A DNA stretch of 64,000 nucleotides from Sulfurimonas sp. CG01_land_8_20_14_3_00_36_23 (lineage in GTDB: Bacteria; Campylobacterota; Campylobacteria; Campylobacterales; Sulfurimonadaceae). The notes below the pieces were generated by a model, which worked only from the letters and a program-made list of their open reading frames with translations, had not been told where the DNA came from and made no database searches. Position numbers and translations under genes: made by a program. Positions 1 through 64,000 of the stretch are shown here, piece after piece (within the stretch, counting starts at the first letter, position 1; each line of letters opens with the position of its first letter). The stretch covers positions 162,330 through 226,329 of the forward strand of contig PETN01000016.1 in NCBI GenBank assembly GCA_002781365.1, given 5' to 3'.

Positions 1-1
1 A

Positions 2-919
2 GAGCAGATTAAAAAGAATCTTGGCGTTTTTATCCAAGCAAGTAAACAAAGAGCTGAGGCACTCGATCATGTTCTTTTCTTTGGACCTCCAGGACTCGGT
101 AAAACAACACTCGCCCTCATTATCGCAAATGAGATGAATGCAAACATTAAAGTTACAGCCGCACCAATGATAGAAAAAAGCGGTGATTTGGCTGCGATTC
201 TCACAAACTTAGAGGAGGGTGACATTCTCTTTATAGATGAGATTCATCGTCTCTCCCCTGCAGTTGAAGAGATTCTCTACTCCTCTATGGAAGATTTCAG
301 AATCGATATTATTATAGGCAGTGGTCCTGCGGCTCAAACTGTAAAAATCGATATTCCGCGTTTTACACTTATCGGTGCGACGACACGTGCAGGGATGCTC
401 TCCAATCCACTTAGAGATAGATTTGGTATGAGTTTTAGAATGCAGTTTTATAGCTCTGCGGAGTTAGCGCAGATTATTGCTCAGGCTTCGAACAAACTCA
501 ACAAAGAGATTATCAATGAAGCGTGTGTGGAGATAGCAAAAAGAAGCAGAGGAACGCCTCGTATAGCGCTTCGTCTTCTTCGCCGTGTTCGGGATTTTGC
601 AGATGTTGCAGATGAGCCAGAGATTCAGCATGCAAGAACAAAATATGCTTTAAATGAGTTGGGTATTAACTCTAACGGTTTTGATGAGATGGATTTACGC
701 CTTTTGCGTCTTTTGGTCTCTGCAAATGGAAGAGCGATGGGGCTAAGCACAATCGCCGCGGCGCTGAGTGAAGATGAGGGAACCGTCGAAGATGTTTTAG
801 AACCCTACTTAATCGCAAATGGGTATTTAGAGAGAACGGCAAAAGGAAGACGCGCTACAAGAGCGACGTATGAGATTTTAAACATGCCATTTCCAGAAAC
901 TGAGGGAGGAATTTTTTAA
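2..919 (+). CDS. ruvB: Holliday junction branch migration DNA helicase RuvB (5' end outside window)
   Basis: This is the AAA+ motor of the RuvABC complex, which drives branch migration of Holliday junctions in recombination repair. The frame is open from base 2, so the start lies upstream. The 305 residues seen would lack only about 30 of the usual 335-340. The P-loop GPPGLGKTT is near the left edge, followed by Walker B FIDEIH, the GATTRAG sensor segment with NPLRDRFG, and a C-terminal winged-helix region ([15 protein letters not shown]). The stop overlaps the next start as TAATG, which suggests translational coupling to the permease gene. Identification is secure. Confidence 0.96.
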
Positions 920-1977
920 TGAAACCACAATATTTTGTAGCAATCCTTTTTGCAACTTCGCTTTACTGGATGTATCTTCTCTACGCACCCTTTTTGCTAG
1001 GTATCACGATCTCTATACTTTTAGCAATCTCTACGGCAAATATACAAACTTTGTTTGAAAAACTCTTTGGCTCCAAGTTGCTAGCGGCGCTTGGTTCAAG
1101 TTTTTTACTGGCAATTCTCTTCTTTGTGCCTCTTGGATATTTCTTAGCAACACTAACTATAAAACTAAACTCTTTAGAGCCTGAAGTTTTTGAAAATATT
1201 GTGACTGTAGTGAAAAGCTTTATAGCAAATCCACCTGAATATCTCCTCTTCTTAAAACCTTATGCAGTCGATGCAATCAAAGATATGAGTGTAAACTCGG
1301 TTGCAAATTATGTTTTTAGCATGACAGGGAAGATAGGCTCTTTTAGTGCAGGCTATTTGAAAAATGCCTTTTTAGTTATCATCTTTTATTTTTTCGCGCA
1401 ATACAATAGTAGCTTTGTAGTGGAACTTCTTAAGCGAATTGTTCAGATGTCCGCAGATGAGACGACTACTATTGTAAGAGAGTTATCCTCGGTTATGAGT
1501 GTTGTTTTTTACTCTATCTTAGTCAATGCAATGTTTCAAGGCGTTCTCTTTGGTATAGCAATCTCATTTATGGGCTACAACGGACTTCTTTTTGGCGTGA
1601 TGTATGGTTTTGCCTCTTTGATTCCTGTTATCGGTGGGATTCTTATGTGGCTCCCTTTTATGCTTTATGAGTTCTCAATAGGGAACAGTACAAATGCGAT
1701 TTTTATTGCGCTTTACTCTATAATCGTTATCTCAATTATCGCAGATACTTTTATCAAACCACTTGTTATCAAAGAGATTAATGTACGACTTTTAAAAGAG
1801 GATGATGCAAGAATGAATGAACTTATCATCTTCTTTGCCATTATCGCAGGACTTGCGACTTTTGGGTTTTGGGGAATGATACTCGGACCTGCAATCACAG
1901 CATTTTTCTTGACAATTTTAAAGCTGTTTGAGGCGAGAACCAAAGAGTTTGAAGTTAAAGTAAATCAAGATTCATAA
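919..1977 (+). CDS. AI-2E family (PerM/YdiK-type) membrane transporter
   Basis: A 352-residue polytopic membrane protein with about seven or eight hydrophobic segments. It ends in the family's typical GMILGPAITAF segment within a long hydrophobic stretch. Members of this family have been linked to autoinducer-2 export and to Na+/H+ exchange, so the substrate cannot be told from sequence. It starts inside the ruvB stop codon (TAATG) and its last 13 bases overlap the convergent lpxL-like gene, so there is no room for a terminator between them. Confidence 0.85.
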   Translation: MKPQYFVAILFATSLYWMYLLYAPFLLGITISILLAISTANIQTLFEKLFGSKLLAALGSSFLLAILFFVPLGYFLATLTIKLNSLEPEVFENIVTVVKSFIANPPEYLLFLKPYAVDAIKDMSVNSVANYVFSMTGKIGSFSAGYLKNAFLVIIFYFFAQYNSSFVVELLKRIVQMSADETTTIVRELSSVMSVVFYSILVNAMFQGVLFGIAISFMGYNGLLFGVMYGFASLIPVIGGILMWLPFMLYEFSIGNSTNAIFIALYSIIVISIIADTFIKPLVIKEINVRLLKEDDARMNELIIFFAIIAGLATFGFWGMILGPAITAFFLTILKLFEARTKEFEVKVNQDS

Positions 1978-2849
1978 ATTTCAGGATGGTCGTTTTTCCA
2001 TCTGCGGTGGAGCCAGAACCAAAATTTTGGCTCCTCTCGTATGAGTTTTGTGAGCCAATCTGCTTGAAGTTGTGTCGCTTTTAAAATATCACTTGCTTCA
2101 TCATCCGTTTTTTCAACTGGAATCTCATCAAAAAGCATAAGTGTATAGTTCTCTTCGTCATCCGTTCTAATACTCACAGGGATAATCGCCGCATTAAACT
2201 TTCTCGCAAGGTATGCAGGTGTAGAAGTCTGGCGTATGCTTTTTCCCATAAAATTGACCATAACTCCCTCTTTAGGGTTGATGTTCGTATCGATTAAAAT
2301 CCCACAACCAACCCCTTTTTTGAGATACTTCACAAGTGGACGCACCACATTTGTCTTCTCCATAGAGATGTTTCCAAATCTATCGCGAGACTCTAAAAGC
2401 CACTCTTGATAGGTTCTGTTTTTCATGTTTTTATAGACTGCAACGATAGGCTCGATAAAGGCACCGATAGAACTGCCGCCAAGTTCCCAAGAGGAGTAGT
2501 GTGTCGTTGCATAGATAACTGCTCTCCCTTCTTTATGTACTTTTTCAACTGCTTCTCTATTTTGTACGGTGACCTTATTTGCCAAATCCTCTTTACTCAT
2601 GTGCCTAATTTCCATCACATACATAAAGTTGAGTGCTAGATTTTTAAAAGCATATTTTGTAATCTCTTTTTTCTCTTCTTGAGAGAGCGTGTTGTCAAAG
2701 GCAAAGTCGAGATTGTCATAAGAGACTTTTCTATATCTCGAAGAGGCATGGTATGCTAAAAGCGCAAGGCTTGTAAAAAAGCCTTTTCTCACTTTTTTTG
2801 GCAGAGCCATTAGAAGTTTTTCCAGTAGTAAAAATAGTTTAAATCCCAT
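1965..2849 (-). CDS. lpxL: Lipid A biosynthesis acyltransferase (LpxL/HtrB family)
   Basis: The 294-residue protein has one N-terminal hydrophobic segment followed by the LpxL/LpxM acyltransferase domain. The catalytic HX4E motif is visible as H117-Y-S-S-W-E122. The family adds a secondary acyl chain to Kdo-lipid A at the inner membrane. Its start abuts the waaC stop (shared base 2849), so the two lipopolysaccharide genes form an operon on the minus strand. Which acyl chain and position it serves cannot be told from sequence. Confidence 0.88.
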   Translation of the reverse strand: MGFKLFLLLEKLLMALPKKVRKGFFTSLALLAYHASSRYRKVSYDNLDFAFDNTLSQEEKKEITKYAFKNLALNFMYVMEIRHMSKEDLANKVTVQNREAVEKVHKEGRAVIYATTHYSSWELGGSSIGAFIEPIVAVYKNMKNRTYQEWLLESRDRFGNISMEKTNVVRPLVKYLKKGVGCGILIDTNINPKEGVMVNFMGKSIRQTSTPAYLARKFNAAIIPVSIRTDDEENYTLMLFDEIPVEKTDDEASDILKATQLQADWLTKLIREEPKFWFWLHRRWKNDHPEIYES

Positions 2850-3865
2850 TATTTTAGTAACTCCAAAGCTTTTGTTTTGATTGACTTAACCTCTATCTCT
2901 TTGATAGAAAAATCATTTTTATCTATTTTGTTAATATCTACTTTTGAGGGAGATTTTATACCGATGTTCGAAGCTGTTTCATAAATCATGCGTGTTGTCG
3001 TTGGACCAAAAAGTGTGATGGAGGGAATATTTTGCGCCCATGCCATGTGTGTTGGTCCCGTGTCATTTCCTATAAGCAGATCAACCTTTGAAACCAAGTC
3101 GATGAGTTGTGTCAAAGAGAGCTTTGGTGCTAAGCTTGCATAAGTAGAGTTCTCACAAATCCACATGCCATCTTCTCTCTCTTTCTCACTTCCCCAGAGG
3201 ATGATGCAGTTTTGCCCAAGTGCATCACAAAGTTTTGCGACACACTCTTTTGGATATTTTTTAGACTCCCATGAAGCGCCTATAACAAGAAGAATATTTT
3301 TTTTATCACTAGATAAAAGAGCTTCCATCTCCGCTGTGAGTTTGGCATGTGGAAATATTGCTTCTTTGTTTAAAAGCATCTCTTGGGTTATCTCAAATCC
3401 AAGCGCGTCTGCTACTAAAAAAGTGTTTCTTGTAACAATGTTCTCATCATACGCAACATGCGAAGTGGTTTTGTAAAAAAAAGATGCCAAACCCTCTCGT
3501 GCAGAATCTTTGTCATAGCCATGTACATTCTCTCCAATGAGTCTAGCAACGAGGGCAGATTTGAGAAGTCCTTGAATGTCGATGATAAGGTTAAAAGTAC
3601 CTAAAGAGCGAAGCGCTGAAAAACTCTTCTTTAAAAGTGAAAAGCTTTTTTCTCGTTTGAGTTTTTTGAGGTTGAGCGTATGCACGGCAGAAATGAGGGG
3701 ATGATTTGTCAAAAGAGGAGCAAAAACCTCTTCTGTTATCCATTCGATTTTGGCATGTGGAAATTTTTTGTGAATAAACTGGAGTACAACGGCTGTGTTG
3801 ACAATATCTCCAAGTGCTGAGAGTCTTACTATCGCTATACGTTTTGTATCTTTTTTCATTGGCAA
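2849..3865 (-). CDS. waaC: Lipopolysaccharide heptosyltransferase I
   Basis: A glycosyltransferase family 9 protein of 338 residues that adds the first heptose to the Kdo residue of the inner core. It shows the N-terminal RLSALGDIV nucleotide-sugar fold entry and the family motif GNDTGPTHMAWA near residues 264-275. It is the first gene of a two-gene minus-strand unit with the lipid A acyltransferase. Three copies of the TCCACATGCC repeat lie inside it, read as PHA (twice) and GMW. Type I (WaaC) rather than WaaF is inferred from the N-terminal motif and length. Confidence 0.87.
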   Translation of the reverse strand: MPMKKDTKRIAIVRLSALGDIVNTAVVLQFIHKKFPHAKIEWITEEVFAPLLTNHPLISAVHTLNLKKLKREKSFSLLKKSFSALRSLGTFNLIIDIQGLLKSALVARLIGENVHGYDKDSAREGLASFFYKTTSHVAYDENIVTRNTFLVADALGFEITQEMLLNKEAIFPHAKLTAEMEALLSSDKKNILLVIGASWESKKYPKECVAKLCDALGQNCIILWGSEKEREDGMWICENSTYASLAPKLSLTQLIDLVSKVDLLIGNDTGPTHMAWAQNIPSITLFGPTTTRMIYETASNIGIKSPSKVDINKIDKNDFSIKEIEVKSIKTKALELLK

Positions 3866-3924
3866 AATTATATCTAATTTAGTTGTTTTGTAGCATAATG
3901 AGAGAAAATCTTTGGGGACTGTTT

Positions 3925-5313
3925 ATGAGAAAATTTAAAATCAAAATGATTATCTTGGCATGTGGAATCTTATTTCCACATGCCATAAATGCAGAGATAA
4001 GTGGAATAGGCTTCGCTCAGACAAACCAAGAAGCGAAAAAAGAGGCACTTGCTGATTTGGCACAGGTTATAAAAAGTGAGGTGCGTAGTAGCTTTGAATC
4101 TAGCACAACTAACACAAGTTCAAAAGCAAAGTCCAACATCAAAATAAGTTCAAACTTACCAATACTTGGAGCGGATTTCACTTTTGTAGACCGCGCTTTG
4201 GAGGTGGAAGCGAGTGTGAAACTGACTCCCCAAAAGGTAAATAGACTCTACACACAAAAACTTCAAAATCTAAACACAGAGATAAATGCACTCCTCAAAG
4301 AGGTGAACAATGCAACCACATCCACTCTGAAACTCAAGCTCTATGAAGCTATCTTTTCACTCTTAAATGAGTATGACAGATATGAGAGTGTTGCGGTTAT
4401 TTTGGGTGCAGAGCTTGCACAAAGAGCTCCAATCACAAAAGCAAAAGTACAGGTTGCGTTAGAAAAACTAAACTCAAGTATAGACTCTTTAGCGATGGCA
4501 GCTACAATCTTGGCAAAAAGTTTTACAGAAGAAAAAATCTTTGTCTATCCCCCTCTGCTTCAAAACAACACGAGTGTAGCTGAGTTTGGTTCACTTTTTC
4601 AAAAAGAGTTACTCTCCAAACTCAAAAGTGCAAAAAGCCCAAAAGATGCCTCATTCTTACTCGTTGGAGAGTACATACTCACAAAAAATGCAATGGTTTT
4701 GCACTATGCACTTTTAGATACAAAAACAAATGAAGTCGTGCGTTCAAAAACAATCAATATAAATCCACATGCTTATAAAGATGTAGTAACCCAGTCAAAA
4801 GAGGTCGATTTTGATGCACTTTTAAATGCTGGTGTAATAAGTTCAAGTGATTTAAAAGTATCTCTTAACTCTAACAGAGGAAGCGAAAATCTGCTCTTTA
4901 AGAATGAGGAGGAGATAGAACTTTTTGTAAAACTTAACAAGATGGGCTACCTCTACATCGTTGGCTACACACAGACAAAAGAGAGAAAACTCTCCTACCT
5001 TTTAGAACTCAGTGAAGGTGAGGGTGATAGTCGGTTTGTAAAGTTCGTAAATGCAGATGATGCTTCAAGATGGATAAGTCTGGGGATATTTACAATCGAG
5101 CCTCCTTTTGGAGTTGAGAGCATACAAGTTATAGCCTCAAACCAAAAAATAACTTCACTTCCACATGCCGAGTATGACGAGCAAAGCGGTTATCATATTA
5201 TCTCAAAAGATATAGAAAAAGCACTCTCACAAACTCGCGGACTCAAGAAAAAAGTGAGTCAAAAAGTAGAGATGAGTGAAGATGTTATGAGTTTTACGAC
5301 TATGAAGAAGTAA
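3925..5313 (+). CDS. Exported LPP20-like/DUF4384-type protein
   Basis: A 462-residue secreted protein if started at the ATG at 3925, which has GGGGA about 6 bases upstream and opens a clean signal peptide ending HAINA. An upstream in-frame ATG at 3883 would put a hydrophilic extension in front of that signal. The N-terminal part (QTNQEAKKEALADLAQ) resembles the LPP20 family. The C-terminal part (about residues 330-430) resembles DUF4384, a domain often found next to caspase-like proteins. No lipobox is seen. It lies 43 bases upstream of the WD40-caspase gene, so the two are probably one unit. Its molecular role is unknown. Confidence 0.7.
   Translation: MRKFKIKMIILACGILFPHAINAEISGIGFAQTNQEAKKEALADLAQVIKSEVRSSFESSTTNTSSKAKSNIKISSNLPILGADFTFVDRALEVEASVKLTPQKVNRLYTQKLQNLNTEINALLKEVNNATTSTLKLKLYEAIFSLLNEYDRYESVAVILGAELAQRAPITKAKVQVALEKLNSSIDSLAMAATILAKSFTEEKIFVYPPLLQNNTSVAEFGSLFQKELLSKLKSAKSPKDASFLLVGEYILTKNAMVLHYALLDTKTNEVVRSKTININPHAYKDVVTQSKEVDFDALLNAGVISSSDLKVSLNSNRGSENLLFKNEEEIELFVKLNKMGYLYIVGYTQTKERKLSYLLELSEGEGDSRFVKFVNADDASRWISLGIFTIEPPFGVESIQVIASNQKITSLPHAEYDEQSGYHIISKDIEKALSQTRGLKKKVSQKVEMSEDVMSFTTMKK
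3956..3985. repeat. Inverted pair of the TCCACATGCC repeat
   Basis: Two copies face each other with 12-base perfect arms (TGGCATGTGGAA and TTCCACATGCCA) and a 6-base loop. They lie entirely within the signal-peptide codons of the LPP20-like gene, about 30 bases after its start. As RNA this would be a strong hairpin near the start of the message. Confidence 0.9.
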
Positions 5314-5352
5314 AACAGTTTATTGCATCCAAAAAAACAAAAAAGGAAATAT

Positions 5353-5361
5353 CCACATGCC
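5353..5361 (+). repeat. Copy of the CCACATGCC repeat containing a start codon
   Basis: The ATG inside this copy is the start codon of the WD40-caspase gene. It sits 6 bases after an AAAAGGAAAT ribosome binding site. Confidence 0.85.
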
Positions 5362-8197
5362 AAAGTTACTTCTTCTCATCCTCCTAAGTACAACTATCTT
5401 TGCTTCAAGTGAAGCGATTTTAAAACTTGACACGCAAGGGCATACAGGAATGATACGGGATGTTCTTGTCTCAAAAGATAAGAGTGAAATTATCAGTGCG
5501 AGTGATGATAAAACCATACGAGTTTGGGACGCTGTAACGGGCAAAGAGAAGCGAAAGATACTTGGCAATATCGGTGGAGGGAGTGAGGGGAAAATCTTTG
5601 CAATAGCTTTGAGTGCGAACAATAGCTATTTGGCTGTTGGGGGATATTTAAATAACAACGGCGATTATGAATATGGAAATATCCGAATCTACAACTACAA
5701 AACAGGAAAAATAGTTCGACTTCTTAAATCACATACGAGCACCGTTGTTGACCTTAGTTTTAGCAGTGATGACAAATACCTTATCTCAAGCTCCGTTGAT
5801 AAAACAGTCAAAATCTGGCAAACCTCTGATTGGACGCCTCAAGAGAGTATAAATGTGCATACAGACTCTGTGTATGCAGTGAAGATGATAAAAAGAGAGA
5901 GGGGCTATGATATCTACTCCTCAGGATATGACAAGAAAATTGCACTTCACAGATATGAGAACAAAACCCTAACCTATATAAGTAGTAACTCAGCAAATGA
6001 TAAAGTGCAAAATATAGCAAGTAATGGGGTGGATATAGCTGTAAATGGTTTTGGCAAAGAGATTTTAATTTTTGATAGAAATTTGAATTTCAAAAAAGCT
6101 ATAAAGAGTGAAACAGTGCCGATAGGTTTGGCATACAGTCCAGATGGAAAAAGTTTAGTAGCAGGAACGAGCGGTTATCCATTTAATGTAAATGTTTATG
6201 AAACAGCTACTTATACAGAGATATCATCCTTTAAGAGACATACTAATTCAACACTCGCAGTTGATTTTATAGATAACAATACTTTAGTGAGTGCTTGTAG
6301 TTATGATGGAATTTATGTCTGGGATAAAAGAAGCACTGAGGTTATAACCGAGATAGCTGGAGTTGGGGAGAGTGTCTGGAGTGTTGGCATCCGAGGTGAT
6401 ACTGTTGCTTGGGGAACAATAGGCAGGGATATCCATAATGAAACTACTTGGGAGGTAAGTAAATCTATCAACTTAAAAGATTTTACAATCTCAGATAAAG
6501 TCATCAATCAAGATTTTAGTAAAATAAAAACAAGAAATGGTGCTTGGTCTTTAGAGCATAAACGCGGTGGAGATTACAACTATCGAGATGCAGTTTTAGA
6601 GATAAAAAAAGATGGTGTTGTGCAGGCGAGTGTTGTGAAAAGCAGTAGAAATGGACTTGAACATATGTACTATGGCTGGTACAAAGATTTTATTATCAGT
6701 AGTGGAGCGAGTGGTTTTATTAAAATATACAACAAAGAGGGTCATGAAGTGGCATCTTTGGTTGGTCATACTGGAGTTATCTGGCACATGGCGCTTGAAG
6801 GGGATAGGCTAGTAAGTGGGAGTGATGACCAGACGCTCATTCTTTGGGATTTGTCTTCTTTGGATGCGAGGAGTGAAAACCTCATTATCCATCCAACTTT
6901 AAGCCTTTTTATCTCAAAAGAGAACGAGTTTGTTGCATGGACAAATTCAGGCTATTTTACATCGAGTGTTGGCGGAGATAAATATGTGGGGTATTATATA
7001 AATCAGGGTGCAGACAAAGAGGCCATTTATGTTGGAAGTGATAAGTACTTCGATACGCTCTATCGCCCTGACATCCTAAAATATGCTTGGGAGACTGGAA
7101 GTGAAAAAAAAGCAATCGCCTTTGCAAATAGAACAAAAAAAGTTCAAAAGGTTGATGTCGTTACTTCTCTTCCTCCTATCGTTTATTTAAAATCAGATAC
7201 AAATATAAAAACAAGTCAAGATACAACAACCATCTCTTTTAGTGTAGAGAGTAAAGAAAAAGTAGAAGAGATTATTATTACACTCAATGGAAAAAGTTTA
7301 AATACACGTGCTTTAAAAAGAAAGGCAGAGACAAATATTCAGACAATAGTAGTTGATTTGGAAGATGGAGAGAATATTGTATCACTCAAAGCGAGAAATC
7401 AATTTGCCATGAGTGATGAAGTACTTGTTAATATTAAAAAAATTGGAAAACCTAAAGATATTTATAAGCCAACACTTTATCTCCTAAGTATTGGAGTGAG
7501 CCGATATGAAAATCCTGAGTATAATCTTGGCGTAGCGGATAAAGATGCGTTAAGTATGACAAAAATGTTTCAATCTCAAAAAGGCAAAATTTATAAAGAT
7601 GTTATCTCTAAAACCTTGATAAATGAAAAGGCTTCAAGTGGAAATATTTTGGATGCTCTTGACTGGATAGATAAAGAGGTCACCAGTAAAGATGTCGCTA
7701 TCATCTTTATAGCAGGTCATGGAGTCAATGATGAAAAAGGGAATTATTACTTTTTAAGTACAGACGCAAATCTTGAAAATTTAAGAAGAAGTGCGGTGAA
7801 GTGGAGCGAGATACAAGATACGATTCAAAACCTTCCATCAAAAGTTATACTTTTAGCAGACACTTGTCACAGTGGAGATATAACTGGGAGCAGAAGAGAT
7901 ATAACAAGTGCAGTTAAATCTATTATAAACTCAGGGAGTGGAAGTATTATTATGACGGCGACTACAGGCAGTGGTTATTCTTACGAGCAAAAAGATTGGG
8001 GACATGGAGCGTTTACTCTTAGTTTTCTTGATGGACTAGAAAAAGCAAAAGCAGATTATGACAAAGATGGCACCATCACCATAAAAGAGATAGATTTATA
8101 TGTGACGAGTAGGGTCAAAGAGTTGACAAAGGGTAAGCAAAAACCAACAACGATAATACCAAACAGTGTACCTGACTTTGCAATAGGTGTTAGATAG
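5357..8197 (+). CDS. Exported WD40-repeat protein with C-terminal caspase-like (peptidase C14) domain
   Basis: A 946-residue protein. Residues 1-20 form a signal peptide (MPKLLLLILLSTTIFASSEA). Residues of about 20-520 are WD40-like repeats with recurring SxDKTIRVWD-type units (DDKTIRVWD, VDKTVKIWQ, DDQTLILWD). A linker of about 590-700 looks beta-rich. Residues of about 705-946 form a caspase-fold domain with the dyad H788 (FIAGHGVND) and C837 (LADTCHSGD). A DKDGTITIKEID segment near the end could bind calcium. It probably acts in the periplasm or outside the cell. It follows the LPP20/DUF4384 gene closely. The substrate is unknown, and a role in cell death or stress is only analogy. Confidence 0.85.
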   Translation: MPKLLLLILLSTTIFASSEAILKLDTQGHTGMIRDVLVSKDKSEIISASDDKTIRVWDAVTGKEKRKILGNIGGGSEGKIFAIALSANNSYLAVGGYLNNNGDYEYGNIRIYNYKTGKIVRLLKSHTSTVVDLSFSSDDKYLISSSVDKTVKIWQTSDWTPQESINVHTDSVYAVKMIKRERGYDIYSSGYDKKIALHRYENKTLTYISSNSANDKVQNIASNGVDIAVNGFGKEILIFDRNLNFKKAIKSETVPIGLAYSPDGKSLVAGTSGYPFNVNVYETATYTEISSFKRHTNSTLAVDFIDNNTLVSACSYDGIYVWDKRSTEVITEIAGVGESVWSVGIRGDTVAWGTIGRDIHNETTWEVSKSINLKDFTISDKVINQDFSKIKTRNGAWSLEHKRGGDYNYRDAVLEIKKDGVVQASVVKSSRNGLEHMYYGWYKDFIISSGASGFIKIYNKEGHEVASLVGHTGVIWHMALEGDRLVSGSDDQTLILWDLSSLDARSENLIIHPTLSLFISKENEFVAWTNSGYFTSSVGGDKYVGYYINQGADKEAIYVGSDKYFDTLYRPDILKYAWETGSEKKAIAFANRTKKVQKVDVVTSLPPIVYLKSDTNIKTSQDTTTISFSVESKEKVEEIIITLNGKSLNTRALKRKAETNIQTIVVDLEDGENIVSLKARNQFAMSDEVLVNIKKIGKPKDIYKPTLYLLSIGVSRYENPEYNLGVADKDALSMTKMFQSQKGKIYKDVISKTLINEKASSGNILDALDWIDKEVTSKDVAIIFIAGHGVNDEKGNYYFLSTDANLENLRRSAVKWSEIQDTIQNLPSKVILLADTCHSGDITGSRRDITSAVKSIINSGSGSIIMTATTGSGYSYEQKDWGHGAFTLSFLDGLEKAKADYDKDGTITIKEIDLYVTSRVKELTKGKQKPTTIIPNSVPDFAIGVR

Positions 8198-8215
8198 CTG
8201 TCTATTAAATTTTGA

Positions 8216-8221
8216 TATAAT
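8216..8221 (+). promoter_or_regulatory. Probable -10 box for the gene at 8251
   Basis: A perfect TATAAT stands 29 bases before the start codon in AT-rich sequence, with no recognisable -35. It is just after the stop of the caspase-like gene, so the following gene is probably transcribed separately. Confidence 0.55.
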
Positions 8222-8250
8222 CGAACAACGAAAGAGTTAAAAGGATTTTT

Positions 8251-8730
8251 ATGGAATTGAATTATTTAGATATTTTATTGATTATTGCGGGTGTTGCTGT
8301 GGGTTATTTGCTCAGTTATATTAAGTCTCGGTTTGAAGTGAGAATTTACAAGAGAGAGTTACGAGAGTATAAAGAGCATTTAAACCGTCAGATGAAGATA
8401 ACGGATGAAGGGAATAAAAATATAGAAAAAGAGTTAGCGCAATATAAAAAAGAGAATGAAAATTTACGTATATCTGTAAAGAGTTTAGGACAAAAGCCAG
8501 GACGTGCTGAACTGAGACTTTTAAACATTTATGATGTCGCTTTGAGAAAGATGATGTTAAAAGCTCCAGGTTTTTCTTCCGCATGGGAAGTCTCTCTTCA
8601 AGAAGCTGAGCGAGAGTATGAAGAGAATGAAACAGGGTTGAAGTCGATTATCAAAAAAGTTTTTAGACCAAGTATATCTCAGCAGATTGAGAGTGAATAC
8701 ACAGGCGAACAAAAAGAGGGGTTTAACTAA
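8251..8730 (+). CDS. Membrane-anchored coiled-coil protein of unknown function
   Basis: A 159-residue protein that I do not recognise. Residues 7-25 form one hydrophobic segment (LDILLIIAGVAVGYLLSYI). The rest is charged and strongly helical, with a coiled-coil-like stretch at about 30-80, so it is probably tethered to the inner membrane with the bulk in the cytoplasm. Its start has a good AAAAGGATTTTT ribosome binding site. It lies between the caspase-like gene and hisH with its own -10 box, so no functional partner is evident. Confidence 0.7.
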   Translation: MELNYLDILLIIAGVAVGYLLSYIKSRFEVRIYKRELREYKEHLNRQMKITDEGNKNIEKELAQYKKENENLRISVKSLGQKPGRAELRLLNIYDVALRKMMLKAPGFSSAWEVSLQEAEREYEENETGLKSIIKKVFRPSISQQIESEYTGEQKEGFN

Positions 8731-8738
8731 GCCTTGGA

Positions 8739-8744
8739 TATAAT
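8739..8744 (+). promoter_or_regulatory. Probable -10 box for hisH-hisA
   Basis: TATAAT in GGATATAATTCG, 37 bases before the hisH ATG. There is no clear -35, as is common in this phylum. Confidence 0.55.
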
Positions 8745-8781
8745 TCGATTTACATAAAAGATAAAAAGTGAAAATTACATA

Positions 8782-9393
8782 ATGATAGCAATAGTTGATT
8801 ATAACATGGGAAATTTGGCAAGTGTAAAGAATGCATTTGCGAAGTTGGGAAAAGAGACCGTAGTTGAGAGTAATCCCGAGAATTTTAAAAAATATGAGAA
8901 GCTCATTTTGCCTGGTGTTGGTGCTTTTGGAGATGCTATGGAGCATTTAAGAGAGCGAAATATGATAGATGCTATACAAGAGTATGCCGCGAGTGGTAAA
9001 CCTATGCTAGGTATCTGTTTAGGTATGCAACTTCTCTTTGATAGTAGTGAAGAGTTTGGAGCAACACAAGGACTAGGTCTTATCAAAGGAAAAGTAGTAG
9101 CTTTTGATACAACAAAATTCTCAGAACCACTCAAAGTTCCACATATGGGGTGGAATAAAATGTTTACAAAATCACACCCTTTGTTTAAGGGTCTTGATGA
9201 GGAACACTATCTCTACTTTGTTCACTCTTTTCATGCTGTGTGCGACAACGAAGAAGATGTTATAGGAACTACGGAGTATGGCTATAAATTTGCTTCAGCT
9301 GTGGCATGTGGAAATATTTATGGTATTCAGCCTCATCCAGAGAAAAGTCACAAAAATGGACTTGCAATTTTAGAAAATTTTATCAATTTATAA
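8782..9393 (+). CDS. hisH: Imidazole glycerol phosphate synthase, glutaminase subunit HisH
   Basis: This class I glutamine amidotransferase supplies ammonia to HisF in histidine synthesis. At 203 residues it has the normal length. The catalytic triad is visible: C79 in GICLGMQ, and H185 and E187 in GIQPHPEKS. hisA follows after 22 bases and is probably cotranscribed. hisF is not in this window. One TCCACATGCC repeat near the 3' end encodes the residues ACG. Confidence 0.96.
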
Positions 9394-9415
9394 GAGAGAA
9401 GGAAGTTTAACAAAC

Positions 9416-10126
9416 ATGACACTTTACCCAGCAATAGACTTAAAAGACGGAAAAGCGGTTCGCCTTACAAAAGGGCTTATGGAGAGCGCAAAAATATATT
9501 CAGATGAACCATGGAGTTTAGTAAAAAAGTTTGAAGAGATGGGTGCGGAGTGGGTGCATTTAGTTGATCTCAATGGAGCTTTTGCAGGTGAACCAAAAAA
9601 CTTGGAACAGATAGTGAAGATTCGCCAGAACTGTAATGTGAAGCTAGAACTAGGCGGTGGCATCCGTGATGAAGAGACTATCAAAAAAATGTTAGCGATA
9701 GGAATTGATAGAATCATTTTAGGTTCTATTGCTGTAAAAGACCCTCAATTTGTACGAGATATGGCTTCTAAATATCCTATCGCGGTTGGAATTGATGCTA
9801 TAGATGGTTATGTAGCTGTTGAAGGCTGGGGTGAAGTGAGCAATATGAAAGCGACAGACTTAGCTAAAGAGTTTGCAAATGCAGGCGTTGAAGCTATCAT
9901 CTGTACAGATGTCGGTAAAGATGGAACATTAAGTGGTGTAAATGTAGAGTTTACTTTAGAAATTGCAAGAGCAAGCGGTGTGAGTACAATCGCAAGTGGC
10001 GGAGTGAAAGATGCAAGTGATATAGAAGCTCTTTTAGCTACTAATGAAGTAGATGGGGTCATTATAGGAAAAGCGTATTATGAGGGTACACTAGACCTTA
10101 CAAAGATGTTTAAACTCATTAATTAA
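9416..10126 (+). CDS. hisA: Phosphoribosylformimino-5-aminoimidazole carboxamide ribotide isomerase
   Basis: HisA opens the ribose of ProFAR to give PRFAR, the step before HisFH in the histidine pathway. The 236-residue beta/alpha barrel shows the catalytic Asp8 in [10 protein letters not shown], the phosphate-binding ELGGGIRD segment, and the second catalytic Asp in [12 protein letters not shown]. It lies 22 bases after hisH in the same direction. Confidence 0.96.
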
Positions 10127-10192
10127 GAGACAAATTAACAAAATTTAGATATTATTATCGATTGAATATGCAAAAATATAAAAGGATTTTAC

Positions 10193-10567
10193 TTGAAATT
10201 ACTTGTTGTTGATGACAGCTCTACGATGCGTCGTATTATAAAAAATACTTTGGCTCGCCTTGGTTATCAGGATATTCTTGAGGGTGCTGATGGTCTTGAG
10301 GGCTGGGCTGCGATAGATGCAAACCCTGATGTAGAGATGCTGATTACTGATTGGAATATGCCTGAAATGAATGGACTTGAACTTGTTAAAAAAGTTCGTG
10401 CAGATGAGCGTTTTAAAGATTTACCAATTATTATGGTAACCACTGAAGGTGGTAAAGCGGAAGTAATTACAGCTTTAAAAGCTGGTGTTAATAACTATAT
10501 AGTGAAGCCATTCACACCACAAGTCTTAAAAGAAAAACTTGGTGCTGTAATGGGTGTTGCGGAGTAA
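10193..10567 (+). CDS. cheY: Chemotaxis response regulator CheY
   Basis: A single receiver domain of 124 residues that carries the chemotaxis signal from CheA to the flagellar switch (FliM/FliN). The acidic pocket D7-D8, the phosphorylation site D53 (LITDWNMPEMNG), T83 and K105 are all present. The start is TTG, preceded by AAAAGGATTTTAC; no in-frame ATG would keep the first beta strand. It overlaps prmA by one base (TAATG). The order cheY-prmA-ftsH matches Helicobacter. Confidence 0.95.
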   Translation: MKLLVVDDSSTMRRIIKNTLARLGYQDILEGADGLEGWAAIDANPDVEMLITDWNMPEMNGLELVKKVRADERFKDLPIIMVTTEGGKAEVITALKAGVNNYIVKPFTPQVLKEKLGAVMGVAE

Positions 10568-11394
10568 TGCAGGAGAGCTATTTTGAGTTAGTTGTTAAAG
10601 TATCATCTTGTCATGCGCTCTTCTCTGACTTTTTAAATGATACTCTGCCAGTAGGTTTTGAAGAGATTGATGATGGCTTTATCATACGAAGTGAAGATGA
10701 ACTTGACACAATTGTCTGGGGACTAGAACAGTTTACAGAAGCTCTACAAAAAGCTTTAGGTAAAAACATAGAACTTGAGTGTATCCAAACAAAACAGAAA
10801 AACAGTGACTGGGTTGAGAGTTATCAACAAAGTATTTCACCTTTACAAATAGATAATTTTTATATTCACCCTACTTGGAGTGAAGAAAATCCAGAGTTGA
10901 TTAACATAGCTATAAATCCAGCGCTTGCATTTGGAACAGGACATCATCCAACAACTGCATCCTCTTTAAAAGCGATTGGAAAATATGTTGTCTCAGGTGC
11001 TAAACTGCTTGATGTCGGGTGTGGTAGTGGAATACTAGGTATTGGTGCTATCAAAATCGGTGCAGAGGTAGATGCATGTGACACTGATATTATCTCTGTA
11101 GAGAACACAAGAGAAAATGCCATTTTAAATGGCGTTGCATTTTCAAACCTCTGGGAAGGCTCTTGCTCTGCTAGTGAGAAACAATACGATGTCGTTGTAG
11201 CAAATATAGTTGCAGATGTTTTGACTTTTATAGCAAAAGATTTGAAAAGTGCTCTTAAAGAGAGTGGTGTTTTGATTTTGTCAGGTATTTTAGATAAACA
11301 TGAGAAAAAAGTTTTAAGTTTTTATAAAGAGCTAGAACTTTTAGAGCGAATAGCTCAGGATGAGTGGGTAACACTTATCTTAAAAAAAGGATAA
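10567..11394 (+). CDS. prmA: Ribosomal protein L11 methyltransferase
   Basis: This S-adenosylmethionine-dependent enzyme methylates lysines and the N-terminus of ribosomal protein L11. The protein has 275 residues, close to family length. It shows the family signature NPALAFGTGHHPTT followed by the SAM-binding LLDVGCGSGILGIGA and the VVANIVADVL segment. It starts in the stop codon of cheY and ends 10 bases before ftsH. Confidence 0.93.
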   Translation: MQESYFELVVKVSSCHALFSDFLNDTLPVGFEEIDDGFIIRSEDELDTIVWGLEQFTEALQKALGKNIELECIQTKQKNSDWVESYQQSISPLQIDNFYIHPTWSEENPELINIAINPALAFGTGHHPTTASSLKAIGKYVVSGAKLLDVGCGSGILGIGAIKIGAEVDACDTDIISVENTRENAILNGVAFSNLWEGSCSASEKQYDVVVANIVADVLTFIAKDLKSALKESGVLILSGILDKHEKKVLSFYKELELLERIAQDEWVTLILKKG

Positions 11395-11404
11395 GAGAAC
11401 AGCT

Positions 11405-13402
11405 ATGGCAAATAAAGACCAAAACAATAAGAACGATAATAACTTTTTTAATAAAAATCCACTCATCACTTTTGCAATTTTTTCAGTTGTAATCATCATG
11501 GTATTCAAACTCTTTGTAGGTGACACAGACCCTTTAAATGGAACTGTGACTGGAAACAGTAGAGTCCAACAAGTCAACTACTCTGAGTTAAAGTCTTTAG
11601 TTGCTTCTAAAAGTTTAACAAAAGTTGAGATAGGTCAGACGTATATCAAAGCTATCGGTACAGACGGAAAAGTCTATACGACTAGAATTGTAAAAGGTGA
11701 CTCAAAGTTAGTCGAAGATTTGGATAAGCAAGGGATACAATATAATGGTTTTAGTGAGACGAATTGGTTCACTGAGATGTTTGGCTGGCTCTTCCCATTT
11801 TTAATCATTATCGGAATCTGGATGTTTTTTGCAGGTAGAATGCAAAAGAGCATGGGTGGCGGAATCCTTGGCATGGGTAATTCTAAAAAAATGGTAAACT
11901 CTGAAAAACCTAAAACAAAGTTTGATGATGTAGCTGGGGTTGAAGAAGCAAAAGAGGAGGTTCAAGAGATAGTGGACTTCTTAAAATATCCTGCCCGTTA
12001 TGTAGAAATAGGTGCAAAAATTCCTAAAGGAGTTCTTCTTGTGGGTTCTCCTGGTACTGGTAAAACATTACTAGCTAAAGCTGTTGCAGGTGAAGCAGAA
12101 GTACCATTTTTCTCTGTTAGCGGTTCTAGTTTTATAGAGATGTTTGTTGGGGTTGGTGCTGCACGTGTTCGTGATCTGTTTGAACAAGCGAAAAAAGATG
12201 CTCCAAGTATTATCTTTATTGATGAGATAGATGCTATAGGTAAAAGTCGTGCCGCTGGTGGTATGATGGGTGGAAATGATGAGCGAGAACAAACACTGAA
12301 CCAACTTCTAGCAGAAATGGATGGATTTGGCACAGATACTCCTATTATTATTCTCGCTGCTACAAATAGACCTGAAGTTCTTGATCAGGCACTTCTTCGC
12401 CCAGGTCGTTTTGATAGACAAGTTCTTGTAGACAAACCAGACTTTGAGGGGCGTATTAAAATCTTAAAAGTGCATATGCGTGATGTTAAGATGGATGATG
12501 ATGTAGAGATTGAAGAGATTGCAAGGCTTACAGCAGGACTCGCAGGTGCAGATTTAGCGAATGTTATCAATGAAGCAGCACTTTTAGCGGGTAGAAAAAG
12601 TCAAAAAACTGTAACTCAAAAAGATCTTTTTGAATCAGTTGAGAGAGCTATCGCTGGACTTGCTAAAAAATCTCGCCGTATTAATCCTAAAGAGAAGAAG
12701 ATTGTTGCGTACCATGAGAGTGGACATGCACTTTTAGCTGAGACTACTGTTGGAGCGAAGAAAGTATCTAAAGTTTCTATCGTCCCTCGTGGATTGGCAG
12801 CTCTTGGATATACACTCAACAAGCCTGAAGAGAATAAATTTATGATGCAAATGCATGAGATGTGGGCTGAAGTAGATGTACTCCTTGGAGGTCGTGCGGC
12901 TGAACAGGTTTTCATTGGTGAAATTTCTACTGGTGCAGGAAACGATTTAGAACGTGCAACGGATATTATTAAATCTATGGTTCAAACTTACGGAATGAGT
13001 GATGTTGCTGGTCTAATGGTTTTAGAAAAAAGCAGACAATCCTTCTTAGGTGGAGGACAGCAAGCGACTCGTGAATATAGTGATAAGATGGCAGAGAACA
13101 TGGATGAATTTATCAAGACATCTCTCTCGCAACACTATGAAACGGTTATTGCAAGACTTGAAGAGTATAGAGGTGCAATTGAAGATATGGTTGCTCTCTT
13201 ATACAAGAAAGAAAATATTACAGGTGAAGAAGTTAGAGATATTATTGTTAATTTTGAAAAAGAGAATGGTATAGAATCTAAGCTTTCTGAGGTAACAGAT
13301 TCTATCACTGAAGAGTTAAAAGAAGATGCTAAAATGGCAAAAAATTCACCTAAAACTCTAAAAGTCACTGAGGACGAGGACAAGAAGAGCGATGAGAACT
13401 AA
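11405..13402 (+). CDS. ftsH: ATP-dependent membrane zinc metalloprotease FtsH
   Basis: A membrane-bound AAA+ protease that degrades misfolded membrane and regulatory proteins. Two transmembrane segments (about 20-37 and 126-143) flank a periplasmic domain. The Walker A motif is GSPGTGKT (214-221), a GS variant of the usual GP, and Walker B is IIFIDE. The second region of homology ([20 protein letters not shown]) is intact. The zinc site is HESGH (437-441), with the third acidic ligand in the [10 protein letters not shown] segment. Its 3' end overlaps the psd-like gene by 11 bases. Confidence 0.97.
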
Positions 13403-14024
13403 TCTTTATCCTGTCTCGCATGAGGGTTGGAAATATATTGCTTATGCTGCTTTAGCATTTATTCTATTTTCAATATTTGATATTGATTTTTTTCAATTTT
13501 TATCTCTTGGCTCACTCCTCTTTTTTATAGTTGTGTTTCGCAATCCAGAGAGAGAAGCTCCTTTATTTGAGGAGTTTAGTGTTGTAAGCCCAGTTGATGG
13601 CTTGGTTGTTTCAATAGAAGAGTTACAAGATAAAGAGTATTCCTATAAAGTAAAAATAGAGAGTAACTATTTAGATGTCTCTGTTTTAAGAGTCCCATTG
13701 AAATCTTCTATAAGAAGTATTGAACTAAAAAAAGGGGCACGACTCTCTTCTTCAAATCCTCTTTTTGAAAAAATAAATGAGTATTGTGCACTGACTTTTG
13801 AAGATAAAAACTCTAATAAAATAAAAGTTGTGCATAGACTTAAGCAGAGTTTTGATTCTATCCATATTGATGCCTTCGTTAATCAAACAAGATTGCAAGG
13901 CGGAAGATATGGAGTGATGCTCAATGGTGTAACAACGCTTTACCTTCCACTCAATTTCAGGTTAAATGTGAATGTAGGAAATCAAGTAAAAGCTTCAGAA
14001 ACATTGGTCGGATACTTTTCTTAA
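13392..14024 (+). CDS. Phosphatidylserine decarboxylase-related protein, apparently without the pyruvoyl serine
   Basis: The 210-residue protein has two N-terminal hydrophobic segments (about 15-50). It then matches the short phosphatidylserine decarboxylase fold, including SPVDG (about 75-79) and a C-terminal GGRYGVMLNGVTTLYLP segment. Active enzymes of this class cut themselves at a Gly-Ser in that last segment (FGSRVDVYLP type), and the Ser becomes the pyruvoyl group. Here the aligned residues are G179-V180, so the classical cofactor could not form. It lies between ftsH and pssA, as a homologue does in Helicobacter, which points to a role in phospholipid metabolism, perhaps non-catalytic. 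Confidence 0.75.
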   Translation: MRTNLYPVSHEGWKYIAYAALAFILFSIFDIDFFQFLSLGSLLFFIVVFRNPEREAPLFEEFSVVSPVDGLVVSIEELQDKEYSYKVKIESNYLDVSVLRVPLKSSIRSIELKKGARLSSSNPLFEKINEYCALTFEDKNSNKIKVVHRLKQSFDSIHIDAFVNQTRLQGGRYGVMLNGVTTLYLPLNFRLNVNVGNQVKASETLVGYFS

Positions 14025-14025
14025 T

Positions 14026-14745
14026 ATGAGAACAAATCCGGCTAATTTAGCTTATATTATTCCTAATATTTTTACTGCGGCCTCTATTTTCTCCAGTATT
14101 ATTAGTATAATCAGCTCTATAAACAGTGACTTTGTTCAAGCTGCGTGGCTGATTATGTTAGCCCTGATATTTGATGGCTTAGATGGTCGAATAGCGAGAC
14201 TAACAAACACATGTTCAAGATTTGGTGTCGAGTTTGATTCCTTAGCAGACATGGTCTCATTTGGTGTTGCACCAGCTCTTTTAATGTATTTATTTATTGG
14301 GCACGAATTTGGACGTTTAGGTATTTCAGTGGCTGCGCTCTTTGTTATTTTTGGAGCAATTAGATTAGCTAGATTTAATGTGATGACTACAAAAATTGAA
14401 CCCTCTGTATTTATAGGCGTACCTATTCCAACAGCGGCAGTCTTTATCTCTCTTTTAGTGCTTCTCTTTAATAAATACTCTCTGGGTCAAGATTATGGGC
14501 TAGTTATTGTGATTTTTTCTATAGTTGTTTCACTGCTAATGGTAAGTAATATACGCTATCCTAGCTTTAAAAAAGTTGACTATAACCCTAAACATGCTAT
14601 GCGATTTTTTGTAAGTATACTGGTTGTTGCGTTAACTATTTTTATGTTTCCTATAGAAGGATTCTCGCTCTTGTTTGTTTTATATTTGTTGTATGGACCA
14701 GCAAGAGCACTCGTTTTAATTGGCAAACGCTTCAGTAAAAAATAG
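14026..14745 (+). CDS. pssA: CDP-diacylglycerol-serine O-phosphatidyltransferase
   Basis: Makes phosphatidylserine from CDP-diacylglycerol and serine in the inner membrane. At 239 residues it has several transmembrane segments. The complete CDP-alcohol phosphotransferase motif is D53-G-R-I-A-R58, G67, D71 and D75, with the exact spacing DGx2ARx8Gx3Dx3D. It follows the psd-like gene after one base and faces the TPR gene with only 12 bases between them. Confidence 0.95.
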   Translation: MRTNPANLAYIIPNIFTAASIFSSIISIISSINSDFVQAAWLIMLALIFDGLDGRIARLTNTCSRFGVEFDSLADMVSFGVAPALLMYLFIGHEFGRLGISVAALFVIFGAIRLARFNVMTTKIEPSVFIGVPIPTAAVFISLLVLLFNKYSLGQDYGLVIVIFSIVVSLLMVSNIRYPSFKKVDYNPKHAMRFFVSILVVALTIFMFPIEGFSLLFVLYLLYGPARALVLIGKRFSKK

Positions 14746-14757
14746 CGAATAACTTTT

Positions 14758-17094
14758 CTATTTTTTAGGATGTTGTTTATCAAACATTAAGAGGTCTCTG
14801 TCTATCTCGAAGTTGAAATATTCGGAATTAAATCCATTGTTCCCAACTTTGGAGAGCTGAATTGCTGCTCCTTGGTTATTCTTCACTTCCATATACAATA
14901 AACCTAAGGCATATCTACTCTCTAAGAAAAGAGGATTTTTCATTTTAGACAATTCAAGGAGTGCAATAGCATTTGCATGATGATTAGCAGCGGTAGATGC
15001 TACGGCACCAAGAAAAAGTGTATGTGCATCCCTTACTCTTAAATCATCTATAAGTTGATTATAGAGTGTGAAGGATTCTTCGAAGGCCTTATCATACAAA
15101 GATGCTAATGCCAAAGCACTTGTTAGTTCATGCACTGACTCTTTGGTGCTTTCTAAAACTGCTTTAAGTTGTTCTCGTAAATAGTAGAGTTTCCCTGTAA
15201 TAAGGCTCTCTTGAATATATAAATAGCGAGTAATGTAGGGACCAAAATAGAGATCATTAAAATGAAATTTCTGCACTTTTAGGTAGTTTAAAACCTCCGA
15301 AGCATAGGCAGTAGGTTGAAGTTGAGAGAAGGCAGAATCTATATACATTAAGTGAGGTAAAATGTCATTTGGTAGTAGAAAGGTTAACTTCTGAGCTGAT
15401 TTTTTTGCAAGGTCTAGTTTGTTTACTTCAAGAGCGATGATAATATCTAGTGCCAAGTATAATGGTCTTTGCTTAAAGTCGTTGTTGAGCCAGTCAGTAG
15501 ATGCAAGCAGATTGTTTTCACTAATATTGATAAGCGTTTTATAAAGAGTAAGCTCCTCACTGTCATTTTCTTCCATAAGCGCATCTTTGAGTATAGAGTT
15601 TAGCTTAGGATTCTCTTTTTGTATAAGCTGACTTGTCATAAGTGCATAAACACCTGAGAGATAGTTTTTTGCATCTAAATGATAGGAGAGAACAAAATGC
15701 TTATGTGCATCAATCATATTCCCCATCTGAGCATAGGTTAATGCTAAGTTGTACTGAAGTATAGAGTGCTTTGGTTGGATTTTTACGACTTTTTGAAACT
15801 CTTCATTAGCTTCTCTGATTTTAAAAGAGAGGGCTTTCTTGATCGCTAAAATGATACCTTTATTTACACTTGAGGAAGAAGAACTTTTTTTAAGATACTC
15901 TTCTGCTGTATCAACATCATCAATAAGGATATTAGCATTTCCTTTTCTGATATAGCTAATCGTCTGATCCGCATTGAAAATTTTGTAGGGTGAAAAATAG
16001 AAGATTTTTTGGTAATTAATAAGATTACTTGTAGCTATGAGTTTTCTATATTGGCTCTGTGCTTGGAGTGGTTCAAACAGAGACTCTTTTAATGTTACTT
16101 TTATTGGATAAATTTTATATACCTCTTCTGGGAACATATCAGTAATATTTTTTATATCATTGCTACCTCTAGTTATTTGACCTGCTTTTAAATTGATGAG
16201 TCCCAGGGCTAAGCCAGCTTTTACTGGTTCGATATTGTTTTGCACCGCATACTCTAAATGTTTTTTTGCAAGGGTTAAATCTCCCACATTTGCATATAAA
16301 AGTCCTATATTGAAAGAGTCTTTTTTGTCAAAATTATCTTCCATCACTTCTATGGCATCATATTCATTACCAAAAAGTGCATTTATTTTTGCACTCAGAT
16401 GTTTTTGAATCTCTGGATACTCTTTGGAGGTTGGATTTTTAAGCGCACTCAGAGCTTCAAGATAGTTCCCTTTATAGTAGTTTATAAGTGCATAATAATA
16501 GGAGTAAATAGGAGAGTCTATCTCTTTTGAAAGATAGGCATAGGCTAAGTCAATATAGTAGTTAAAGCTCGCTTCATCTTCTAAATGCAGAGAACATACT
16601 GCCGCATTTATAGCACTTACACATCTTTTTTCATCATTTAAAATAGCTCTCTTAAATGTCTCAAGTGCGACATCATACTGCTCATTTTTTAGCTGTGCCA
16701 CACCTAAGTTATATTCGGAGATAGCTTCACTAAAGGAAGCGATTTTTTCATAGAGGAAAAGTGCTTCTTCTTTTGAACCTGAAGAGTATAAGTAGTTCGC
16801 TTTTGCTATCATGTTTTCAAGTTTACTAGGTTCTATAATTTGTTTTGTCTCTTTTGTGAATTTTTCATCAGGAAAGTCCAGCGGTATTACCTCTGAGGGA
16901 GGAGAGGATTTAAAAATAATAATAGTAACAATGGCAATAAGGATAAGAACAGCAATTGCTAAAGCTGCAAAAATTATATTTTTTTGTTTCTTTGGATCTT
17001 CCTCAGAGAGTATCTCCTCTTCTGCATGAATGTCCTTAAAACCAGCTGCATCGCTATCTTCGATAATAATTATATCTTCTAGTTCTTCAGCCAT
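14758..17094 (-). CDS. Membrane-anchored tetratricopeptide-repeat protein of unknown function
   Basis: A 778-residue protein. Residues 1-36 are very acidic, and residues of about 38-61 form one transmembrane helix (IIFAALAIAVLILIAIVTIIIF). The rest is helical, with several TPR-like units such as ISEYNLGVAQLKNEQYDVALETF and ILQYNLALTYAQMGNMIDAHKHF in shortened form. The topology suggests a short cytoplasmic tail and a large periplasmic scaffold. It is the only minus-strand gene between 4 and 35 kb, with a 130-base divergent gap from bioD. I do not recognise a named family. Flagellar-motor or envelope scaffolding is possible but not shown. Confidence 0.75.
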   Translation of the reverse strand: MAEELEDIIIIEDSDAAGFKDIHAEEEILSEEDPKKQKNIIFAALAIAVLILIAIVTIIIFKSSPPSEVIPLDFPDEKFTKETKQIIEPSKLENMIAKANYLYSSGSKEEALFLYEKIASFSEAISEYNLGVAQLKNEQYDVALETFKRAILNDEKRCVSAINAAVCSLHLEDEASFNYYIDLAYAYLSKEIDSPIYSYYYALINYYKGNYLEALSALKNPTSKEYPEIQKHLSAKINALFGNEYDAIEVMEDNFDKKDSFNIGLLYANVGDLTLAKKHLEYAVQNNIEPVKAGLALGLINLKAGQITRGSNDIKNITDMFPEEVYKIYPIKVTLKESLFEPLQAQSQYRKLIATSNLINYQKIFYFSPYKIFNADQTISYIRKGNANILIDDVDTAEEYLKKSSSSSSVNKGIILAIKKALSFKIREANEEFQKVVKIQPKHSILQYNLALTYAQMGNMIDAHKHFVLSYHLDAKNYLSGVYALMTSQLIQKENPKLNSILKDALMEENDSEELTLYKTLINISENNLLASTDWLNNDFKQRPLYLALDIIIALEVNKLDLAKKSAQKLTFLLPNDILPHLMYIDSAFSQLQPTAYASEVLNYLKVQKFHFNDLYFGPYITRYLYIQESLITGKLYYLREQLKAVLESTKESVHELTSALALASLYDKAFEESFTLYNQLIDDLRVRDAHTLFLGAVASTAANHHANAIALLELSKMKNPLFLESRYALGLLYMEVKNNQGAAIQLSKVGNNGFNSEYFNFEIDRDLLMFDKQHPKK

Positions 17095-17180
17095 TGCCTA
17101 CCTTGTATATACTTTATATTCGTTCTATTTAAGCAATAAAAGTACCAAAAAGTACTCTTTTTTCAATCCTTGATAAACAA

Positions 17181-17186
17181 TATAAT
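17181..17186 (+). promoter_or_regulatory. Probable -10 box for bioD
   Basis: TATAAT, 38 bases before the bioD start, in the divergent gap to the TPR gene. No -35 consensus is seen. Confidence 0.5.
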
Positions 17187-17224
17187 GATATACTCCAAAC
17201 ACTTAATTTATATGGGTTTTTTAA

Positions 17225-17872
17225 ATGAAAAAAAGAATTTTTGTCACTGCAACAAATACAGACATTGGTAAAACCTACACCACAAAACTACTTCTCAAAG
17301 AGTTTGCTTCGCGTGGAATTTTAGTTGGAGTTCTTAAACCTATTGAAACAGGTGTGATAGATGGGATAGCCAAAGATGGGGAAGCGCTTTTGGAGTGTGT
17401 AAAGCAACTCAACCCTAAACTCTGGTCTTTAGATATTGATGATATTGTACCCATTACGTACGAGCTGGCCGCAGCACCTTTTGTTGCTTCAAACAATACA
17501 CCATTGGATTTAAAAAAAATACTTTTAAAACTTGAAGAGTTAGAAGCCTCCTGCGACCTTGTTATTATAGAGGGAGCAGGTGGACTCTATGTTCCTATAG
17601 ATGATAACTATAAAATGATTGATTTAATTACAGCACTCAATGCAGTTGCTCTTTTGGTTACGCACTGCTCCTTAGGGTGTATTAACGATACTCTGCTCAG
17701 TCAAAAAGCACTTCGAGAGAGAAAAATTCCACATGCTGTAGCTTTTAATTGTAAAAGTGAGGATGAGAGCTTTTTAACACTGAGTGAACCTTATTTTAAG
17801 CAAACAGGTTTTGAAGTGTTAAAAGTTGATGAAAATATTGACACCCTATGCGATGTCTTGTATAATCTGTAA
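17225..17872 (+). CDS. bioD: Dethiobiotin synthetase
   Basis: Closes the ureido ring of biotin by ATP-dependent carboxylation of diaminopelargonic acid. The 215-residue protein shows the P-loop TNTDIGKTYTT at residues 10-20 and the IIEGAGGLYVPI segment that binds substrate and metal. It stands alone, without other biotin genes, and pyrB follows after 20 bases. The ribosome binding site is weak. Confidence 0.94.
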   Translation: MKKRIFVTATNTDIGKTYTTKLLLKEFASRGILVGVLKPIETGVIDGIAKDGEALLECVKQLNPKLWSLDIDDIVPITYELAAAPFVASNNTPLDLKKILLKLEELEASCDLVIIEGAGGLYVPIDDNYKMIDLITALNAVALLVTHCSLGCINDTLLSQKALRERKIPHAVAFNCKSEDESFLTLSEPYFKQTGFEVLKVDENIDTLCDVLYNL

Positions 17873-17892
17873 ATTTTTCATAAAAGAGATAC

Positions 17893-18765
17893 ATGCAACA
17901 TTTACTTCGCACAGATGATTTTACAGTTGAAGAGATAAATGAGATTTTAGCGGATGCTAAACTCTTTAGTGATGGTCGATTTGATAGAATTTTAAAAGAT
18001 AAGATAATTATTACGCTTTTTTTTGAAAATTCAACTCGAACAAGAAGCTCTTTTGAAATTGCCGCTAAAAGACTTGGGGCTGAGATGGTTCATCTTGATG
18101 TTTCAAAAAGCTCTACAAAAAAAGGTGAAACCTTAGTCGACACTGCAATGAATCTCGATGCGATGGGTCCACATGCAATCATTGTAAGACATGAAAATGC
18201 AGGTGTTCCTAAAATTCTCTCCGACCATACAAAAGCGTGTATTATTAACGCTGGGGATGGCGCACATGCACATCCAACGCAGGCACTTCTGGATTTATAC
18301 ACTTTAAAAGAGCACTTTGGCGAGCTTAAGGGTAAAAAAATTGCGATTGTCGGGGATATAAAAAACTCACGTGTGGCAAACTCAAATATAGAACTCTTAA
18401 CACGCTTTGGTTTAGAGGTTATTCTCGTTGCTCCTCCGCAGTTCTTACCAAAAACTACGCTGCGAACAACCCATTTTTTAGCTGAAATTATAGATGAAGT
18501 GGATGCAATTATGAGCTTGAGAACACAGACGGAGAGACACTCTTCACAAAACTACGCCTCTCTTAAAGATTATGCGAGTGATTTTTGCATCACTTCAGAG
18601 CTTTTAGGGGAGAGAGATATTATCTTGCTCCACCCTGGCCCTGTGCACAGAAACATAGACATTGATGACACACTGCTTGCAGATAAAAGATGTAAGGTTT
18701 TAGAACAGGTAAGTAACGGAGTAAATATTCGGATGGCGATACTCAAAAAGTTAATCGCTGATTGA
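17893..18765 (+). CDS. pyrB: Aspartate carbamoyltransferase catalytic subunit
   Basis: Condenses carbamoyl phosphate and aspartate, the committed step of pyrimidine synthesis. At 290 residues it is slightly short of the usual 300-310. The carbamoyl phosphate motif [13 protein letters not shown], the [11 protein letters not shown] segment and the aspartate-site [12 protein letters not shown] are all present. No regulatory pyrI gene is adjacent. Confidence 0.96.
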
Positions 18766-18772
18766 TACCTCT

Positions 18773-19711
18773 ATGAACTTTGAAGATTTAAATGCGCTTG
18801 GTGCGGCGAGAGAGCCATTTTTCTTTCTCTGTGATTTTAAAGCGCAGAATCTTGAATATACTCTTTTAAAAGATTTAAAAGAGAGCGATATAGAGTTCTG
18901 TATTGATGAGAACTATCTCCAAAAAGTGCATGAACATAGATTTAAAAAAACTCCAAACCCTTTTGCAGAGTATAAAAAAAAATTTGATTTTGTGATAGAA
19001 AAAATCAAATCTGGCGAGACCTACTTACTCAACCTAACACAACCTACAAAAATAGAGACTCCACTGACCCTAAAAGAGATATATGCTCTGGCAAATGCTC
19101 ATTATAAACTGAGATATAAAGATAAGTTTGTATGCTTCTCTCCTGAAAAATTTATACAACTCTCAGGGGAAAGAATCCATACCTACCCGATGAAAGGGAC
19201 AATCGACGCTTCACTTCCACATGCCAAAGAGCAGATACTCAATAACAAAAAAGAGATGGCAGAACATGTTATGGTTGTGGATTTACTTCGAAATGATTTA
19301 TCGATTGTGGCAGAGGATGTGAAAGTTGAAGTCTTTCGATATGTTCAAACTATCGACTCTGGTGAAAAAAAACTTCTACAAGTAAGCTCACATATTAGTG
19401 GTTATGTCGGAGCCAATTGGCATGTGGAAATTGGGAATATCCTCAAAGCACTTTTGCCCGCTGGAAGTATAAGTGGCGCACCAAAAAAAAGCACATTAGA
19501 GATTATAGAAGAAGTTGAAGGGTACGAGAGAGGATACTTTAGTGGTGTTTTTGGCCTCTACGATGGAGAAAAGCTCGACAGTGGTGTTATGATTAGATTT
19601 ATAGAAAAAACTGAGGATGGTTTTATTTATAAAAGCGGTGGCGGTATAACTTTAGATAGCGATGCGATTTTAGAGTATAATGAACTCCAAGATAAAATCT
19701 ATTTGCCATAA
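18773..19711 (+). CDS. pabB: Aminodeoxychorismate synthase component I
   Basis: The chorismate-using half of p-aminobenzoate synthesis for folate. At 312 residues it holds only the catalytic chorismate-binding domain and lacks the N-terminal domain of larger family members. The PIKGT-type motif is present as YPMKGTID; its lysine is the residue typical of PabB rather than of anthranilate synthase. The C-terminal GSISGAPKKSTLEIIEEVE and the GGGIT segment complete the site. A class IV aminotransferase that could act as the lyase PabC is at about 48.4 kb. Two TCCACATGCC repeats are inside. Confidence 0.9.
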   Translation: MNFEDLNALGAAREPFFFLCDFKAQNLEYTLLKDLKESDIEFCIDENYLQKVHEHRFKKTPNPFAEYKKKFDFVIEKIKSGETYLLNLTQPTKIETPLTLKEIYALANAHYKLRYKDKFVCFSPEKFIQLSGERIHTYPMKGTIDASLPHAKEQILNNKKEMAEHVMVVDLLRNDLSIVAEDVKVEVFRYVQTIDSGEKKLLQVSSHISGYVGANWHVEIGNILKALLPAGSISGAPKKSTLEIIEEVEGYERGYFSGVFGLYDGEKLDSGVMIRFIEKTEDGFIYKSGGGITLDSDAILEYNELQDKIYLP

Positions 19712-19730
19712 AGAAAAAGAGAAAAATAAA

Positions 19731-21122
19731 ATGAAAGCAATGCATAATTTTTTTACAAGTGGACATGAGTTGACATCTGATTTACAAAGCAGATATCAAA
19801 TGACAAATATTGCATTAATACTCTCGAGTGCAGGTTTGTGTTATGGGATTATAGGAAATTATTTTAGAGATATATCCGGACTCATACCTATTGAACTCTT
19901 CTTGTTGTTTGTCAACGGCATACTCTGGTATACACTCAGAACTTATAAAAATTCTTTTGAGTATGTGGTAAAGATTATTACAGCGCAGTTTACATTTTTA
20001 TTTTTGTTTCTTGTTTATACGAATGAACCGAATGCCTTAAAACATGTATGGCTTTTTACCTACCCAATAGTGTTACTCTATTTTCAAAAAAACAAAAATG
20101 GGATTTACTGGGTTGTTTTTACGATTTTAGCTTTAATTATCGCACCTTTACAGGGTTTTGTGGAAGTTCAATATAGTTTGTTTCAAGTAACTTATATAGC
20201 CTTTGTTTTAATTATTGTGACTATTATGGTCTACTTTTTTCAAGTGAAAATGAATGAGGCCAAAGATATTATTTTAGAACAGCAGGCAAGATTGCGCGGC
20301 TATAACGTGAACCTTGAAAAACAGCTCGAAGAGAAAGTTAAAAACCTAGAGGAGCTAAACGAATCGCTTGAGTTGAAAGTTGAAGAGAAAATCAAGGAAC
20401 TCATAAAAACAGAAAAACTTTTAACAACTCAATCCAAACAAGCTGTAATGGGTGAGATGATTAGCATGATTGCACATCAGTGGAGACAACCCCTCTCTAT
20501 GATAACCCTTCAAATATCAAACTTACAGATTCAAAAACTATTAGGAAAAAAAGTTGAAGAAGAAGAACTTTATAGAATACTTGAAGAGATAAGCAACACT
20601 ATTATTTACCTCTCAGAGACTATTGATGATTTTAAAACTTATTTTCATCCTGACAGAAAAGTAGAACAAGTGAAGATATTTAAGCTCCTCACTCGGGCAC
20701 TAAACTTTAGCCAAGTGAGATTAACCGAGACACATATAAAGGCGCAAATAGAGTTTACACATGAAGAGATAGAGATCAATACCTATGCCAATGAGATGAT
20801 ACAAGTTATCTTAAATCTGCTCAATAATGCTATAGATATTCTTGCTCAAGAGAAGAGAGCAGAGGCTATGATAAGAATAAGTGTAAAAGATAGGAACGAT
20901 ACTTTAGAGATTAGCGTGCAAGATAATGCGAGTGGAATAAAGAAAGAGGATTTACCACATATCTTTGAACCCTATTTTAGTACAAAAGGCAAAAATGGAA
21001 CAGGCTTAGGACTCTATATGAGTCAAATGATAATTGAAAAACAGTTCAAAGGAGAGATAAAAGTAGAAACATCGCCTAAGGGCTCTACTTTTATGGTAAC
21101 GATTCCTAAAAATATCTCCTGA
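19731..21122 (+). CDS. Membrane-bound sensor histidine kinase without an adjacent regulator
   Basis: I chose the ATG at 19731, 20 bases after the pabB stop. The longer reading from 19680 overlaps pabB and adds only a hydrophilic tail. The 463 residues comprise five or six transmembrane helices (about 25-190), a coiled-coil linker (about 200-240) and a kinase core. The H-box is MIAHQWRQPLSM, the N-box LNLLNNAID, and the G-boxes DNASGI and GTGLGLYMS. The HQWRQPL form is typical of many Campylobacterota kinases. No periplasmic sensor domain is visible, so sensing may be by the membrane helices. No response regulator is next to it. Confidence 0.88.
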   Translation: MKAMHNFFTSGHELTSDLQSRYQMTNIALILSSAGLCYGIIGNYFRDISGLIPIELFLLFVNGILWYTLRTYKNSFEYVVKIITAQFTFLFLFLVYTNEPNALKHVWLFTYPIVLLYFQKNKNGIYWVVFTILALIIAPLQGFVEVQYSLFQVTYIAFVLIIVTIMVYFFQVKMNEAKDIILEQQARLRGYNVNLEKQLEEKVKNLEELNESLELKVEEKIKELIKTEKLLTTQSKQAVMGEMISMIAHQWRQPLSMITLQISNLQIQKLLGKKVEEEELYRILEEISNTIIYLSETIDDFKTYFHPDRKVEQVKIFKLLTRALNFSQVRLTETHIKAQIEFTHEEIEINTYANEMIQVILNLLNNAIDILAQEKRAEAMIRISVKDRNDTLEISVQDNASGIKKEDLPHIFEPYFSTKGKNGTGLGLYMSQMIIEKQFKGEIKVETSPKGSTFMVTIPKNIS

Positions 21123-21799
21123 TGAAGAAGCTACTCTTTTTATATTTTGGTGTTGGCTTCTTCCTTTTTTTGAATATTTTTTATCACTCGTTTTATGAGG
21201 CACAAGAGTTTTCCTTTTTTACATATACTCTAACTCCTCTTGGACTTTTACTGCTTTTTTACCTTTTTTCAGTGACGCTTATTTTTTTTATGCGTAAGAG
21301 TTCTATGCTTTATTTTAAAGCAAAAGAGACTCTTTTCGCCTCTACATTTGTTCACTTTTCTCTCTCTTTATCTCTTGTTTTATGCATGCAATATACAGAG
21401 TTTTTACTCTTTCAATTTGCTTATCTTCTTTTCATTGTACGTTATGAGAACAAAAGAGTAAACGTTCTCTTCTCTCTTTTGTATCTTACTTTTGTGCATC
21501 ACTCTCTGCTTCAGCTTTTTATATCTGAGTTTGTTTTTCTCTATTTTATAAATCTTTTTCTTCTCTCCTATCTCCTCTATAGGGTGGATTTAGGGATAAG
21601 AAAAGGAGACGTTTTGGCATGTGGAATCTTCTTCTTACTCCTTCTTTTTATGTGGAATATTTCTGAGGCGTTTAGATATAGTTTATATGTCTGGCTGGAT
21701 ATAGTAGATGTGCAAAATGATGCCTCACCAGTTGTCGTTTTTGCTTTAACCATCCTGCATTCATCTCTTCTCTTTTTTATAGAGTTTAAAAAAAAATGA
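21122..21799 (+). CDS. Small polytopic membrane protein of unknown function
   Basis: A 225-residue, very hydrophobic protein with about six or seven transmembrane helices, rich in Phe, Leu and Tyr. Its start codon overlaps the stop of the histidine kinase gene (TGATG), so the two are probably translated together and may form one membrane sensor. I recognise no domain. One TCCACATGCC copy inside encodes ACG. Confidence 0.7.
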   Translation: MKKLLFLYFGVGFFLFLNIFYHSFYEAQEFSFFTYTLTPLGLLLLFYLFSVTLIFFMRKSSMLYFKAKETLFASTFVHFSLSLSLVLCMQYTEFLLFQFAYLLFIVRYENKRVNVLFSLLYLTFVHHSLLQLFISEFVFLYFINLFLLSYLLYRVDLGIRKGDVLACGIFFLLLLFMWNISEAFRYSLYVWLDIVDVQNDASPVVVFALTILHSSLLFFIEFKKK

Positions 21800-21811
21800 T
21801 ACTTATTGGGA

Positions 21812-21817
21812 TATAAT
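21812..21817 (+). promoter_or_regulatory. Probable -10 box for transaldolase-pilT
   Basis: TATAAT, 26 bases before the tal start. The following leader TTATTTAGGATTTTT is nearly the same as that before lysA at 26.3 kb. Confidence 0.5.
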
Positions 21818-21843
21818 AAAGAAAAATTATTTAGGATTTTTGT

Positions 21844-22824
21844 ATGTATATAGAAGATTTGAAGTTCTCGTTATGGGCAGATTTTATTGAACGGGATTAT
21901 CTTGATAATGAGTTCAAAGATTTGATAAACAAGGGTGTAATAAACGGAGCAACGTCTAACCCAGCTATTTTTAAAAATGCTATCTTAAACTCTCCTGCTT
22001 ACAAAGAGCAACTCACACTTCTCAGTGCTTTTGATTCCAAAGAGAAATATGAGGCGCTTGCCATCCATGATATTACCAAAGCGGCTGATATATTAAAACC
22101 GCTTTATGATGCTGGAGATGATGGCTATGTAAGTATTGAAGTGGACCCTAGCCTTTGCGATGATGCTCTTGCCACAATTGCTGAAGGGAAGAGACTTTTT
22201 AAAAGAATAGATAAAGAAAATGTAATGATTAAAGTTCCTGCAACTCCTGCAGGCTATGAAGCGATGCGTGAACTTACCGCATGTGGAATTCCAGTGAATG
22301 CAACGCTCATCTTCAAAAAAGAACAGGCTCTTTTATGTGCCAAAGCTTTTCAAGAGGGCATCGAAATCTATGGTAAAAATGTAGATACAGTCATAAGTAT
22401 TTTCGTAAGCAGAGTAGATAGAGCATTGGATGCGTTGCTCCAAGCGCATGGGATAGAGGTCGCTTTGAGTGGTATCTATAACAGTGCGGATATTTATGCA
22501 GCTATTGAGGAGATGAAAGTACCTGGTTGCAGGACACTTTTTGCAAGTACTGGTGTGAAAGATGACTCACTTCCTCCTTACTATTACGTAAGCGGGCTTT
22601 TGGCATATAACAGTGTAAATACAGCACCAGTGAAGACCATCAAAGCTTTTCATGAAAATGGTACGAAAGAGAGAGTTTTACCACTCTCAGATGAGCTAAT
22701 TCAAAAACATTTTCTTAAAATAAAAGAGGCTGGCATAGATTTTGAAGCAGTTTTAGATGCTCAAATTGCAGATGGATTGCTAGCATTTAAAGATGCATTT
22801 AAAGATATATTGGAGGCATTATGA
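21844..22824 (+). CDS. tal: Transaldolase
   Basis: Transfers dihydroxyacetone units in the non-oxidative pentose phosphate pathway. The 326-residue barrel shows GATSNPAIFKNAI (35-47), VSIEVDPSL and the Schiff-base lysine K130 in VMIKVPATPAGYEAM, followed by NATLIF. Its stop overlaps the pilT start (ATGA). Confidence 0.93.
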   Translation: MYIEDLKFSLWADFIERDYLDNEFKDLINKGVINGATSNPAIFKNAILNSPAYKEQLTLLSAFDSKEKYEALAIHDITKAADILKPLYDAGDDGYVSIEVDPSLCDDALATIAEGKRLFKRIDKENVMIKVPATPAGYEAMRELTACGIPVNATLIFKKEQALLCAKAFQEGIEIYGKNVDTVISIFVSRVDRALDALLQAHGIEVALSGIYNSADIYAAIEEMKVPGCRTLFASTGVKDDSLPPYYYVSGLLAYNSVNTAPVKTIKAFHENGTKERVLPLSDELIQKHFLKIKEAGIDFEAVLDAQIADGLLAFKDAFKDILEAL

Positions 22825-24020
22825 GTAGTGAAGAGAAAAATTATGTAGATGCGACAAAACTGACCTATGAACAACTCAAAAAAGTTGGAAAATATTTACA
22901 AAAGATGATAGAAGTAGGTGGAAGTGACCTTCATATCAAAGCGAATGCTGTTGTTCGTGCTAGAATCAATGGAAATATTGTCCAGTTCGGTGGTGGCATA
23001 TTTGCAAAAGAGGATGCACTCACTTTTGTAAAAGAGATATTAAAAGGAAGATATGCTGAATTTGTTGAGAAAAAAGAGATAGATTTTGTCTATCCTTTTA
23101 GCGACACAAGCCGTTTTCGTGTCAATATATTTTTTCAAATGGATGGAATCTCTGCGGTTTTTCGTACAATTCCTGTTAAAATTCCAGCAATGAGCGAGTT
23201 ACATCTTCCTGATATTATTCAAAAGTTTACACAACTCGAACGTGGTTTAGTTTTGGTTACGGGAGTTACAGGAAGTGGTAAATCTACAACTTTGGCTTCG
23301 ATGATTAATGAGATAAATCTTACAAAAAAGAAACATATTATTACCATTGAAGATCCAATCGAATTTGTTCATAAAGATAGAGGATGTATCATTAACCAGC
23401 GTTCAGTAGGACAAGATACGCTCTCCTTTGGAACAGCGCTTCGAGCTGCTCTTCGTGAAGACCCAGATATTATCTTAGTTGGAGAGATGCGAGATCGTGA
23501 GACAATCAACTTGGCACTTCATGCCGCAGATACAGGACACTTGGTTTTCTCAACACTTCATACCATAGATGCAAAAGAGACAATTAACCGTATTATTGCA
23601 ACATTCTCTACAGAAGAACAAAATCGTATTCGACTCTCCTTAGCAGGAGTAATCCAAGGTGTGGTATCTCAGCGTCTCATCCCAACTGTGGACTCAAAAC
23701 GTAGAGCTGCTGTTGAAGTTCTCGTTCGTACACCGACGATTGAAAAACTTATCATGGAAAATCGTGATTATGAAATTCGTGATGTTATCGAAAAAGGGAG
23801 AGAACACTATAAGTCCCAAAGTTTTGACCAATCCATCTTAGATCTTTATAATGAGGGAGTTATCTCAAAAGAGATGGCTTTAGAACATGCTACTAGTGCT
23901 GCTGACTTAGAACTTAGAATGAGTGGTTTAACAGCTGGAAAACTCTCTGAGCAAAACGGTGATACAAAAAATGGAGCGATAAGATTAGAGTCTAGGGATG
24001 ATATTTTTGATTTGAAATAG
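22821..24020 (+). CDS. pilT: PilT-type retraction/secretion ATPase
   Basis: A hexameric ATPase of the PilT/GspE family, cytoplasmic, which powers retraction of type IV pili or related competence filaments. At 399 residues it is a little longer than typical PilT. The Walker A motif is GVTGSGKST (148-156). The Asp box ITIEDPIEF, Walker [13 protein letters not shown] and the His box [15 protein letters not shown] are all present. No other pilus gene is in this window and it is coupled to tal by a four-base overlap. It matters here because the window carries an uptake-sequence-like repeat. Confidence 0.9.
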
Positions 24021-24063
24021 GGGCTTATAAGAACTATTTAATTGATATTAAAGCTTGTTTAGA

Positions 24064-24069
24064 TACAAT
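24064..24069 (+). promoter_or_regulatory. Probable -10 box for rplY-pth
   Basis: TACAAT in AGATACAATTGCG, 31 bases before the rplY start, in an 80-base gap after pilT. Confidence 0.4.
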
Positions 24070-24100
24070 TGCGCCTATTTTAAAATTACAAGGATTTAAT

Positions 24101-24637
24101 ATGTTAGAAGGCATAGTTAGAGAGAGTATTGGTAAGAAGGGCACAAAGGCACTTCGCCGTGATGGTTATCTGATTGCAAACATTTACGGAAAAGGTCTTG
24201 AAAATATTCATGCAGCATTCAAGTCAAATGAGTATATCCGTACTGTTCGCAACAAAGAAACTTTATCATTCCCAGTTAGCGTTGGTGGTAAAGAGATGAA
24301 TGTTGTTGTTCAATCATATGAGTCACACCCAGTTACGGGTATTTTGTTACACGTTGATTTAATGGTAGCACAACCAGGTGTTGTAGCACACTATCACGTT
24401 CCTGTTGTAACAAGTGGTATCGCCTTTGGTCTTAAAAACAAAGGTTTAGTAAATATCTCAAAACCTCGTTTAAGAGTAAAAGCAGCGATTGAAAATGTTC
24501 CAAACAGCATAGTTGTTGATGTAACACCAATGGATGTTGGTGACTCTAGACTTATTCGTGATATAGCTAAAATCGAAAATGTAACATTTACAGATTCAGA
24601 GCGTGTAGCTGTAGTAAGTATTATTAAAGCTAAATAA
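24101..24637 (+). CDS. rplY: 50S ribosomal protein L25/general stress protein Ctc
   Basis: Binds 5S rRNA in the large subunit. At 178 residues it is the long Ctc form with an N-terminal L25 domain (about 1-90) and a C-terminal beta domain ([17 protein letters not shown] onward). It carries a good AAGGATTTAAT site and is followed two bases later by pth, a pairing common in bacteria. Confidence 0.94.
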
Positions 24638-24639
24638 AA

Positions 24640-25197
24640 ATGCTCATAGTCGGACTAGGAAATCCTGGAACGACTTATGAACACAACCGCCATAACATAG
24701 GTTTTATGGTGATTGATGCACTTATAAAAAGATTTGGTGCTCAAAAACTCTCCTCCTCATCGTTTAAAGGTGAACTTTTTAAATTTTCTCAAAATTTTCT
24801 TTTAAAACCACTTACATATATGAACCTCTCTGGTGAATCTATCCAAGCTGTTAAAAATTTTTATAAAATTGAACAAGTTGTTGTCATCCATGATGATTTA
24901 GATTTGCCTTTTGGAACACTTCGATTTAAACATGGTGGCGGTCATGGCGGTCATAACGGCTTAAAGTCTGCAGATGAGAAGATTTCTCAAGAGTATATAC
25001 GCATCCGTATGGGCATAGGAAAACCAGAGCATAAAGGGGAAGTTGCATCTTATGTTTTAAGTGACTTTAATGCCCCAGAAGAGAAGCATCTTGGCATGTG
25101 GATTTCTCATGTTTGTGATGCAGTTGAGTATTTACTACAAAATTCTTTAGAAGATACAAGTAGCCAATTTACAATTAAAAAATTTCAGCTAAAATAG
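24640..25197 (+). CDS. pth: Peptidyl-tRNA hydrolase
   Basis: Recycles tRNA from prematurely released peptidyl-tRNA. The 185-residue protein shows VGLGNPGTTYEHNRHNIGF with the catalytic histidine at residue 18, the conserved IHDDLDLPFG, and GGGHGGHNGLKS. It sits between rplY and the LptF/G permease. One repeat copy encodes GMW. Confidence 0.95.
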   Translation: MLIVGLGNPGTTYEHNRHNIGFMVIDALIKRFGAQKLSSSSFKGELFKFSQNFLLKPLTYMNLSGESIQAVKNFYKIEQVVVIHDDLDLPFGTLRFKHGGGHGGHNGLKSADEKISQEYIRIRMGIGKPEHKGEVASYVLSDFNAPEEKHLGMWISHVCDAVEYLLQNSLEDTSSQFTIKKFQLK

Positions 25198-25222
25198 CAG
25201 TTAATTTTCTTAACGGATTTGT

Positions 25223-26293
25223 ATGCTGGCTTTTAAATATATCGCTTTACATTATATAAAATATTTCTTCATTATCTTACTCGCCCTCGTACTTTTTTTA
25301 GTTGGATTTGATTATATGGAAAATGCAAGCGATCTTGCATCTTCTGCGAACTTATTGCTGATTTATCTCGTTTATAAAGCATTTTTTGCTGTCGATATGC
25401 TTCTGCCTCTCTCCCTTATATTTGCTATGATATCTACAAAAATATTTTTAATACGCTCCAACGCACTTGTCTCTTTTTACTCTCTTGGGTACTCTAGAGT
25501 GGAGGTGCTCAGACCATTTGTTGTGGTCTCAAGCACTATAATCGTTATCTTTATCTCTTTACATGCTTTGCCAAGTTTCTCAAGAGCAGATGAATTTTCA
25601 AACAATATACGAAAAAACGCTGAGTATTTAAGTCCGACACGCGATCTTTTCTTCACCTACAAAAAGCAATATGTCTATTTTTCAAGAATGCTTCCGCTTC
25701 AAGAAAAGGCAGAAGGTATACGTGTTTTTACGATGGAGAGCAACTCCTTAAAAGAGGTGCTCATTGCCAAAGAAGCACTCTACAGAGACGATAGCTGGCA
25801 CATAAATTATGCAGATATGATTACAAAACCTGAGAATCTGGATTTTGATTCTTTGGGTATAACACTCACGCACTCCAAGGATTTAGAAATATTAGAAGGT
25901 TTTAGACCAAAGATACTAGATCAGGTCTATGAAGGAAAAGTAAACTTTACTATTATGGATGCTGTAGATGCAATCTTACTTCTTAAAAATCAAAATATAA
26001 ATACAAGTAGTATCAAAGGAGCGCTTTATAAGATATTTATCTATCCCTTTTTTGTTCCATGTTTAGTAGTTATTATCTTCTTTTTTGTGCCTATAAGTCC
26101 TCGCTTTTTAAATGTGTCTCTTTTTAGTTTTGGTGCAATCTTGGCAACACTTTTGGTGTGGGGAGTCCTCTTTATGCTTATAGAATTATCGAACAATAAA
26201 ACAATTCCTAGTGAGGTTGGTGTCGTCGCTCCTGTTGTTATTTTATTCATTATTGCGCTACGACAGTATAGATATTATCTAAAAATTACATAA
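25223..26293 (+). CDS. LptF/LptG family permease
   Basis: A YjgP/YjgQ-type permease of 356 residues, with about three transmembrane helices at each end and a periplasmic domain between (about 110-265). Such proteins form the inner-membrane channel of the Lpt complex that moves lipopolysaccharide to the outer membrane. Which of LptF or LptG it is cannot be decided here. The start follows pth by 25 bases. Confidence 0.85.
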   Translation: MLAFKYIALHYIKYFFIILLALVLFLVGFDYMENASDLASSANLLLIYLVYKAFFAVDMLLPLSLIFAMISTKIFLIRSNALVSFYSLGYSRVEVLRPFVVVSSTIIVIFISLHALPSFSRADEFSNNIRKNAEYLSPTRDLFFTYKKQYVYFSRMLPLQEKAEGIRVFTMESNSLKEVLIAKEALYRDDSWHINYADMITKPENLDFDSLGITLTHSKDLEILEGFRPKILDQVYEGKVNFTIMDAVDAILLLKNQNINTSSIKGALYKIFIYPFFVPCLVVIIFFFVPISPRFLNVSLFSFGAILATLLVWGVLFMLIELSNNKTIPSEVGVVAPVVILFIIALRQYRYYLKIT

Positions 26294-26342
26294 ATATAAG
26301 TACTTTTTAGATAGAATCACTTAAAAATTATTTAGGATTTTT

Positions 26343-27554
26343 ATGATAAATTTTAAAGAACTCGCAAGCGAATATAAAACCCCATTATATGTATATGACC
26401 TAGACTATATGAGCGCTCAGTATCAGAAACTCAAAGAGGCATTTAAGGCAAAGAAATCGATTTTGGCGTATGCAGTCAAAGCAAACTCAAACCTAAGTGT
26501 TGTGAAGCATTTCGCAACTTTAGGAGCAGGTGCTGACTGTGTCTCTATCGGTGAAGTACGCCGTGCATTTTTAGCAGGTATCCCAAAGTATAAGATTATT
26601 TTTTCAGGAGTCGGCAAGAGTGATGATGAGATACGAGAAGCGATTCAAAAAGATATTTTATATATCAATGTTGAGAGTGAAGCAGAGTTAGCAAGAGTAA
26701 ACTTGATAGCAAAAGAGCTAGATTCCACATGCCGAATAAGCATACGCGTCAATCCAAATATTGACCCAAAAACACACCCTTATATCTCAACAGGTCTGCA
26801 TGACAATAAATTTGGAGTAGATTTAAATAGTGCAAAAAGAATGTATATTTTTGCAAATAACTCTGAGCATCTAGACCCAGTTGGAATCCACTTTCATATT
26901 GGTTCACAGCTTACACAGCTTCAGCCGATTCGTGAATCAGCAGAAATAGTCGCAGACTTGGTGCGTTCACTTCAAAAAATCAATATAGAGTTAAAGTTCT
27001 TTGATATAGGTGGCGGGATAGGTGTGAAGTATGATGATGAAACAACCATTAAGCCTTACGACTATGCACAAGCAATTTTAGGGACACTTACTGCGCTTGA
27101 CTTGACTGTTATTTGTGAGCCAGGAAGATTTTTAACTGCAAATGCGGGTTATTTTTTGACAAAAGTTTTATATGAAAAACAAAATGGTGATAAGAAGTTT
27201 GTCGTTGTCGATGGTGCTATGAATGACCTGCTCCGTCCTGCTCTTTATGGAGCATACCACAAAATAGAAGCAATCACAGAGAGTACCTCGGAACCTAGAG
27301 CTGTTGATGTTGTTGGTCCAGTGTGTGAGAGTGGAGATTTCTTTGCCAAAAATTATCTTCTTCCAGAGTTACAGCACAATGATTTGTTAGTGATTCACAG
27401 TGCAGGTTCTTACGGCTTTGGAATGGGGAGCAACTACAACACCAGAGGCAGAAGTGCTGAAGTTGCAGTGCAAAATGGCGAAGTAAAACTCATTCGAAGA
27501 CGAGAGAGTTTTGAAGATTTAGTCGCTCTTGAATTAGAGTTTTTGGAAGATTAA
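26343..27554 (+). CDS. lysA: Diaminopimelate decarboxylase
   Basis: Makes lysine from meso-diaminopimelate with pyridoxal phosphate. The 403 residues include the cofactor lysine K46 in YAVKANSN, GADCVSIGE, HFHIGSQ, GGGIGVKY, CEPGRFLTANAG and VCESGDFF with the cysteine from the partner subunit. The TAGAAT at 26312 may be a -10 box. It heads a run of lysA, HAD phosphatase, pheA and hisC. Confidence 0.96.
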   Translation: MINFKELASEYKTPLYVYDLDYMSAQYQKLKEAFKAKKSILAYAVKANSNLSVVKHFATLGAGADCVSIGEVRRAFLAGIPKYKIIFSGVGKSDDEIREAIQKDILYINVESEAELARVNLIAKELDSTCRISIRVNPNIDPKTHPYISTGLHDNKFGVDLNSAKRMYIFANNSEHLDPVGIHFHIGSQLTQLQPIRESAEIVADLVRSLQKINIELKFFDIGGGIGVKYDDETTIKPYDYAQAILGTLTALDLTVICEPGRFLTANAGYFLTKVLYEKQNGDKKFVVVDGAMNDLLRPALYGAYHKIEAITESTSEPRAVDVVGPVCESGDFFAKNYLLPELQHNDLLVIHSAGSYGFGMGSNYNTRGRSAEVAVQNGEVKLIRRRESFEDLVALELEFLED

Positions 27555-27555
27555 A

Positions 27556-28332
27556 ATGTACTTCATTGATGTTCAAGGTACCCTAATAAGTGATGCAGAC
27601 AGAACTCCAATACGGGGGAGTATAGAGTTTATTGATAGGCTCAATGAGCAAAAGATACCCTATATGATTATCACAAATAACACGAAAAAAGCATCGAAAG
27701 ATTTTTATAACTATTTACAAAGTATAGGGTTTAATTTTGAATTCTCCTCTTATCTAGACCCCTTGATGCTCCTTCAAAAGAGTGTAGATAAAGAGAAAGT
27801 TGCGGCGTATGGAACAGAGGAGTTTTTAGCTGAACTCGTCAATATGGGTTATCTTCTTGACTATAAACATCCAAAGAGTGTGTTAATCTCTATAAAAGCA
27901 GATTATACGAGTGATGAGTATGCGCAGATTATAGATTTTCTTTTAGCGGGTGCATCTCTGTTTGGTATGCATGAGACCTCTATATATGCGAAAAACTCAA
28001 AAAGATACCCAGGTGTTGGAGCTATTTTAAAGCTTTTAGAGTTTGCTACTTCAACTCCCTACATCGTTGTTGGAAAGCCTAGTAGAACCTTTTACGATGC
28101 CTCTTTAGAGATGATACAAAAACAAGTTCCACATGCCAAATATAGTGACATAACTATTATTAGTGATGATGTCAAAGGTGACTTAGGCGGGGCAAAAGAG
28201 CTTGGGATGGAAACAATCTTTGTGACGAGCGGAAAGTATAAATCAGCTCAAGAGATTGTTCCATTTTTAGAAGATGCATTAAAACCAGATTTCATCTATG
28301 GTGATATGCAAGATATATTGGAGACCTTATGA
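27556..28332 (+). CDS. HAD-superfamily (NagD-like) phosphatase
   Basis: A 258-residue HAD hydrolase with the nucleophile motif DVQGT (4-8), the second motif ITNNT (38-42), the lysine in VVGKPSRTFYD and the acidic motif SDDVKGDLGGAKELGM. The order of cap and core fits the IIA subfamily. It lies one base after lysA and overlaps pheA by four bases. A phosphatase step in amino acid synthesis is suggested only by this context, and the substrate is unknown. One repeat copy encodes PHA. Confidence 0.82.
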   Translation: MYFIDVQGTLISDADRTPIRGSIEFIDRLNEQKIPYMIITNNTKKASKDFYNYLQSIGFNFEFSSYLDPLMLLQKSVDKEKVAAYGTEEFLAELVNMGYLLDYKHPKSVLISIKADYTSDEYAQIIDFLLAGASLFGMHETSIYAKNSKRYPGVGAILKLLEFATSTPYIVVGKPSRTFYDASLEMIQKQVPHAKYSDITIISDDVKGDLGGAKELGMETIFVTSGKYKSAQEIVPFLEDALKPDFIYGDMQDILETL

Positions 28333-29411
28333 AAACTTTAGAAGAGTGCAGAGAAGCCATTGATACTATAGATAATGAGATACTCAAACTTTTAAATCAA
28401 AGAATGAAAGTAGTAGCAAGAGTCGGTGAGATAAAGCATGATAATGGAACTGCAGTCTATAGACCAGAGCGTGAAAAAGCTATCATCCAAAGACTGGATG
28501 AGCGAAGTCAAGCGGAAAATGGTGCTTTAAAAAAAGGTGCGATTGAAGCTATCTATCTCGAAATATTTGCAGTAGCAAGAAACCTTGAACTCCCTGAACG
28601 TATAGCGTTTTTAGGGCCAGAGGGAAGCTTTACGCACCAAGCGGCTGAGAGCCGTTTTGGCGGGATGAGTGATTATCTCTCTTTAGGCTCCATTCACTCT
28701 GTCTTTAAAACACTAGAAGCTGGACGTGCAAAGTTTGGTGTTGTTCCTATTGAAAACTCAAGAGATGGAATCGTTGGAGAGACACTCGACCTTCTTGCAA
28801 AGAGTTCTGTGAAGATTGTTGCAGAGTTGTATATGCCGATTCATATGTCTTTTGTAACAAAAGCAAATAAGTTAGAGGATATTACAAAAATATATTCTAA
28901 AGATAAAGGGTTTGGGCAATGTAGAGATTTTCTACTTGAACATGGTTTTATGAATGTGGAAAAAATACCGGTCGAATCGACAGCAACGGCTGCTATTTTA
29001 GCAGCAAAAGAACCAAACTCAGCGGCAATATGCTCTCACATCGCGGCAAAACTTTATGGAGTGCCAACTCTTTTTGACAATATAGAAGATGAGATTGACA
29101 ATAAAACAAGGTTTGTCATCCTAAGCAATTTTAAAAATGCAATCTCTCATGATGATAAAACGTCAATTTTAGTACGTCTTAAAGATGGTGTAGAAGCAGG
29201 GTCATTGCTGCGTTTCTTGGGAGATTTTAATGATGAGAAAATAAACCTTTCAAAAATAGAGTCTCGACCTTCAAAAGATAAAAGCGGATTTGGCTATTGG
29301 TTCTTTATGGACTTTTATGGTCATATCGATGAAGAAAAAGTACAAAAAGCAATAGATAAACATAAAGATGAAGTGACATGGCTGGGAAGCTATGCAAAAG
29401 GCGAATCGTGA
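28329..29411 (+). CDS. pheA: Bifunctional chorismate mutase/prephenate dehydratase
   Basis: Converts chorismate through prephenate to phenylpyruvate for phenylalanine synthesis. The 360 residues hold an AroQ-type mutase domain (about 1-85), a dehydratase domain starting at [13 protein letters not shown] (about 94) with ESTATAAI and NKTRFVIL, and an ACT domain with the [16 protein letters not shown] effector motif. Feedback control by phenylalanine is therefore likely. The hisC start overlaps its stop. Confidence 0.95.
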
Positions 29412-30502
29412 AATTTAATAGTACATTAGAAAATATTACAACCTATGAGGCGGGCAAGCCAATAGAGTTAGTTGTCCGTGAGTTTGGGATTGAACCAAAG
29501 GATATAATAAAACTTGCTTCAAATGAGAATCCATTTGGATGCTCACCAAAAGTAAAAGAGGCTGTGAGTGCGATAGTCTCTAAAATGTCTCTTTATCCTG
29601 ATGACTCTATGATAAAGTTAAAAGATGCACTCAGTCAAAGATTTGATGTTGCAAAAGAGAAGATTGTTATTGGTTCAGGAAGCGATCAGGTTATAGAGTT
29701 TGCTATCCATGCAAAAGCCTCTAGTACATCTAAAGTTTTAATGAACAGCATCACCTTTGCAATGTATGAAATTTATGCAAAGCATGTGGGTGCAACAGTG
29801 ATACGAACTGCTTCACAAGAGCATAATTTAGATGAGTTCTATGCACTGTATCTAGAACATAAGCCTGAGATTATATTTCTTTGCACGCCAAATAACCCAA
29901 CAGGGGATGCTATTGATGCCAAAGATCTATTTGATTTTTTAGCTAAAATAGATGAAGATACTCTAGTCATTATTGATGGGGCATACATGGAGTATGGCAT
30001 GTATAGAGATAGTGATAAAAAAGTAGAACCTAAAGAGCTTATAGAAAAATTTAACAATGTTTTATATCTTGGAACTTTCTCAAAAGCGTATGGACTTGGT
30101 GGAATGAGAGTGGGATATGGTATTGCAAGTGAACAAATAATCCATGAACTTTATAAATTAAGAGCACCGTTTAATATCACTACTCTTTCACTTGAAGCTG
30201 CGAGTGTGGCTCTAAGTGATGAAGAATTTGTAAAGAAATGTATAATTAGCAATTTCGAAGAGATGAAACGATATGAAGAGTTTGCAAAAGAGCAAAAAAT
30301 AGATATAATTGAGAGCTATACAAATTTTGTTACCTTATGTCTCAATGAAACTCAAAACTCTTCATCCATCGCTAACAAGCTTTTACAAAAGGGAATGATA
30401 GTAAGAGATTTAAGCAGTTATAAGATGAACGCAATACGTGTAACGGTCGGTACAGTAGAGCAAAATAGTCGTTTTTTTGAACTATTAAAAGAGATAATAT
30501 AA
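29408..30502 (+). CDS. hisC: Histidinol-phosphate aminotransferase
   Basis: A class I/II pyridoxal phosphate aminotransferase for histidine synthesis, which often also acts on aromatic amino acids, fitting its place behind pheA. I chose the GTG at 29408 (GTGA overlap with the pheA stop, AAAAGG upstream). The longer ATG frame from 29378 adds residues unlike the family. The 364 residues show [17 protein letters not shown] and the cofactor lysine in [15 protein letters not shown]. Confidence 0.93.
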
Positions 30503-30520
30503 TTACAAAATGGGAATTTA

Positions 30521-32239
30521 ATGGATTTTAAAGTACTTTTTTCACAGTTAGTTGTATTGTATGCAAAGCTAACAAAACAGCAAAGAATCATTATTGCTAC
30601 TGCCATTATGGGAATTGTAGCGTTTTTGATTTTCATGGTTGTGTATACAGCAAAAAGTACATCTAAAAATAAGTATGAGGTTCTTTTTGACTCTCTTAGT
30701 TCTGCGGATGCTGCTAAAGTAGTGGAACAGTTAGAAAAAGATGGTATCAAGTATGAACTCGAAGATAACAATATCATTAAAGTTCCTAAAGATGTGGTTT
30801 ATAAGCAGAGAATTGCAATTGCAGCGCAAGGAATTCCAAAAGATAGCGGTGTCGGGTTTGAGCTTTTTGACAAGCAAGAGTTTGGTGCAACGAGTTTTGA
30901 TCAAAATATTAAATATATGCGTGCTCTTGAAGGGGAACTCTCTCGCACCATCAATGCCCTTGCCCCAATAGAATCGGCAAGCGTGAGTTTAGCTATACCC
31001 AAAGAGTCTCTTTTTGTTGAAAAAGCGGTTCTTCCAACTGCCTCTGTCATGATAACTTTAGTTGAAGGCAGATCTCTCTCCTCTAAGCAAATTAGAGGAA
31101 TCAAAAACCTAGTGGCATCTTCTGTCACAAAACTCTCTCCTGCAAATGTTATGTTAGTCAATAGTGACGGTGAGACTTTAGGGGACGAAGATGAGATGGC
31201 TCAAATGAGTGAACTCTCTTTTGCACAGCAAAAATATAAAGAGAAAGAGGAAAAAAAGAGACAGAAAAAGATTATTCAAGTTTTATCTCCATTTGTAGGT
31301 GGGAGTGAAAAGGTAGTCGCACAGGTGACGATTGAGTTTGACTTTTCAATTAAAAATTCTACCTCTGAGACTTTTGATCCTGAAAACATTGTAAGAAGTG
31401 AACAGATAAGCGAAGAGAAACGCGAAGGAGGTACTCCTGCAGAAGTAGGAGGAGTTCCAGGTACTGTAAGTAATATTGGTCCGGTTCAAGGGTTGAAAAG
31501 TAATCAAACAACTGAGAAATATGAGAAAAATACAGGAACAACAAACTATGAAATTGGTAAAACTGTCTCAACCACAAAATCTCAATTTGCAAGAATTAAG
31601 CGAATCACTGCCGCTGTCATTGTGGATGGAAAATATAAAGCGAAGTTAGATGAGAATGGTGCCTCAACAGATCAAGTGGAGTATCTTGCCCTCGATGATA
31701 CAGATTTACAAGCAATTAGCTCTTTGGTTGGAAACTCCATTGGTATCGATGAGGGAAGAGGCGATCAGATTTCAGTTAAAAATCTTCAATTTAAGAGAAA
31801 AAATGAAGTCGTTGGACCAGATGGCGTTTCTCAAGCTTTACAATTTAGTGAAACATATTTAGCACCATTCTCTGGACTCTTTAAGTATATTTTTGTTCTT
31901 CTCCTTTTACTGATTCTCTATAAAAAAGTTATCTCTCCATTTGCAGAGAGAATGCTTGAAATATCAAAAGAAGAGGATGACTTAGCAAAACCTGTACTTG
32001 ATATAGAAGATGATGCTGAAGAGGATTTAGTAGAAAAAGTTCAAGCAATGAGAAAGAAAGTTGAAAGTCAACTTGGTGTGGGTGAAGGATTTAATGAAGA
32101 TGAACTCAAACATGATGTACTTCTTGAAAAAGTAAAAAATATGGCTGAAGATGCACCAGAAGCGATAGCTGCACTTCTCCAAGCGCTTTTAGCAGAAGAA
32201 GCTGAAGTCACTGGAATGACTTCTAGAACAAAAGGATAA
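30521..32239 (+). CDS. fliF: Flagellar MS-ring protein FliF
   Basis: The 572-residue protein forms the MS ring at the base of the flagellum. It has an N-terminal membrane helix (about 23-43), ring-building domains with QRIAIAAQGIPKDSGVGFELFD, and a second helix (about 452-470), followed by an acidic cytoplasmic tail that binds FliG. fliG follows after three bases. The order fliF-fliG-fliH-dxs is shared with Helicobacter. Confidence 0.96.
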   Translation: MDFKVLFSQLVVLYAKLTKQQRIIIATAIMGIVAFLIFMVVYTAKSTSKNKYEVLFDSLSSADAAKVVEQLEKDGIKYELEDNNIIKVPKDVVYKQRIAIAAQGIPKDSGVGFELFDKQEFGATSFDQNIKYMRALEGELSRTINALAPIESASVSLAIPKESLFVEKAVLPTASVMITLVEGRSLSSKQIRGIKNLVASSVTKLSPANVMLVNSDGETLGDEDEMAQMSELSFAQQKYKEKEEKKRQKKIIQVLSPFVGGSEKVVAQVTIEFDFSIKNSTSETFDPENIVRSEQISEEKREGGTPAEVGGVPGTVSNIGPVQGLKSNQTTEKYEKNTGTTNYEIGKTVSTTKSQFARIKRITAAVIVDGKYKAKLDENGASTDQVEYLALDDTDLQAISSLVGNSIGIDEGRGDQISVKNLQFKRKNEVVGPDGVSQALQFSETYLAPFSGLFKYIFVLLLLLILYKKVISPFAERMLEISKEEDDLAKPVLDIEDDAEEDLVEKVQAMRKKVESQLGVGEGFNEDELKHDVLLEKVKNMAEDAPEAIAALLQALLAEEAEVTGMTSRTKG

Positions 32240-32242
32240 AAC

Positions 32243-33271
32243 ATGAATCTATCCCCAGCACAGCAAGCAACTTTTGATGAGATGCCTACAGCAGAAAAAA
32301 TAGCTATTCTTTTACTTCAGTTAGGGGAGGAGATTACAGCATCTATCTTTGCAAGTCTTAATGTAGATGGAATTACCCAAATTTCTAAATACATAGCGGG
32401 TGGCAGAACGATAGATAAAGCTATCGCTACGGCAATTCTTGAAGAGTTCCATGCAATTTTTCAATCTGGTCAGTACATTACATCTGGTGGTTTGGAGTAT
32501 GCAAGAGAGCTTCTCTACAGAGCACTTGGACCTGAAGAGGCGAAAAAAGTTCTGGATAAGTTATCTAAAAGTATGCAAAATACACAAAATTTTGCTTATC
32601 TTTCGAAGATTAAACCACAACAGTTATCTGACTTTATTGTGAATGAACATCCTCAAACAATAGCACTTATCTTGGCACATATGGACCCAGGTGAAGCGGC
32701 AGATACGCTTCAGTTCTTTCCTGATGATTCAAGAAGTGAAGTGACAATGAGAATGGCAAAACTAGGAGACATCTCTCCTTCTGTTATTAAAAGAGTCTCC
32801 GCAGTACTTGAATCAAAACTTGAATCTCTTGCTTCGTACAAGGTCGAGGTGGGTGGACCAAGAGCTGTAGCAGATGTATTTAATAGACTTGGTGCGAAAT
32901 CTTCTAAAGCAACGCTTTCTCAAATTGAGCAGGTTGATGAAGAGTTGGCAACACTCATTAAAGAGATGATGTTTACGTTTGAAGATATGGTCTCTCTTGA
33001 TAAAACAGCGATTACTGAGACACTTAAGGCTGTGGATAAAAAAGACCTTATGCTTGCTCTTAAAAGTTCACCTGAAGAACTTAAAGAGAAGTTTTATGCA
33101 TCTATGTCTGAAAGAGCTAAAGAGGCATTTGATGAAGAGATGCAATTCCTTGGTGCTGTTAAAATGAAAGACGTTGAGGCAGCTCAAAGAAAAATTGTTG
33201 AAGTTGTTAATGGACTCGCTGAGGCAGGCACTATCCAAATTGGTGCAGCTAGTGAAGAGATGGTAAACTAG
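32243..33271 (+). CDS. fliG: Flagellar motor switch protein FliG
   Basis: The torque-generating rotor protein that links FliF to FliM and interacts with the stator. The 342 residues have the usual three domains, with HPQTIALILAHM in the middle and the C-terminal charged ridge around MFTFEDMVSLDKTAI. It lies between fliF and fliH with 2-3 base gaps. Confidence 0.96.
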   Translation: MNLSPAQQATFDEMPTAEKIAILLLQLGEEITASIFASLNVDGITQISKYIAGGRTIDKAIATAILEEFHAIFQSGQYITSGGLEYARELLYRALGPEEAKKVLDKLSKSMQNTQNFAYLSKIKPQQLSDFIVNEHPQTIALILAHMDPGEAADTLQFFPDDSRSEVTMRMAKLGDISPSVIKRVSAVLESKLESLASYKVEVGGPRAVADVFNRLGAKSSKATLSQIEQVDEELATLIKEMMFTFEDMVSLDKTAITETLKAVDKKDLMLALKSSPEELKEKFYASMSERAKEAFDEEMQFLGAVKMKDVEAAQRKIVEVVNGLAEAGTIQIGAASEEMVN

Positions 33272-33273
33272 TT

Positions 33274-34059
33274 TTGGCAACAATCATCAATAAAGATAGT
33301 GTTGAAATGCACGCTGTAAACAAGTATAACTATAAAGTTTTATCTATGGGTGCAGCTCCACTTGAGACAACCCATCAAGAGATAGATACTAAAAGCAAAG
33401 AAAACCCTCCAACAAAAGTTGACAAAGAGATAGACTCTAGTGCTATCAGTCAAAGTTCCAAAGATGCTTTAATAGAATCTCTTATGAATAAAACAGATGA
33501 GATGTCCTCTAATTTTATTAAACTTCAGATGAAACTTGAATCTAAAGAAGAAGAGTATAAAGCAGCATTAGAACAAGCGAAAGAAATCTCTTTTAATGAA
33601 GGGCTTGAAGCTGGAAAAGTGAAGGGTTTAGAAGAGACGCAAACGACCTATTCAAAAAGTATTTCGCAATTTTCACTCTCAGTTACTTCGTTAGAAAAAA
33701 GTGCCACAGAGTTTGAAAAAGCTCTTGAGGAGATAAAGAACTCTCTCGTTCTAGCAGCATTAGATATAGCAAAAGAGGTTATCAAGGTTGAGTTGAAGAG
33801 CTCATCGCATGAAGTCGCAAAAGCACTCTCACATCAACTTATCAAAGATTTGCAAAGTGCTTCAAAAATAACGCTTAAAGTAAATCCAAAAGATCATGGA
33901 GCTATCTCCGAGAGCGTTGGTTCTCTCAAACATGTAGAAGTTCTCTCTGACAGTGCTGTAAGCGAAGGTGGCGTAATTGTTATGAGCGATGCAGGAAATA
34001 TTGATGCACAGATTTCCAAGAGATTTGAGAGAGTAAAAAAAGCCGCTTTAGGTGAATAG
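33274..34059 (+). CDS. fliH: Flagellar export regulator FliH
   Basis: FliH binds and regulates the export ATPase FliI. The 261-residue protein has a long charged coiled-coil middle (about 60-130) and a C-terminal domain similar to the peripheral stalk of ATP synthases (LAALDIAKEVIKVEL onward). The start is TTG, two bases after the fliG stop, and no in-frame ATG lies before codon 11. Family identity rests on position and fold pattern. Confidence 0.87.
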   Translation: MATIINKDSVEMHAVNKYNYKVLSMGAAPLETTHQEIDTKSKENPPTKVDKEIDSSAISQSSKDALIESLMNKTDEMSSNFIKLQMKLESKEEEYKAALEQAKEISFNEGLEAGKVKGLEETQTTYSKSISQFSLSVTSLEKSATEFEKALEEIKNSLVLAALDIAKEVIKVELKSSSHEVAKALSHQLIKDLQSASKITLKVNPKDHGAISESVGSLKHVEVLSDSAVSEGGVIVMSDAGNIDAQISKRFERVKKAALGE

Positions 34060-34066
34060 GAAAGAG

Positions 34067-35887
34067 ATGAACATTCAGTCATACAGCGTAAAACAGTTAG
34101 AAGATTTATGTGAAGATATTCGAAGTGAGATTTTAAGAGTCGTAAGTAAAAATGGTGGACATCTTAGTTCAACACTTGGAGCGACGGAGCTTATTGTTGC
34201 CATGCATAAAGTTTTTGACTCTAAAAAAGACCCCTTTATCTTTGATGTTTCACACCAATCTTATGCCCATAAACTCTTAACACAAAGATGGGAAGAGTTT
34301 GATACACTTAGAGAATTTGGCGGGCTCTCAGGATATACAAAACCATCGGAATCTGAGCATGACTATTTTGTAGCAGGGCATAGTTCTACCTCAATCTCTT
34401 TAGGTGTTGGTGCTGCCAAAGCCATCGCACTTAAAGGTGAGCAAAACGAGAGAATCCCAGTTGTTATGATAGGCGATGGCTCAATGACCGCAGGAATGGT
34501 CTATGAAGCACTCAATGAGCTTGGTGAGAGAAAATACCCAATGATTATTATTTTAAATGATAACGAGATGAGTATTGCAAAACCTATTGGTGCGATGAGT
34601 AGAATACTCAGCTCTGCGATGGCATCTCCCTTTTATCAAAGTTTTAAAAAACGAACAGAGAGTTTTGTAGATAATTTTGGTGAAGGTGCGCACTATATCG
34701 CTAAAAGAATGGAGGATTTTCTCAAGCTCATTACTCCAGGCATTATGTTTGAAGAGATGGGAATTAACTACATCGGGCCCGTCGATGGGCATAACTTAGC
34801 ACAACTTATAGAGATTTTTCAAACTGCAAAAAAGATGAATAAACCTGTGATTATTCATGCCCAAACAACCAAAGGTAAGGGGTATGAGATTGCTGAGGGG
34901 AAAGAGGAAAAGTGGCATGGAGTTGGCCCATTTGACCTAGACAGCGGAGCCTCTGCAAAAAAAAGTTCTGGAAAGAGTGCAACGCAGATTTACTCAGAAG
35001 CCTTAATGCATTTAGCTCAAAAAAATGAGAAGATAGTCGGGGCAACGGCTGCAATGCCAAGTGGAACAGGTTTGAGTGAACTTATAGAGATGTATCCAAC
35101 AAGATTTTGGGATGTTGCAATTGCAGAACAACATGCAGTCACTTCAATGGCAGCCTTGGCAAAAGAGGGTTTTAAACCTTTTTGTACAATCTATTCAACC
35201 TTTTTACAACGCGGATACGACCAAGTGATTCACGACACATGTTTGATGGATTTACCTGTTGTTTTTGCTCTTGACCGCGCAGGAATTGTTGGTGAAGATG
35301 GAGAAACACATCAGGGGGTTTTTGATATCTCATTTCTAAGAGCGATACCCAACATGACTCTCTTTGCTCCAAGAGATGAGAGCTCCTTCCATCAGGCTAT
35401 GGCATTTGCCGCAGAGTACCAGCATACCTGTTCTCTACGTTATCCAAGAGGCTCTTTTACAAAAACAGATTTAGCGGATTCGCTCCCTTTTGAGTTGGCA
35501 AAGTCACAGCTTCTTAGCTCAAACGAGAGTGACATCCTCTTTATAGGATACGGAAATGGTGTGGGTCGTGCTTATGAGACCTCAAAATATTTAGCTGAAA
35601 AAGTGAGCATTTTAGACCTTCGATTTGTAAAGCCTTTAGATAAAGAGATGCTTCGCCGCTTAGCGCTCAAACATAAAAAATGGTTTGTTTTTTCAGATAG
35701 TGCGAAGATGGGTGGAGTTGGTTCGGCGATTTTGGAGTTTTTGGCGCAGGAGAAGATACTCGATGTGCATCTTCAAAGTTTCGAGTATGAAGATAGTTTT
35801 ATTACACACGGAAACACTCTGCTAGTGGAAGAGTCTTTAGGAGTACTGCCAGAGCAGTTGGCAAAAAGAGTTCAAGAGTCACTTTAG
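34067..35887 (+). CDS. dxs: 1-deoxy-D-xylulose-5-phosphate synthase
   Basis: A thiamine-dependent enzyme, first step of the MEP isoprenoid pathway. I chose the ATG at 34067, with AGGAAAGAG just upstream. A GTG at 34052 would overlap fliH and lacks such a site. The 606 residues show GHSSTSISLGVGAA, the thiamine motif GDGSMTAGMVYEALNE, the catalytic glutamate in IAEQHAV, and DRAGIVGEDGETHQG. ispE of the same pathway is at 53.6 kb. Its last 9 bases overlap the convergent laccase-domain gene. Confidence 0.96.
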   Translation: MNIQSYSVKQLEDLCEDIRSEILRVVSKNGGHLSSTLGATELIVAMHKVFDSKKDPFIFDVSHQSYAHKLLTQRWEEFDTLREFGGLSGYTKPSESEHDYFVAGHSSTSISLGVGAAKAIALKGEQNERIPVVMIGDGSMTAGMVYEALNELGERKYPMIIILNDNEMSIAKPIGAMSRILSSAMASPFYQSFKKRTESFVDNFGEGAHYIAKRMEDFLKLITPGIMFEEMGINYIGPVDGHNLAQLIEIFQTAKKMNKPVIIHAQTTKGKGYEIAEGKEEKWHGVGPFDLDSGASAKKSSGKSATQIYSEALMHLAQKNEKIVGATAAMPSGTGLSELIEMYPTRFWDVAIAEQHAVTSMAALAKEGFKPFCTIYSTFLQRGYDQVIHDTCLMDLPVVFALDRAGIVGEDGETHQGVFDISFLRAIPNMTLFAPRDESSFHQAMAFAAEYQHTCSLRYPRGSFTKTDLADSLPFELAKSQLLSSNESDILFIGYGNGVGRAYETSKYLAEKVSILDLRFVKPLDKEMLRRLALKHKKWFVFSDSAKMGGVGSAILEFLAQEKILDVHLQSFEYEDSFITHGNTLLVEESLGVLPEQLAKRVQESL

Positions 35888-36604
35888 CATAATCACGCCA
35901 GCAAATCTTCCTGTGTTCTTTTCTGCTCTATAAGAGAAGTATCTCTCTCTTTTACAGGAGGTGCACTCCTTAGAAATCTCAATATGCTCCTCTTGGATTC
36001 CACATGCCAAAAGCTGAGACTTTATGATTGTATTTACATCGAGATAGTAGCGATTTTCTCTTATTTCTATCGCATTCTCTAAGCCTAACTTTTGTGCCTC
36101 TTTATAGATTTCAGCTCCAACCTCATAACAGCAAACATGGATACTCGCACCGATAGAGACGAGGATATTTTCAGCACGACTCTCAAAGTGTGTCTGAAAA
36201 CTCTCGAGTACATTTTTAACAATATTTCCAAATGCACCCGCACGTCCTGCATGTGCAACTGCGATGACATTTTTGTCTTGTTCAAAAAAGAGGAGTGCGG
36301 AGCAGTCAGCTACCATAACCATAAGCGGAATATTTTTTTTATCTGTAATGAGTGCATCACAGGTAGGAGGCATCTCAAAGGAGTCCTCAGATGTAACAAG
36401 ATGGACATCTACAGAGTGAATCTGCTTCATATGAACAAGCGTTTCTTTTTTATAAGAGAGCTCTTTTGCAAGCTTTTCGTGGTTTATTTCCACATGCCGA
36501 GAATTGTCATTGACATGAAAAGCGAGATTGCCGCTATCCCTTGTTGTAAAGGCGTGTGTGACATTAGGCACAGAGTTTAATTGTTTACTATGATAAAATT
36601 TCAT
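35879..36604 (-). CDS. pgeF: Laccase-domain (YfiH/PgeF family) protein
   Basis: I started at the ATG at 36604. A longer frame to 36664 would overlap the ovoA start. The 241 residues show the metal ligands in MKQIHSVDVH, MVADCSALLF and AVAHAGRAGAFGNIV, and the C-terminal CTSCKRERYFSYRAEKNTGRFAG. Family members have been described as polyphenol oxidases, purine nucleoside phosphorylases and peptidoglycan-editing enzymes, so the reaction here is open. It is divergent from ovoA with a 31-base gap that must hold both promoters. Two repeat copies lie inside. Confidence 0.85.
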   Translation of the reverse strand: MKFYHSKQLNSVPNVTHAFTTRDSGNLAFHVNDNSRHVEINHEKLAKELSYKKETLVHMKQIHSVDVHLVTSEDSFEMPPTCDALITDKKNIPLMVMVADCSALLFFEQDKNVIAVAHAGRAGAFGNIVKNVLESFQTHFESRAENILVSIGASIHVCCYEVGAEIYKEAQKLGLENAIEIRENRYYLDVNTIIKSQLLACGIQEEHIEISKECTSCKRERYFSYRAEKNTGRFAGVIMLK

Positions 36605-36635
36605 ATAATGATTATAACAAAATAAAGGGTAGAGT

Positions 36636-38735
36636 TTGAGTGATTTTAATATATATCCCGTCACACTTGATGGCGAGAGTGTAGAGATAAAACGTAAAGA
36701 GATAAGAGAATATTTTCATAAAACTTTTGATCTGTTTGAGAGGGTATTTAAACTTTTAAATGGGGATGAAGTTTTTTATAAAAAATCAGAGATAACCCGT
36801 CACCCTATGATTTTTTACTTCGGTCACACTGCAACTTTTTACATCAATAAATTAATCACAATGAAGATAATCCAAAATCGAATCAATCCAAATTTCGAGT
36901 CCATATTTGCTGTTGGTGTAGATGAGATGGCTTGGGATGATATAACAAAAACAAGTTATGAATGGCCGAGCGTTGATGCGATTAGGGAGTATAGAAATAG
37001 GGTGCGTCTCTTAGTGGATGCGTTGATAATGCAACTTCCTCTTACCCTTCCTATTTCCAAAGATTCTGGCATGTGGATTATTCTGATGGGAATCGAGCAT
37101 GAGCGTATCCATGTGGAGACCTCTTTGGTACTTCACAGACAAATGCCCTTAGAATTTATAAAAGAGGTAGCGGAGTTTCCCCTTTGTAAAGAAGTAGGCG
37201 ATGCGCCACAAAACAGTATGGTTCCAATTGGGTCTACACATGTAAAACTTGGCAAAGATAACGCACACAACCTTTATGGATGGGATAACGAATATGGCAT
37301 CCATGAAGAGAGTGTCGCCGCATTTGAGGCTTCAAAGTATTTAGTCAGCAATGGTGAATTTATGGAGTTTGTTCAAGCAGAGGGCTATGAAAATGAAGCG
37401 TACTGGGATGAAGAGGGGAGAGAATTTTTAGAGATTACAGGCGCAAAACATCCAACTTTTTGGCAACTTGAAGAGGGTGTTTACAAATACAGAGCACTTA
37501 GTTCGCTTATCGAGATGCCCCAAAACTGGCCAGTAGATGTGAATGCACTTGAAGCGGAAGCCTTTTGTAGATACAAGAGTGAAAAAGAGGGTATTACGTA
37601 CTCTTTGCCAAGCGAAGCGGAGTACCGTGCGATTTGTGAACAAGTAGGTTTAGAAGATATCCCTGCGTTTAATACAACAAATGCAAATCTGAATTTCTCA
37701 AACTATTTTAGTTCCTGCCCAGTGGATAAGTTCTCTTTTCATGGTATCTATGATGTGACTGGAAATGTTTGGCAGTGGAGCAGAACACCTATGAGACCCT
37801 TTAATGGCTTTGAAGTGCATGCGGCGTATGATGATTTTTCAACTCCAACTTTTGATGAGAAGCATGCCTTAATTTTAGGTGCTTCTTGGGCAAGCAGTGG
37901 AAATCTCATCATGAAGCACTCACGCTACGCTTTTAGAAAACATTTTTATCAAAATGCAGGTTTTCGCTATGTGATTTCTAACGCGAAGGATGAGAGCGAG
38001 AGGGATATTTATGAGAGTGATGCGCTCGTTTCACAGTATTGTGAATTTCAGTATGGCAAAGAGTATTTTGGAGTTGAAAACTTTGCGGTTGCCTGTGCAA
38101 AAATTGCCTCTAAATACGCTTTAAACAAAAACAAAGCGCTTGATTTAGGATGTGCGACAGGTCGGGCAACGTATGAATTGGCAAAAGAGTTTGCTGAGGT
38201 CGAGGGAGTGGATTTCTCAGTTCGATTTGTTCAGGTAGGTTCTAAGTTGAAAGAGGAGGGCTATGTCGCTTATACATCTAAAGAGGAGGGCGAACTGCTC
38301 TCTCATAAAAAAGTGACAATTGAAGAACTCGGGTTTGAAAACCTCAAAGAGAGAGTCTCTTTTTGGCAGGGCGATGCCTGTAACCTCAAGCCAAATTTTA
38401 AAGCGTACGATTTGGTTATGGCAACAAATCTCATCGATAGACTCTATCAACCAAAACTCTTTTTAGAGAGCATTCACGAACGCTTAAATGAGAATGGAGT
38501 CCTAGTCATCACCTCTCCCTACACATGGCAAGAGAGCTCCACAAATAAAGAGTTCTGGCTTGGAGGATACAGCGATGAAAATGGCAAAGAAATTAAAACA
38601 ATCGATGCGCTCAAAACAATTTTAGCAGATAAATTTGAACTCGTACATCTGCAAGATTTAGAGTTTGTAATCAAAGAGACAGCTAGAAAATACCAGCACA
38701 CGCTCTCTGAAGTAAGTGTGTGGAGAAAAAAATGA
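36636..38735 (+). CDS. ovoA: 5-histidylcysteine sulfoxide synthase/4-mercaptohistidine N1-methyltransferase OvoA
   Basis: OvoA starts ovothiol synthesis by joining cysteine to histidine with oxygen, and its C-terminal domain finishes it by N-methylation. The 699 residues contain a DinB-like domain with the iron ligands H64 (YFGHTATF), H155 and H159 (EHERIHVE), a formylglycine-generating-enzyme-like domain (about 195-450; GIYDVTGNVWQWSRTP, GASWASSG), and a methyltransferase with LDLGCATGRATYELA (about 501-516). The ligand spacing matches Erwinia OvoA. The start is TTG with AAAGGGTAGAG upstream. ovoB is coupled behind it. Confidence 0.93.
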   Translation: MSDFNIYPVTLDGESVEIKRKEIREYFHKTFDLFERVFKLLNGDEVFYKKSEITRHPMIFYFGHTATFYINKLITMKIIQNRINPNFESIFAVGVDEMAWDDITKTSYEWPSVDAIREYRNRVRLLVDALIMQLPLTLPISKDSGMWIILMGIEHERIHVETSLVLHRQMPLEFIKEVAEFPLCKEVGDAPQNSMVPIGSTHVKLGKDNAHNLYGWDNEYGIHEESVAAFEASKYLVSNGEFMEFVQAEGYENEAYWDEEGREFLEITGAKHPTFWQLEEGVYKYRALSSLIEMPQNWPVDVNALEAEAFCRYKSEKEGITYSLPSEAEYRAICEQVGLEDIPAFNTTNANLNFSNYFSSCPVDKFSFHGIYDVTGNVWQWSRTPMRPFNGFEVHAAYDDFSTPTFDEKHALILGASWASSGNLIMKHSRYAFRKHFYQNAGFRYVISNAKDESERDIYESDALVSQYCEFQYGKEYFGVENFAVACAKIASKYALNKNKALDLGCATGRATYELAKEFAEVEGVDFSVRFVQVGSKLKEEGYVAYTSKEEGELLSHKKVTIEELGFENLKERVSFWQGDACNLKPNFKAYDLVMATNLIDRLYQPKLFLESIHERLNENGVLVITSPYTWQESSTNKEFWLGGYSDENGKEIKTIDALKTILADKFELVHLQDLEFVIKETARKYQHTLSEVSVWRKK

Positions 38736-39919
38736 GTTACGATTTCAAAACTTCCACATGCCGAGAAAAGACAAATGCCGAGAAATATACTTTAAGAGAG
38801 AGCCTCTTTGGAACCGAGGATGTTATGCCTGTTTGGGTTGCAGATATGGATATAGATACTCCTGATTTTGTGCTTGATGCAGTCAAAGAGAGACTCAAAC
38901 ATCCTGTGATTGGCTATGAAGAGATACCTGAGAGCACATTTTTAGCGCAGATAGAGTGGATGAAGCGGGAGCATGGCGTAGCGTTTGAACTCCAAGATAT
39001 CTTCTACTCACACTCCGTAGTAGCGAGTATGAGTGCGGCGATTGAAGCTTTTAGTAAAGTGGGCGATAAGGTGATTGTACAAACACCCGTCTATCCACCT
39101 TTCTTTCATAGTGTTGCACACTCTAAGCGAGAACTCCTCAAAAATCCCCTAAAGCTTTTGGCATGTGGAAATTACACTTTTGATATAGAGGATTTAAAAT
39201 CTAAAATAGATGAGAAGACAAAACTTCTTCTGCTCTGCTCTCCACACAATCCAGTAGGAAGAGTCTGGAGAAGAGAGGAACTTGAAGCGATTCTTGCACT
39301 CTGTTTAGAACACAATATCGTAGTTTTTTCCGATGAGATTCACTCCGATTTGGTTTATGCGCCTAACAAACATATCCCCTTTGCTTCGCTCTCTCCTGAG
39401 GCGAGAGAAATTACGCTCACAGCAATTGGCGTAGGAAAAACATTTAATATGGCAGGCTTTGCGATGAGTAGTGTGGCGATACCAAATGAGGGTCTGAAAA
39501 AGAGGTTTGCAGAGGTGTACGAGCGGATTCATTTTGCAAACGGAAGTCTGCTTTCGCATGTCGCTTTTGAGGCAGCTTATCTCAATGGTAAAGCGTGGTT
39601 AGAGGATTTGAAACTCCATCTCAGAGCAAATTTTGAGATGCTTCAAGTGCTTTGTGAAAAGTTTCCACATGCCATAAAGATAACGCCTGTTGAGGCAACC
39701 TATTTGGCTTGGCTTGATTGCAGGGGTATGGGACTTAGAGATAAAGCCTTACGAGAGTTCTTTGTAGAAGAGGCAAAACTAGGACTCAACCCTGGAATTA
39801 GCTTTGGTAGGGAAGGAAGTGGCTTTATGCGCTTGAATTTTGCCATAAGCTCTGCTAAAATGTCACAACTTATAAAGCAACTCGAAAATGCTTTAACAAA
39901 ACAGAGGGAACTTGGATGA
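38732..39919 (+). CDS. ovoB: MalY/PatB-type pyridoxal phosphate C-S lyase, probable OvoB
   Basis: The ATG at 38732 overlaps the ovoA stop (ATGA) and has GGAG upstream. A GTG at 38720 is less likely. The 395 residues show the MalY/PatB pattern: VWVADMDIDTP, CSPHNPVGRVW, FSDEIHSDL and the cofactor lysine K236 in GVGKTFNMAGF. OvoB of other bacteria is a lyase of this type that cleaves the histidylcysteine sulfoxide to 5-thiohistidine. The coupling to ovoA makes that role far more likely than cystathionine lyase. Three copies of the TCCACATGCC repeat are inside. Confidence 0.88.
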   Translation: MSYDFKTSTCREKTNAEKYTLRESLFGTEDVMPVWVADMDIDTPDFVLDAVKERLKHPVIGYEEIPESTFLAQIEWMKREHGVAFELQDIFYSHSVVASMSAAIEAFSKVGDKVIVQTPVYPPFFHSVAHSKRELLKNPLKLLACGNYTFDIEDLKSKIDEKTKLLLLCSPHNPVGRVWRREELEAILALCLEHNIVVFSDEIHSDLVYAPNKHIPFASLSPEAREITLTAIGVGKTFNMAGFAMSSVAIPNEGLKKRFAEVYERIHFANGSLLSHVAFEAAYLNGKAWLEDLKLHLRANFEMLQVLCEKFPHAIKITPVEATYLAWLDCRGMGLRDKALREFFVEEAKLGLNPGISFGREGSGFMRLNFAISSAKMSQLIKQLENALTKQRELG

Positions 39920-40146
39920 TAACAATCAATTGGAATGAGTTTAAAGAGTTTAAAAAACATAGACATGGGGATGGGGATAATTTTGATGCACTGTTGGAAT
40001 TTTTAAAGAGTTATTACAATATGACAAGCCCTATAGATATTTTTGAGACCTTGCATAATGATGATCTCTCTTTAATGATGTTAGAGAAAAGATCTATTGC
40101 AGAAGCTGAAGATTTGGAGTCCTATCTTTTTAAAATCGTGCGATGA
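39916..40146 (+). CDS. Small protein of unknown function in the ovothiol operon
   Basis: A 76-residue charged protein with no membrane segment, coupled by four-base overlaps both to ovoB upstream and to the flavin-binding-like gene downstream. I recognise no domain. Its start (ATGATAACAATC) has GGGAACTTGG upstream inside ovoB. The tight coupling argues that it is a real gene. Confidence 0.7.
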   Translation: MITINWNEFKEFKKHRHGDGDNFDALLEFLKSYYNMTSPIDIFETLHNDDLSLMMLEKRSIAEAEDLESYLFKIVR

Positions 40147-40568
40147 GTAAAGAGCTAGAAAAAATAAACTCCTTTTTAGAAGAACATCATGTAATGAGTT
40201 TGGCTACGACGCATGCAGATGAGCTGAGTGTTTGTAGTCTTTTTTATACCTTCCATTTAGAGACAACCTCATTTATCGTTGCAAGCAGTGAAGACACAAC
40301 CCACATACAACATATCAAACACAATCAAAATGTAGCTGGAAATATACTTTTAGAGACAAAAAACATAGGCAAAATAGAGGGTGTTCAGTTTAGAGGTACA
40401 TTCTCAGCTCTGCAAGAGGAGCGACTCAAAGCGCTCTATTTTCAAAAGTTTCCACATGCCAGAATTATGAACCCAAAACTGTGGCAAATCCAAGTGAACT
40501 CCTTCAAGATGACAGATAACACTCTGGGCTTTGGAAAAAAGATTATTTGGAAAAAACCTTTTCTTTAA
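40143..40568 (+). CDS. Pyridoxamine 5'-phosphate oxidase-like (YhbP-type) protein
   Basis: A 141-residue single split-barrel protein: MSLATTHADELSVCSLFYTF, then FIVASSEDTTHIQHIKHNQNVAGNI, then GVQFRGTFSAL. These are typical of the flavin/heme-binding PNPOx-like superfamily and closest to the YhbP/UPF0306 group. The cofactor and reaction are unknown. It is the last gene of the ovoA unit and its 3' end overlaps a small antisense zinc-finger gene by 26 bases. One repeat copy encodes PHA. Confidence 0.78.
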   Translation: MSKELEKINSFLEEHHVMSLATTHADELSVCSLFYTFHLETTSFIVASSEDTTHIQHIKHNQNVAGNILLETKNIGKIEGVQFRGTFSALQEERLKALYFQKFPHARIMNPKLWQIQVNSFKMTDNTLGFGKKIIWKKPFL

Positions 40569-40716
40569 AGAGACTGCAATCCGTCCCACTGCTTTGACGC
40601 ACTACAATTGAAGGTATTTGTGGTGCTTTAAATCCGTACGCCCTGCAACCATGAGGCTGTGAAGCTTCCCAGGTCACAAAATAGTATTCACATCTTCTAC
40701 AATTGATTTTTTTCAT
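40543..40716 (-). CDS. Small four-cysteine, putative zinc-binding protein
   Basis: I read a 57-residue frame from the ATG at 40716 to TAA at 40543. It begins MKKINCRRCEYYFVTWE and continues through QPHGCRAYGFKAP to GTDCSLF. The cysteines are C6, C9, C24 and C48, a likely zinc site. I believe similar short proteins occur widely in Campylobacterota, sometimes misnamed uracil-DNA glycosylase; that is memory, not a search. It ends inside the convergent PNPOx-like gene and fills a gap otherwise without a gene. Confidence 0.75.
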   Translation of the reverse strand: MKKINCRRCEYYFVTWEASQPHGCRAYGFKAPQIPSIVVRQSSGTDCSLFKEKVFSK

Positions 40717-40870
40717 TTTCGTTTATAATCTTTAGTTTTGAAGTTTAAGAAGAGAATTTTAACATATTAGATAAAATACAACAACTAATTTTCAATTTAA
40801 GCAAAACTTGCTCTATGAGTTTTTATGCTTTGGCAAACCTGGAACTATTAGGTTACACAAAAGGAAGAGA

Positions 40871-41563
40871 ATGGATAAGATTTTATTGATGTTACAACTT
40901 CAAACGCAGCTTAATGATGCAACTAACGGTGATAAATGGACAAAGGGTGTCACTAAAAACGGTAAAGTAATCAACTGGAAAAGATGTATCTATATGGAAG
41001 CTGCTGAGATGATAGAGAGCTTTTCATGGAAACATTGGAAGAGTATAGATAAAGAAGCGGATTGGGAGAACATGCAGATAGAAGTTGTGGATGTGTGGCA
41101 TTTTATTATGAGTCTTGCAATAGAAAATTATATAGTCAATATGAAAGGTGGAGTGGATGATTTAGCACTCAACATCTCAACTCTCCCAAGCTTTCAAACG
41201 GTTGATTGTGAGAGTAGTACCTTTGCAACCAAAGATGAAGTTATAGCAAAAGTTGAAAATATTATGCGTCTCTCTCTTACACAAGATGCGTTTGAATTAG
41301 AAGATTTGATAAGTGAGTTTTTTGACTTAGTTGTAATGAGTGGCTTAGATTTACAAACACTCTACAAACTCTATGTTGGAAAGAATGTTCTTAATCAGTT
41401 CCGCCAAGACCATGGTTACAAAGAGGGATCTTATATGAAGATTTGGGATGGTACAGAGGATAATGTTATCATGAAGCGTATCTGGGAAAACTATAGTGAC
41501 ATTACACCTACTACACTCTATAAAGAGCTAAGTAAATTTTATTTGGCACTCAAGAAGAACTAA
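40871..41563 (+). CDS. dut: Dimeric dUTP diphosphatase
   Basis: All-alpha dUTPase of the Campylobacter type, which removes dUTP and provides dUMP. I chose the ATG at 40871 with AAGGAAGAGA just before it. The longer reading from 40808 has no site and adds foreign residues. The 230-residue protein shows the metal-binding acids in YMEAAEMIESFSWKHWK and IEVVDVWHF and the C-terminal KIWDGTEDNVIMKRI. The 154 bases before it hold no other gene that I can support. Confidence 0.88.
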   Translation: MDKILLMLQLQTQLNDATNGDKWTKGVTKNGKVINWKRCIYMEAAEMIESFSWKHWKSIDKEADWENMQIEVVDVWHFIMSLAIENYIVNMKGGVDDLALNISTLPSFQTVDCESSTFATKDEVIAKVENIMRLSLTQDAFELEDLISEFFDLVVMSGLDLQTLYKLYVGKNVLNQFRQDHGYKEGSYMKIWDGTEDNVIMKRIWENYSDITPTTLYKELSKFYLALKKN

Positions 41564-41566
41564 TAT

Positions 41567-42136
41567 TTGAGAAGTGTCTTAGAAGTTAAAAATCTATCTT
41601 TTGGTTATACAAAAGAGTCTCTGCTCTTTGAAGATTTCTCTATCAGTTTAAAAAGAGGGGAGATAAAAGCAGTTGTCGGGGCAAGCGGTGTCGGTAAAAG
41701 TACACTTTTTGAACTCATTTTAAAAAACCTCAAAGCTTTTAGCGGAGAGATAACTGCTTCGAGAACATCTCAGGTATTTCAAGACCCTTACAGCTCTTTT
41801 CATCCAAGCTATTCCCTTCTCAATCAGATTCAAGATGTAGCGAGTTTAGATGGCTTAGATGGCTATTTAAATGATTTAAACTTAGGGTATGAACTTCTTT
41901 TAAAACTTCCACATGAACTCTCAGGTGGTCAGCTTCAACGTGCTTCCATCATCAGAGCGATGCTGATGAAACCAGAACTACTTCTCTTAGATGAACCTAC
42001 CTCCGCTTTGGATAATGTGATTCAACTAGAGGTAATGCGAAGTTTGATAAAAAATTTGGACACGATGGGAATGCTTTTAATCACTCATGACCTTGAGTTG
42101 GCGAAGTGGTGTGCAGATGATATTATAATACTTTAA
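41567..42136 (+). CDS. Orphan ABC transporter ATPase, DppF/NikE-like
   Basis: A 189-residue ATPase starting at TTG, three bases after dut. Walker A (GASGVGKST), the Q-loop (VFQDPYSSFHP), the signature LSGGQLQRAS, Walker B (LLLLDEPTSALD) and the His switch (ITHDLELAKW) are all intact. It resembles peptide/nickel importer ATPases but ends just after the switch, 60-130 residues short of them, and no permease or binding protein is nearby. It may work with components elsewhere or be a reduced family member. Confidence 0.82.
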   Translation: MRSVLEVKNLSFGYTKESLLFEDFSISLKRGEIKAVVGASGVGKSTLFELILKNLKAFSGEITASRTSQVFQDPYSSFHPSYSLLNQIQDVASLDGLDGYLNDLNLGYELLLKLPHELSGGQLQRASIIRAMLMKPELLLLDEPTSALDNVIQLEVMRSLIKNLDTMGMLLITHDLELAKWCADDIIIL

Positions 42137-42525
42137 CTATTTGTGAAGTATTTCGCGATATAAAACCCACCTGCCGCCATAAAAATAGTTCCAATTGCAT
42201 TGAGTGATATGTTTGTAAGTGCGAGTAAAATATGACCACCCTCTAGCAGTAAAAAACTCTCTATAGCAAAAGTTGAATAGGTCGTCAATGCACCTAAAAC
42301 TCCTGTAGAGAGAAATGATTTTGTATGAAGTGAAAAGAAGCTTGTGTACATAAAATATGCGACAAGAACACCCATGATAAAACTTCCAATAAGATTCACT
42401 CCAAGCGTTCCGTATGGCAATTCATGTGGAAATTTATGCGAGATAAGACCATTGAGGTAAGCTCTTAAAACAGCACCAATAAAGCCACCACTACCTATGG
42501 CTAGGATTGTTTGCCAACTCATCAT
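42133..42525 (-). CDS. crcB: Fluoride ion channel/exporter CrcB (Fluc)
   Basis: A 130-residue protein with four membrane helices that exports fluoride as a dimer. It shows the GSGGFIGAVLRAYL and GTLGVNLIGSF segments and the TGVLGALTTYSTF motif. It overlaps plsC by 35 bases and the convergent ABC ATPase by four. I see no fluoride riboswitch in front of it, which is expected as it starts inside plsC. Confidence 0.93.
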   Translation of the reverse strand: MMSWQTILAIGSGGFIGAVLRAYLNGLISHKFPHELPYGTLGVNLIGSFIMGVLVAYFMYTSFFSLHTKSFLSTGVLGALTTYSTFAIESFLLLEGGHILLALTNISLNAIGTIFMAAGGFYIAKYFTNS

Positions 42526-43189
42526 CGTACACCCCTTGCATTTTTATTCTTAAATCACTAAGCCAACTCTCACTCTCTTTATCTGCAATAAAAGAGTCCA
42601 TATAGATGACTTTTATACGCCCAGGTTTATAGTAGAATTTTTTAATATTGTAATACTTTGAAGTTTGCATTAAAACAATAGGCTGAACACGAAGCTTATA
42701 TTTGTCAGCTATCACTTTTGCACCTGCTTTAAAAGGTAACATTTTTCCTGTAGTTGAGCGTGTTCCCTCAGGGAACATGGTGATAACTCTCCCTTTTTCA
42801 AGTCTATCTTTTGCAGCTCTTAGCAGTTTTATGAGCGCTGTCTTGCTCTCTCTCTCCACAGCTATATCTTGGGGAAGTTTAAGTGCAAGACCAAAAAATG
42901 GCACATCAAAAAGCTCTTTTTTTGCAACCCAAGCTAAATCTTTACTTGTGAGTGTCTCCATAATGCCAATATCCAAATCACTCTGGTGATTTACGAGAAA
43001 TATTTGCGCCTCAGGATCCTCTTCTCCTTGGACATCAAGTGAGTAAAAGAGACTCAATCTTAAGAGCCAAGAGGTGATTTTTCTAGCATAAGGGCGAGGA
43101 ACGATTGGATAGATGAGTATCATTAAAGCTAATGAAACAAAGATAAGTATCGTTGCAAAAAGCCAACTAATTTGAGCAAATATCTTCAT
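42491..43189 (-). CDS. plsC: 1-acyl-sn-glycerol-3-phosphate acyltransferase
   Basis: Adds the second acyl chain to make phosphatidic acid. The 232-residue protein has an N-terminal hydrophobic region (about 5-35), the catalytic motif NHQSDLD (NHX4D form) and FPEGTRST. It overlaps the SH3 membrane protein gene upstream by 23 bases and crcB downstream, in one minus-strand run from ctpA to crcB. Confidence 0.92.
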   Translation of the reverse strand: MKIFAQISWLFATILIFVSLALMILIYPIVPRPYARKITSWLLRLSLFYSLDVQGEEDPEAQIFLVNHQSDLDIGIMETLTSKDLAWVAKKELFDVPFFGLALKLPQDIAVERESKTALIKLLRAAKDRLEKGRVITMFPEGTRSTTGKMLPFKAGAKVIADKYKLRVQPIVLMQTSKYYNIKKFYYKPGRIKVIYMDSFIADKESESWLSDLRIKMQGVYDDELANNPSHR

Positions 43190-44276
43190 TCTTTACCCAA
43201 CCTATTTTTTGATTTTGAAGTTTGACTTTAATAAACTCTTTGACACTTCCCTCTTTTTCTAAACGAATGACACTCTGCGTTGTCTCAAAGATAGTTCCGT
43301 TTTCAACAGGAAGCAGGCGGATATTTGAACCTGACTTGATACATATATCTTTTGTCGGTACAAGAGTGTAGCTAATGTAGAGAAGAGGTATCAGTATAAA
43401 AACCGCATAAATATATTTTTTTCTATAGAGAACAAAGAGCAATGCAATAAAGGCAACAGATGCCGCTATACTCATCTTGAGCATCTCTCTGGATTGGTCT
43501 TTTGGCTTTAAGTCCGTTTGGGTTGTAACGCTGTCATCATCGACAATAATAGGGATATCTATTTTTACAAACTTATTTTTTATAAGGTTAAAGTAGGAGA
43601 AAGAGAAGTTTTGGATTTTTTTATCAATGACTGCATAATAAGTAATTTTTGAATCGAAAATAGATTCTGTAGAGGATTCTATACCTTGTTTATATACATT
43701 GTTTAATTGAAAAGATTTGATATTGCAATTTTGGGCATTTGCTACAAAAACAACGATGTTATGTGTTTTGTCATAACTCGTTGTTCTATATTCTGCAAGT
43801 TCAAAAGAGTTGGCAATGATGTTCGCATAGTCTTTCTTGGGGTTGAGGGTGATAACATTGATAGTATTCCCACTCAGTGTTGTTTTTTTGTATTGATTTT
43901 CACGTCCATCAATAAGTGTGGCTGTAAAGTCGGGAAGTTTTACTTTGGATTTGGTTGCCAAAAAATAGAAAGTGTCATCATAATATTTAGGATATATCTC
44001 TCTGTAAGGTAGGGAATAGTTAAGTGGCTCAACTCCCTCAAAATTTGAGAGTTCGTACTCTACATCTTCTATTTCTTGTACGGTTGACAATGTTTTAATC
44101 GTAACAGAAAATATTTCACCTCGTACGATTCTCTCTGGCATCTTTGTAAAATTTAGGTAGAGAACTTTTGGTAGTTCTACAATAGTGTTGTTTGTTTCGT
44201 TGGAATCAGCAACAGACCAAAAGTCTGCTCTGAGAGTTAGGAAAAAGAAAAAACTTAGCAGGAGTAATCGAATCAC
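43167..44276 (-). CDS. Exported membrane protein with C-terminal SH3-like domain
   Basis: A 369-residue protein. Residues 1-17 look like a signal peptide (MIRLLLLSFFFFLTLRA). A long beta-rich region (about 25-250) lies outside, followed by two membrane helices (about 265-300) and a C-terminal segment (about 305-369; NIRLLPVENGTIFETTQ, IGWVKNEDIC) like a bacterial SH3 domain. The beta region resembles the BatD type of exported protein only in general shape. It overlaps purQ by four bases. Function unknown. Confidence 0.7.
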   Translation of the reverse strand: MIRLLLLSFFFFLTLRADFWSVADSNETNNTIVELPKVLYLNFTKMPERIVRGEIFSVTIKTLSTVQEIEDVEYELSNFEGVEPLNYSLPYREIYPKYYDDTFYFLATKSKVKLPDFTATLIDGRENQYKKTTLSGNTINVITLNPKKDYANIIANSFELAEYRTTSYDKTHNIVVFVANAQNCNIKSFQLNNVYKQGIESSTESIFDSKITYYAVIDKKIQNFSFSYFNLIKNKFVKIDIPIIVDDDSVTTQTDLKPKDQSREMLKMSIAASVAFIALLFVLYRKKYIYAVFILIPLLYISYTLVPTKDICIKSGSNIRLLPVENGTIFETTQSVIRLEKEGSVKEFIKVKLQNQKIGWVKNEDICSN

Positions 44277-44947
44277 GCTGAGAGGAACCCTTGCAACATT
44301 TTCACTCCATCATCCGAACCAAGGAGTAACTCCATTGCACGTTCTGGATGGGGCATAAGACCAAAGACATTTTTTTCTTTATTGCAAACACCTGCAATAG
44401 AGTCAATACTGCCATTTGGGTTATTTATCGCACCCTCTTTATCTGTGTAAGTTAAAAGGATTTGATTATTGAGATATAAATCTTTGAGTCCATCTGCATC
44501 AATATAGTAGTTGCCATCATGATGTGCAATGGGAATATTTATAACAGAGCCTTTTTTTAGTTCTTGAAGAAAAATATTGTCATTGTTGATGACTTTCAAG
44601 TGGTGATGTCTTGAGATGAAGTGTAAATGCTCATTTCTTTTTAGAGCACCTGGAAGTAAGCCAGCTTCAGTAAGGACTTGAAAACCGTTACAGATGCCTA
44701 AAACTTTTCCACCTTTGGCTGCATACTCTTTAACAGCTTTCATCACTGGGCTATATTTTGCGATAGCTCCACTTCTGAGGTAATCACCATAGGAAAAGCC
44801 ACCAGCGACAACTAGAAGGTTTGTATCGCTTGGAATCGTCTCTGATTTGTGCCAGACTATCTCTGTTTGTGCACCAAGAGATTTAAAAGCATGCTCTGTA
44901 TCATATTCACAGTTTGTGCCTGGAAACTGAAGAATGCTTACTTTCAT
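44273..44947 (-). CDS. purQ: Phosphoribosylformylglycinamidine synthase, glutaminase subunit PurQ
   Basis: Supplies ammonia to PurL in purine synthesis. The 224-residue class I amidotransferase shows QFPGTNCEYDTE, VVAGGFSYGDYLRSGAIA, the catalytic cysteine in GICNGFQVL and the His/Glu pair in MPHPERAME. It overlaps purS by four bases. The large subunit purL is not in this window. Confidence 0.95.
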   Translation of the reverse strand: MKVSILQFPGTNCEYDTEHAFKSLGAQTEIVWHKSETIPSDTNLLVVAGGFSYGDYLRSGAIAKYSPVMKAVKEYAAKGGKVLGICNGFQVLTEAGLLPGALKRNEHLHFISRHHHLKVINNDNIFLQELKKGSVINIPIAHHDGNYYIDADGLKDLYLNNQILLTYTDKEGAINNPNGSIDSIAGVCNKEKNVFGLMPHPERAMELLLGSDDGVKMLQGFLSA

Positions 44948-45186
44948 TTTATCAACTCTATTTCATAATCTTCAATAACTGTATTTGCCAAAAGGTCTTC
45001 ACACATACGTGTTACTTCTTCTCTCGCTTTTGCTTCATCTGTTTCATCCAAGTTTAAAACGATTTGTTTTCCAACACGAACATCACTTACTCCACTGAAG
45101 TTCAGTGAGTTGAGTGCATGGTGCACTGCTTTACCTTGTGAATCTAAAACACCTGCTTTTAAAGATACATTTACTATTACTTTCAT
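44944..45186 (-). CDS. purS: Phosphoribosylformylglycinamidine synthase subunit PurS
   Basis: The small subunit that bridges PurL and PurQ. At 80 residues it has the typical size, with VNVSLKAGVLDSQGKAVHHAL at the start and VRVGKQIVLNL in the middle. It sits between purC and purQ, two bases after purC. Confidence 0.93.
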   Translation of the reverse strand: MKVIVNVSLKAGVLDSQGKAVHHALNSLNFSGVSDVRVGKQIVLNLDETDEAKAREEVTRMCEDLLANTVIEDYEIELIK

Positions 45187-45188
45187 TA

Positions 45189-45902
45189 CTATTTTCCTAA
45201 AATTCTATTTAATACTTGCTCATAAGCGACTTTCAATCCGCCAAGACCTTGACGAAATCTATCTTTATCCATCTTCTCACCACTCTCCATATCCCAAAAA
45301 CGGCAATTGTCAGGGCTAATCTCATCGATTAGGATAATGTTTCCGCTTTTGTCTTTACCAAACTCAAGTTTGAAATCGATTAAGTTAAGACCTTTTTCTG
45401 CAAAGTAAGGTTTTAAGATGTCATTGACTTCTCTTGCCATACGACGAAGTTTGTCAAGTTCATCTTGATACTCTACAAGACCTAAAATAAGTGCATGTTG
45501 GTCGTTAAGTTTTGGGTCACCAAGCGCATCATTTTTGTAATCAAATTCTACTAAAGTAAAAGGGAGTACTGTACCATCTTTTATGCCAAGATTTTTACTA
45601 AGACTTCCAGTTGCAACGTTGCGAACGATAACTTCTATGAGGATTACATCCACTTTTGTATGTAACATATGGTTGTCATCTAACATTTTTACAAAGTGAG
45701 TCTTTATCCCATTTGCTTCTAAGAGTTTAAAAAGTTCTGTAGAGATTTTATTGTTCAGTGCACCTTTTCCAGCTTCACTTGATTTTTTCTCGCCATTAAA
45801 TGCTGTCAAATCATCTTTAAATTCTGAAATTACTAAATTTTCATCATTTGTTGAAAAAAGCTTTTTAGCTTTTCCTTCGTAAAGCAGTTCTTTTTTTTCC
45901 AT
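45189..45902 (-). CDS. purC: Phosphoribosylaminoimidazole-succinocarboxamide synthase
   Basis: Joins aspartate to CAIR in purine synthesis. The 237 residues show [27 protein letters not shown], the motif [12 protein letters not shown] and [14 protein letters not shown]. It lies five bases after ctpA in the same minus-strand run. Confidence 0.95.
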
Positions 45903-45907
45903 GTTTG

Positions 45908-47233
45908 TTATCCTTTTACAATGATTAATGCTTTGATGATATCGACACTCTCTTTTAGCTGAATATCTTTGTCCATCATTTCTGGCGTGATTATATCTTT
46001 TTTAGCCTCTTTGAGTGCTTCATTTTCTTCTTTTACTGAGAGATTTCCATCCACTTTTACAAGCTCTTCTTGAAGATGCTTCTTTAAGTCAGCCTCTTTG
46101 ATAGAAAAATCATTCTTTTTGCTATTGACACTGCCTGGGAAAACTTCTATATCTGGTTTTACTCCAACTGCCTGTATTGTTCTTCCACTTGGAAGATAGT
46201 AGCGTGCAATCGTTAGTTTTATCGCTTCACTCTCTGAAATAGGAAGTACAACTTGTACGCTCCCTTTTCCAAAAGTGTTTTGACCAACTAAAACGGCTCG
46301 TTTGTGATCTTGAAGCGCACCACTTACGATTTCAGATGCACTTGCACTTCCTCCGTTAATGAGAACAACCATCGGGACTTTTGTAATAGTTTTACTTTTT
46401 GAAGCAGAGTACGTTTTTTCGTCTGCTTCATCTCTCCCTTTTTGAGAAACGATATTTCCGCTATCCACAAAAATATCAACTAAATCCACGGCTTGGTCAA
46501 GCAGACCTCCAGGATTGTTTCTTAAATCAAGAATTATTCCCTTCGTTGTTGCTTCTCTCTTCTTAATCTCTTTTGAGACATCAGTTGCAACTTTTTTGTC
46601 AAAACTTGTGACTCGAATGTAGAGGATGTTGTCACCTATTGTTTTTGCATAGACGGATTCAATTGTAATAATACCTCTTACGATATGAATCGCAAGGGGT
46701 TTTGCCTCTCCCTCTCGTACAATTGTTAAATCTATCGGCTCACCAACTTTACCTCTCATGATTGATACAGCTTCATCAATCGTCATGTTGAGCGTGGACT
46801 CTTTGTTGATTTTAAGGATGATATCTCCAGATTCTAGTCCAGCTTTATCTGCAGGAGTCCCTTCGATTGGGGCGATAACTGTTAAGGCTCCATCTTTTAT
46901 ACCAACCGTGATACCAAGTCCTCCAAACTCACCATTTGTTTGAACTTTTAATTTTTTATAATCTTTTTGTGTCAAGTAGTTTGAGTGTGCATCAAGATTT
47001 GTCATCATTCCATTCAGTGCTTTATCCATCAACTCTTCAATCGTTACATTGTCAACATTGTATCTCTCAACAATAGATATGACTTTTGTAAATTTTGCTA
47101 AAGATTCGAGTCTTGATGACTCTTTTGACTCTTTTTTATCTACAGGTGCAGCAAAAAGATTTGTAGAGAAAAGGAGCGTTGTAGCTAAAGTGACTGTGAT
47201 AAAACCAAGAGTAATAAATTTTTTGTTTTTCAT
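45908..47233 (-). CDS. ctpA: Carboxy-terminal processing protease (S41 family)
   Basis: A periplasmic serine protease of 441 residues. An N-terminal signal or anchor (about 7-29) is followed by a PDZ domain (about 100-170; [12 protein letters not shown]) and the S41 domain with [11 protein letters not shown], the catalytic serine in GGSASASEI (probably S298) and lysine K323 in TFGKGSVQ. It heads the minus-strand run that continues with purC. Its promoter is probably the TATAAT at 47268-47263. Confidence 0.93.
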
Positions 47234-47262
47234 ACTAATTCCATGTTTGATTTAGAAAGGAT

Positions 47263-47268
47263 ATTATA
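47263..47268 (-). promoter_or_regulatory. Probable -10 box for ctpA-purCSQ
   Basis: TATAAT on the minus strand, 29 bases before the ctpA start. Confidence 0.5.
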
Positions 47269-47305
47269 GTTAAAAGCTGTTTAAATAACAAATTCTGGGA
47301 GAATT

Positions 47306-47314
47306 CCACATGCC
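47306..47314 (+). repeat. Intergenic copy of the CCACATGCC repeat
   Basis: A single full copy (GAATTCCACATGCCAAAAATA) between the divergent ctpA and cysK genes, upstream of both -10 boxes. Confidence 0.85.
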
Positions 47315-47379
47315 AAAAATAGAAGCGCGATGAAGAATGAATGAAGATTATTTGATAGAACAATCTTTTAAGTAAGATA

Positions 47380-47385
47380 TATAAT
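47380..47385 (+). promoter_or_regulatory. Probable -10 box for cysK
   Basis: TATAAT in GATATATAATTG, 42 bases before the GTG start. A TAGAAT at 47395 is an alternative. Confidence 0.45.
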
Positions 47386-47427
47386 TGATAAGTGTAGAAT
47401 AATTTTTTAAAATAGAAAGGAACGATT

Positions 47428-48354
47428 GTGAAAATAGCGCAAAATATTACAGAAATCATTGGCAATACGCCACTTATTAGATTAAATACACCATCAAAAT
47501 TAACAGGTGCAACTATACTGGGGAAATGTGAGTTTATGAATCCAACAAGTTCGGTCAAAGATAGAATTGGGTTTAACATGATTCGACGCGCTATGGAAGC
47601 GGGCGAAATTAGAGAAGGAACAACTGTTATAGAACCAACAAGTGGCAATACAGGAATAGCACTTGCGGCAAACTGCGCCGCATTGAAGTTAAAACTTATC
47701 TTAACGATGCCAGAGTCTATGAGTATAGAGAGACGAAATCTATTGAAAGCTTTAGGTGCACAGCTTGTCCTAACTCCTGCAGAAAAGGGAATGAGTGGTG
47801 CAATAGACAAAGCTGTAGAGATACAACAAGAGACTCCAAATAGCCTGATTTTACAACAGTTTCAGAACAAATCAAATCCTGAAATCCACATGCTAACTAC
47901 TGCACAAGAGATATTAAGAGATACAGATAAAGAGCTTGATGCCTTTATCGCAGCTGTTGGAACAGGTGGAACATTAACGGGAACTGGAAGAGTTTTAAAA
48001 GAGGAGATTCACAACATTGCTATTTTCGCAGTTGAACCAGAGAACTCGTCAGTTTTATCTGGCGGTGCTCCTGGAGGCCATATGATTCAAGGGATTGGGG
48101 CAGGTTTTGTACCAGATATTTTAGATACCCAAATCTATGGAGAAGTTATAAAAGTAAGCAATGAAGACGCTATAAAAACAGCAAAAATGTTAGCGCGTGA
48201 AGAGGGATTGTTAGTTGGTATATCCGCAGGAGCGAATGTTTGGGCGACGATGCAAATCGCATCACGCAAAGAGTTTCAAGGTAAAACTTTGTTGACAATT
48301 CTTTGTGACACAGGGGAACGTTACCTAAGTACAGCACTCTTTAGTGATGAATAA
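47428..48354 (+). CDS. cysK: Cysteine synthase (O-acetylserine sulfhydrylase)
   Basis: Forms cysteine from O-acetylserine and sulfide with pyridoxal phosphate. The 308 residues show NTPLIRLN, the cofactor lysine K44 in PTSSVKDRIGF, PTSGNTGIALA and VGTGGTLTGTGR. The start is GTG with AGAAAGGAACG before it. It overlaps the next gene by 11 bases. Confidence 0.96.
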   Translation: MKIAQNITEIIGNTPLIRLNTPSKLTGATILGKCEFMNPTSSVKDRIGFNMIRRAMEAGEIREGTTVIEPTSGNTGIALAANCAALKLKLILTMPESMSIERRNLLKALGAQLVLTPAEKGMSGAIDKAVEIQQETPNSLILQQFQNKSNPEIHMLTTAQEILRDTDKELDAFIAAVGTGGTLTGTGRVLKEEIHNIAIFAVEPENSSVLSGGAPGGHMIQGIGAGFVPDILDTQIYGEVIKVSNEDAIKTAKMLAREEGLLVGISAGANVWATMQIASRKEFQGKTLLTILCDTGERYLSTALFSDE

Positions 48355-48928
48355 AAGCTATTTTGAAACCATTAAAGCGGTGGATGGAAAACTTTTCCAC
48401 ATGCCATACCATCAACAACGCTATGAGGCTGCGTTAAAAACGCTAGGCATATCGGATATTAAAAATCTTCAAGAGTATATAAAGCCTCCTGAGTGGGGCT
48501 TATACAGATGCCGTGTGGTCTATAACGAGAATGAAATCAAGGTAACGTATCATCCCTACAAAAAGAGAGAGGTTCGCTCTTTAAAACTTCTTTTTAACAA
48601 CGAGATTGAGTACGCTTTAAAATCTACTGACAGAGATGCTTTAGATGCCTTATATGCACAGAGAGATGAAGCAGATGATGTGCTGATCATAAAAAATTTA
48701 TTAGTGTGTGACACGACGATTGCAAACATCGCTTTTTATCGTTTGGGCATGTGGATTACTCCAAAGAGTCCACTTTTAAAAGGGACTACAAGAGCGAGAT
48801 TGCTGGATGAGGGAAAGCTTATTGAAGCTGATATTAACGCAAATGAACTCAGAACTTTTTCACAAGTGGCTCTGCTAAACGCTATGATAGATTTTGAGAT
48901 ACTCGACAAATGTGAATTTTTGCTATAA
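48344..48928 (+). CDS. pabC: Class IV aminotransferase, possible aminodeoxychorismate lyase PabC
   Basis: A short (194 residues against about 270) fold-type IV pyridoxal phosphate protein: YFETIKAVDGKLFHMPYHQQR, RCRVVY, the lysine in EYALKSTDRDALDALY, the loop NLLVCDTTIANIAFYRLGMW and KGTTRARLLDEGK. This is the layout of PabC/branched-chain transaminases. The chromosome also has a stand-alone pabB here (18.8 kb), so the lyase role is a reasonable inference. Two repeat copies encode HMP and GMW. Confidence 0.8.
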   Translation: MMNKSYFETIKAVDGKLFHMPYHQQRYEAALKTLGISDIKNLQEYIKPPEWGLYRCRVVYNENEIKVTYHPYKKREVRSLKLLFNNEIEYALKSTDRDALDALYAQRDEADDVLIIKNLLVCDTTIANIAFYRLGMWITPKSPLLKGTTRARLLDEGKLIEADINANELRTFSQVALLNAMIDFEILDKCEFLL

Positions 48929-48929
48929 T
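48924..48929 (+). promoter_or_regulatory. Probable -10 box over the pabC-like stop codon
   Basis: TATAAT in GCTATAATTGC overlaps the TAA of the pabC-like gene and lies 29 bases before the next start. Confidence 0.45.
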
Positions 48930-48957
48930 TGCAGTAAATAATTACAAGGAATCTCAT

Positions 48958-49419
48958 TTGTTAGAAAATGTAATAACAGATAGTAAATTTGCCTCAATCA
49001 TGCAAAACCATATACAAGAGTTGGTCATTCATTTTTTCAATCAAGAACAGAATTTTGGAATTTTGTGCAAGATAGAAGATGTCTCTTTTGAGCCACCTCT
49101 TCCTGCCTCAATCAACTCTGAATTTCGTGCATTAACGCTCTTCTTTTTAGCTGGATATACATTTGAAACTGCACAAATCTCTGAAGATATGTTGATTTTT
49201 GAAGCTGGTTTTGGGATTGAAAACCATGGGAGTTTAGTGCGTGTTCCACTTCTAAGCATTATGCAGATAATTGTTGATGAGACACCAATCTTTATCAATT
49301 TATCGACTACTAAGAGAGCAAAAATGAGAGTTGAATCAGAGGATAAAAAAGGCGTTGAAAACTCTATGGCATCTTTTTTATCAAACCCTGAAAACTCAAA
49401 GTTTGTAAAAAAGAAGTAG
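48958..49419 (+). CDS. Conserved-looking cytoplasmic protein, faintly SspB-like
   Basis: A 153-residue protein starting at TTG with AAGGA eight bases upstream. There is no membrane segment. The middle part (LIFEAGFGIENHGSLVRVPLLSIMQIIVDETPIFINL in outline) recalls the core of the ClpXP adaptor SspB, in which a beta segment FGG leads to VPxxxVLAIYARE, followed by a charged tail. The resemblance is weak and I give it only as a lead. It converges on the LysR gene with one base between. Confidence 0.65.
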   Translation: MLENVITDSKFASIMQNHIQELVIHFFNQEQNFGILCKIEDVSFEPPLPASINSEFRALTLFFLAGYTFETAQISEDMLIFEAGFGIENHGSLVRVPLLSIMQIIVDETPIFINLSTTKRAKMRVESEDKKGVENSMASFLSNPENSKFVKKK

Positions 49420-49420
49420 T

Positions 49421-50323
49421 TTATACTTTACTAAGAGAGAGTAAAAAGTTGACTACATTGTCAACAAAAGCATCGTGTTTTCTCTCTTTTAAGTACGCTA
49501 TATAAAATTTTCTCTCTATCTTATAGTTTTTAAGTCTAGCTTCAAAGAGTTTTCCCTCTTCAATCTCAGCCTGGATTACGTGGCGAGACATCACTGAAAC
49601 CAACGGTCTGGATGCATTTTTATCTGCATGTAAGATAGACTCTTTTATGGCAGTTGGGCTACTTAAAACTCCGATAACATGAAAGCTTCCGCACTGCACT
49701 CCAAGCTCTTCAAATGCCTCTGATGTAAGTTTTCTTGTATAGGAATCTTCGTTACGACAAATCCAATCAAACTCTTGTAAATCTTCAGTTTTGAGTTGCT
49801 TAATGAGTATTTGGTTAGAGAATACAACCAACTCATCCGTCACCCACTCTCTGTAGATTATTCCTTCTCTAAATACAGGAGACTCAATAAGTGCAACATC
49901 GATTTTTTTATCTTCAAGTTGGTCGATGACTTCATCGGATGTTGCAACTAACATATAGACTTCATTTCCGATTCTTTTTTTAATTTCACCTAAATAGTTA
50001 GGTAAAACATAGTTGCCGATGGCGTTGGAAGAGCCCATAACAAAAGTGAACTCTTTGTTTATGATTTTAAGTAACTCTTTTTCACTGTTTGCTATGGCCT
50101 TTTCAAGTTTTTGCGCAATTCTAAATAAATCTTCACCCTCTTTGGTGAGTAAAATACCATTTTTCTTTCTGTCAACTATCTTAGTATCAAGGTAATCCTC
50201 AATAAATTTAATTTGTTGCGTAACCGCAGGTTGTGATATCCCAAGTTTAGCTGATGCTTTAGAAAAACTTTTTTCTTTAACCACCATAAGAAAGGTTTGT
50301 AGTTTTGCGAAATCTTTTAACAT
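49421..50323 (-). CDS. LysR-family transcriptional regulator
   Basis: A 300-residue regulator with an N-terminal winged helix-turn-helix (about 5-64; FSKASAKLGISQPAVTQQIKFIEDYL) and a periplasmic-binding-like effector domain (about 90-295). It is divergent from the helicase gene with a 131-base, extremely AT-rich gap that contains near-repeats of TTATAAT, where it may regulate itself. The target and effector are not evident from the neighbours. Confidence 0.92.
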   Translation of the reverse strand: MLKDFAKLQTFLMVVKEKSFSKASAKLGISQPAVTQQIKFIEDYLDTKIVDRKKNGILLTKEGEDLFRIAQKLEKAIANSEKELLKIINKEFTFVMGSSNAIGNYVLPNYLGEIKKRIGNEVYMLVATSDEVIDQLEDKKIDVALIESPVFREGIIYREWVTDELVVFSNQILIKQLKTEDLQEFDWICRNEDSYTRKLTSEAFEELGVQCGSFHVIGVLSSPTAIKESILHADKNASRPLVSVMSRHVIQAEIEEGKLFEARLKNYKIERKFYIAYLKERKHDAFVDNVVNFLLSLSKV

Positions 50324-50463
50324 AATAATTCCTATAAGTATTTGTAATACAAAAATTATAACCCAAAATTATAATTATTGCAATAGAACTATAAAAATTC
50401 ATAACTTTTTAGTTATAATAAAAATAATACTAAAGCATCGTAAATATACATACAGTGAAGGTC

Positions 50464-52512
50464 ATGGAAAAAATATTTAAAAAATTAAATCAAGCACAAA
50501 CTGAAGCGGTAAAACAGACGGAAGGTCCTGTATTGATTTTAGCTGGAGCAGGGAGTGGAAAAACGACTACGATCGTCTCTCGACTTGCTTATCTGATAGA
50601 AGTTCTAGGGATACCAGCTTCAAATACACTTACCTTAACATTTACGAATAAAGCTGCAAAAGAGATGCGTGACCGAGCTTTGAATATGATTTCACAAAAT
50701 GCTTATCCGCCTCTTTTATGTACTTTTCACAAATTCGGATTGCTCTTTTTAAAATTTAACATTCACCTTATCAATAGAGAAAATAACTTTGTCGTCATAG
50801 ATACAGATGATAAAAAAAGAATCATCAAAAAAATCAACTCAGAACTTCCAACTCCTCTAATAGCAAGTGAGATTTCAAGATATAAAAACTCGCTCATGAG
50901 CCCAGATGAAGCATACAAGCAAGCTGAGTTTTTTAACTATCAACAAATTGCAAAAGTATATGAGGAGTATGAAGCGTATCTTTTAGAAAATAATCTTGTC
51001 GATTTTGATGATTTAATCTCGATTACCTATAAACTTCTCCTAGAATATCCAGAGTTGGCACTTAAAACTTCTCAAAAATATCAGTACATTATGATAGATG
51101 AATATCAAGATACAAATGAGCTTCAACTCAAACTTCTTCAAAAGCTCTGTTGTGCACATACAAATCTCTGTGTTGTTGGGGATGATGATCAAAGTATTTA
51201 TGGCTGGCGCGGGGCAAACATAAGAAATATTATGGAGTTTGACCAAGATTTTAGCGGGGCTGTGACTTTCAAGCTCGAAGAGAACTACCGTTCTCGTGAA
51301 CCGATTCTTAAAGTTGCAAATGCTTTGATTGAACATAATCGTTCACGACTTGGAAAACAACTCATTTCAACGCGTGGAACAGGCGATGAGGTGACGATTC
51401 TCAATTCAAATGATGAAAACGAAGAAGCAAGAAAAATTGCTCAAAAAATAGCGAAGCTTTTAGAATCTGGTGTCAATGCAAAAGATATTGCAGTTTTATA
51501 TAGAGTAAATGTTTTAAGTCGTTCTATCGAAGAGGGGCTTAACCGTGCAGGAATTGCTTACAAACTTGTGGGTGGACTTCGTTTTTATGATAGAGCAGAG
51601 ATTAAAGACCTTATCAGTTATCTACGCGTGATTACAAATTTTCATGATGACTTTTCATTTAAACGTATAGCAAACAAGCCAAAAAGAGGTTTAGGAAAAG
51701 CGAGTATCGACAAGTTAGAGTTAGCAGCCCATGCCAATGAAACATCCATTTTTGAGTATCTAAAAAATGTTCCCTTAGAGGAGTTAGAAGCTCTTGTAAA
51801 AAAGAAGAACAGTAAAACTTTAAAAGATTTTATTGCTGACATCGAGCATATTGCCAAAGTGGCGGAGGAGTCAACGTACGAATTTATAGATGTTTTGGAA
51901 GATACGTTTCATCTAAAAGATATATACAAAGGGATGCAAGACGAAGATGAAAGAGTCCTCAATATGGATGAGTTTTATGGACTCTTCCGCGATTTTGTGA
52001 AAAACTCTCCAGAGTCTAGTTTAGATGAGTTCTTAAATGAACTGACACTTCAGAGTGAACAGGATCAAGTTGAAGGCGAAAGTATCTACATGATGAGTAT
52101 CCATGCTTCAAAAGGGCTGGAGTTTGACCATGTCTTTATTATTGGACTTGAAGAGGGCTTTTTACCACTTGTTGGCGATGGCAGTGATTTAGAGGAGGAG
52201 CGCCGTTTGGGCTATGTCTCTTTTACCAGAGCAAAAGAGAGTCTCAATCTTTCACATGCAGGAAGTAGATTTTATAAAGGGCGAAGGAGTGACTTACAAA
52301 AAAGTAGATTTTTTAATGAGTCTGGACTTTGTGAAGGCTCCCTTATAGTAGAAAAAAATACTTCTTTTAAGAAAGGGGATTTGGTTCGTCATAAGATTTT
52401 TGGAACAGGAAGAGTCAACGGTGTGAGTAAATCTGGTAGAGAGTTCAAACTAAGTATCAATTTTGCTGGAACCAAAAGAGATATTTTAGCCTCTTTCGTA
52501 GAGAGACTATGA
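50464..52512 (+). CDS. UvrD/Rep-family superfamily 1 DNA helicase
   Basis: A 682-residue 3'-5' helicase for repair or replication restart. It shows the Q motif LNQAQTEAV, Walker A AGAGSGKTTT, TFTNKAAKEMRDR, the DExx box IDEYQDTN, GDDDQSIYGWRG, and the later motifs SIHASKGLEFDHVF and RLGYVSFTRAKE. A GTG at 50455 is an alternative start with no better ribosome site. It could be called uvrD, rep or pcrA. truB is coupled at its end (ATGA). Confidence 0.93.
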   Translation: MEKIFKKLNQAQTEAVKQTEGPVLILAGAGSGKTTTIVSRLAYLIEVLGIPASNTLTLTFTNKAAKEMRDRALNMISQNAYPPLLCTFHKFGLLFLKFNIHLINRENNFVVIDTDDKKRIIKKINSELPTPLIASEISRYKNSLMSPDEAYKQAEFFNYQQIAKVYEEYEAYLLENNLVDFDDLISITYKLLLEYPELALKTSQKYQYIMIDEYQDTNELQLKLLQKLCCAHTNLCVVGDDDQSIYGWRGANIRNIMEFDQDFSGAVTFKLEENYRSREPILKVANALIEHNRSRLGKQLISTRGTGDEVTILNSNDENEEARKIAQKIAKLLESGVNAKDIAVLYRVNVLSRSIEEGLNRAGIAYKLVGGLRFYDRAEIKDLISYLRVITNFHDDFSFKRIANKPKRGLGKASIDKLELAAHANETSIFEYLKNVPLEELEALVKKKNSKTLKDFIADIEHIAKVAEESTYEFIDVLEDTFHLKDIYKGMQDEDERVLNMDEFYGLFRDFVKNSPESSLDEFLNELTLQSEQDQVEGESIYMMSIHASKGLEFDHVFIIGLEEGFLPLVGDGSDLEEERRLGYVSFTRAKESLNLSHAGSRFYKGRRSDLQKSRFFNESGLCEGSLIVEKNTSFKKGDLVRHKIFGTGRVNGVSKSGREFKLSINFAGTKRDILASFVERL

Positions 52513-53333
52513 ATCGACTCTTTGTATCTTACAAGCCTGCGGGCATAGGCTCAAATCTATTTTTATCTAAATTAAAAAGAAAATATAACAATAAAAAATG
52601 TGGTTTTTCTGGAACACTTGACCCTTTTGCAAAAGGAGTGCTACTTATCGGGTTTGGTACACACACGAAGCTTTTTCGTTTTTTGGATAAGAGTCCAAAA
52701 ACATATAGAGCAACACTTTGGCTTGGCGCAAAAAGTGATAGTCTCGATACTGAGATGATTGAGCATGTGGAAATAATTCAAGAATTTGGGCATGTGGAAA
52801 TAGAAAATGCTATCAAATCCTTAGAAGGAACTCTTGAATACGAACCTCCAATATTTAGTGCTAAGAAGATAAATGGTCAGCGTGCTTACGATTTAGCAAG
52901 AGCAGGAAAAGAGGTGCATCTCAATAAAATCACTTCGACGATAACGCAAGCCAAACTTCTCAACTACTCGCACCCTTTTGTGACGTTTGAAGCAACTGTC
53001 TCAGAGGGGACATATATTCGCTCTTTAGGTCGGATTGTAGCGAAGAGGCTTGGTGTTGAACATGGAAGTCTGAGCGCTTTAGAGAGACTCTCTGAGGGAG
53101 CCTTTACATATAATAATGAAGAAGTTCTAGATATTAAAAAATCTTTGAATATTCCTAAGAATAGCTACCTTGGAGATTCTGAGAATGTCAAATATGGAAG
53201 AGTTCTTGCTTTAGAAGATTTAGAAATACAAAAAGATGGTTGTTACTGGCTAGATAATGGAGATAATATCTCTATCATCACTATAGAGGACAAACACGTA
53301 AAATATGAATTAGGCAGGATATACACATGTTAG
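52509..53333 (+). CDS. truB: tRNA pseudouridine(55) synthase
   Basis: Makes the pseudouridine in the T-loop of tRNAs. The 274 residues show the catalytic aspartate in GFSGTLDPFAKGVLLIGFG, RAYDLARAGKEV and GTYIRSLGRI. It overlaps the helicase by four bases and csrA by seven. One full and one near repeat copy are close together inside (52763-52797), read as HVE twice. Confidence 0.94.
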   Translation: MNRLFVSYKPAGIGSNLFLSKLKRKYNNKKCGFSGTLDPFAKGVLLIGFGTHTKLFRFLDKSPKTYRATLWLGAKSDSLDTEMIEHVEIIQEFGHVEIENAIKSLEGTLEYEPPIFSAKKINGQRAYDLARAGKEVHLNKITSTITQAKLLNYSHPFVTFEATVSEGTYIRSLGRIVAKRLGVEHGSLSALERLSEGAFTYNNEEVLDIKKSLNIPKNSYLGDSENVKYGRVLALEDLEIQKDGCYWLDNGDNISIITIEDKHVKYELGRIYTC

Positions 53334-53557
53334 TATTAGCCCGTAAACTTGGAGAGTCTATTGTAGTGGGAGAAGATATAATTATCAAAGTTATATCGAT
53401 TGAAAAAGGGGTGGTCAAGCTTGGTATTGAAGCTCCTAAAGATGTTTCAATCGTACGCAATGAGCTACTAGAAGATGTGAAAGATTTAAATATTGCTGCC
53501 TCAAAAGAGGTCTCTTCTGAAAGCTTAAGTCTTCTAAGTAAGATTTTAAAGAAGTAA
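53327..53557 (+). CDS. csrA: Carbon storage regulator CsrA
   Basis: An RNA-binding translational regulator that, in this phylum, controls flagellin and motility with FliW. The 76 residues begin MLVLARKLGESIVVGEDI, the typical first strand, with the GVVKLGIEAPKDVSIVRNEL core. The start lies inside truB, and ispE follows nine bases later. Confidence 0.96.
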   Translation: MLVLARKLGESIVVGEDIIIKVISIEKGVVKLGIEAPKDVSIVRNELLEDVKDLNIAASKEVSSESLSLLSKILKK

Positions 53558-53565
53558 GAGATACG

Positions 53566-54339
53566 ATGAAACTCTACAAGGCTTATGCTAAAGTAAATGT
53601 TTTTTTGAAAGTTACAGGGATGAGAGATAACTACCATGAAATTATCTCAAGATTTATGAGAGTGGATTCTCTCTATGATGAACTCTCTTTTGTTCCTAAA
53701 GAGGAGAGTGAGTTTAAGATTTATGGGAATTTCTCTTGTCAAACCAATCAAAACACTATATATAAAGCCTACTTTGCCCTCAAGCAAGCAACAGGTTCCG
53801 AGTCACTTGAAAAGTTGATGAGAAGCCATGGGGTAGATGTGAAGAAGTCTATACCCGCATTTGCAGGTTTAGGCGGAGGAAGCAGTGATGCTGCAACCTA
53901 TTTGAAAATGTGTAATGAGGTTTTACATCTTGGACTGAGTCTCAATGACCTTGCAAGGATTGGACTCAAAGTTGGAGCAGATGTTCCCTTCTTTATCTAC
54001 GGCTATAAAAGTGCCAATGTCAGCGGCATAGGTGAAATTGTAGAAGAGTTTGATGAAGAGAGTTTAGATTTTGAAGTTTTTACACCAGATATTCAGATAA
54101 GTACCCCAAAAGTTTATCAAATTTATAGAGATGATTTTTATGCACCTATTGATGGTTTTAAAACAGATAAACTTAAAAAGATGAGTTCAAAAGAGATTTT
54201 AAAGTCGATGCGTGCAGATGAAGCAAATGATCTTTTTAAACCTGCTCTGCAAGCGTATAAAGATTTGAAAAAACACTATCAACATGGGTGGCATTTTAGT
54301 GGAAGTGGAAGTAGCTTTTTTAGGGTAAAAGAAAAATAG
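53566..54339 (+). CDS. ispE: 4-diphosphocytidyl-2-C-methyl-D-erythritol kinase
   Basis: A GHMP-family kinase of the MEP isoprenoid pathway. The 257 residues show the N-terminal AKVNVFLKVTGMRDNYHE and the phosphate loop PAFAGLGGGSSDAATYL. The C-terminal GSGSSFF motif is present. dxs is at 34 kb. An 81-base gap separates it from smpB. Confidence 0.94.
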   Translation: MKLYKAYAKVNVFLKVTGMRDNYHEIISRFMRVDSLYDELSFVPKEESEFKIYGNFSCQTNQNTIYKAYFALKQATGSESLEKLMRSHGVDVKKSIPAFAGLGGGSSDAATYLKMCNEVLHLGLSLNDLARIGLKVGADVPFFIYGYKSANVSGIGEIVEEFDEESLDFEVFTPDIQISTPKVYQIYRDDFYAPIDGFKTDKLKKMSSKEILKSMRADEANDLFKPALQAYKDLKKHYQHGWHFSGSGSSFFRVKEK

Positions 54340-54420
54340 TCACAACTCTCTTTGTAAAAAAGCATTTAAAACTTTATGATATGATGATGAAAAATATAAG
54401 TAGATGAGGAAAAAGAGTTA

Positions 54421-54873
54421 ATGGGCGAAACGATAGCCAAAAATAAAAAAGCCTATTTTGATTACTATTTAGAAGAGAAGTTTGAAGCAGGTTTGGTATT
54501 AGCAGGAAGTGAAGTAAAGGGTATCCGAGCAAAACGCGTAAATCTAAAAGATAGTTTTATCCGTTTTGTAAGCGGAGAAGCTTTTTTGTTTAATGCTCAT
54601 ATTGGACGACTTGAGACGACACATCATTTTTATACGCATGAAGAGAGAGGGAGTCGTAAACTACTCCTTCATAAAAAACAGTTGCAAACTATGTTCAAAG
54701 CTGTAACAAGAGACGGATATACAATAGTTCCTTTACAACTCTATTTTAATGATAGAAACATTGTGAAGATTCAGATTGCTATCGCCAAAGGGAAACAACT
54801 TCACGACAAAAGACATGATCTCAAAGAGAAGGATCAAAAAAGAGATATAGACAGAGCGATGAAAGAGCAATGA
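54421..54873 (+). CDS. smpB: SsrA (tmRNA)-binding protein SmpB
   Basis: Required for trans-translation by tmRNA. The 150-residue protein shows [38 protein letters not shown] and the basic tail [20 protein letters not shown]. The start has TGAGGAAAAAGAG upstream. The M23 peptidase gene is coupled at its end (ATGA). The tmRNA gene is not in this window. Confidence 0.96.
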
Positions 54874-55730
54874 TAAAATCTATTCTGTTTTCACTTCTGT
54901 TTGTATCAGGACTCAACGCATTTAACATAGAGATTGTAAATACAACGGTTCAGAATGGAAAAACCACACTGGTTGAGTTTGAAAAAGAGAAAAATATAGC
55001 GTTTATTGAGCTTAGCTTGGATGATAAAAAATATAAAATTTTTAACCATCCAACGAATGATAAGAAGATGTATGCGCTCCTTCCTATAAGTTATTATGCA
55101 AAACCAAGAGATATAAATGTAACCCTCACCTATAGAGAAAATGGTACACCAGCAGTTAAAACATTGCTCTTTAATATCGAAGATGGAAACTATGAGAAAG
55201 AGACTTTAAAAGTAGATAATGCAAAAGTGGATTTAAATGCCAAAGATAAAAAAAGAGCAGCATTAGAGACCAAAGAGACTCTTAAAATCTATAATACAAT
55301 CAATAAAAAAAGCTATATCAAATCAGAGTTTATTTTTCCAATGAGCAGTAAAATAACAAGTGCCTTTGGTAGAGCTAGAGTTTACAATGAAACATTAAAA
55401 GGTTACCATAGCGGTACAGACTTCCGTGCAAAAGTAAAAACACCTATAAAAGCTTCTAATGATGGTGTTGTTGTCTTAGCCAAGGATAGATTCTATTCAG
55501 GAGGCTCTATTATTTTAGATCATGGGCAAGGAATTTATACATGTTATTTTCACATGAGCCAGATGAATGTAAAAGCTGGAGAGAAGATAAAAAAAGCTCA
55601 AATAATCGGTTTATCGGGCAAAAGTGGCCGAGTTACAGGTCCCCATTTACACTTTTCGGCTAGAGTAAATGGTGTACAAGTAGACCCAATGCAACTTATT
55701 TCACTTATGAATACTAAATTACTCAAATAA
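54870..55730 (+). CDS. Exported M23-family peptidoglycan metallopeptidase
   Basis: A 286-residue periplasmic endopeptidase. Residues 1-17 form a signal peptide ([17 protein letters not shown]). A beta-rich N-terminal domain precedes the LytM domain (about 165-280) with zinc ligands in YHSGTDFRA and [12 protein letters not shown]. Proteins of this class shape the cell in Helicobacter and Campylobacter (Csd/Pgp3 family), so a role in cell shape is possible but not shown. It follows smpB with overlap. Confidence 0.88.
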
Positions 55731-55744
55731 AATCAAGGAACAAT

Positions 55745-56347
55745 ATGACAGTTTTTCAATTACTAATGCTAGGAGCTTCCGCTTTTTTTGCATTTAAAAT
55801 CTATGAACATATACAAACATTAAAAGAGACGGAGGAGGGCGGAAGCTCTCATCGTGATAGTGAGGAGAAAAGCCGAGATGCATTTTCTATATTTTCACCT
55901 GAGGCTCTCATAGAAAAAGCTGATAAAGCGTATGAAGAGGATGATTTTCAAAAAGCATTAGCATTTTTAAATGAAGCAAATGTGAAAGGGCCAAATAACC
56001 CCGAAACAGTGTTTAAAATAGCATACATTCTTCAAAAGAGTGGTAATAATGAAGAAGCGATGAAACATTACAAGCAAGCATTAGAACTAGATAAAGAGAA
56101 TGAATTTATTCATAACTCTATGGCAAGTATTTATAGAGCCAACGGCGAGTTTACTTCTGCAAAAATACATCTTAAAGCTTCTCTTGATATAGATGCTAAC
56201 AATCCAATTACTTGTTTTAACTATGGGAATCTTTTAGTGGATATGCAACACAATGAAGAGGCAATAGCAATGTATAAAAAAGCGTTGGAGTTAGACCCTG
56301 ACTTGCAAGAAGCTAAAATAGAATTAGATAAGCTCGAAAAAGAGTAA
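55745..56347 (+). CDS. Membrane-anchored TPR protein
   Basis: The 200-residue protein has a hydrophobic N-terminus (about 3-18), a charged linker and three or four TPR units (about 55-198; for example PETVFKIAYILQKSGNNEEA and CFNYGNLLVDMQHNEEAIAM). It lies between the M23 peptidase and the Nif3-like gene with gaps of 14 and 3 bases, so it may help the peptidase or another envelope complex. No specific family is recognised. Confidence 0.75.
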   Translation: MTVFQLLMLGASAFFAFKIYEHIQTLKETEEGGSSHRDSEEKSRDAFSIFSPEALIEKADKAYEEDDFQKALAFLNEANVKGPNNPETVFKIAYILQKSGNNEEAMKHYKQALELDKENEFIHNSMASIYRANGEFTSAKIHLKASLDIDANNPITCFNYGNLLVDMQHNEEAIAMYKKALELDPDLQEAKIELDKLEKE

Positions 56348-56350
56348 TAA

Positions 56351-57073
56351 ATGAAAATTTTAGATATATACAATTTCCTTGATACGCTTTCTCCTTTTGA
56401 ACTTCAAGAGAGTTGGGATAACTCAGGCTTGTTGATAGGAGATTTTTCAGGAGATGTAAAAAAAGTAGTTTTAAGTATAGACGTAGATGAAAAGTTAATC
56501 GATTCACTTGATAACCATACACTTTTAATAACACATCATCCAATTATTTTTGGTGGATTAAAGCAGTTGGAATTTAGTAAATATCCTGCAAATTTAATCC
56601 AAAAAATGATTCAGAAAAATATCTCCAATATTGCAATGCATACGAATTTTGACCAAACACATCTTAATGATTATGTGGTGAGTGAAATTTTAGGATATAA
56701 AATAGTGCAAAAAGATGGATTTGTTGCATATTTTGATATTGATGAAAATTTTGATACTTTTTCTAAAAAAGTTGCTTTAGCTTTTGGACTTCCACATGCC
56801 AAATGTGTAAAATGTAGCGAGAGAGTTAAAAGGGTTGCTTTGACAACAGGCTCAGGCTGTTCACTTCTTCGTTCTATTGAAGCAGATTGCTTTTTAACAG
56901 GCGATGTAAAGTACCATGATGCGATGGAAGCAAAAAGTATAAAATTGTCACTTATTGATATCGGACATTATGAAAGTGAACACTTTTTTTCACAAATTTT
57001 AGAGAAGCATTTGAAAAATTTAGGTTTAGAAGTTATAATTTCATCATCAGAAAATCCATTCACCTATATTTAG
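56351..57073 (+). CDS. Nif3-like dinuclear metal-centre protein (DUF34/YbgI)
   Basis: The 240 residues show LQESWDNSGLLIG, the metal-binding LLITHHPIIFGGLK, MHTNFDQ and the C-terminal GDVKYHDAMEAKSIKLSLIDIGHYESE. Family members may act as GTP cyclohydrolase-like or nicotinate-related hydrolases, but the function is not settled. It is followed 49 bases later by the zinc-ribbon gene, an association common in this phylum. One repeat copy encodes PHA. Confidence 0.9.
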   Translation: MKILDIYNFLDTLSPFELQESWDNSGLLIGDFSGDVKKVVLSIDVDEKLIDSLDNHTLLITHHPIIFGGLKQLEFSKYPANLIQKMIQKNISNIAMHTNFDQTHLNDYVVSEILGYKIVQKDGFVAYFDIDENFDTFSKKVALAFGLPHAKCVKCSERVKRVALTTGSGCSLLRSIEADCFLTGDVKYHDAMEAKSIKLSLIDIGHYESEHFFSQILEKHLKNLGLEVIISSSENPFTYI

Positions 57074-57122
57074 TAATTTTTATAGAATAAAATGGATGAA
57101 CTAGCAATCCAAAAGGAGACCA

Positions 57123-57836
57123 ATGAACCAGCACCTTAAACAATTAATTGACCTTTCAAAAGTTGATAAAGAGATCGATGCATTCGAACCACAAATTGAA
57201 GAAGCAAATTATAAATATGAAGTAGCAATTGCAAAAAAGCAAAGTATTGATTCAGATATTGAAAATTTGACGAATGAAATAAAAGATGAAGAAGTTAAAA
57301 AACATAAAAATGAACTTCATTTAGCTGAGCTTTCACAAAAATTAGAAAATAATTCTAAAAAAAGCTCTGAAATCAAGACAGAAAGAGAGATGAAATCTTT
57401 ACAACTTGAAGAAGAGATTGCTAAAGAACAAGTAACTTTTGCAAATGAAGAGATTGCTAGACTTGATAAGATTATGGATTCAAAAAAAGAGCAAGTTGCG
57501 TCTGCAAAAACTGCTTTAGAAGAGATAGAATCAAATTTAGAGGTTGTTAAAGCGGATGTGGATGAAAAGCTAAAAGTAATCACAAAAGCAAGACAAGAGG
57601 TTTTTCTAAAAAAAGAGAAACTCCTTGGAACAGTAAATCAAAAAGGTTTGGCATTTTACCAAAAAATCCGTCGTTGGGCTAAAAACACTACTGTAGTAGT
57701 AGTTGAAGACCAAGCTTGTATGGGATGTCATATGCTCATTGGAGATAAAATTTATGCTGATATTATAAAAGCTGAAGAGATTGCTACATGTCCACACTGT
57801 GGTCGTATTCTTTATGTGGAAAAAGCTGAAGAATAG
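57123..57836 (+). CDS. Coiled-coil protein with C-terminal zinc ribbon (DUF164 type)
   Basis: The 237-residue protein has a long coiled coil (about 10-170) and a C4 zinc ribbon: CMGCHMLI and, after a spacer, CPHCGRILY. Related proteins bind nucleic acids or act in flagellar or RNA processes, but none of this can be seen here. waaA follows after three bases. Confidence 0.86.
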   Translation: MNQHLKQLIDLSKVDKEIDAFEPQIEEANYKYEVAIAKKQSIDSDIENLTNEIKDEEVKKHKNELHLAELSQKLENNSKKSSEIKTEREMKSLQLEEEIAKEQVTFANEEIARLDKIMDSKKEQVASAKTALEEIESNLEVVKADVDEKLKVITKARQEVFLKKEKLLGTVNQKGLAFYQKIRRWAKNTTVVVVEDQACMGCHMLIGDKIYADIIKAEEIATCPHCGRILYVEKAEE

Positions 57837-57839
57837 GGC

Positions 57840-59006
57840 TTGAAGCCATTTACTCTGCTCTATTATATTTTAAGTGTTCTGCTCTACTTTGTAGCAGTGC
57901 CACTTTTAATATATTTATCATTTAAAAAAAAGTATAGACACTCTATCCCCTCTCGTTTTTTTCTTTTTAACAATCCAAGATTTAAAATTGAAAATGGTAT
58001 ATGGTTCCATGTCTGCTCTCTTGGAGAAGCACGAGCCCTTAAACCCATTCTGACTCTACTATCGGGAAATGAGATAAGCATTACAACCATAACCCATACA
58101 GGCTATGCAGAAGCTAAAAAATACAGCGCGGATGTTCGCTATTTACCTTATGAAATGTTTTTACCTTTTTGGATTAAAAAGCAGAGAGTTGTTGTTGTTT
58201 TAGAAGCGGAACTTTGGTATATGCTTATGAGTGTTGTCAGAGCTAAAGGTGGAAGAGTTATTTTACTCAATGCGCGTATCTCTGAAAAAAGCGTGGATAA
58301 ATATTTACAATTTGCCTGGTTTTATAAAAAACTTTTATGGCATGTGGAAATGATATACGCACAAAGTGAAGCTGATAAAAATCGTTTTTTAGCTCTCGGG
58401 GCAAAACATGTCGAAGTCATCGGTAATATAAAGCTTGCAGGTGAAATAGTTAAAACAAAAAGCTATGAAAAACCAGAGAGAGAGTGCATCGTTGCAGGAA
58501 GCACCCATGCAGGCGAAGAAGAGTCGATCTTAAAAGCTTTTGTAGAGTATAAAAAACAGGGTGACTCAATCCTTATAGTTGTGCCAAGACATCCAGAGCG
58601 ATTTGAGAGTGTTTATGCGTTGATGCAAGAGTACGCAAAGAGAAACGCTTTGACACTCTCAAAGTTCTCAGAGGGTGCAGAGTTGAAGAGTGATTTAGTT
58701 TTAGTAGATGTGATGGGTGAACTCAATAACATCTATGCAATCAGTGATATAGCGATACTCGGTGGTGCATTTAAAGAGGATGTTGGTGGACACAATCCAC
58801 TCGAACCAGCCTATTTTGGCTGTAAAATTATCACTGGTAAACATTTCTTCCATCAAAAAGAGCTCTTTAAATATGTACATCATGTACAGTATGTTGAGCC
58901 GGATGAAATTCATAAAGCACTTATGGCATGTGGAAGTTTACCGCCGTCGATGGTTGAAGAGAAAATAGATTTACAACCTGTTATAGAAAAAATATTAGAA
59001 AAATAG
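57840..59006 (+). CDS. waaA: 3-deoxy-D-manno-octulosonic acid transferase
   Basis: Adds Kdo to lipid A precursor. The 388 residues have an N-terminal membrane anchor (about 5-28), WFHVCSLGEARALKPIL, the nucleotide-binding C-terminal half with AGSTHAGEEE, and ILGGAFKEDVGGHNPLEPAYFG. The start is TTG three bases after the previous stop. Together with waaC and the lpxL-like gene at the left edge it shows a standard inner core. Two repeat copies lie inside (HVE, ACG). Confidence 0.92.
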   Translation: MKPFTLLYYILSVLLYFVAVPLLIYLSFKKKYRHSIPSRFFLFNNPRFKIENGIWFHVCSLGEARALKPILTLLSGNEISITTITHTGYAEAKKYSADVRYLPYEMFLPFWIKKQRVVVVLEAELWYMLMSVVRAKGGRVILLNARISEKSVDKYLQFAWFYKKLLWHVEMIYAQSEADKNRFLALGAKHVEVIGNIKLAGEIVKTKSYEKPERECIVAGSTHAGEEESILKAFVEYKKQGDSILIVVPRHPERFESVYALMQEYAKRNALTLSKFSEGAELKSDLVLVDVMGELNNIYAISDIAILGGAFKEDVGGHNPLEPAYFGCKIITGKHFFHQKELFKYVHHVQYVEPDEIHKALMACGSLPPSMVEEKIDLQPVIEKILEK

Positions 59007-59136
59007 AATCTGCCTTGTTAGAGGCAAGTTTCAGTGACCTTAGCGGTCTAAGTGTAGGTGGCGGAATCAGTTCCAACACCGTAATAAACTAGATGGAGGT
59101 CTCCTTCATTTATAAAATAAATTAAGGATTAAAATT
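59007..59136 (+). ncRNA. Possible structured RNA between waaA and the pseudouridine synthase gene
   Basis: This 130-base gap is less AT-rich than other gaps and full of small inverted repeats: TGCCT/AGGCA (59011-59026), CTTAG/CTAAG with loop CGGT (59039-59052), a stem GGTG..GGAA with loop TCAG and TTCC..CACC (59057-59080), and ATGGAGG/CCTTCAT with loop TCT (59093-59109). The order of stems suggests a small RNA or a leader that controls the next gene. I could not match it to tRNA, SRP RNA or a known riboswitch. Confidence 0.35.
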
Positions 59137-59871
59137 ATGGCTACAGAAAAAGCATATAAAATTTTAGCAATGCAAGAGGGTATTTCAAACTCTTCAGCTA
59201 AGTCAATGATAGACAGAGGTTTAGTCTATGTAGGAAATAAAAAAGTGATGATTGCTCGTGGAGATTTAGATGCAAAAACTATCTTCAGAGTTGAAAAAGT
59301 AGAGAGAATTAAACCGATTTTTGAAAACGATGACATCATCGTTGTCGATAAACCAGCATTTTTAAATTCCGATGAAGTGGAAAGACAGTTTAAGCCAGCG
59401 GTTCTTCTTCATAGATTAGACCGTGAAACAAGTGGTGTTTTGATGTTGGTCAAAAATGAAGAGTTTCGTGAAAAAGCTATAAAAGAGTTCAAGCAAGATA
59501 GAGTTTATAAAGAGTATATTGCATGGGTTGAAGGAATCATGAGTGAACCTATAGAAGTGGATAAACCAATTCTCACTCAAAAGAAAAACAATAAAGCATA
59601 TTCAAATGTTTCCGCAAAAGGAAAACCTGCAAGAACAGAGTTCTTTCCTGATCTTGTGAGTGCAAACAAAACAAAACTCAAGTGTATCATCCATCATGGA
59701 AGAACACATCAGATTAGAACACATCTTCGTTATATTGATCACCCGATTGTTGGAGATGAACAATACGGTGGAAGAAGAGCGAAGCGAGTGATGCTTCATG
59801 CATATAAAGTGAAACTTCTAGGCATGGAATTTATCGCAGCAGAACCAAAAACTTTTATTAACTTCGAATAG
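59137..59871 (+). CDS. RluA-family 23S rRNA/tRNA pseudouridine synthase with S4 domain
   Basis: The 244-residue protein has an N-terminal S4 RNA-binding domain (about 1-58) and a RluA-type catalytic domain with the aspartate in LLHRLDRETSGVLML and GRTHQIRTHLRYIDHPIVGDEQYGG. The HRLDRxTSG form separates it from the RsuA/RluB family. The RNA site modified is unknown. A good AAGGATTAAAATT site precedes the ATG. Confidence 0.9.
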   Translation: MATEKAYKILAMQEGISNSSAKSMIDRGLVYVGNKKVMIARGDLDAKTIFRVEKVERIKPIFENDDIIVVDKPAFLNSDEVERQFKPAVLLHRLDRETSGVLMLVKNEEFREKAIKEFKQDRVYKEYIAWVEGIMSEPIEVDKPILTQKKNNKAYSNVSAKGKPARTEFFPDLVSANKTKLKCIIHHGRTHQIRTHLRYIDHPIVGDEQYGGRRAKRVMLHAYKVKLLGMEFIAAEPKTFINFE

Positions 59872-59900
59872 TTTAAAGAAAACTTAAAGTAAGGGTTCGA

Positions 59901-59906
59901 TATAAT
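59901..59906 (+). promoter_or_regulatory. Probable -10 box for ffh
   Basis: TATAAT in CGATATAATTCG, 42 bases before the ffh start. Confidence 0.5.
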
Positions 59907-59948
59907 TCGCAACTTTTTACATTTAAAAAATATATAGCAGGAGAGAGT

Positions 59949-61295
59949 ATGTTTAATACATTAACAGAGTCATTTACATCAGCAATTAAGAAAATTCGTT
60001 TTCATGATGATGATAAAGCGCTCTCGAAAGCTCTCCTTGAATTAAAGAAAAATCTCTTAAAAGCAGATGTAAACCACAAAGTTGTAAAAGAGTTAATAGA
60101 AAAAGTTCAATACGACACGAAAGCAAATGGAATTGGGAAAGACCAGTTTTTAGATGCACTTCGAAAAGCTTTGTATGAGTTACTAGAGATTGGTGGAAGT
60201 AAAGGTTTTATATTTGCTCCGAACCCTCCAACTGTTATCTTAATGACAGGACTTCAAGGTTCTGGTAAAACTACAACAACAGGTAAGTTAGCAAACTATT
60301 TAAAAAATAAACAGAAAAAAGTGATGATTGTTGCTGCCGATTTACAGCGTTTAGCTGGAGTCGAACAACTTCGCCAAATTTCAGCTCAAATAGAAGTAGA
60401 GCTCTATGAAGATGAAACTTCTAAGAACCCTGTTGAAGTAGTAAATGCAGCACTTAAAAAAGCAAGAAATGGTATCTATGATGTTGTTTTAATTGATACA
60501 GCTGGCCGTTTAGCTATTGATGATGCGTTAATGAATGAACTTGAAGCTGTCAAAAAAGCAGCAAATCCAAGTGAGATTTTTTATGTTGCAGACTCTTTAA
60601 CTGGTCAGGATGCGATAAAAACAGCAACAAGCTTTAAAGAGAAAATAGGTATTGATGGCGTTATATTAAGTAAATATGACGGTGACTCTAAGGGTGGAAT
60701 CGCTTTAGGTCTTTCCAGCCAAGTTCAAGTGCCACTTCGTTTTATCGGTAGCGGTGAAAAGATGCAAGACTTAGAAGTTTTTATACCAGAACGAATAGTA
60801 AATCGTCTTATGGGCTTTGGAGATATCGAAGGTCTTGCAGAGAAAACTTCTTCTGCAATAGATGAAGCACAAGCTAAAAAACTTACAAAAAAGATTCAAA
60901 AAGGTAAGTTTAACTATAATGACTTTTTAGAACAGATGGAAAGTATGAAAAAAATGGGTAGCATGAGCTCTCTTATGGGAATGATTCCAGGAATGGGGAA
61001 CATGTCTAAAGCCATTAAAGACTTTGATTTTGAAAACTCTAGCGAGCTTAAAAATATAAAAGCAATGGTCTCTTCCATGACGCTAAAAGAGAGAGAAAAT
61101 CCAGAACTTTTAAATAACTCAAGAAAACAGAGAATCGCTGCGGGTTGTGGCCTTACTCAGGTTGAAATCAACAGAATGATTAAACAGTTTAAAAATGCTG
61201 GGAAAATGGCTAAAAAATTCTCTGGACCAAAAGGAATGAAAGATCTTCAAGCTATGATGGGGCAGATGGGTGGAGCTGGAGCAATTCCAAGGTAA
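59949..61295 (+). CDS. ffh: Signal recognition particle protein Ffh
   Basis: The GTPase that targets nascent membrane proteins to FtsY. The 448 residues comprise an N domain, a G domain with TGLQGSGKTTTTGKLA, DLQRLAGVEQL, DTAGRL and SKYDGDSKGG, and a methionine-rich M domain (about 300-448). It is ended by a large inverted repeat built of two TCCACATGCC copies. The SRP RNA gene is not recognised in this window. Confidence 0.97.
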   Translation: MFNTLTESFTSAIKKIRFHDDDKALSKALLELKKNLLKADVNHKVVKELIEKVQYDTKANGIGKDQFLDALRKALYELLEIGGSKGFIFAPNPPTVILMTGLQGSGKTTTTGKLANYLKNKQKKVMIVAADLQRLAGVEQLRQISAQIEVELYEDETSKNPVEVVNAALKKARNGIYDVVLIDTAGRLAIDDALMNELEAVKKAANPSEIFYVADSLTGQDAIKTATSFKEKIGIDGVILSKYDGDSKGGIALGLSSQVQVPLRFIGSGEKMQDLEVFIPERIVNRLMGFGDIEGLAEKTSSAIDEAQAKKLTKKIQKGKFNYNDFLEQMESMKKMGSMSSLMGMIPGMGNMSKAIKDFDFENSSELKNIKAMVSSMTLKERENPELLNNSRKQRIAAGCGLTQVEINRMIKQFKNAGKMAKKFSGPKGMKDLQAMMGQMGGAGAIPR

Positions 61296-61298
61296 CTT

Positions 61299-61350
61299 TT
61301 TGGCATGTGGAAATCCTCCTTGCTTAAGGGTGAAATTTCCACATGCCAAA
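61299..61350 (+). terminator. Likely terminator of ffh made of an inverted pair of the TCCACATGCC repeat
   Basis: Perfect 16-base arms, TTTGGCATGTGGAAAT and its complement, with a 20-base loop, begin four bases after the ffh stop. No long T run follows, so it may act as a weak or Rho-assisted terminator or stabilise the 3' end. It parallels the uptake-sequence pairs that serve as terminators in Neisseria. Confidence 0.6.
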
Positions 61351-61356
61351 GATAAA

Positions 61357-61394
61357 TGCAAATATATGAACTTTTAGAAGTTTATATATTTGCA
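61357..61394. repeat. 38-base AT-rich hairpin between ffh and rpsP
   Basis: The arms TGCAAATATATGAACTT and AAGTTTATATATTTGCA pair over 17 bases with one G-T pair and a TTAG loop. It lies seven bases after the first inverted repeat and 64 bases before rpsP. It could be a second terminator, an operator or a leader structure of the ribosomal operon. Confidence 0.75.
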
Positions 61395-61458
61395 CTTAGG
61401 TGTAAAATTTAACATATACAGCTAATTGAAATAAGATTAGCGCAGAGAAGGACAAAAC

Positions 61459-61689
61459 ATGGCAACAGTAATTCGCCTCACTAGAATGGGAAGAAAAAAG
61501 CAACCTTTTTACCGTATCGCGGTAACAGATAGTCGTAAACGTAGAGATGGTGGTTGGATCGAACTAATTGGTCACTACAATCCTATGGTTGAAGAAAAAA
61601 CTATGGTAGTTGACACAGAGAGATTAGATTATTGGTTAAGCGTTGGTGCTACAATGAGTGACCGCGTTAAAAAGATAACTGGTCGTTAA
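61459..61689 (+). CDS. rpsP: 30S ribosomal protein S16
   Basis: A 76-residue small-subunit protein, [30 protein letters not shown] being its typical start. It heads the operon rpsP-KH-rimM-trmD-rplS. An AGAAGGACAAAAC site precedes the ATG. Confidence 0.97.
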
Positions 61690-61691
61690 TT

Positions 61692-61928
61692 ATGATAGCT
61701 GATTTTGTCGCACAATTTGCAAGATTAATCGCTTCGTATCCTGATGATATTAGAGTCGAGATGCAAGAGAGCGATGAAATCACAGAAATAGTTCTCTATG
61801 CTAATCAAGCGGACATCGGAAAGCTTATTGGTAAAGAGGGGAAAATGATTGGTGCAATTAAAACTCTCATTTCAGGCTGTAAAGCTAAAGATGGTGTGAG
61901 TTACCGTATCAATGTCGAAGCAGTTTAA
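61692..61928 (+). CDS. khpA: KH-domain RNA-binding protein KhpA
   Basis: The 78-residue single KH domain has the GKLIGKEGKMIGAIKTLI loop (GxxG). Proteins of this type bind RNA together with KhpB in other bacteria. It lies two bases after rpsP and overlaps rimM by 17 bases. Confidence 0.9.
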   Translation: MIADFVAQFARLIASYPDDIRVEMQESDEITEIVLYANQADIGKLIGKEGKMIGAIKTLISGCKAKDGVSYRINVEAV

Positions 61929-62454
61929 CGAACAACTTCTTCATATCGCCACAATCGGCAAAACTGTCGGTATTAAAGGTGATATGAAATTTTATATCAA
62001 ATGTGATTTTCCAGAACAATTTAAAAATAATGCTACTTTTTTTATAAATAAAAAAGAGAAGATTACTCTTAGTGAAGTGAATCACGACAGAGGTATTTTG
62101 AAAATTGAAGGTGTTCATTCAGTTGAAGATGCTAAAAAATATACCAATGTTAAACTCTTTACAACTTATGAAGCGACGAAAGAGAACTGCCATTTAGAAG
62201 ATGGAGAGTTCTTTTGGTTCGATATTATGAATTGTGAAGTATTTGAAGATGGTAAATTGTTGGGTAAAGTTCAAGAAGTAGAGCGAATAAGCATCAATGA
62301 TTATTTGAGTGTAAAAACAGATGAATCTTTAGTAAAACTAGAGAAACCAAAAAGTTTTTTAATTCCTTATCATAAACCGTTTATTTTATCTACAGACATA
62401 GAGAAGAAAATAATTACCGTAAGCGGTGCTATGGATATTTTAGAAGCTTCTTGA
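61912..62454 (+). CDS. rimM: 16S rRNA processing protein RimM
   Basis: Needed for maturation of the 30S head, binding S19. The 180 residues have the N-terminal [21 protein letters not shown] domain and a PRC-barrel C-terminal half (about 100-175; [21 protein letters not shown]). It shares one base with trmD (TGATG). Confidence 0.94.
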
Positions 62455-63158
62455 TGAAATTTACATTTGTAACACTTTTTGCCAACCTTGTTGAGGGTTA
62501 TTTTGAAGACTCTATACTTAAACGTGCAATAGAGAAAAATCTATTTTTTGTGGATTACTTGAATCCTAGAGATTTTAGTGATAACAAACACAGTAAAGTG
62601 GATGACACTGCAGTTGGTGGTGGAGCTGGGATGGTTATGAATCCACAGCCACTTTATGACTCATTGCGTGATTTAAAAAAACGTGACAAAGATGTTCATA
62701 TAGTGTTTTTAACACCTGTAGCAAAACCTTTTCGACAAAATGATGCAAAAAGATTAGCAAAAAAAACTCATATTGCTTTCGTGAGCGGAAGATATGAGGG
62801 GATAGATGAAAGAGTTATTGAAGAGTTCGCCGATGAAGTTTTCAGTATTGGTGATTACATATTAACTGGCGGCGAGTTAGCCTCTTTAGTTCTATGTGAT
62901 GCCATTAGTCGAAATATTGAAGGTGTACTTGGAAATAGTGATTCTTTAAGTGTAGAGAGTTTTGAAACCTCGCTTTTGGAAGCACCATCTTTTTCAAAAC
63001 CAAAGAACTATGAAGAAAATAGTGTTCCATCAGAATACTTAAAGGGAAATCATAGTAAGATTCGCTCACTAAAATTAGCGCTGTCCGAATGCAAGACGAA
63101 GTTCTTCCGGCCAGAGCAGCTTTTAAAGCATAGAACAAGGAAATCTTATGAGAAATAA
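62454..63158 (+). CDS. trmD: tRNA (guanine-N1)-methyltransferase
   Basis: Methylates G37 of tRNAs reading CNN codons to prevent frameshifts. I chose the ATG at 62454, which overlaps the rimM stop, over a TTG at 62451. The 234-residue SPOUT enzyme shows [40 protein letters not shown] and [15 protein letters not shown]. It overlaps rplS by 11 bases. Confidence 0.95.
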
Positions 63159-63507
63159 GTATATTGAAAACTTTGAAAAAGCGCAAATATCTGAGAAGAG
63201 CATTCCAGACTTTCGTGCTGGTGATACCCTTCGTTTAGCGGTAACAATTAAAGAAGGCGAAAAAACTCGTGTGCAAGCATATGAAGGTGTATGTATATCA
63301 AAAAGAGGTCAAGGCACTGGCAAAACTATTACTGTACGTAAAATTGGAGCTAATGGCATAGGAATCGAAAGAATCTTTCCAATGTTCAGTGATTCAATAG
63401 ATGAAATTAAAGTAATTCGTCGCGGTCGTGTTCGTCGTGCGAAACTATTTTATCTTCGTGAACTTGCAGGTAAAAAAGCTCGTATTAAAGAACTTAGAAG
63501 AAAATAA
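63148..63507 (+). CDS. rplS: 50S ribosomal protein L19
   Basis: The 119 residues show the family core [13 protein letters not shown] and [16 protein letters not shown], with the basic C-terminus [23 protein letters not shown]. It is the last gene of the rpsP operon; its stop lies inside a terminator hairpin. Confidence 0.97.
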
Positions 63508-63517
63508 TCTTCTAAGT
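63492..63517 (+). terminator. Terminator of the rpsP-rplS operon
   Basis: Perfect 9-base arms ACTTAGAAG/CTTCTAAGT with an 8-base loop that holds the rplS stop codon. A pyrimidine-rich, T-containing tract follows. Confidence 0.65.
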
Positions 63518-63919
63518 CTCTTCCTCTCTTCTTCTCAAAATAGTAAACTTTCCATTTAAAAATCTCATTTACAACTAGACATAACACTCTTTTAAAGTCT
63601 ACATTCTATTGAAATTATAAGAATTATCTACAAACCTCTTTTATAACCTAAAACCCACTCTTTTACCTATAATAGACTTCTATGTTCAATATTACCAAAG
63701 CACTTATCGAAGCTAAATAGATTGTATAGAGATGATAAACTTAATACATAATTATTCAAGACAAAATAGTGTTGCTTTAGAGAATAGAGTAGATACATCC
63801 TCTATATAAAAAGGTGCATGGAATTGAAGAAAAAGTAGAGTGTAAAAAGTAAATTGTGTGTACTGTGGGGCATTTTTATTTTGAAATATAAAAACTTTTT
63901 AAATTCCTCCAACAAACTA
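63518..63919. other. About 400 bases without a supported gene
   Basis: AT-rich, with many stop codons in all frames. A TATAAT at 63668 precedes a 12-codon frame at 63682 (MFNITKALIEAK), which may be a leader peptide, a gene remnant or chance. The right end becomes very T- and A-rich and may serve as an UP element for the promoter that follows. Confidence 0.6.
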
Positions 63920-63948
63920 TTGACATTTAAGATTGAATCCCCTATAAT
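63920..63948 (+). promoter_or_regulatory. Consensus strong promoter, probably of an rRNA or other stable-RNA operon
   Basis: TTGACA and TATAAT are both perfect and 17 bases apart, the only full -35/-10 pair I saw in the window. An A/T-rich stretch lies upstream. The transcribed part contains the hairpin ACCTT-GAAA-AAGGT (63969-63982) and no start codon before the window ends, which fits an rRNA leader. The RNA gene itself would lie beyond the right edge. Confidence 0.6.
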
Positions 63949-64000
63949 TCCCATCCACAAACAAAGAGACCTTGAAAAAGGTTAAGAGATACTTCGAGTT

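What the first reader, a model, noticed from the sequence alone, without database searches (positions are those of the whole stretch)
3161..61347. A 10-base sequence, TCCACATGCC, is repeated 30 times: candidate DNA-uptake sequence or other genome-wide signal in Campylobacterota
Cores read on the + strand as CCACATGCC start at 3161, 3976, 5161, 5353, 19217, 26725, 28129, 36000, 36490, 38754, 39665, 40452, 47306, 48397, 56792 and 61339. Cores read as GGCATGTGG start at 3344, 3752, 3957, 9303, 19419, 21616, 25093, 37068, 39160, 48746, 52789, 58339, 58925 and 61302. By my rough estimate, at about 36% GC fewer than 0.1 copies are expected. All 30 have T before the core, and the wider consensus is about ATTTCCACATGCCAAA. 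Density (about one per 2 kb), strand balance, tolerance inside genes and inverted pairs used as terminators match the uptake sequences of Neisseriaceae and Pasteurellaceae. Known DNA discrimination in Campylobacter relies on methylation instead. A pilT gene is in this window. The uptake role is inference; a nucleoid-protein or modification site would also fit.
Basis: partly seen in the sequence, partly recalled or inferred. Interest (0 to 1): 0.95.

Follow-up and report, generated by a model that had tools for sequence, protein, structure and literature searches.

The report
Sulfurimonas DNA uptake sequence with dialects
A ten-letter DNA word occurs 887 times in this Sulfurimonas genome and related species carry different words, at a few genes in exactly the same spot; the word likely serves as a "self" tag by which these bacteria recognise and take up DNA of their own kind.

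Summary
In detail: 30 exact TCCACATGCC in the window (0.09 expected) and 887 in the 2.43-Mb genome, against 1 for the reversed control. Of 135 genomes of the genus, 11 carry 260-1302 copies and 116 carry 13 or fewer. Other lineages carry other words: TCTACATGTA (B; at least 100 copies in 12 genomes) and CTCACGCA (D; seen in 2). Between A genomes, orthologous places keep the full 10-mer in 108 of 214 comparisons although flanks are 69% identical; B genomes have A at 0 of 162 and, at two distinct sites, exactly B. An STC tripeptide is spelled in A in three genomes and in B in another; a PHA tripeptide of panC in A in six genomes and in D in another. There is no strand or replichore bias. Two sister genomes without intact comEC (one split by an 8-kb insert, one missing) keep few exact copies, and one- and two-mismatch relics sit at the old places. 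This fits a DNA-uptake sequence maintained by natural transformation better than a Chi, nucleoid or modification site. Uptake is untested, the receptor unknown, and some genomes with comEC also have few copies. Paper searches found no such sequence in Campylobacterota.

The parts
3160..3169 (+). motif A, in ORF 2849-3865 (-)
3344..3353 (-). motif A, in ORF 2849-3865 (-), peptide FPHAK
3752..3761 (-). motif A, in ORF 2849-3865 (-), peptide FPHAK
3957..3966 (-). motif A, left arm of an inverted pair inside ORF 3883-5313 (+)
   Evidence: hairpin
3975..3984 (+). motif A, right arm of that pair, peptide FPHAI
   Evidence: hairpin
5160..5169 (+). motif A, in ORF 3883-5313 (+)
5352..5361 (+). motif A, intergenic
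9303..9312 (-). motif A, in ORF 8782-9393 (+)
19216..19225 (+). motif A, in ORF 18773-19711 (+)
19419..19428 (-). motif A, in ORF 18773-19711 (+)
21616..21625 (-). motif A, in ORF 21122-21799 (+)
22821..24020 (+). pilT/pilU-family ATPase gene (part of the proposed uptake machine, by inference)
   Evidence: PF00437; TIGR01420 above cut-off
25093..25102 (-). motif A, in ORF 24640-25197 (+)
26724..26733 (+). motif A, in ORF 26343-27554 (+)
28128..28137 (+). motif A, in ORF 27556-28332 (+)
35999..36008 (+). motif A, in ORF 35879-36664 (-)
36489..36498 (+). motif A, in ORF 35879-36664 (-)
37068..37077 (-). motif A, in ORF 36636-38735 (+)
38753..38762 (+). motif A, in ORF 38720-39919 (+)
39160..39169 (-). 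motif A, in ORF 38720-39919 (+)
39664..39673 (+). motif A, in ORF 38720-39919 (+)
40451..40460 (+). motif A, in ORF 40143-40568 (+)
47305..47314 (+). motif A, outside the called ORFs
48396..48405 (+). motif A, in ORF 48344-48928 (+)
48746..48755 (-). motif A, in ORF 48344-48928 (+)
52789..52798 (-). motif A, in ORF 52509-53333 (+)
56791..56800 (+). motif A, in ORF 56351-57073 (+)
58339..58348 (-). motif A, in ORF 57840-59006 (+)
58925..58934 (-). motif A, in ORF 57840-59006 (+)
61302..61311 (-). motif A, left arm of an inverted pair 6 bp after the end of ORF 59949-61295
   Evidence: hairpin -30 kcal/mol
61338..61347 (+). motif A, right arm of that pair

Best explanation
TCCACATGCC most likely is a DNA-uptake sequence: a short tag that a surface receptor of the type IV pilus or pseudopilus uptake machine would recognise, so that DNA of the own lineage is preferred in natural transformation. 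Shown by sequence: the word stands in hundreds of exact copies on both strands without polarity; it is kept at orthologous places in lineages that use it; other lineages of the genus use other words, at a few genes in exactly the same place; and copies have decayed in two sister genomes without intact comEC. Inferred: each lineage has a receptor with its own preference (probably a minor pilin); fragments with the word are taken up and recombined more often, so uptake bias itself spreads the word and restores mutated copies; when comEC is lost this stops and copies drift away; a change of receptor rewrites the genome to a new word. Untested: uptake preference, and which protein reads the word.
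For: Count and control; excess given the proteins, 114 against 4.8; exact copies 163 against 51 one-mismatch copies in 494 kb, the pattern that PMC1626085 gives as typical of uptake sequences (passage); no polarity; 113 of 163 in ORFs, like 65% for USS of H. influenzae (PMC1626085 passage). Dialects A and B nearly exclusive over 135 genomes; D in two. Retention in register between A genomes 108 of 214 against 0.39 expected, 0 of 162 in B, 0 of 87 in no-word genomes; B exactly in register at 2 distinct A sites; A exactly in register at 3 of 8 B sites with an ortholog. Synonymous rewriting at STC and PHA. comEC, dprA, pilT and pilins present. comEC split in G096 and absent in G149, with 141 and 183 copies against about 1300 in near kin G066 and G095; exact/one-mismatch 1/13 and 4/16 against 44/14 and 26/7; at places where A genomes have A, 1-2 mismatches in 20 of 49 comparisons there against 2 of 186 between A genomes.
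Against: No uptake data. The receptor is not found: the FimT-like pilin occurs with and without the word, and the GspF cluster is absent from complete genomes with B or D. G143, G061, G137 and G148 have few A copies with full-length comEC, and genomes without a clear word have comEC and dprA, so comEC alone does not decide. The comEC case is one pair of sister MAGs and may be one event. A is scattered on a one-gene tree. One 20-kb stretch of central-metabolism genes has a single copy. Pair counts share sites and ancestry and come mostly from two regions (T2SS-like and fusA).
Confidence: 0.85

Rival explanations
1. The word is the binding site of a chromosome-organising or regulatory protein whose specificity changed between lineages; sites are kept by direct selection.
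For: Retention at orthologous places; intergenic enrichment about threefold; B and one D form are near-palindromic, as for dimeric binders.
Against: Exact copies outnumber one-mismatch copies, unlike the relaxed consensus of regulatory sites as put in PMC1626085 (passage); most copies are inside genes; decay with comEC loss would be a coincidence.
Confidence: 0.06
2. The word is tied to DNA modification or to a mutational or repair bias, like the HIP1 palindrome of cyanobacteria (recalled).
For: Lineage-specific words; near-palindromic B and D forms.
Against: A is not a palindrome; a modification or mutation bias would not keep copies at orthologous places (108 of 214) nor enrich intergenic DNA.
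Confidence: 0.04
3. A mobile short repeat that inserts copies of itself.
For: A few short tandem arrays of 17-18 bp units.
Against: No shared sequence beyond about 17 bp; in panC the word stands in place of other codons without a gap.
Confidence: 0.02
4. A polar signal such as Chi or KOPS.
For: Short, frequent, lineage-specific words.
Against: No orientation bias.
Confidence: 0.01

Closest known systems
Uptake signal sequence (USS) of Pasteurellaceae, Hin type AAGTGCGGT and Apl type ACAAGCGGT
   Same: Copy number (10-mers of 429-1422 copies per genome in seven of the eight species of Table 2, section read), more exact than one-mismatch copies, about two thirds in genes, lineage types within one family (PMC1626085).
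   Different: Different sequence and phylum; dialects here differ more and B is near-palindromic; no flanking AT-rich segments beyond the 17-bp consensus.
DNA uptake sequence (DUS) of Neisseriaceae with the ComP receptor
   Same: Several dialects that differ between species, inverted copies (PMC3630211 passages).
   Different: Different sequence; no ComP identified here; the inverted pairs lack a U-tract.
Methylation-based discrimination of Campylobacter jejuni (CtsM, RAATTY)
   Same: Same phylum; [quoted passage not shown] The competence pilin Cj0683 is encoded just before priA; G000 has two pilin genes just before a gene that I read as priA from its sequence.
   Different: There self DNA is told by methylation of RAATTY; the word here does not contain RAATTY and is itself enriched.

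Membership tests
DNA uptake sequences (DUS/USS), as a kind | hundreds or more exact copies of a 9-12 bp word | tested here: met
   887 in 2.43 Mb, reversed control 1
DNA uptake sequences (DUS/USS), as a kind | more exact than one-mismatch copies | tested here: met
   163 against 51 (13 expected) in 494 kb
DNA uptake sequences (DUS/USS), as a kind | both strands, no polarity | tested here: met
   463/424, 81/82 by G-rich strand
DNA uptake sequences (DUS/USS), as a kind | mostly inside genes, with intergenic enrichment | tested here: met
   113 of 163 in ORFs that cover 89.5%
DNA uptake sequences (DUS/USS), as a kind | lineage-specific dialects within a taxon | tested here: met
   A, B, D
DNA uptake sequences (DUS/USS), as a kind | competence machinery in the genome | tested here: met
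   ComEC, DprA, PilT, pilins, secretin; ComEA not searched
DNA uptake sequences (DUS/USS), as a kind | maintenance depends on competence | tested here: inconclusive
   decay in G096 and G149 without intact comEC; but G143, G061, G137, G148 have few copies with full-length comEC
DNA uptake sequences (DUS/USS), as a kind | preferential uptake of DNA bearing the word | not testable with these tools
   needs a competent strain
DNA uptake sequences (DUS/USS), as a kind | cognate surface receptor (ComP, predicted ComN) | tested here: inconclusive
   FimT-like pilin is present with and without the word; co-change with the word not tested for any pilin
Neisserial DUS or Pasteurellacean USS by descent | shares their core sequence | tested here: not met
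   TCCACATGCC against AAGTGCGGT and ACAAGCGGT (section read), by inspection; neisserial DUS sequence from recall
Chi / KOPS | orientation bias along the replichore | tested here: not met
   draft contigs
Campylobacter RAATTY methylation discrimination | word contains RAATTY | tested here: not met
   by inspection of the word; motif from PMC10046745
HIP1-like palindrome | palindromic word | tested here: not met
   A is not a palindrome, by inspection; B nearly is

The most novel reading that the evidence does not exclude
Sulfurimonas evolved its own uptake-sequence system, independent of Neisseriaceae and Pasteurellaceae, with at least three dialects that are written over one another at the same genomic sites when a lineage changes receptor, partly by synonymous codons and partly by changing the protein; and mobile elements that break comEC switch the system off, after which the tags of the whole genome decay.
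Probability: 0.6. Interest if true: 0.93.

Novelty: new variant of a known kind. Interest (0 to 1): 0.86.

Why it matters
Uptake sequences are described in two proteobacterial families, and how such a system starts, changes dialect and dies is an old question. If confirmed, it would also show that Campylobacterota can tell self DNA by sequence and not only by methylation.

Tried and rejected
Presence of the FimT-like minor pilin as the explanation of the word: rejected, it occurs with and without it. The GspF/secretin (T2SS-like) cluster as the machine needed by all: rejected for B and D, since it is absent from complete G046, G059 and G054. One origin of A in one clade: not supported; on a 27-genome EF-G tree A needs 9 changes and is no more clustered than shuffled labels (one gene, 9 of 24 inner branches open), and it is also scattered on an aclA+aclB tree. 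A first EF-G tree was discarded because minus-strand hits were read wrongly; one search replaces it. A first orthology count (A to A 194 of 333) was replaced, because it included named loci that partly come from the same genomes as my G-handle loci; one search drops those 54 loci (520 A queries become 256). In one search the in-register count for D was meaningless (an 8-mer against 10-mers); one search counts it inside the 10-mer. Phages as carriers: two inverted pairs in the viral collection, in GC-rich contigs with no other copy in the stretch held, taken as chance. Depletion only in mobile DNA: not supported; an 11-kb contig without the word has a TnsA-like gene, but a 20-kb stretch of central-metabolism genes has one copy. 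Inverted pairs as classical terminators: only partly supported. De novo search in five genomes of other families (G027, G030, G034, G037, G039; 40 kb each) showed no comparable word; G034 showed an AT-rich repeat. G047, G050, G051, G009, G005, G048, G053 and G021 gave only weak candidates; G044 gave a set of 10-mers that I read as a repeated gene segment. PilT across the genus was asked for but did not complete. The library searches for earlier reports were made; preprints and most subscription papers are not held there.
Full report
What was found. The whole genome (G000; 2,427,617 bases in 102 contigs) holds 463 + 424 copies; the word read backwards occurs once. In 494 kb of this genome, window included, there are 163 copies; the 30 one-letter variants together occur 51 times where 13 are expected, 22 of these being TCCACATGCT. 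The consensus is ATTTCCACATGCCAAA with little beyond it. With proteins fixed and synonymous codons redrawn, 4.8 copies are expected in 453 ORFs against 114 seen. 113 of 163 sites lie in ORFs, which cover 89.5% of the DNA, so intergenic DNA is enriched about threefold; 61 ORF sites read with the gene and 52 against it. Frames are uneven; xPHA and xACG are the commonest peptides.

No polarity. 45 copies are on + and 43 on - in the 226-kb contig (2.3 kb of it not read), and 81 on the G-rich against 82 on the C-rich strand over 494 kb; 463/424 gives p = 0.20. This speaks against Chi, KOPS and other polar signals. Spacing is close to random (coefficient of variation 1.18 on that contig, 1.08 after merging close copies). 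Of 9 inverted pairs with a spacer up to 30 bp in the sample, 8 lie 6-29 bp after a gene end and 1 is inside an ORF. The four folded are strong hairpins, but the flanking AAA means that the RNA stem is not followed by U.

The organism. 

Distribution. Over 135 genomes of the genus, 11 carry 260-1302 copies (G000, G060, G066, G080, G081, G083, G085, G092, G093, G095, G119), 8 carry 31-183 (G061, G086, G096, G129, G137, G143, G148, G149) and 116 carry 13 or fewer. Sixteen genomes of other families in the order carry 0-7. By title, 16 of those 80 are from other taxa, and none of these holds a copy besides the pair; 54 of the 80 have three or more copies at under 45% GC.

Other words. De novo k-mer counts in 20-64 kb samples (238 kb for G043) gave TCTACATGTA (B) in G043, G052, G046 and G059, TACATGTAA in G011 and G041, and CTCACGCA in G054 and G049 (D), the latter also with CTCACGTGA. 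Counted over the genus, B reaches at least 100 copies in 12 of 135 genomes (highest 515; reversed control at most 20 per genome among those). The 11 A-rich genomes have at most 9 B, and the 12 B-rich genomes at most 11 A. B is nearly palindromic. Several genomes gave no clear word (G047, G050, G051, G009, G044 and, in smaller samples, G005, G048, G053, G021).

Orthologous places. With the motif masked in the query so that it could not steer the alignment, 500-bp fragments around sites were aligned to relatives' DNA at hand (256 A sites from 11 A genomes, of which 45 to 56 had an ortholog among A or B DNA). A to other A genomes: 108 of 214 pairs have the full 10-mer in register (41 of 56 source sites), flank identity 0.69, 0.39 expected from density. 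A to B genomes: 0 of 162 have A; 5 pairs have B exactly in register (two distinct sites once orthologous sources are merged; 0.10 expected) and 15 have B within 30 bp. B to A genomes: 7 of 45 pairs have A in register (3 of 8 source sites, 0.10 expected), 24 within 30 bp. A to no-word genomes: 0 of 87. A to D genomes: 0 of 35 have A; CTCACGCA occurs 12 times in the 16.5 kb aligned, all within 30 bp of an A site (two loci; 6 pairs at one of them exactly on the site). In the two regions compared, A to A retention (59 of 102, 48 of 97) exceeds that of decoy 10-mers in the same alignments (46 of 402, 27 of 388). Pairs share sites and ancestry and come mostly from two regions, so they are not independent.

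Two sites show the change letter by letter. In a gene near fusA the peptide STC is TCCACATGC in G093, G083 and G085 and TCTACATGT in G043. In panC, G000 and the five other A genomes aligned read CCA CAT GCC (PHA). D genome G054 reads CCT CAC GCA (also PHA, containing CTCACGCA), while D genome G049 has PQA. B genomes G043, G052 and G046 read CCA CAT GTA (PHV), which with the next base gives ACATGTAG; B genomes G059, G094 and G006 have PQA, PKA and PQV. No-word genomes G044 and G047 have PQV and PNA. In an intergenic spot upstream of fusA, the inverted A pair of A genomes is matched by two B palindromes in G006.

Machinery. G000 has ComEC (PF03772), DprA, PilT in the window, a secretin/GspF-type pseudopilus cluster and ten matches to the pilin N-terminus, nine over the cut-off. 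In 28 chosen genomes DprA is found in 27 (not G060) and ComEC in 26 (not G083, a 71%-complete bin, and G149), with or without a word. The GspF cluster has a strong match in 76 of 135 and none in complete B and D genomes G046, G059 and G054. The FimT-like minor pilin (C92) has full-length relatives through much of the genus whatever the word; its predicted fold (pLDDT 87.6) matches FimU best, but weakly (E 0.046). It is a candidate because FimT binds DNA and the related ComN/PpdA is a predicted receptor elsewhere (PMC12616744, abstract and passages). The two pilins just before a gene that I read as priA are another, because the C. jejuni competence pilin Cj0683 sits there (PMC10046745, two sections). 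Co-change with the word was not tested for either.

Loss of comEC. A genus-wide search with ComEC found a match in 126 of 135 genomes and in 78 of 79 good ones; the exception among the good ones is G149 (99% complete). In G096 (100% complete) the gene is in two pieces about 8.1 kb apart on one contig; the insert carries a TnsA-like gene, a second FimT-like pilin, a radical-SAM protein and a uracil-DNA-glycosylase-family protein. G149 and G096 are sisters on both trees and lie near G066 and G095, which have 1298 and 1302 copies; G149 and G096 have 183 and 141. In sampled DNA, exact/one-mismatch counts are 4/16 and 1/13 against 44/14 (G066), 26/7 (G095) and 163/51 (G000) (Fisher p = 3e-10 for the pairs of genomes, not corrected for shared ancestry). 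At places where an A genome has A, the comparisons of full length fall as follows: in other A genomes 108 exact, 2 with one or two mismatches, 76 with more (186 in all); in G096 and G149 2 exact, 20 with one or two, 27 with more (49 in all). The word is thus either perfect or gone where comEC is kept, and worn where it is broken. I read this as decay by point mutation once transformation stopped. Against a strict rule, G143, G061, G137 and G148 have few A copies and a full-length comEC (G148 also has 88 B), and the comEC of A-rich G066 is cut by a contig end, so its state is unknown.

Reading. An exact consensus on both strands and mostly in genes, lineage-specific words, retention and replacement at orthologous places, and wear where comEC is broken are what uptake bias predicts together, and what a regulatory, modification or polar signal does not. 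I hold this at 0.85. The uptake preference itself, the receptor, and the idea that a change of receptor drives the change of dialect are inference.

Known relatives. In number, strictness and share in genes it resembles the Pasteurellacean USS (PMC1626085, one section and passages), and in having dialects the neisserial DUS (PMC3630211, passages). Its sequence is neither Hin- nor Apl-type USS. For Campylobacter, methylation of RAATTY is the described basis of discrimination (PMC10046745, passages). The library searches for an uptake sequence in Campylobacterota or Sulfurimonas, and for the motif itself, found none (one search gave three papers, of which passages of PMC8308473 on Aliarcobacter transformation were seen); preprints and most subscription papers are not in that library.

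Noticed in passing
L382/L379 (G096:C15, about 15228-23346): comEC of G096 is split by an insert of about 8.1 kb with a TnsA-like gene, a second FimT-like pilin (not a Pfam match), a radical-SAM/B12-binding protein and a UDG-family protein, and no copy of the motif.
   Followed up: partly
G066:C19:1, G070:C3:2 and C70, G062:C88: Contig ends of several bins fall inside comEC near codons 185-200, near where G096 is interrupted; comEC may be a recurrent insertion site, or these are plain assembly breaks.
   Followed up: no
G043:C1:970134-970589: This B-dialect genome has a second, partial comEC-like stretch (residues 269-422), and one of its 11 A copies lies inside it (970181-970190), possibly imported A-lineage DNA.
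   Followed up: no
G000 C13:5-99, C86:4717-4777, C94:9-86, C75:35327-35390: Short tandem arrays of the motif with 17- or 18-bp units; two lie at contig ends.
   Followed up: no
L149 (G000 C10:1-20000): Twenty kb with dehydrogenase, fumarase, succinyl-CoA ligase and oxidoreductase-like genes (my reading of the sequences) has only one motif copy.
   Followed up: no
L151 (G000 C12, 10,965 bases): A contig without any motif copy carries a TnsA-like gene, so it may be mobile DNA.
   Followed up: partly
L138:14515-19956 (G000 C1, about 114.5-120.0 kb): A minor-pilin-like operon: two pilin-type proteins, a small membrane protein and a large surface-type protein, resembling a PilV/PilW/PilX/PilY1 set by layout.
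   Followed up: no
L212, L213 (G034:C1:100001-140000): A genome of another family in the order is very rich in AAATTTAA (107 against 33 expected in 40 kb).
   Followed up: no
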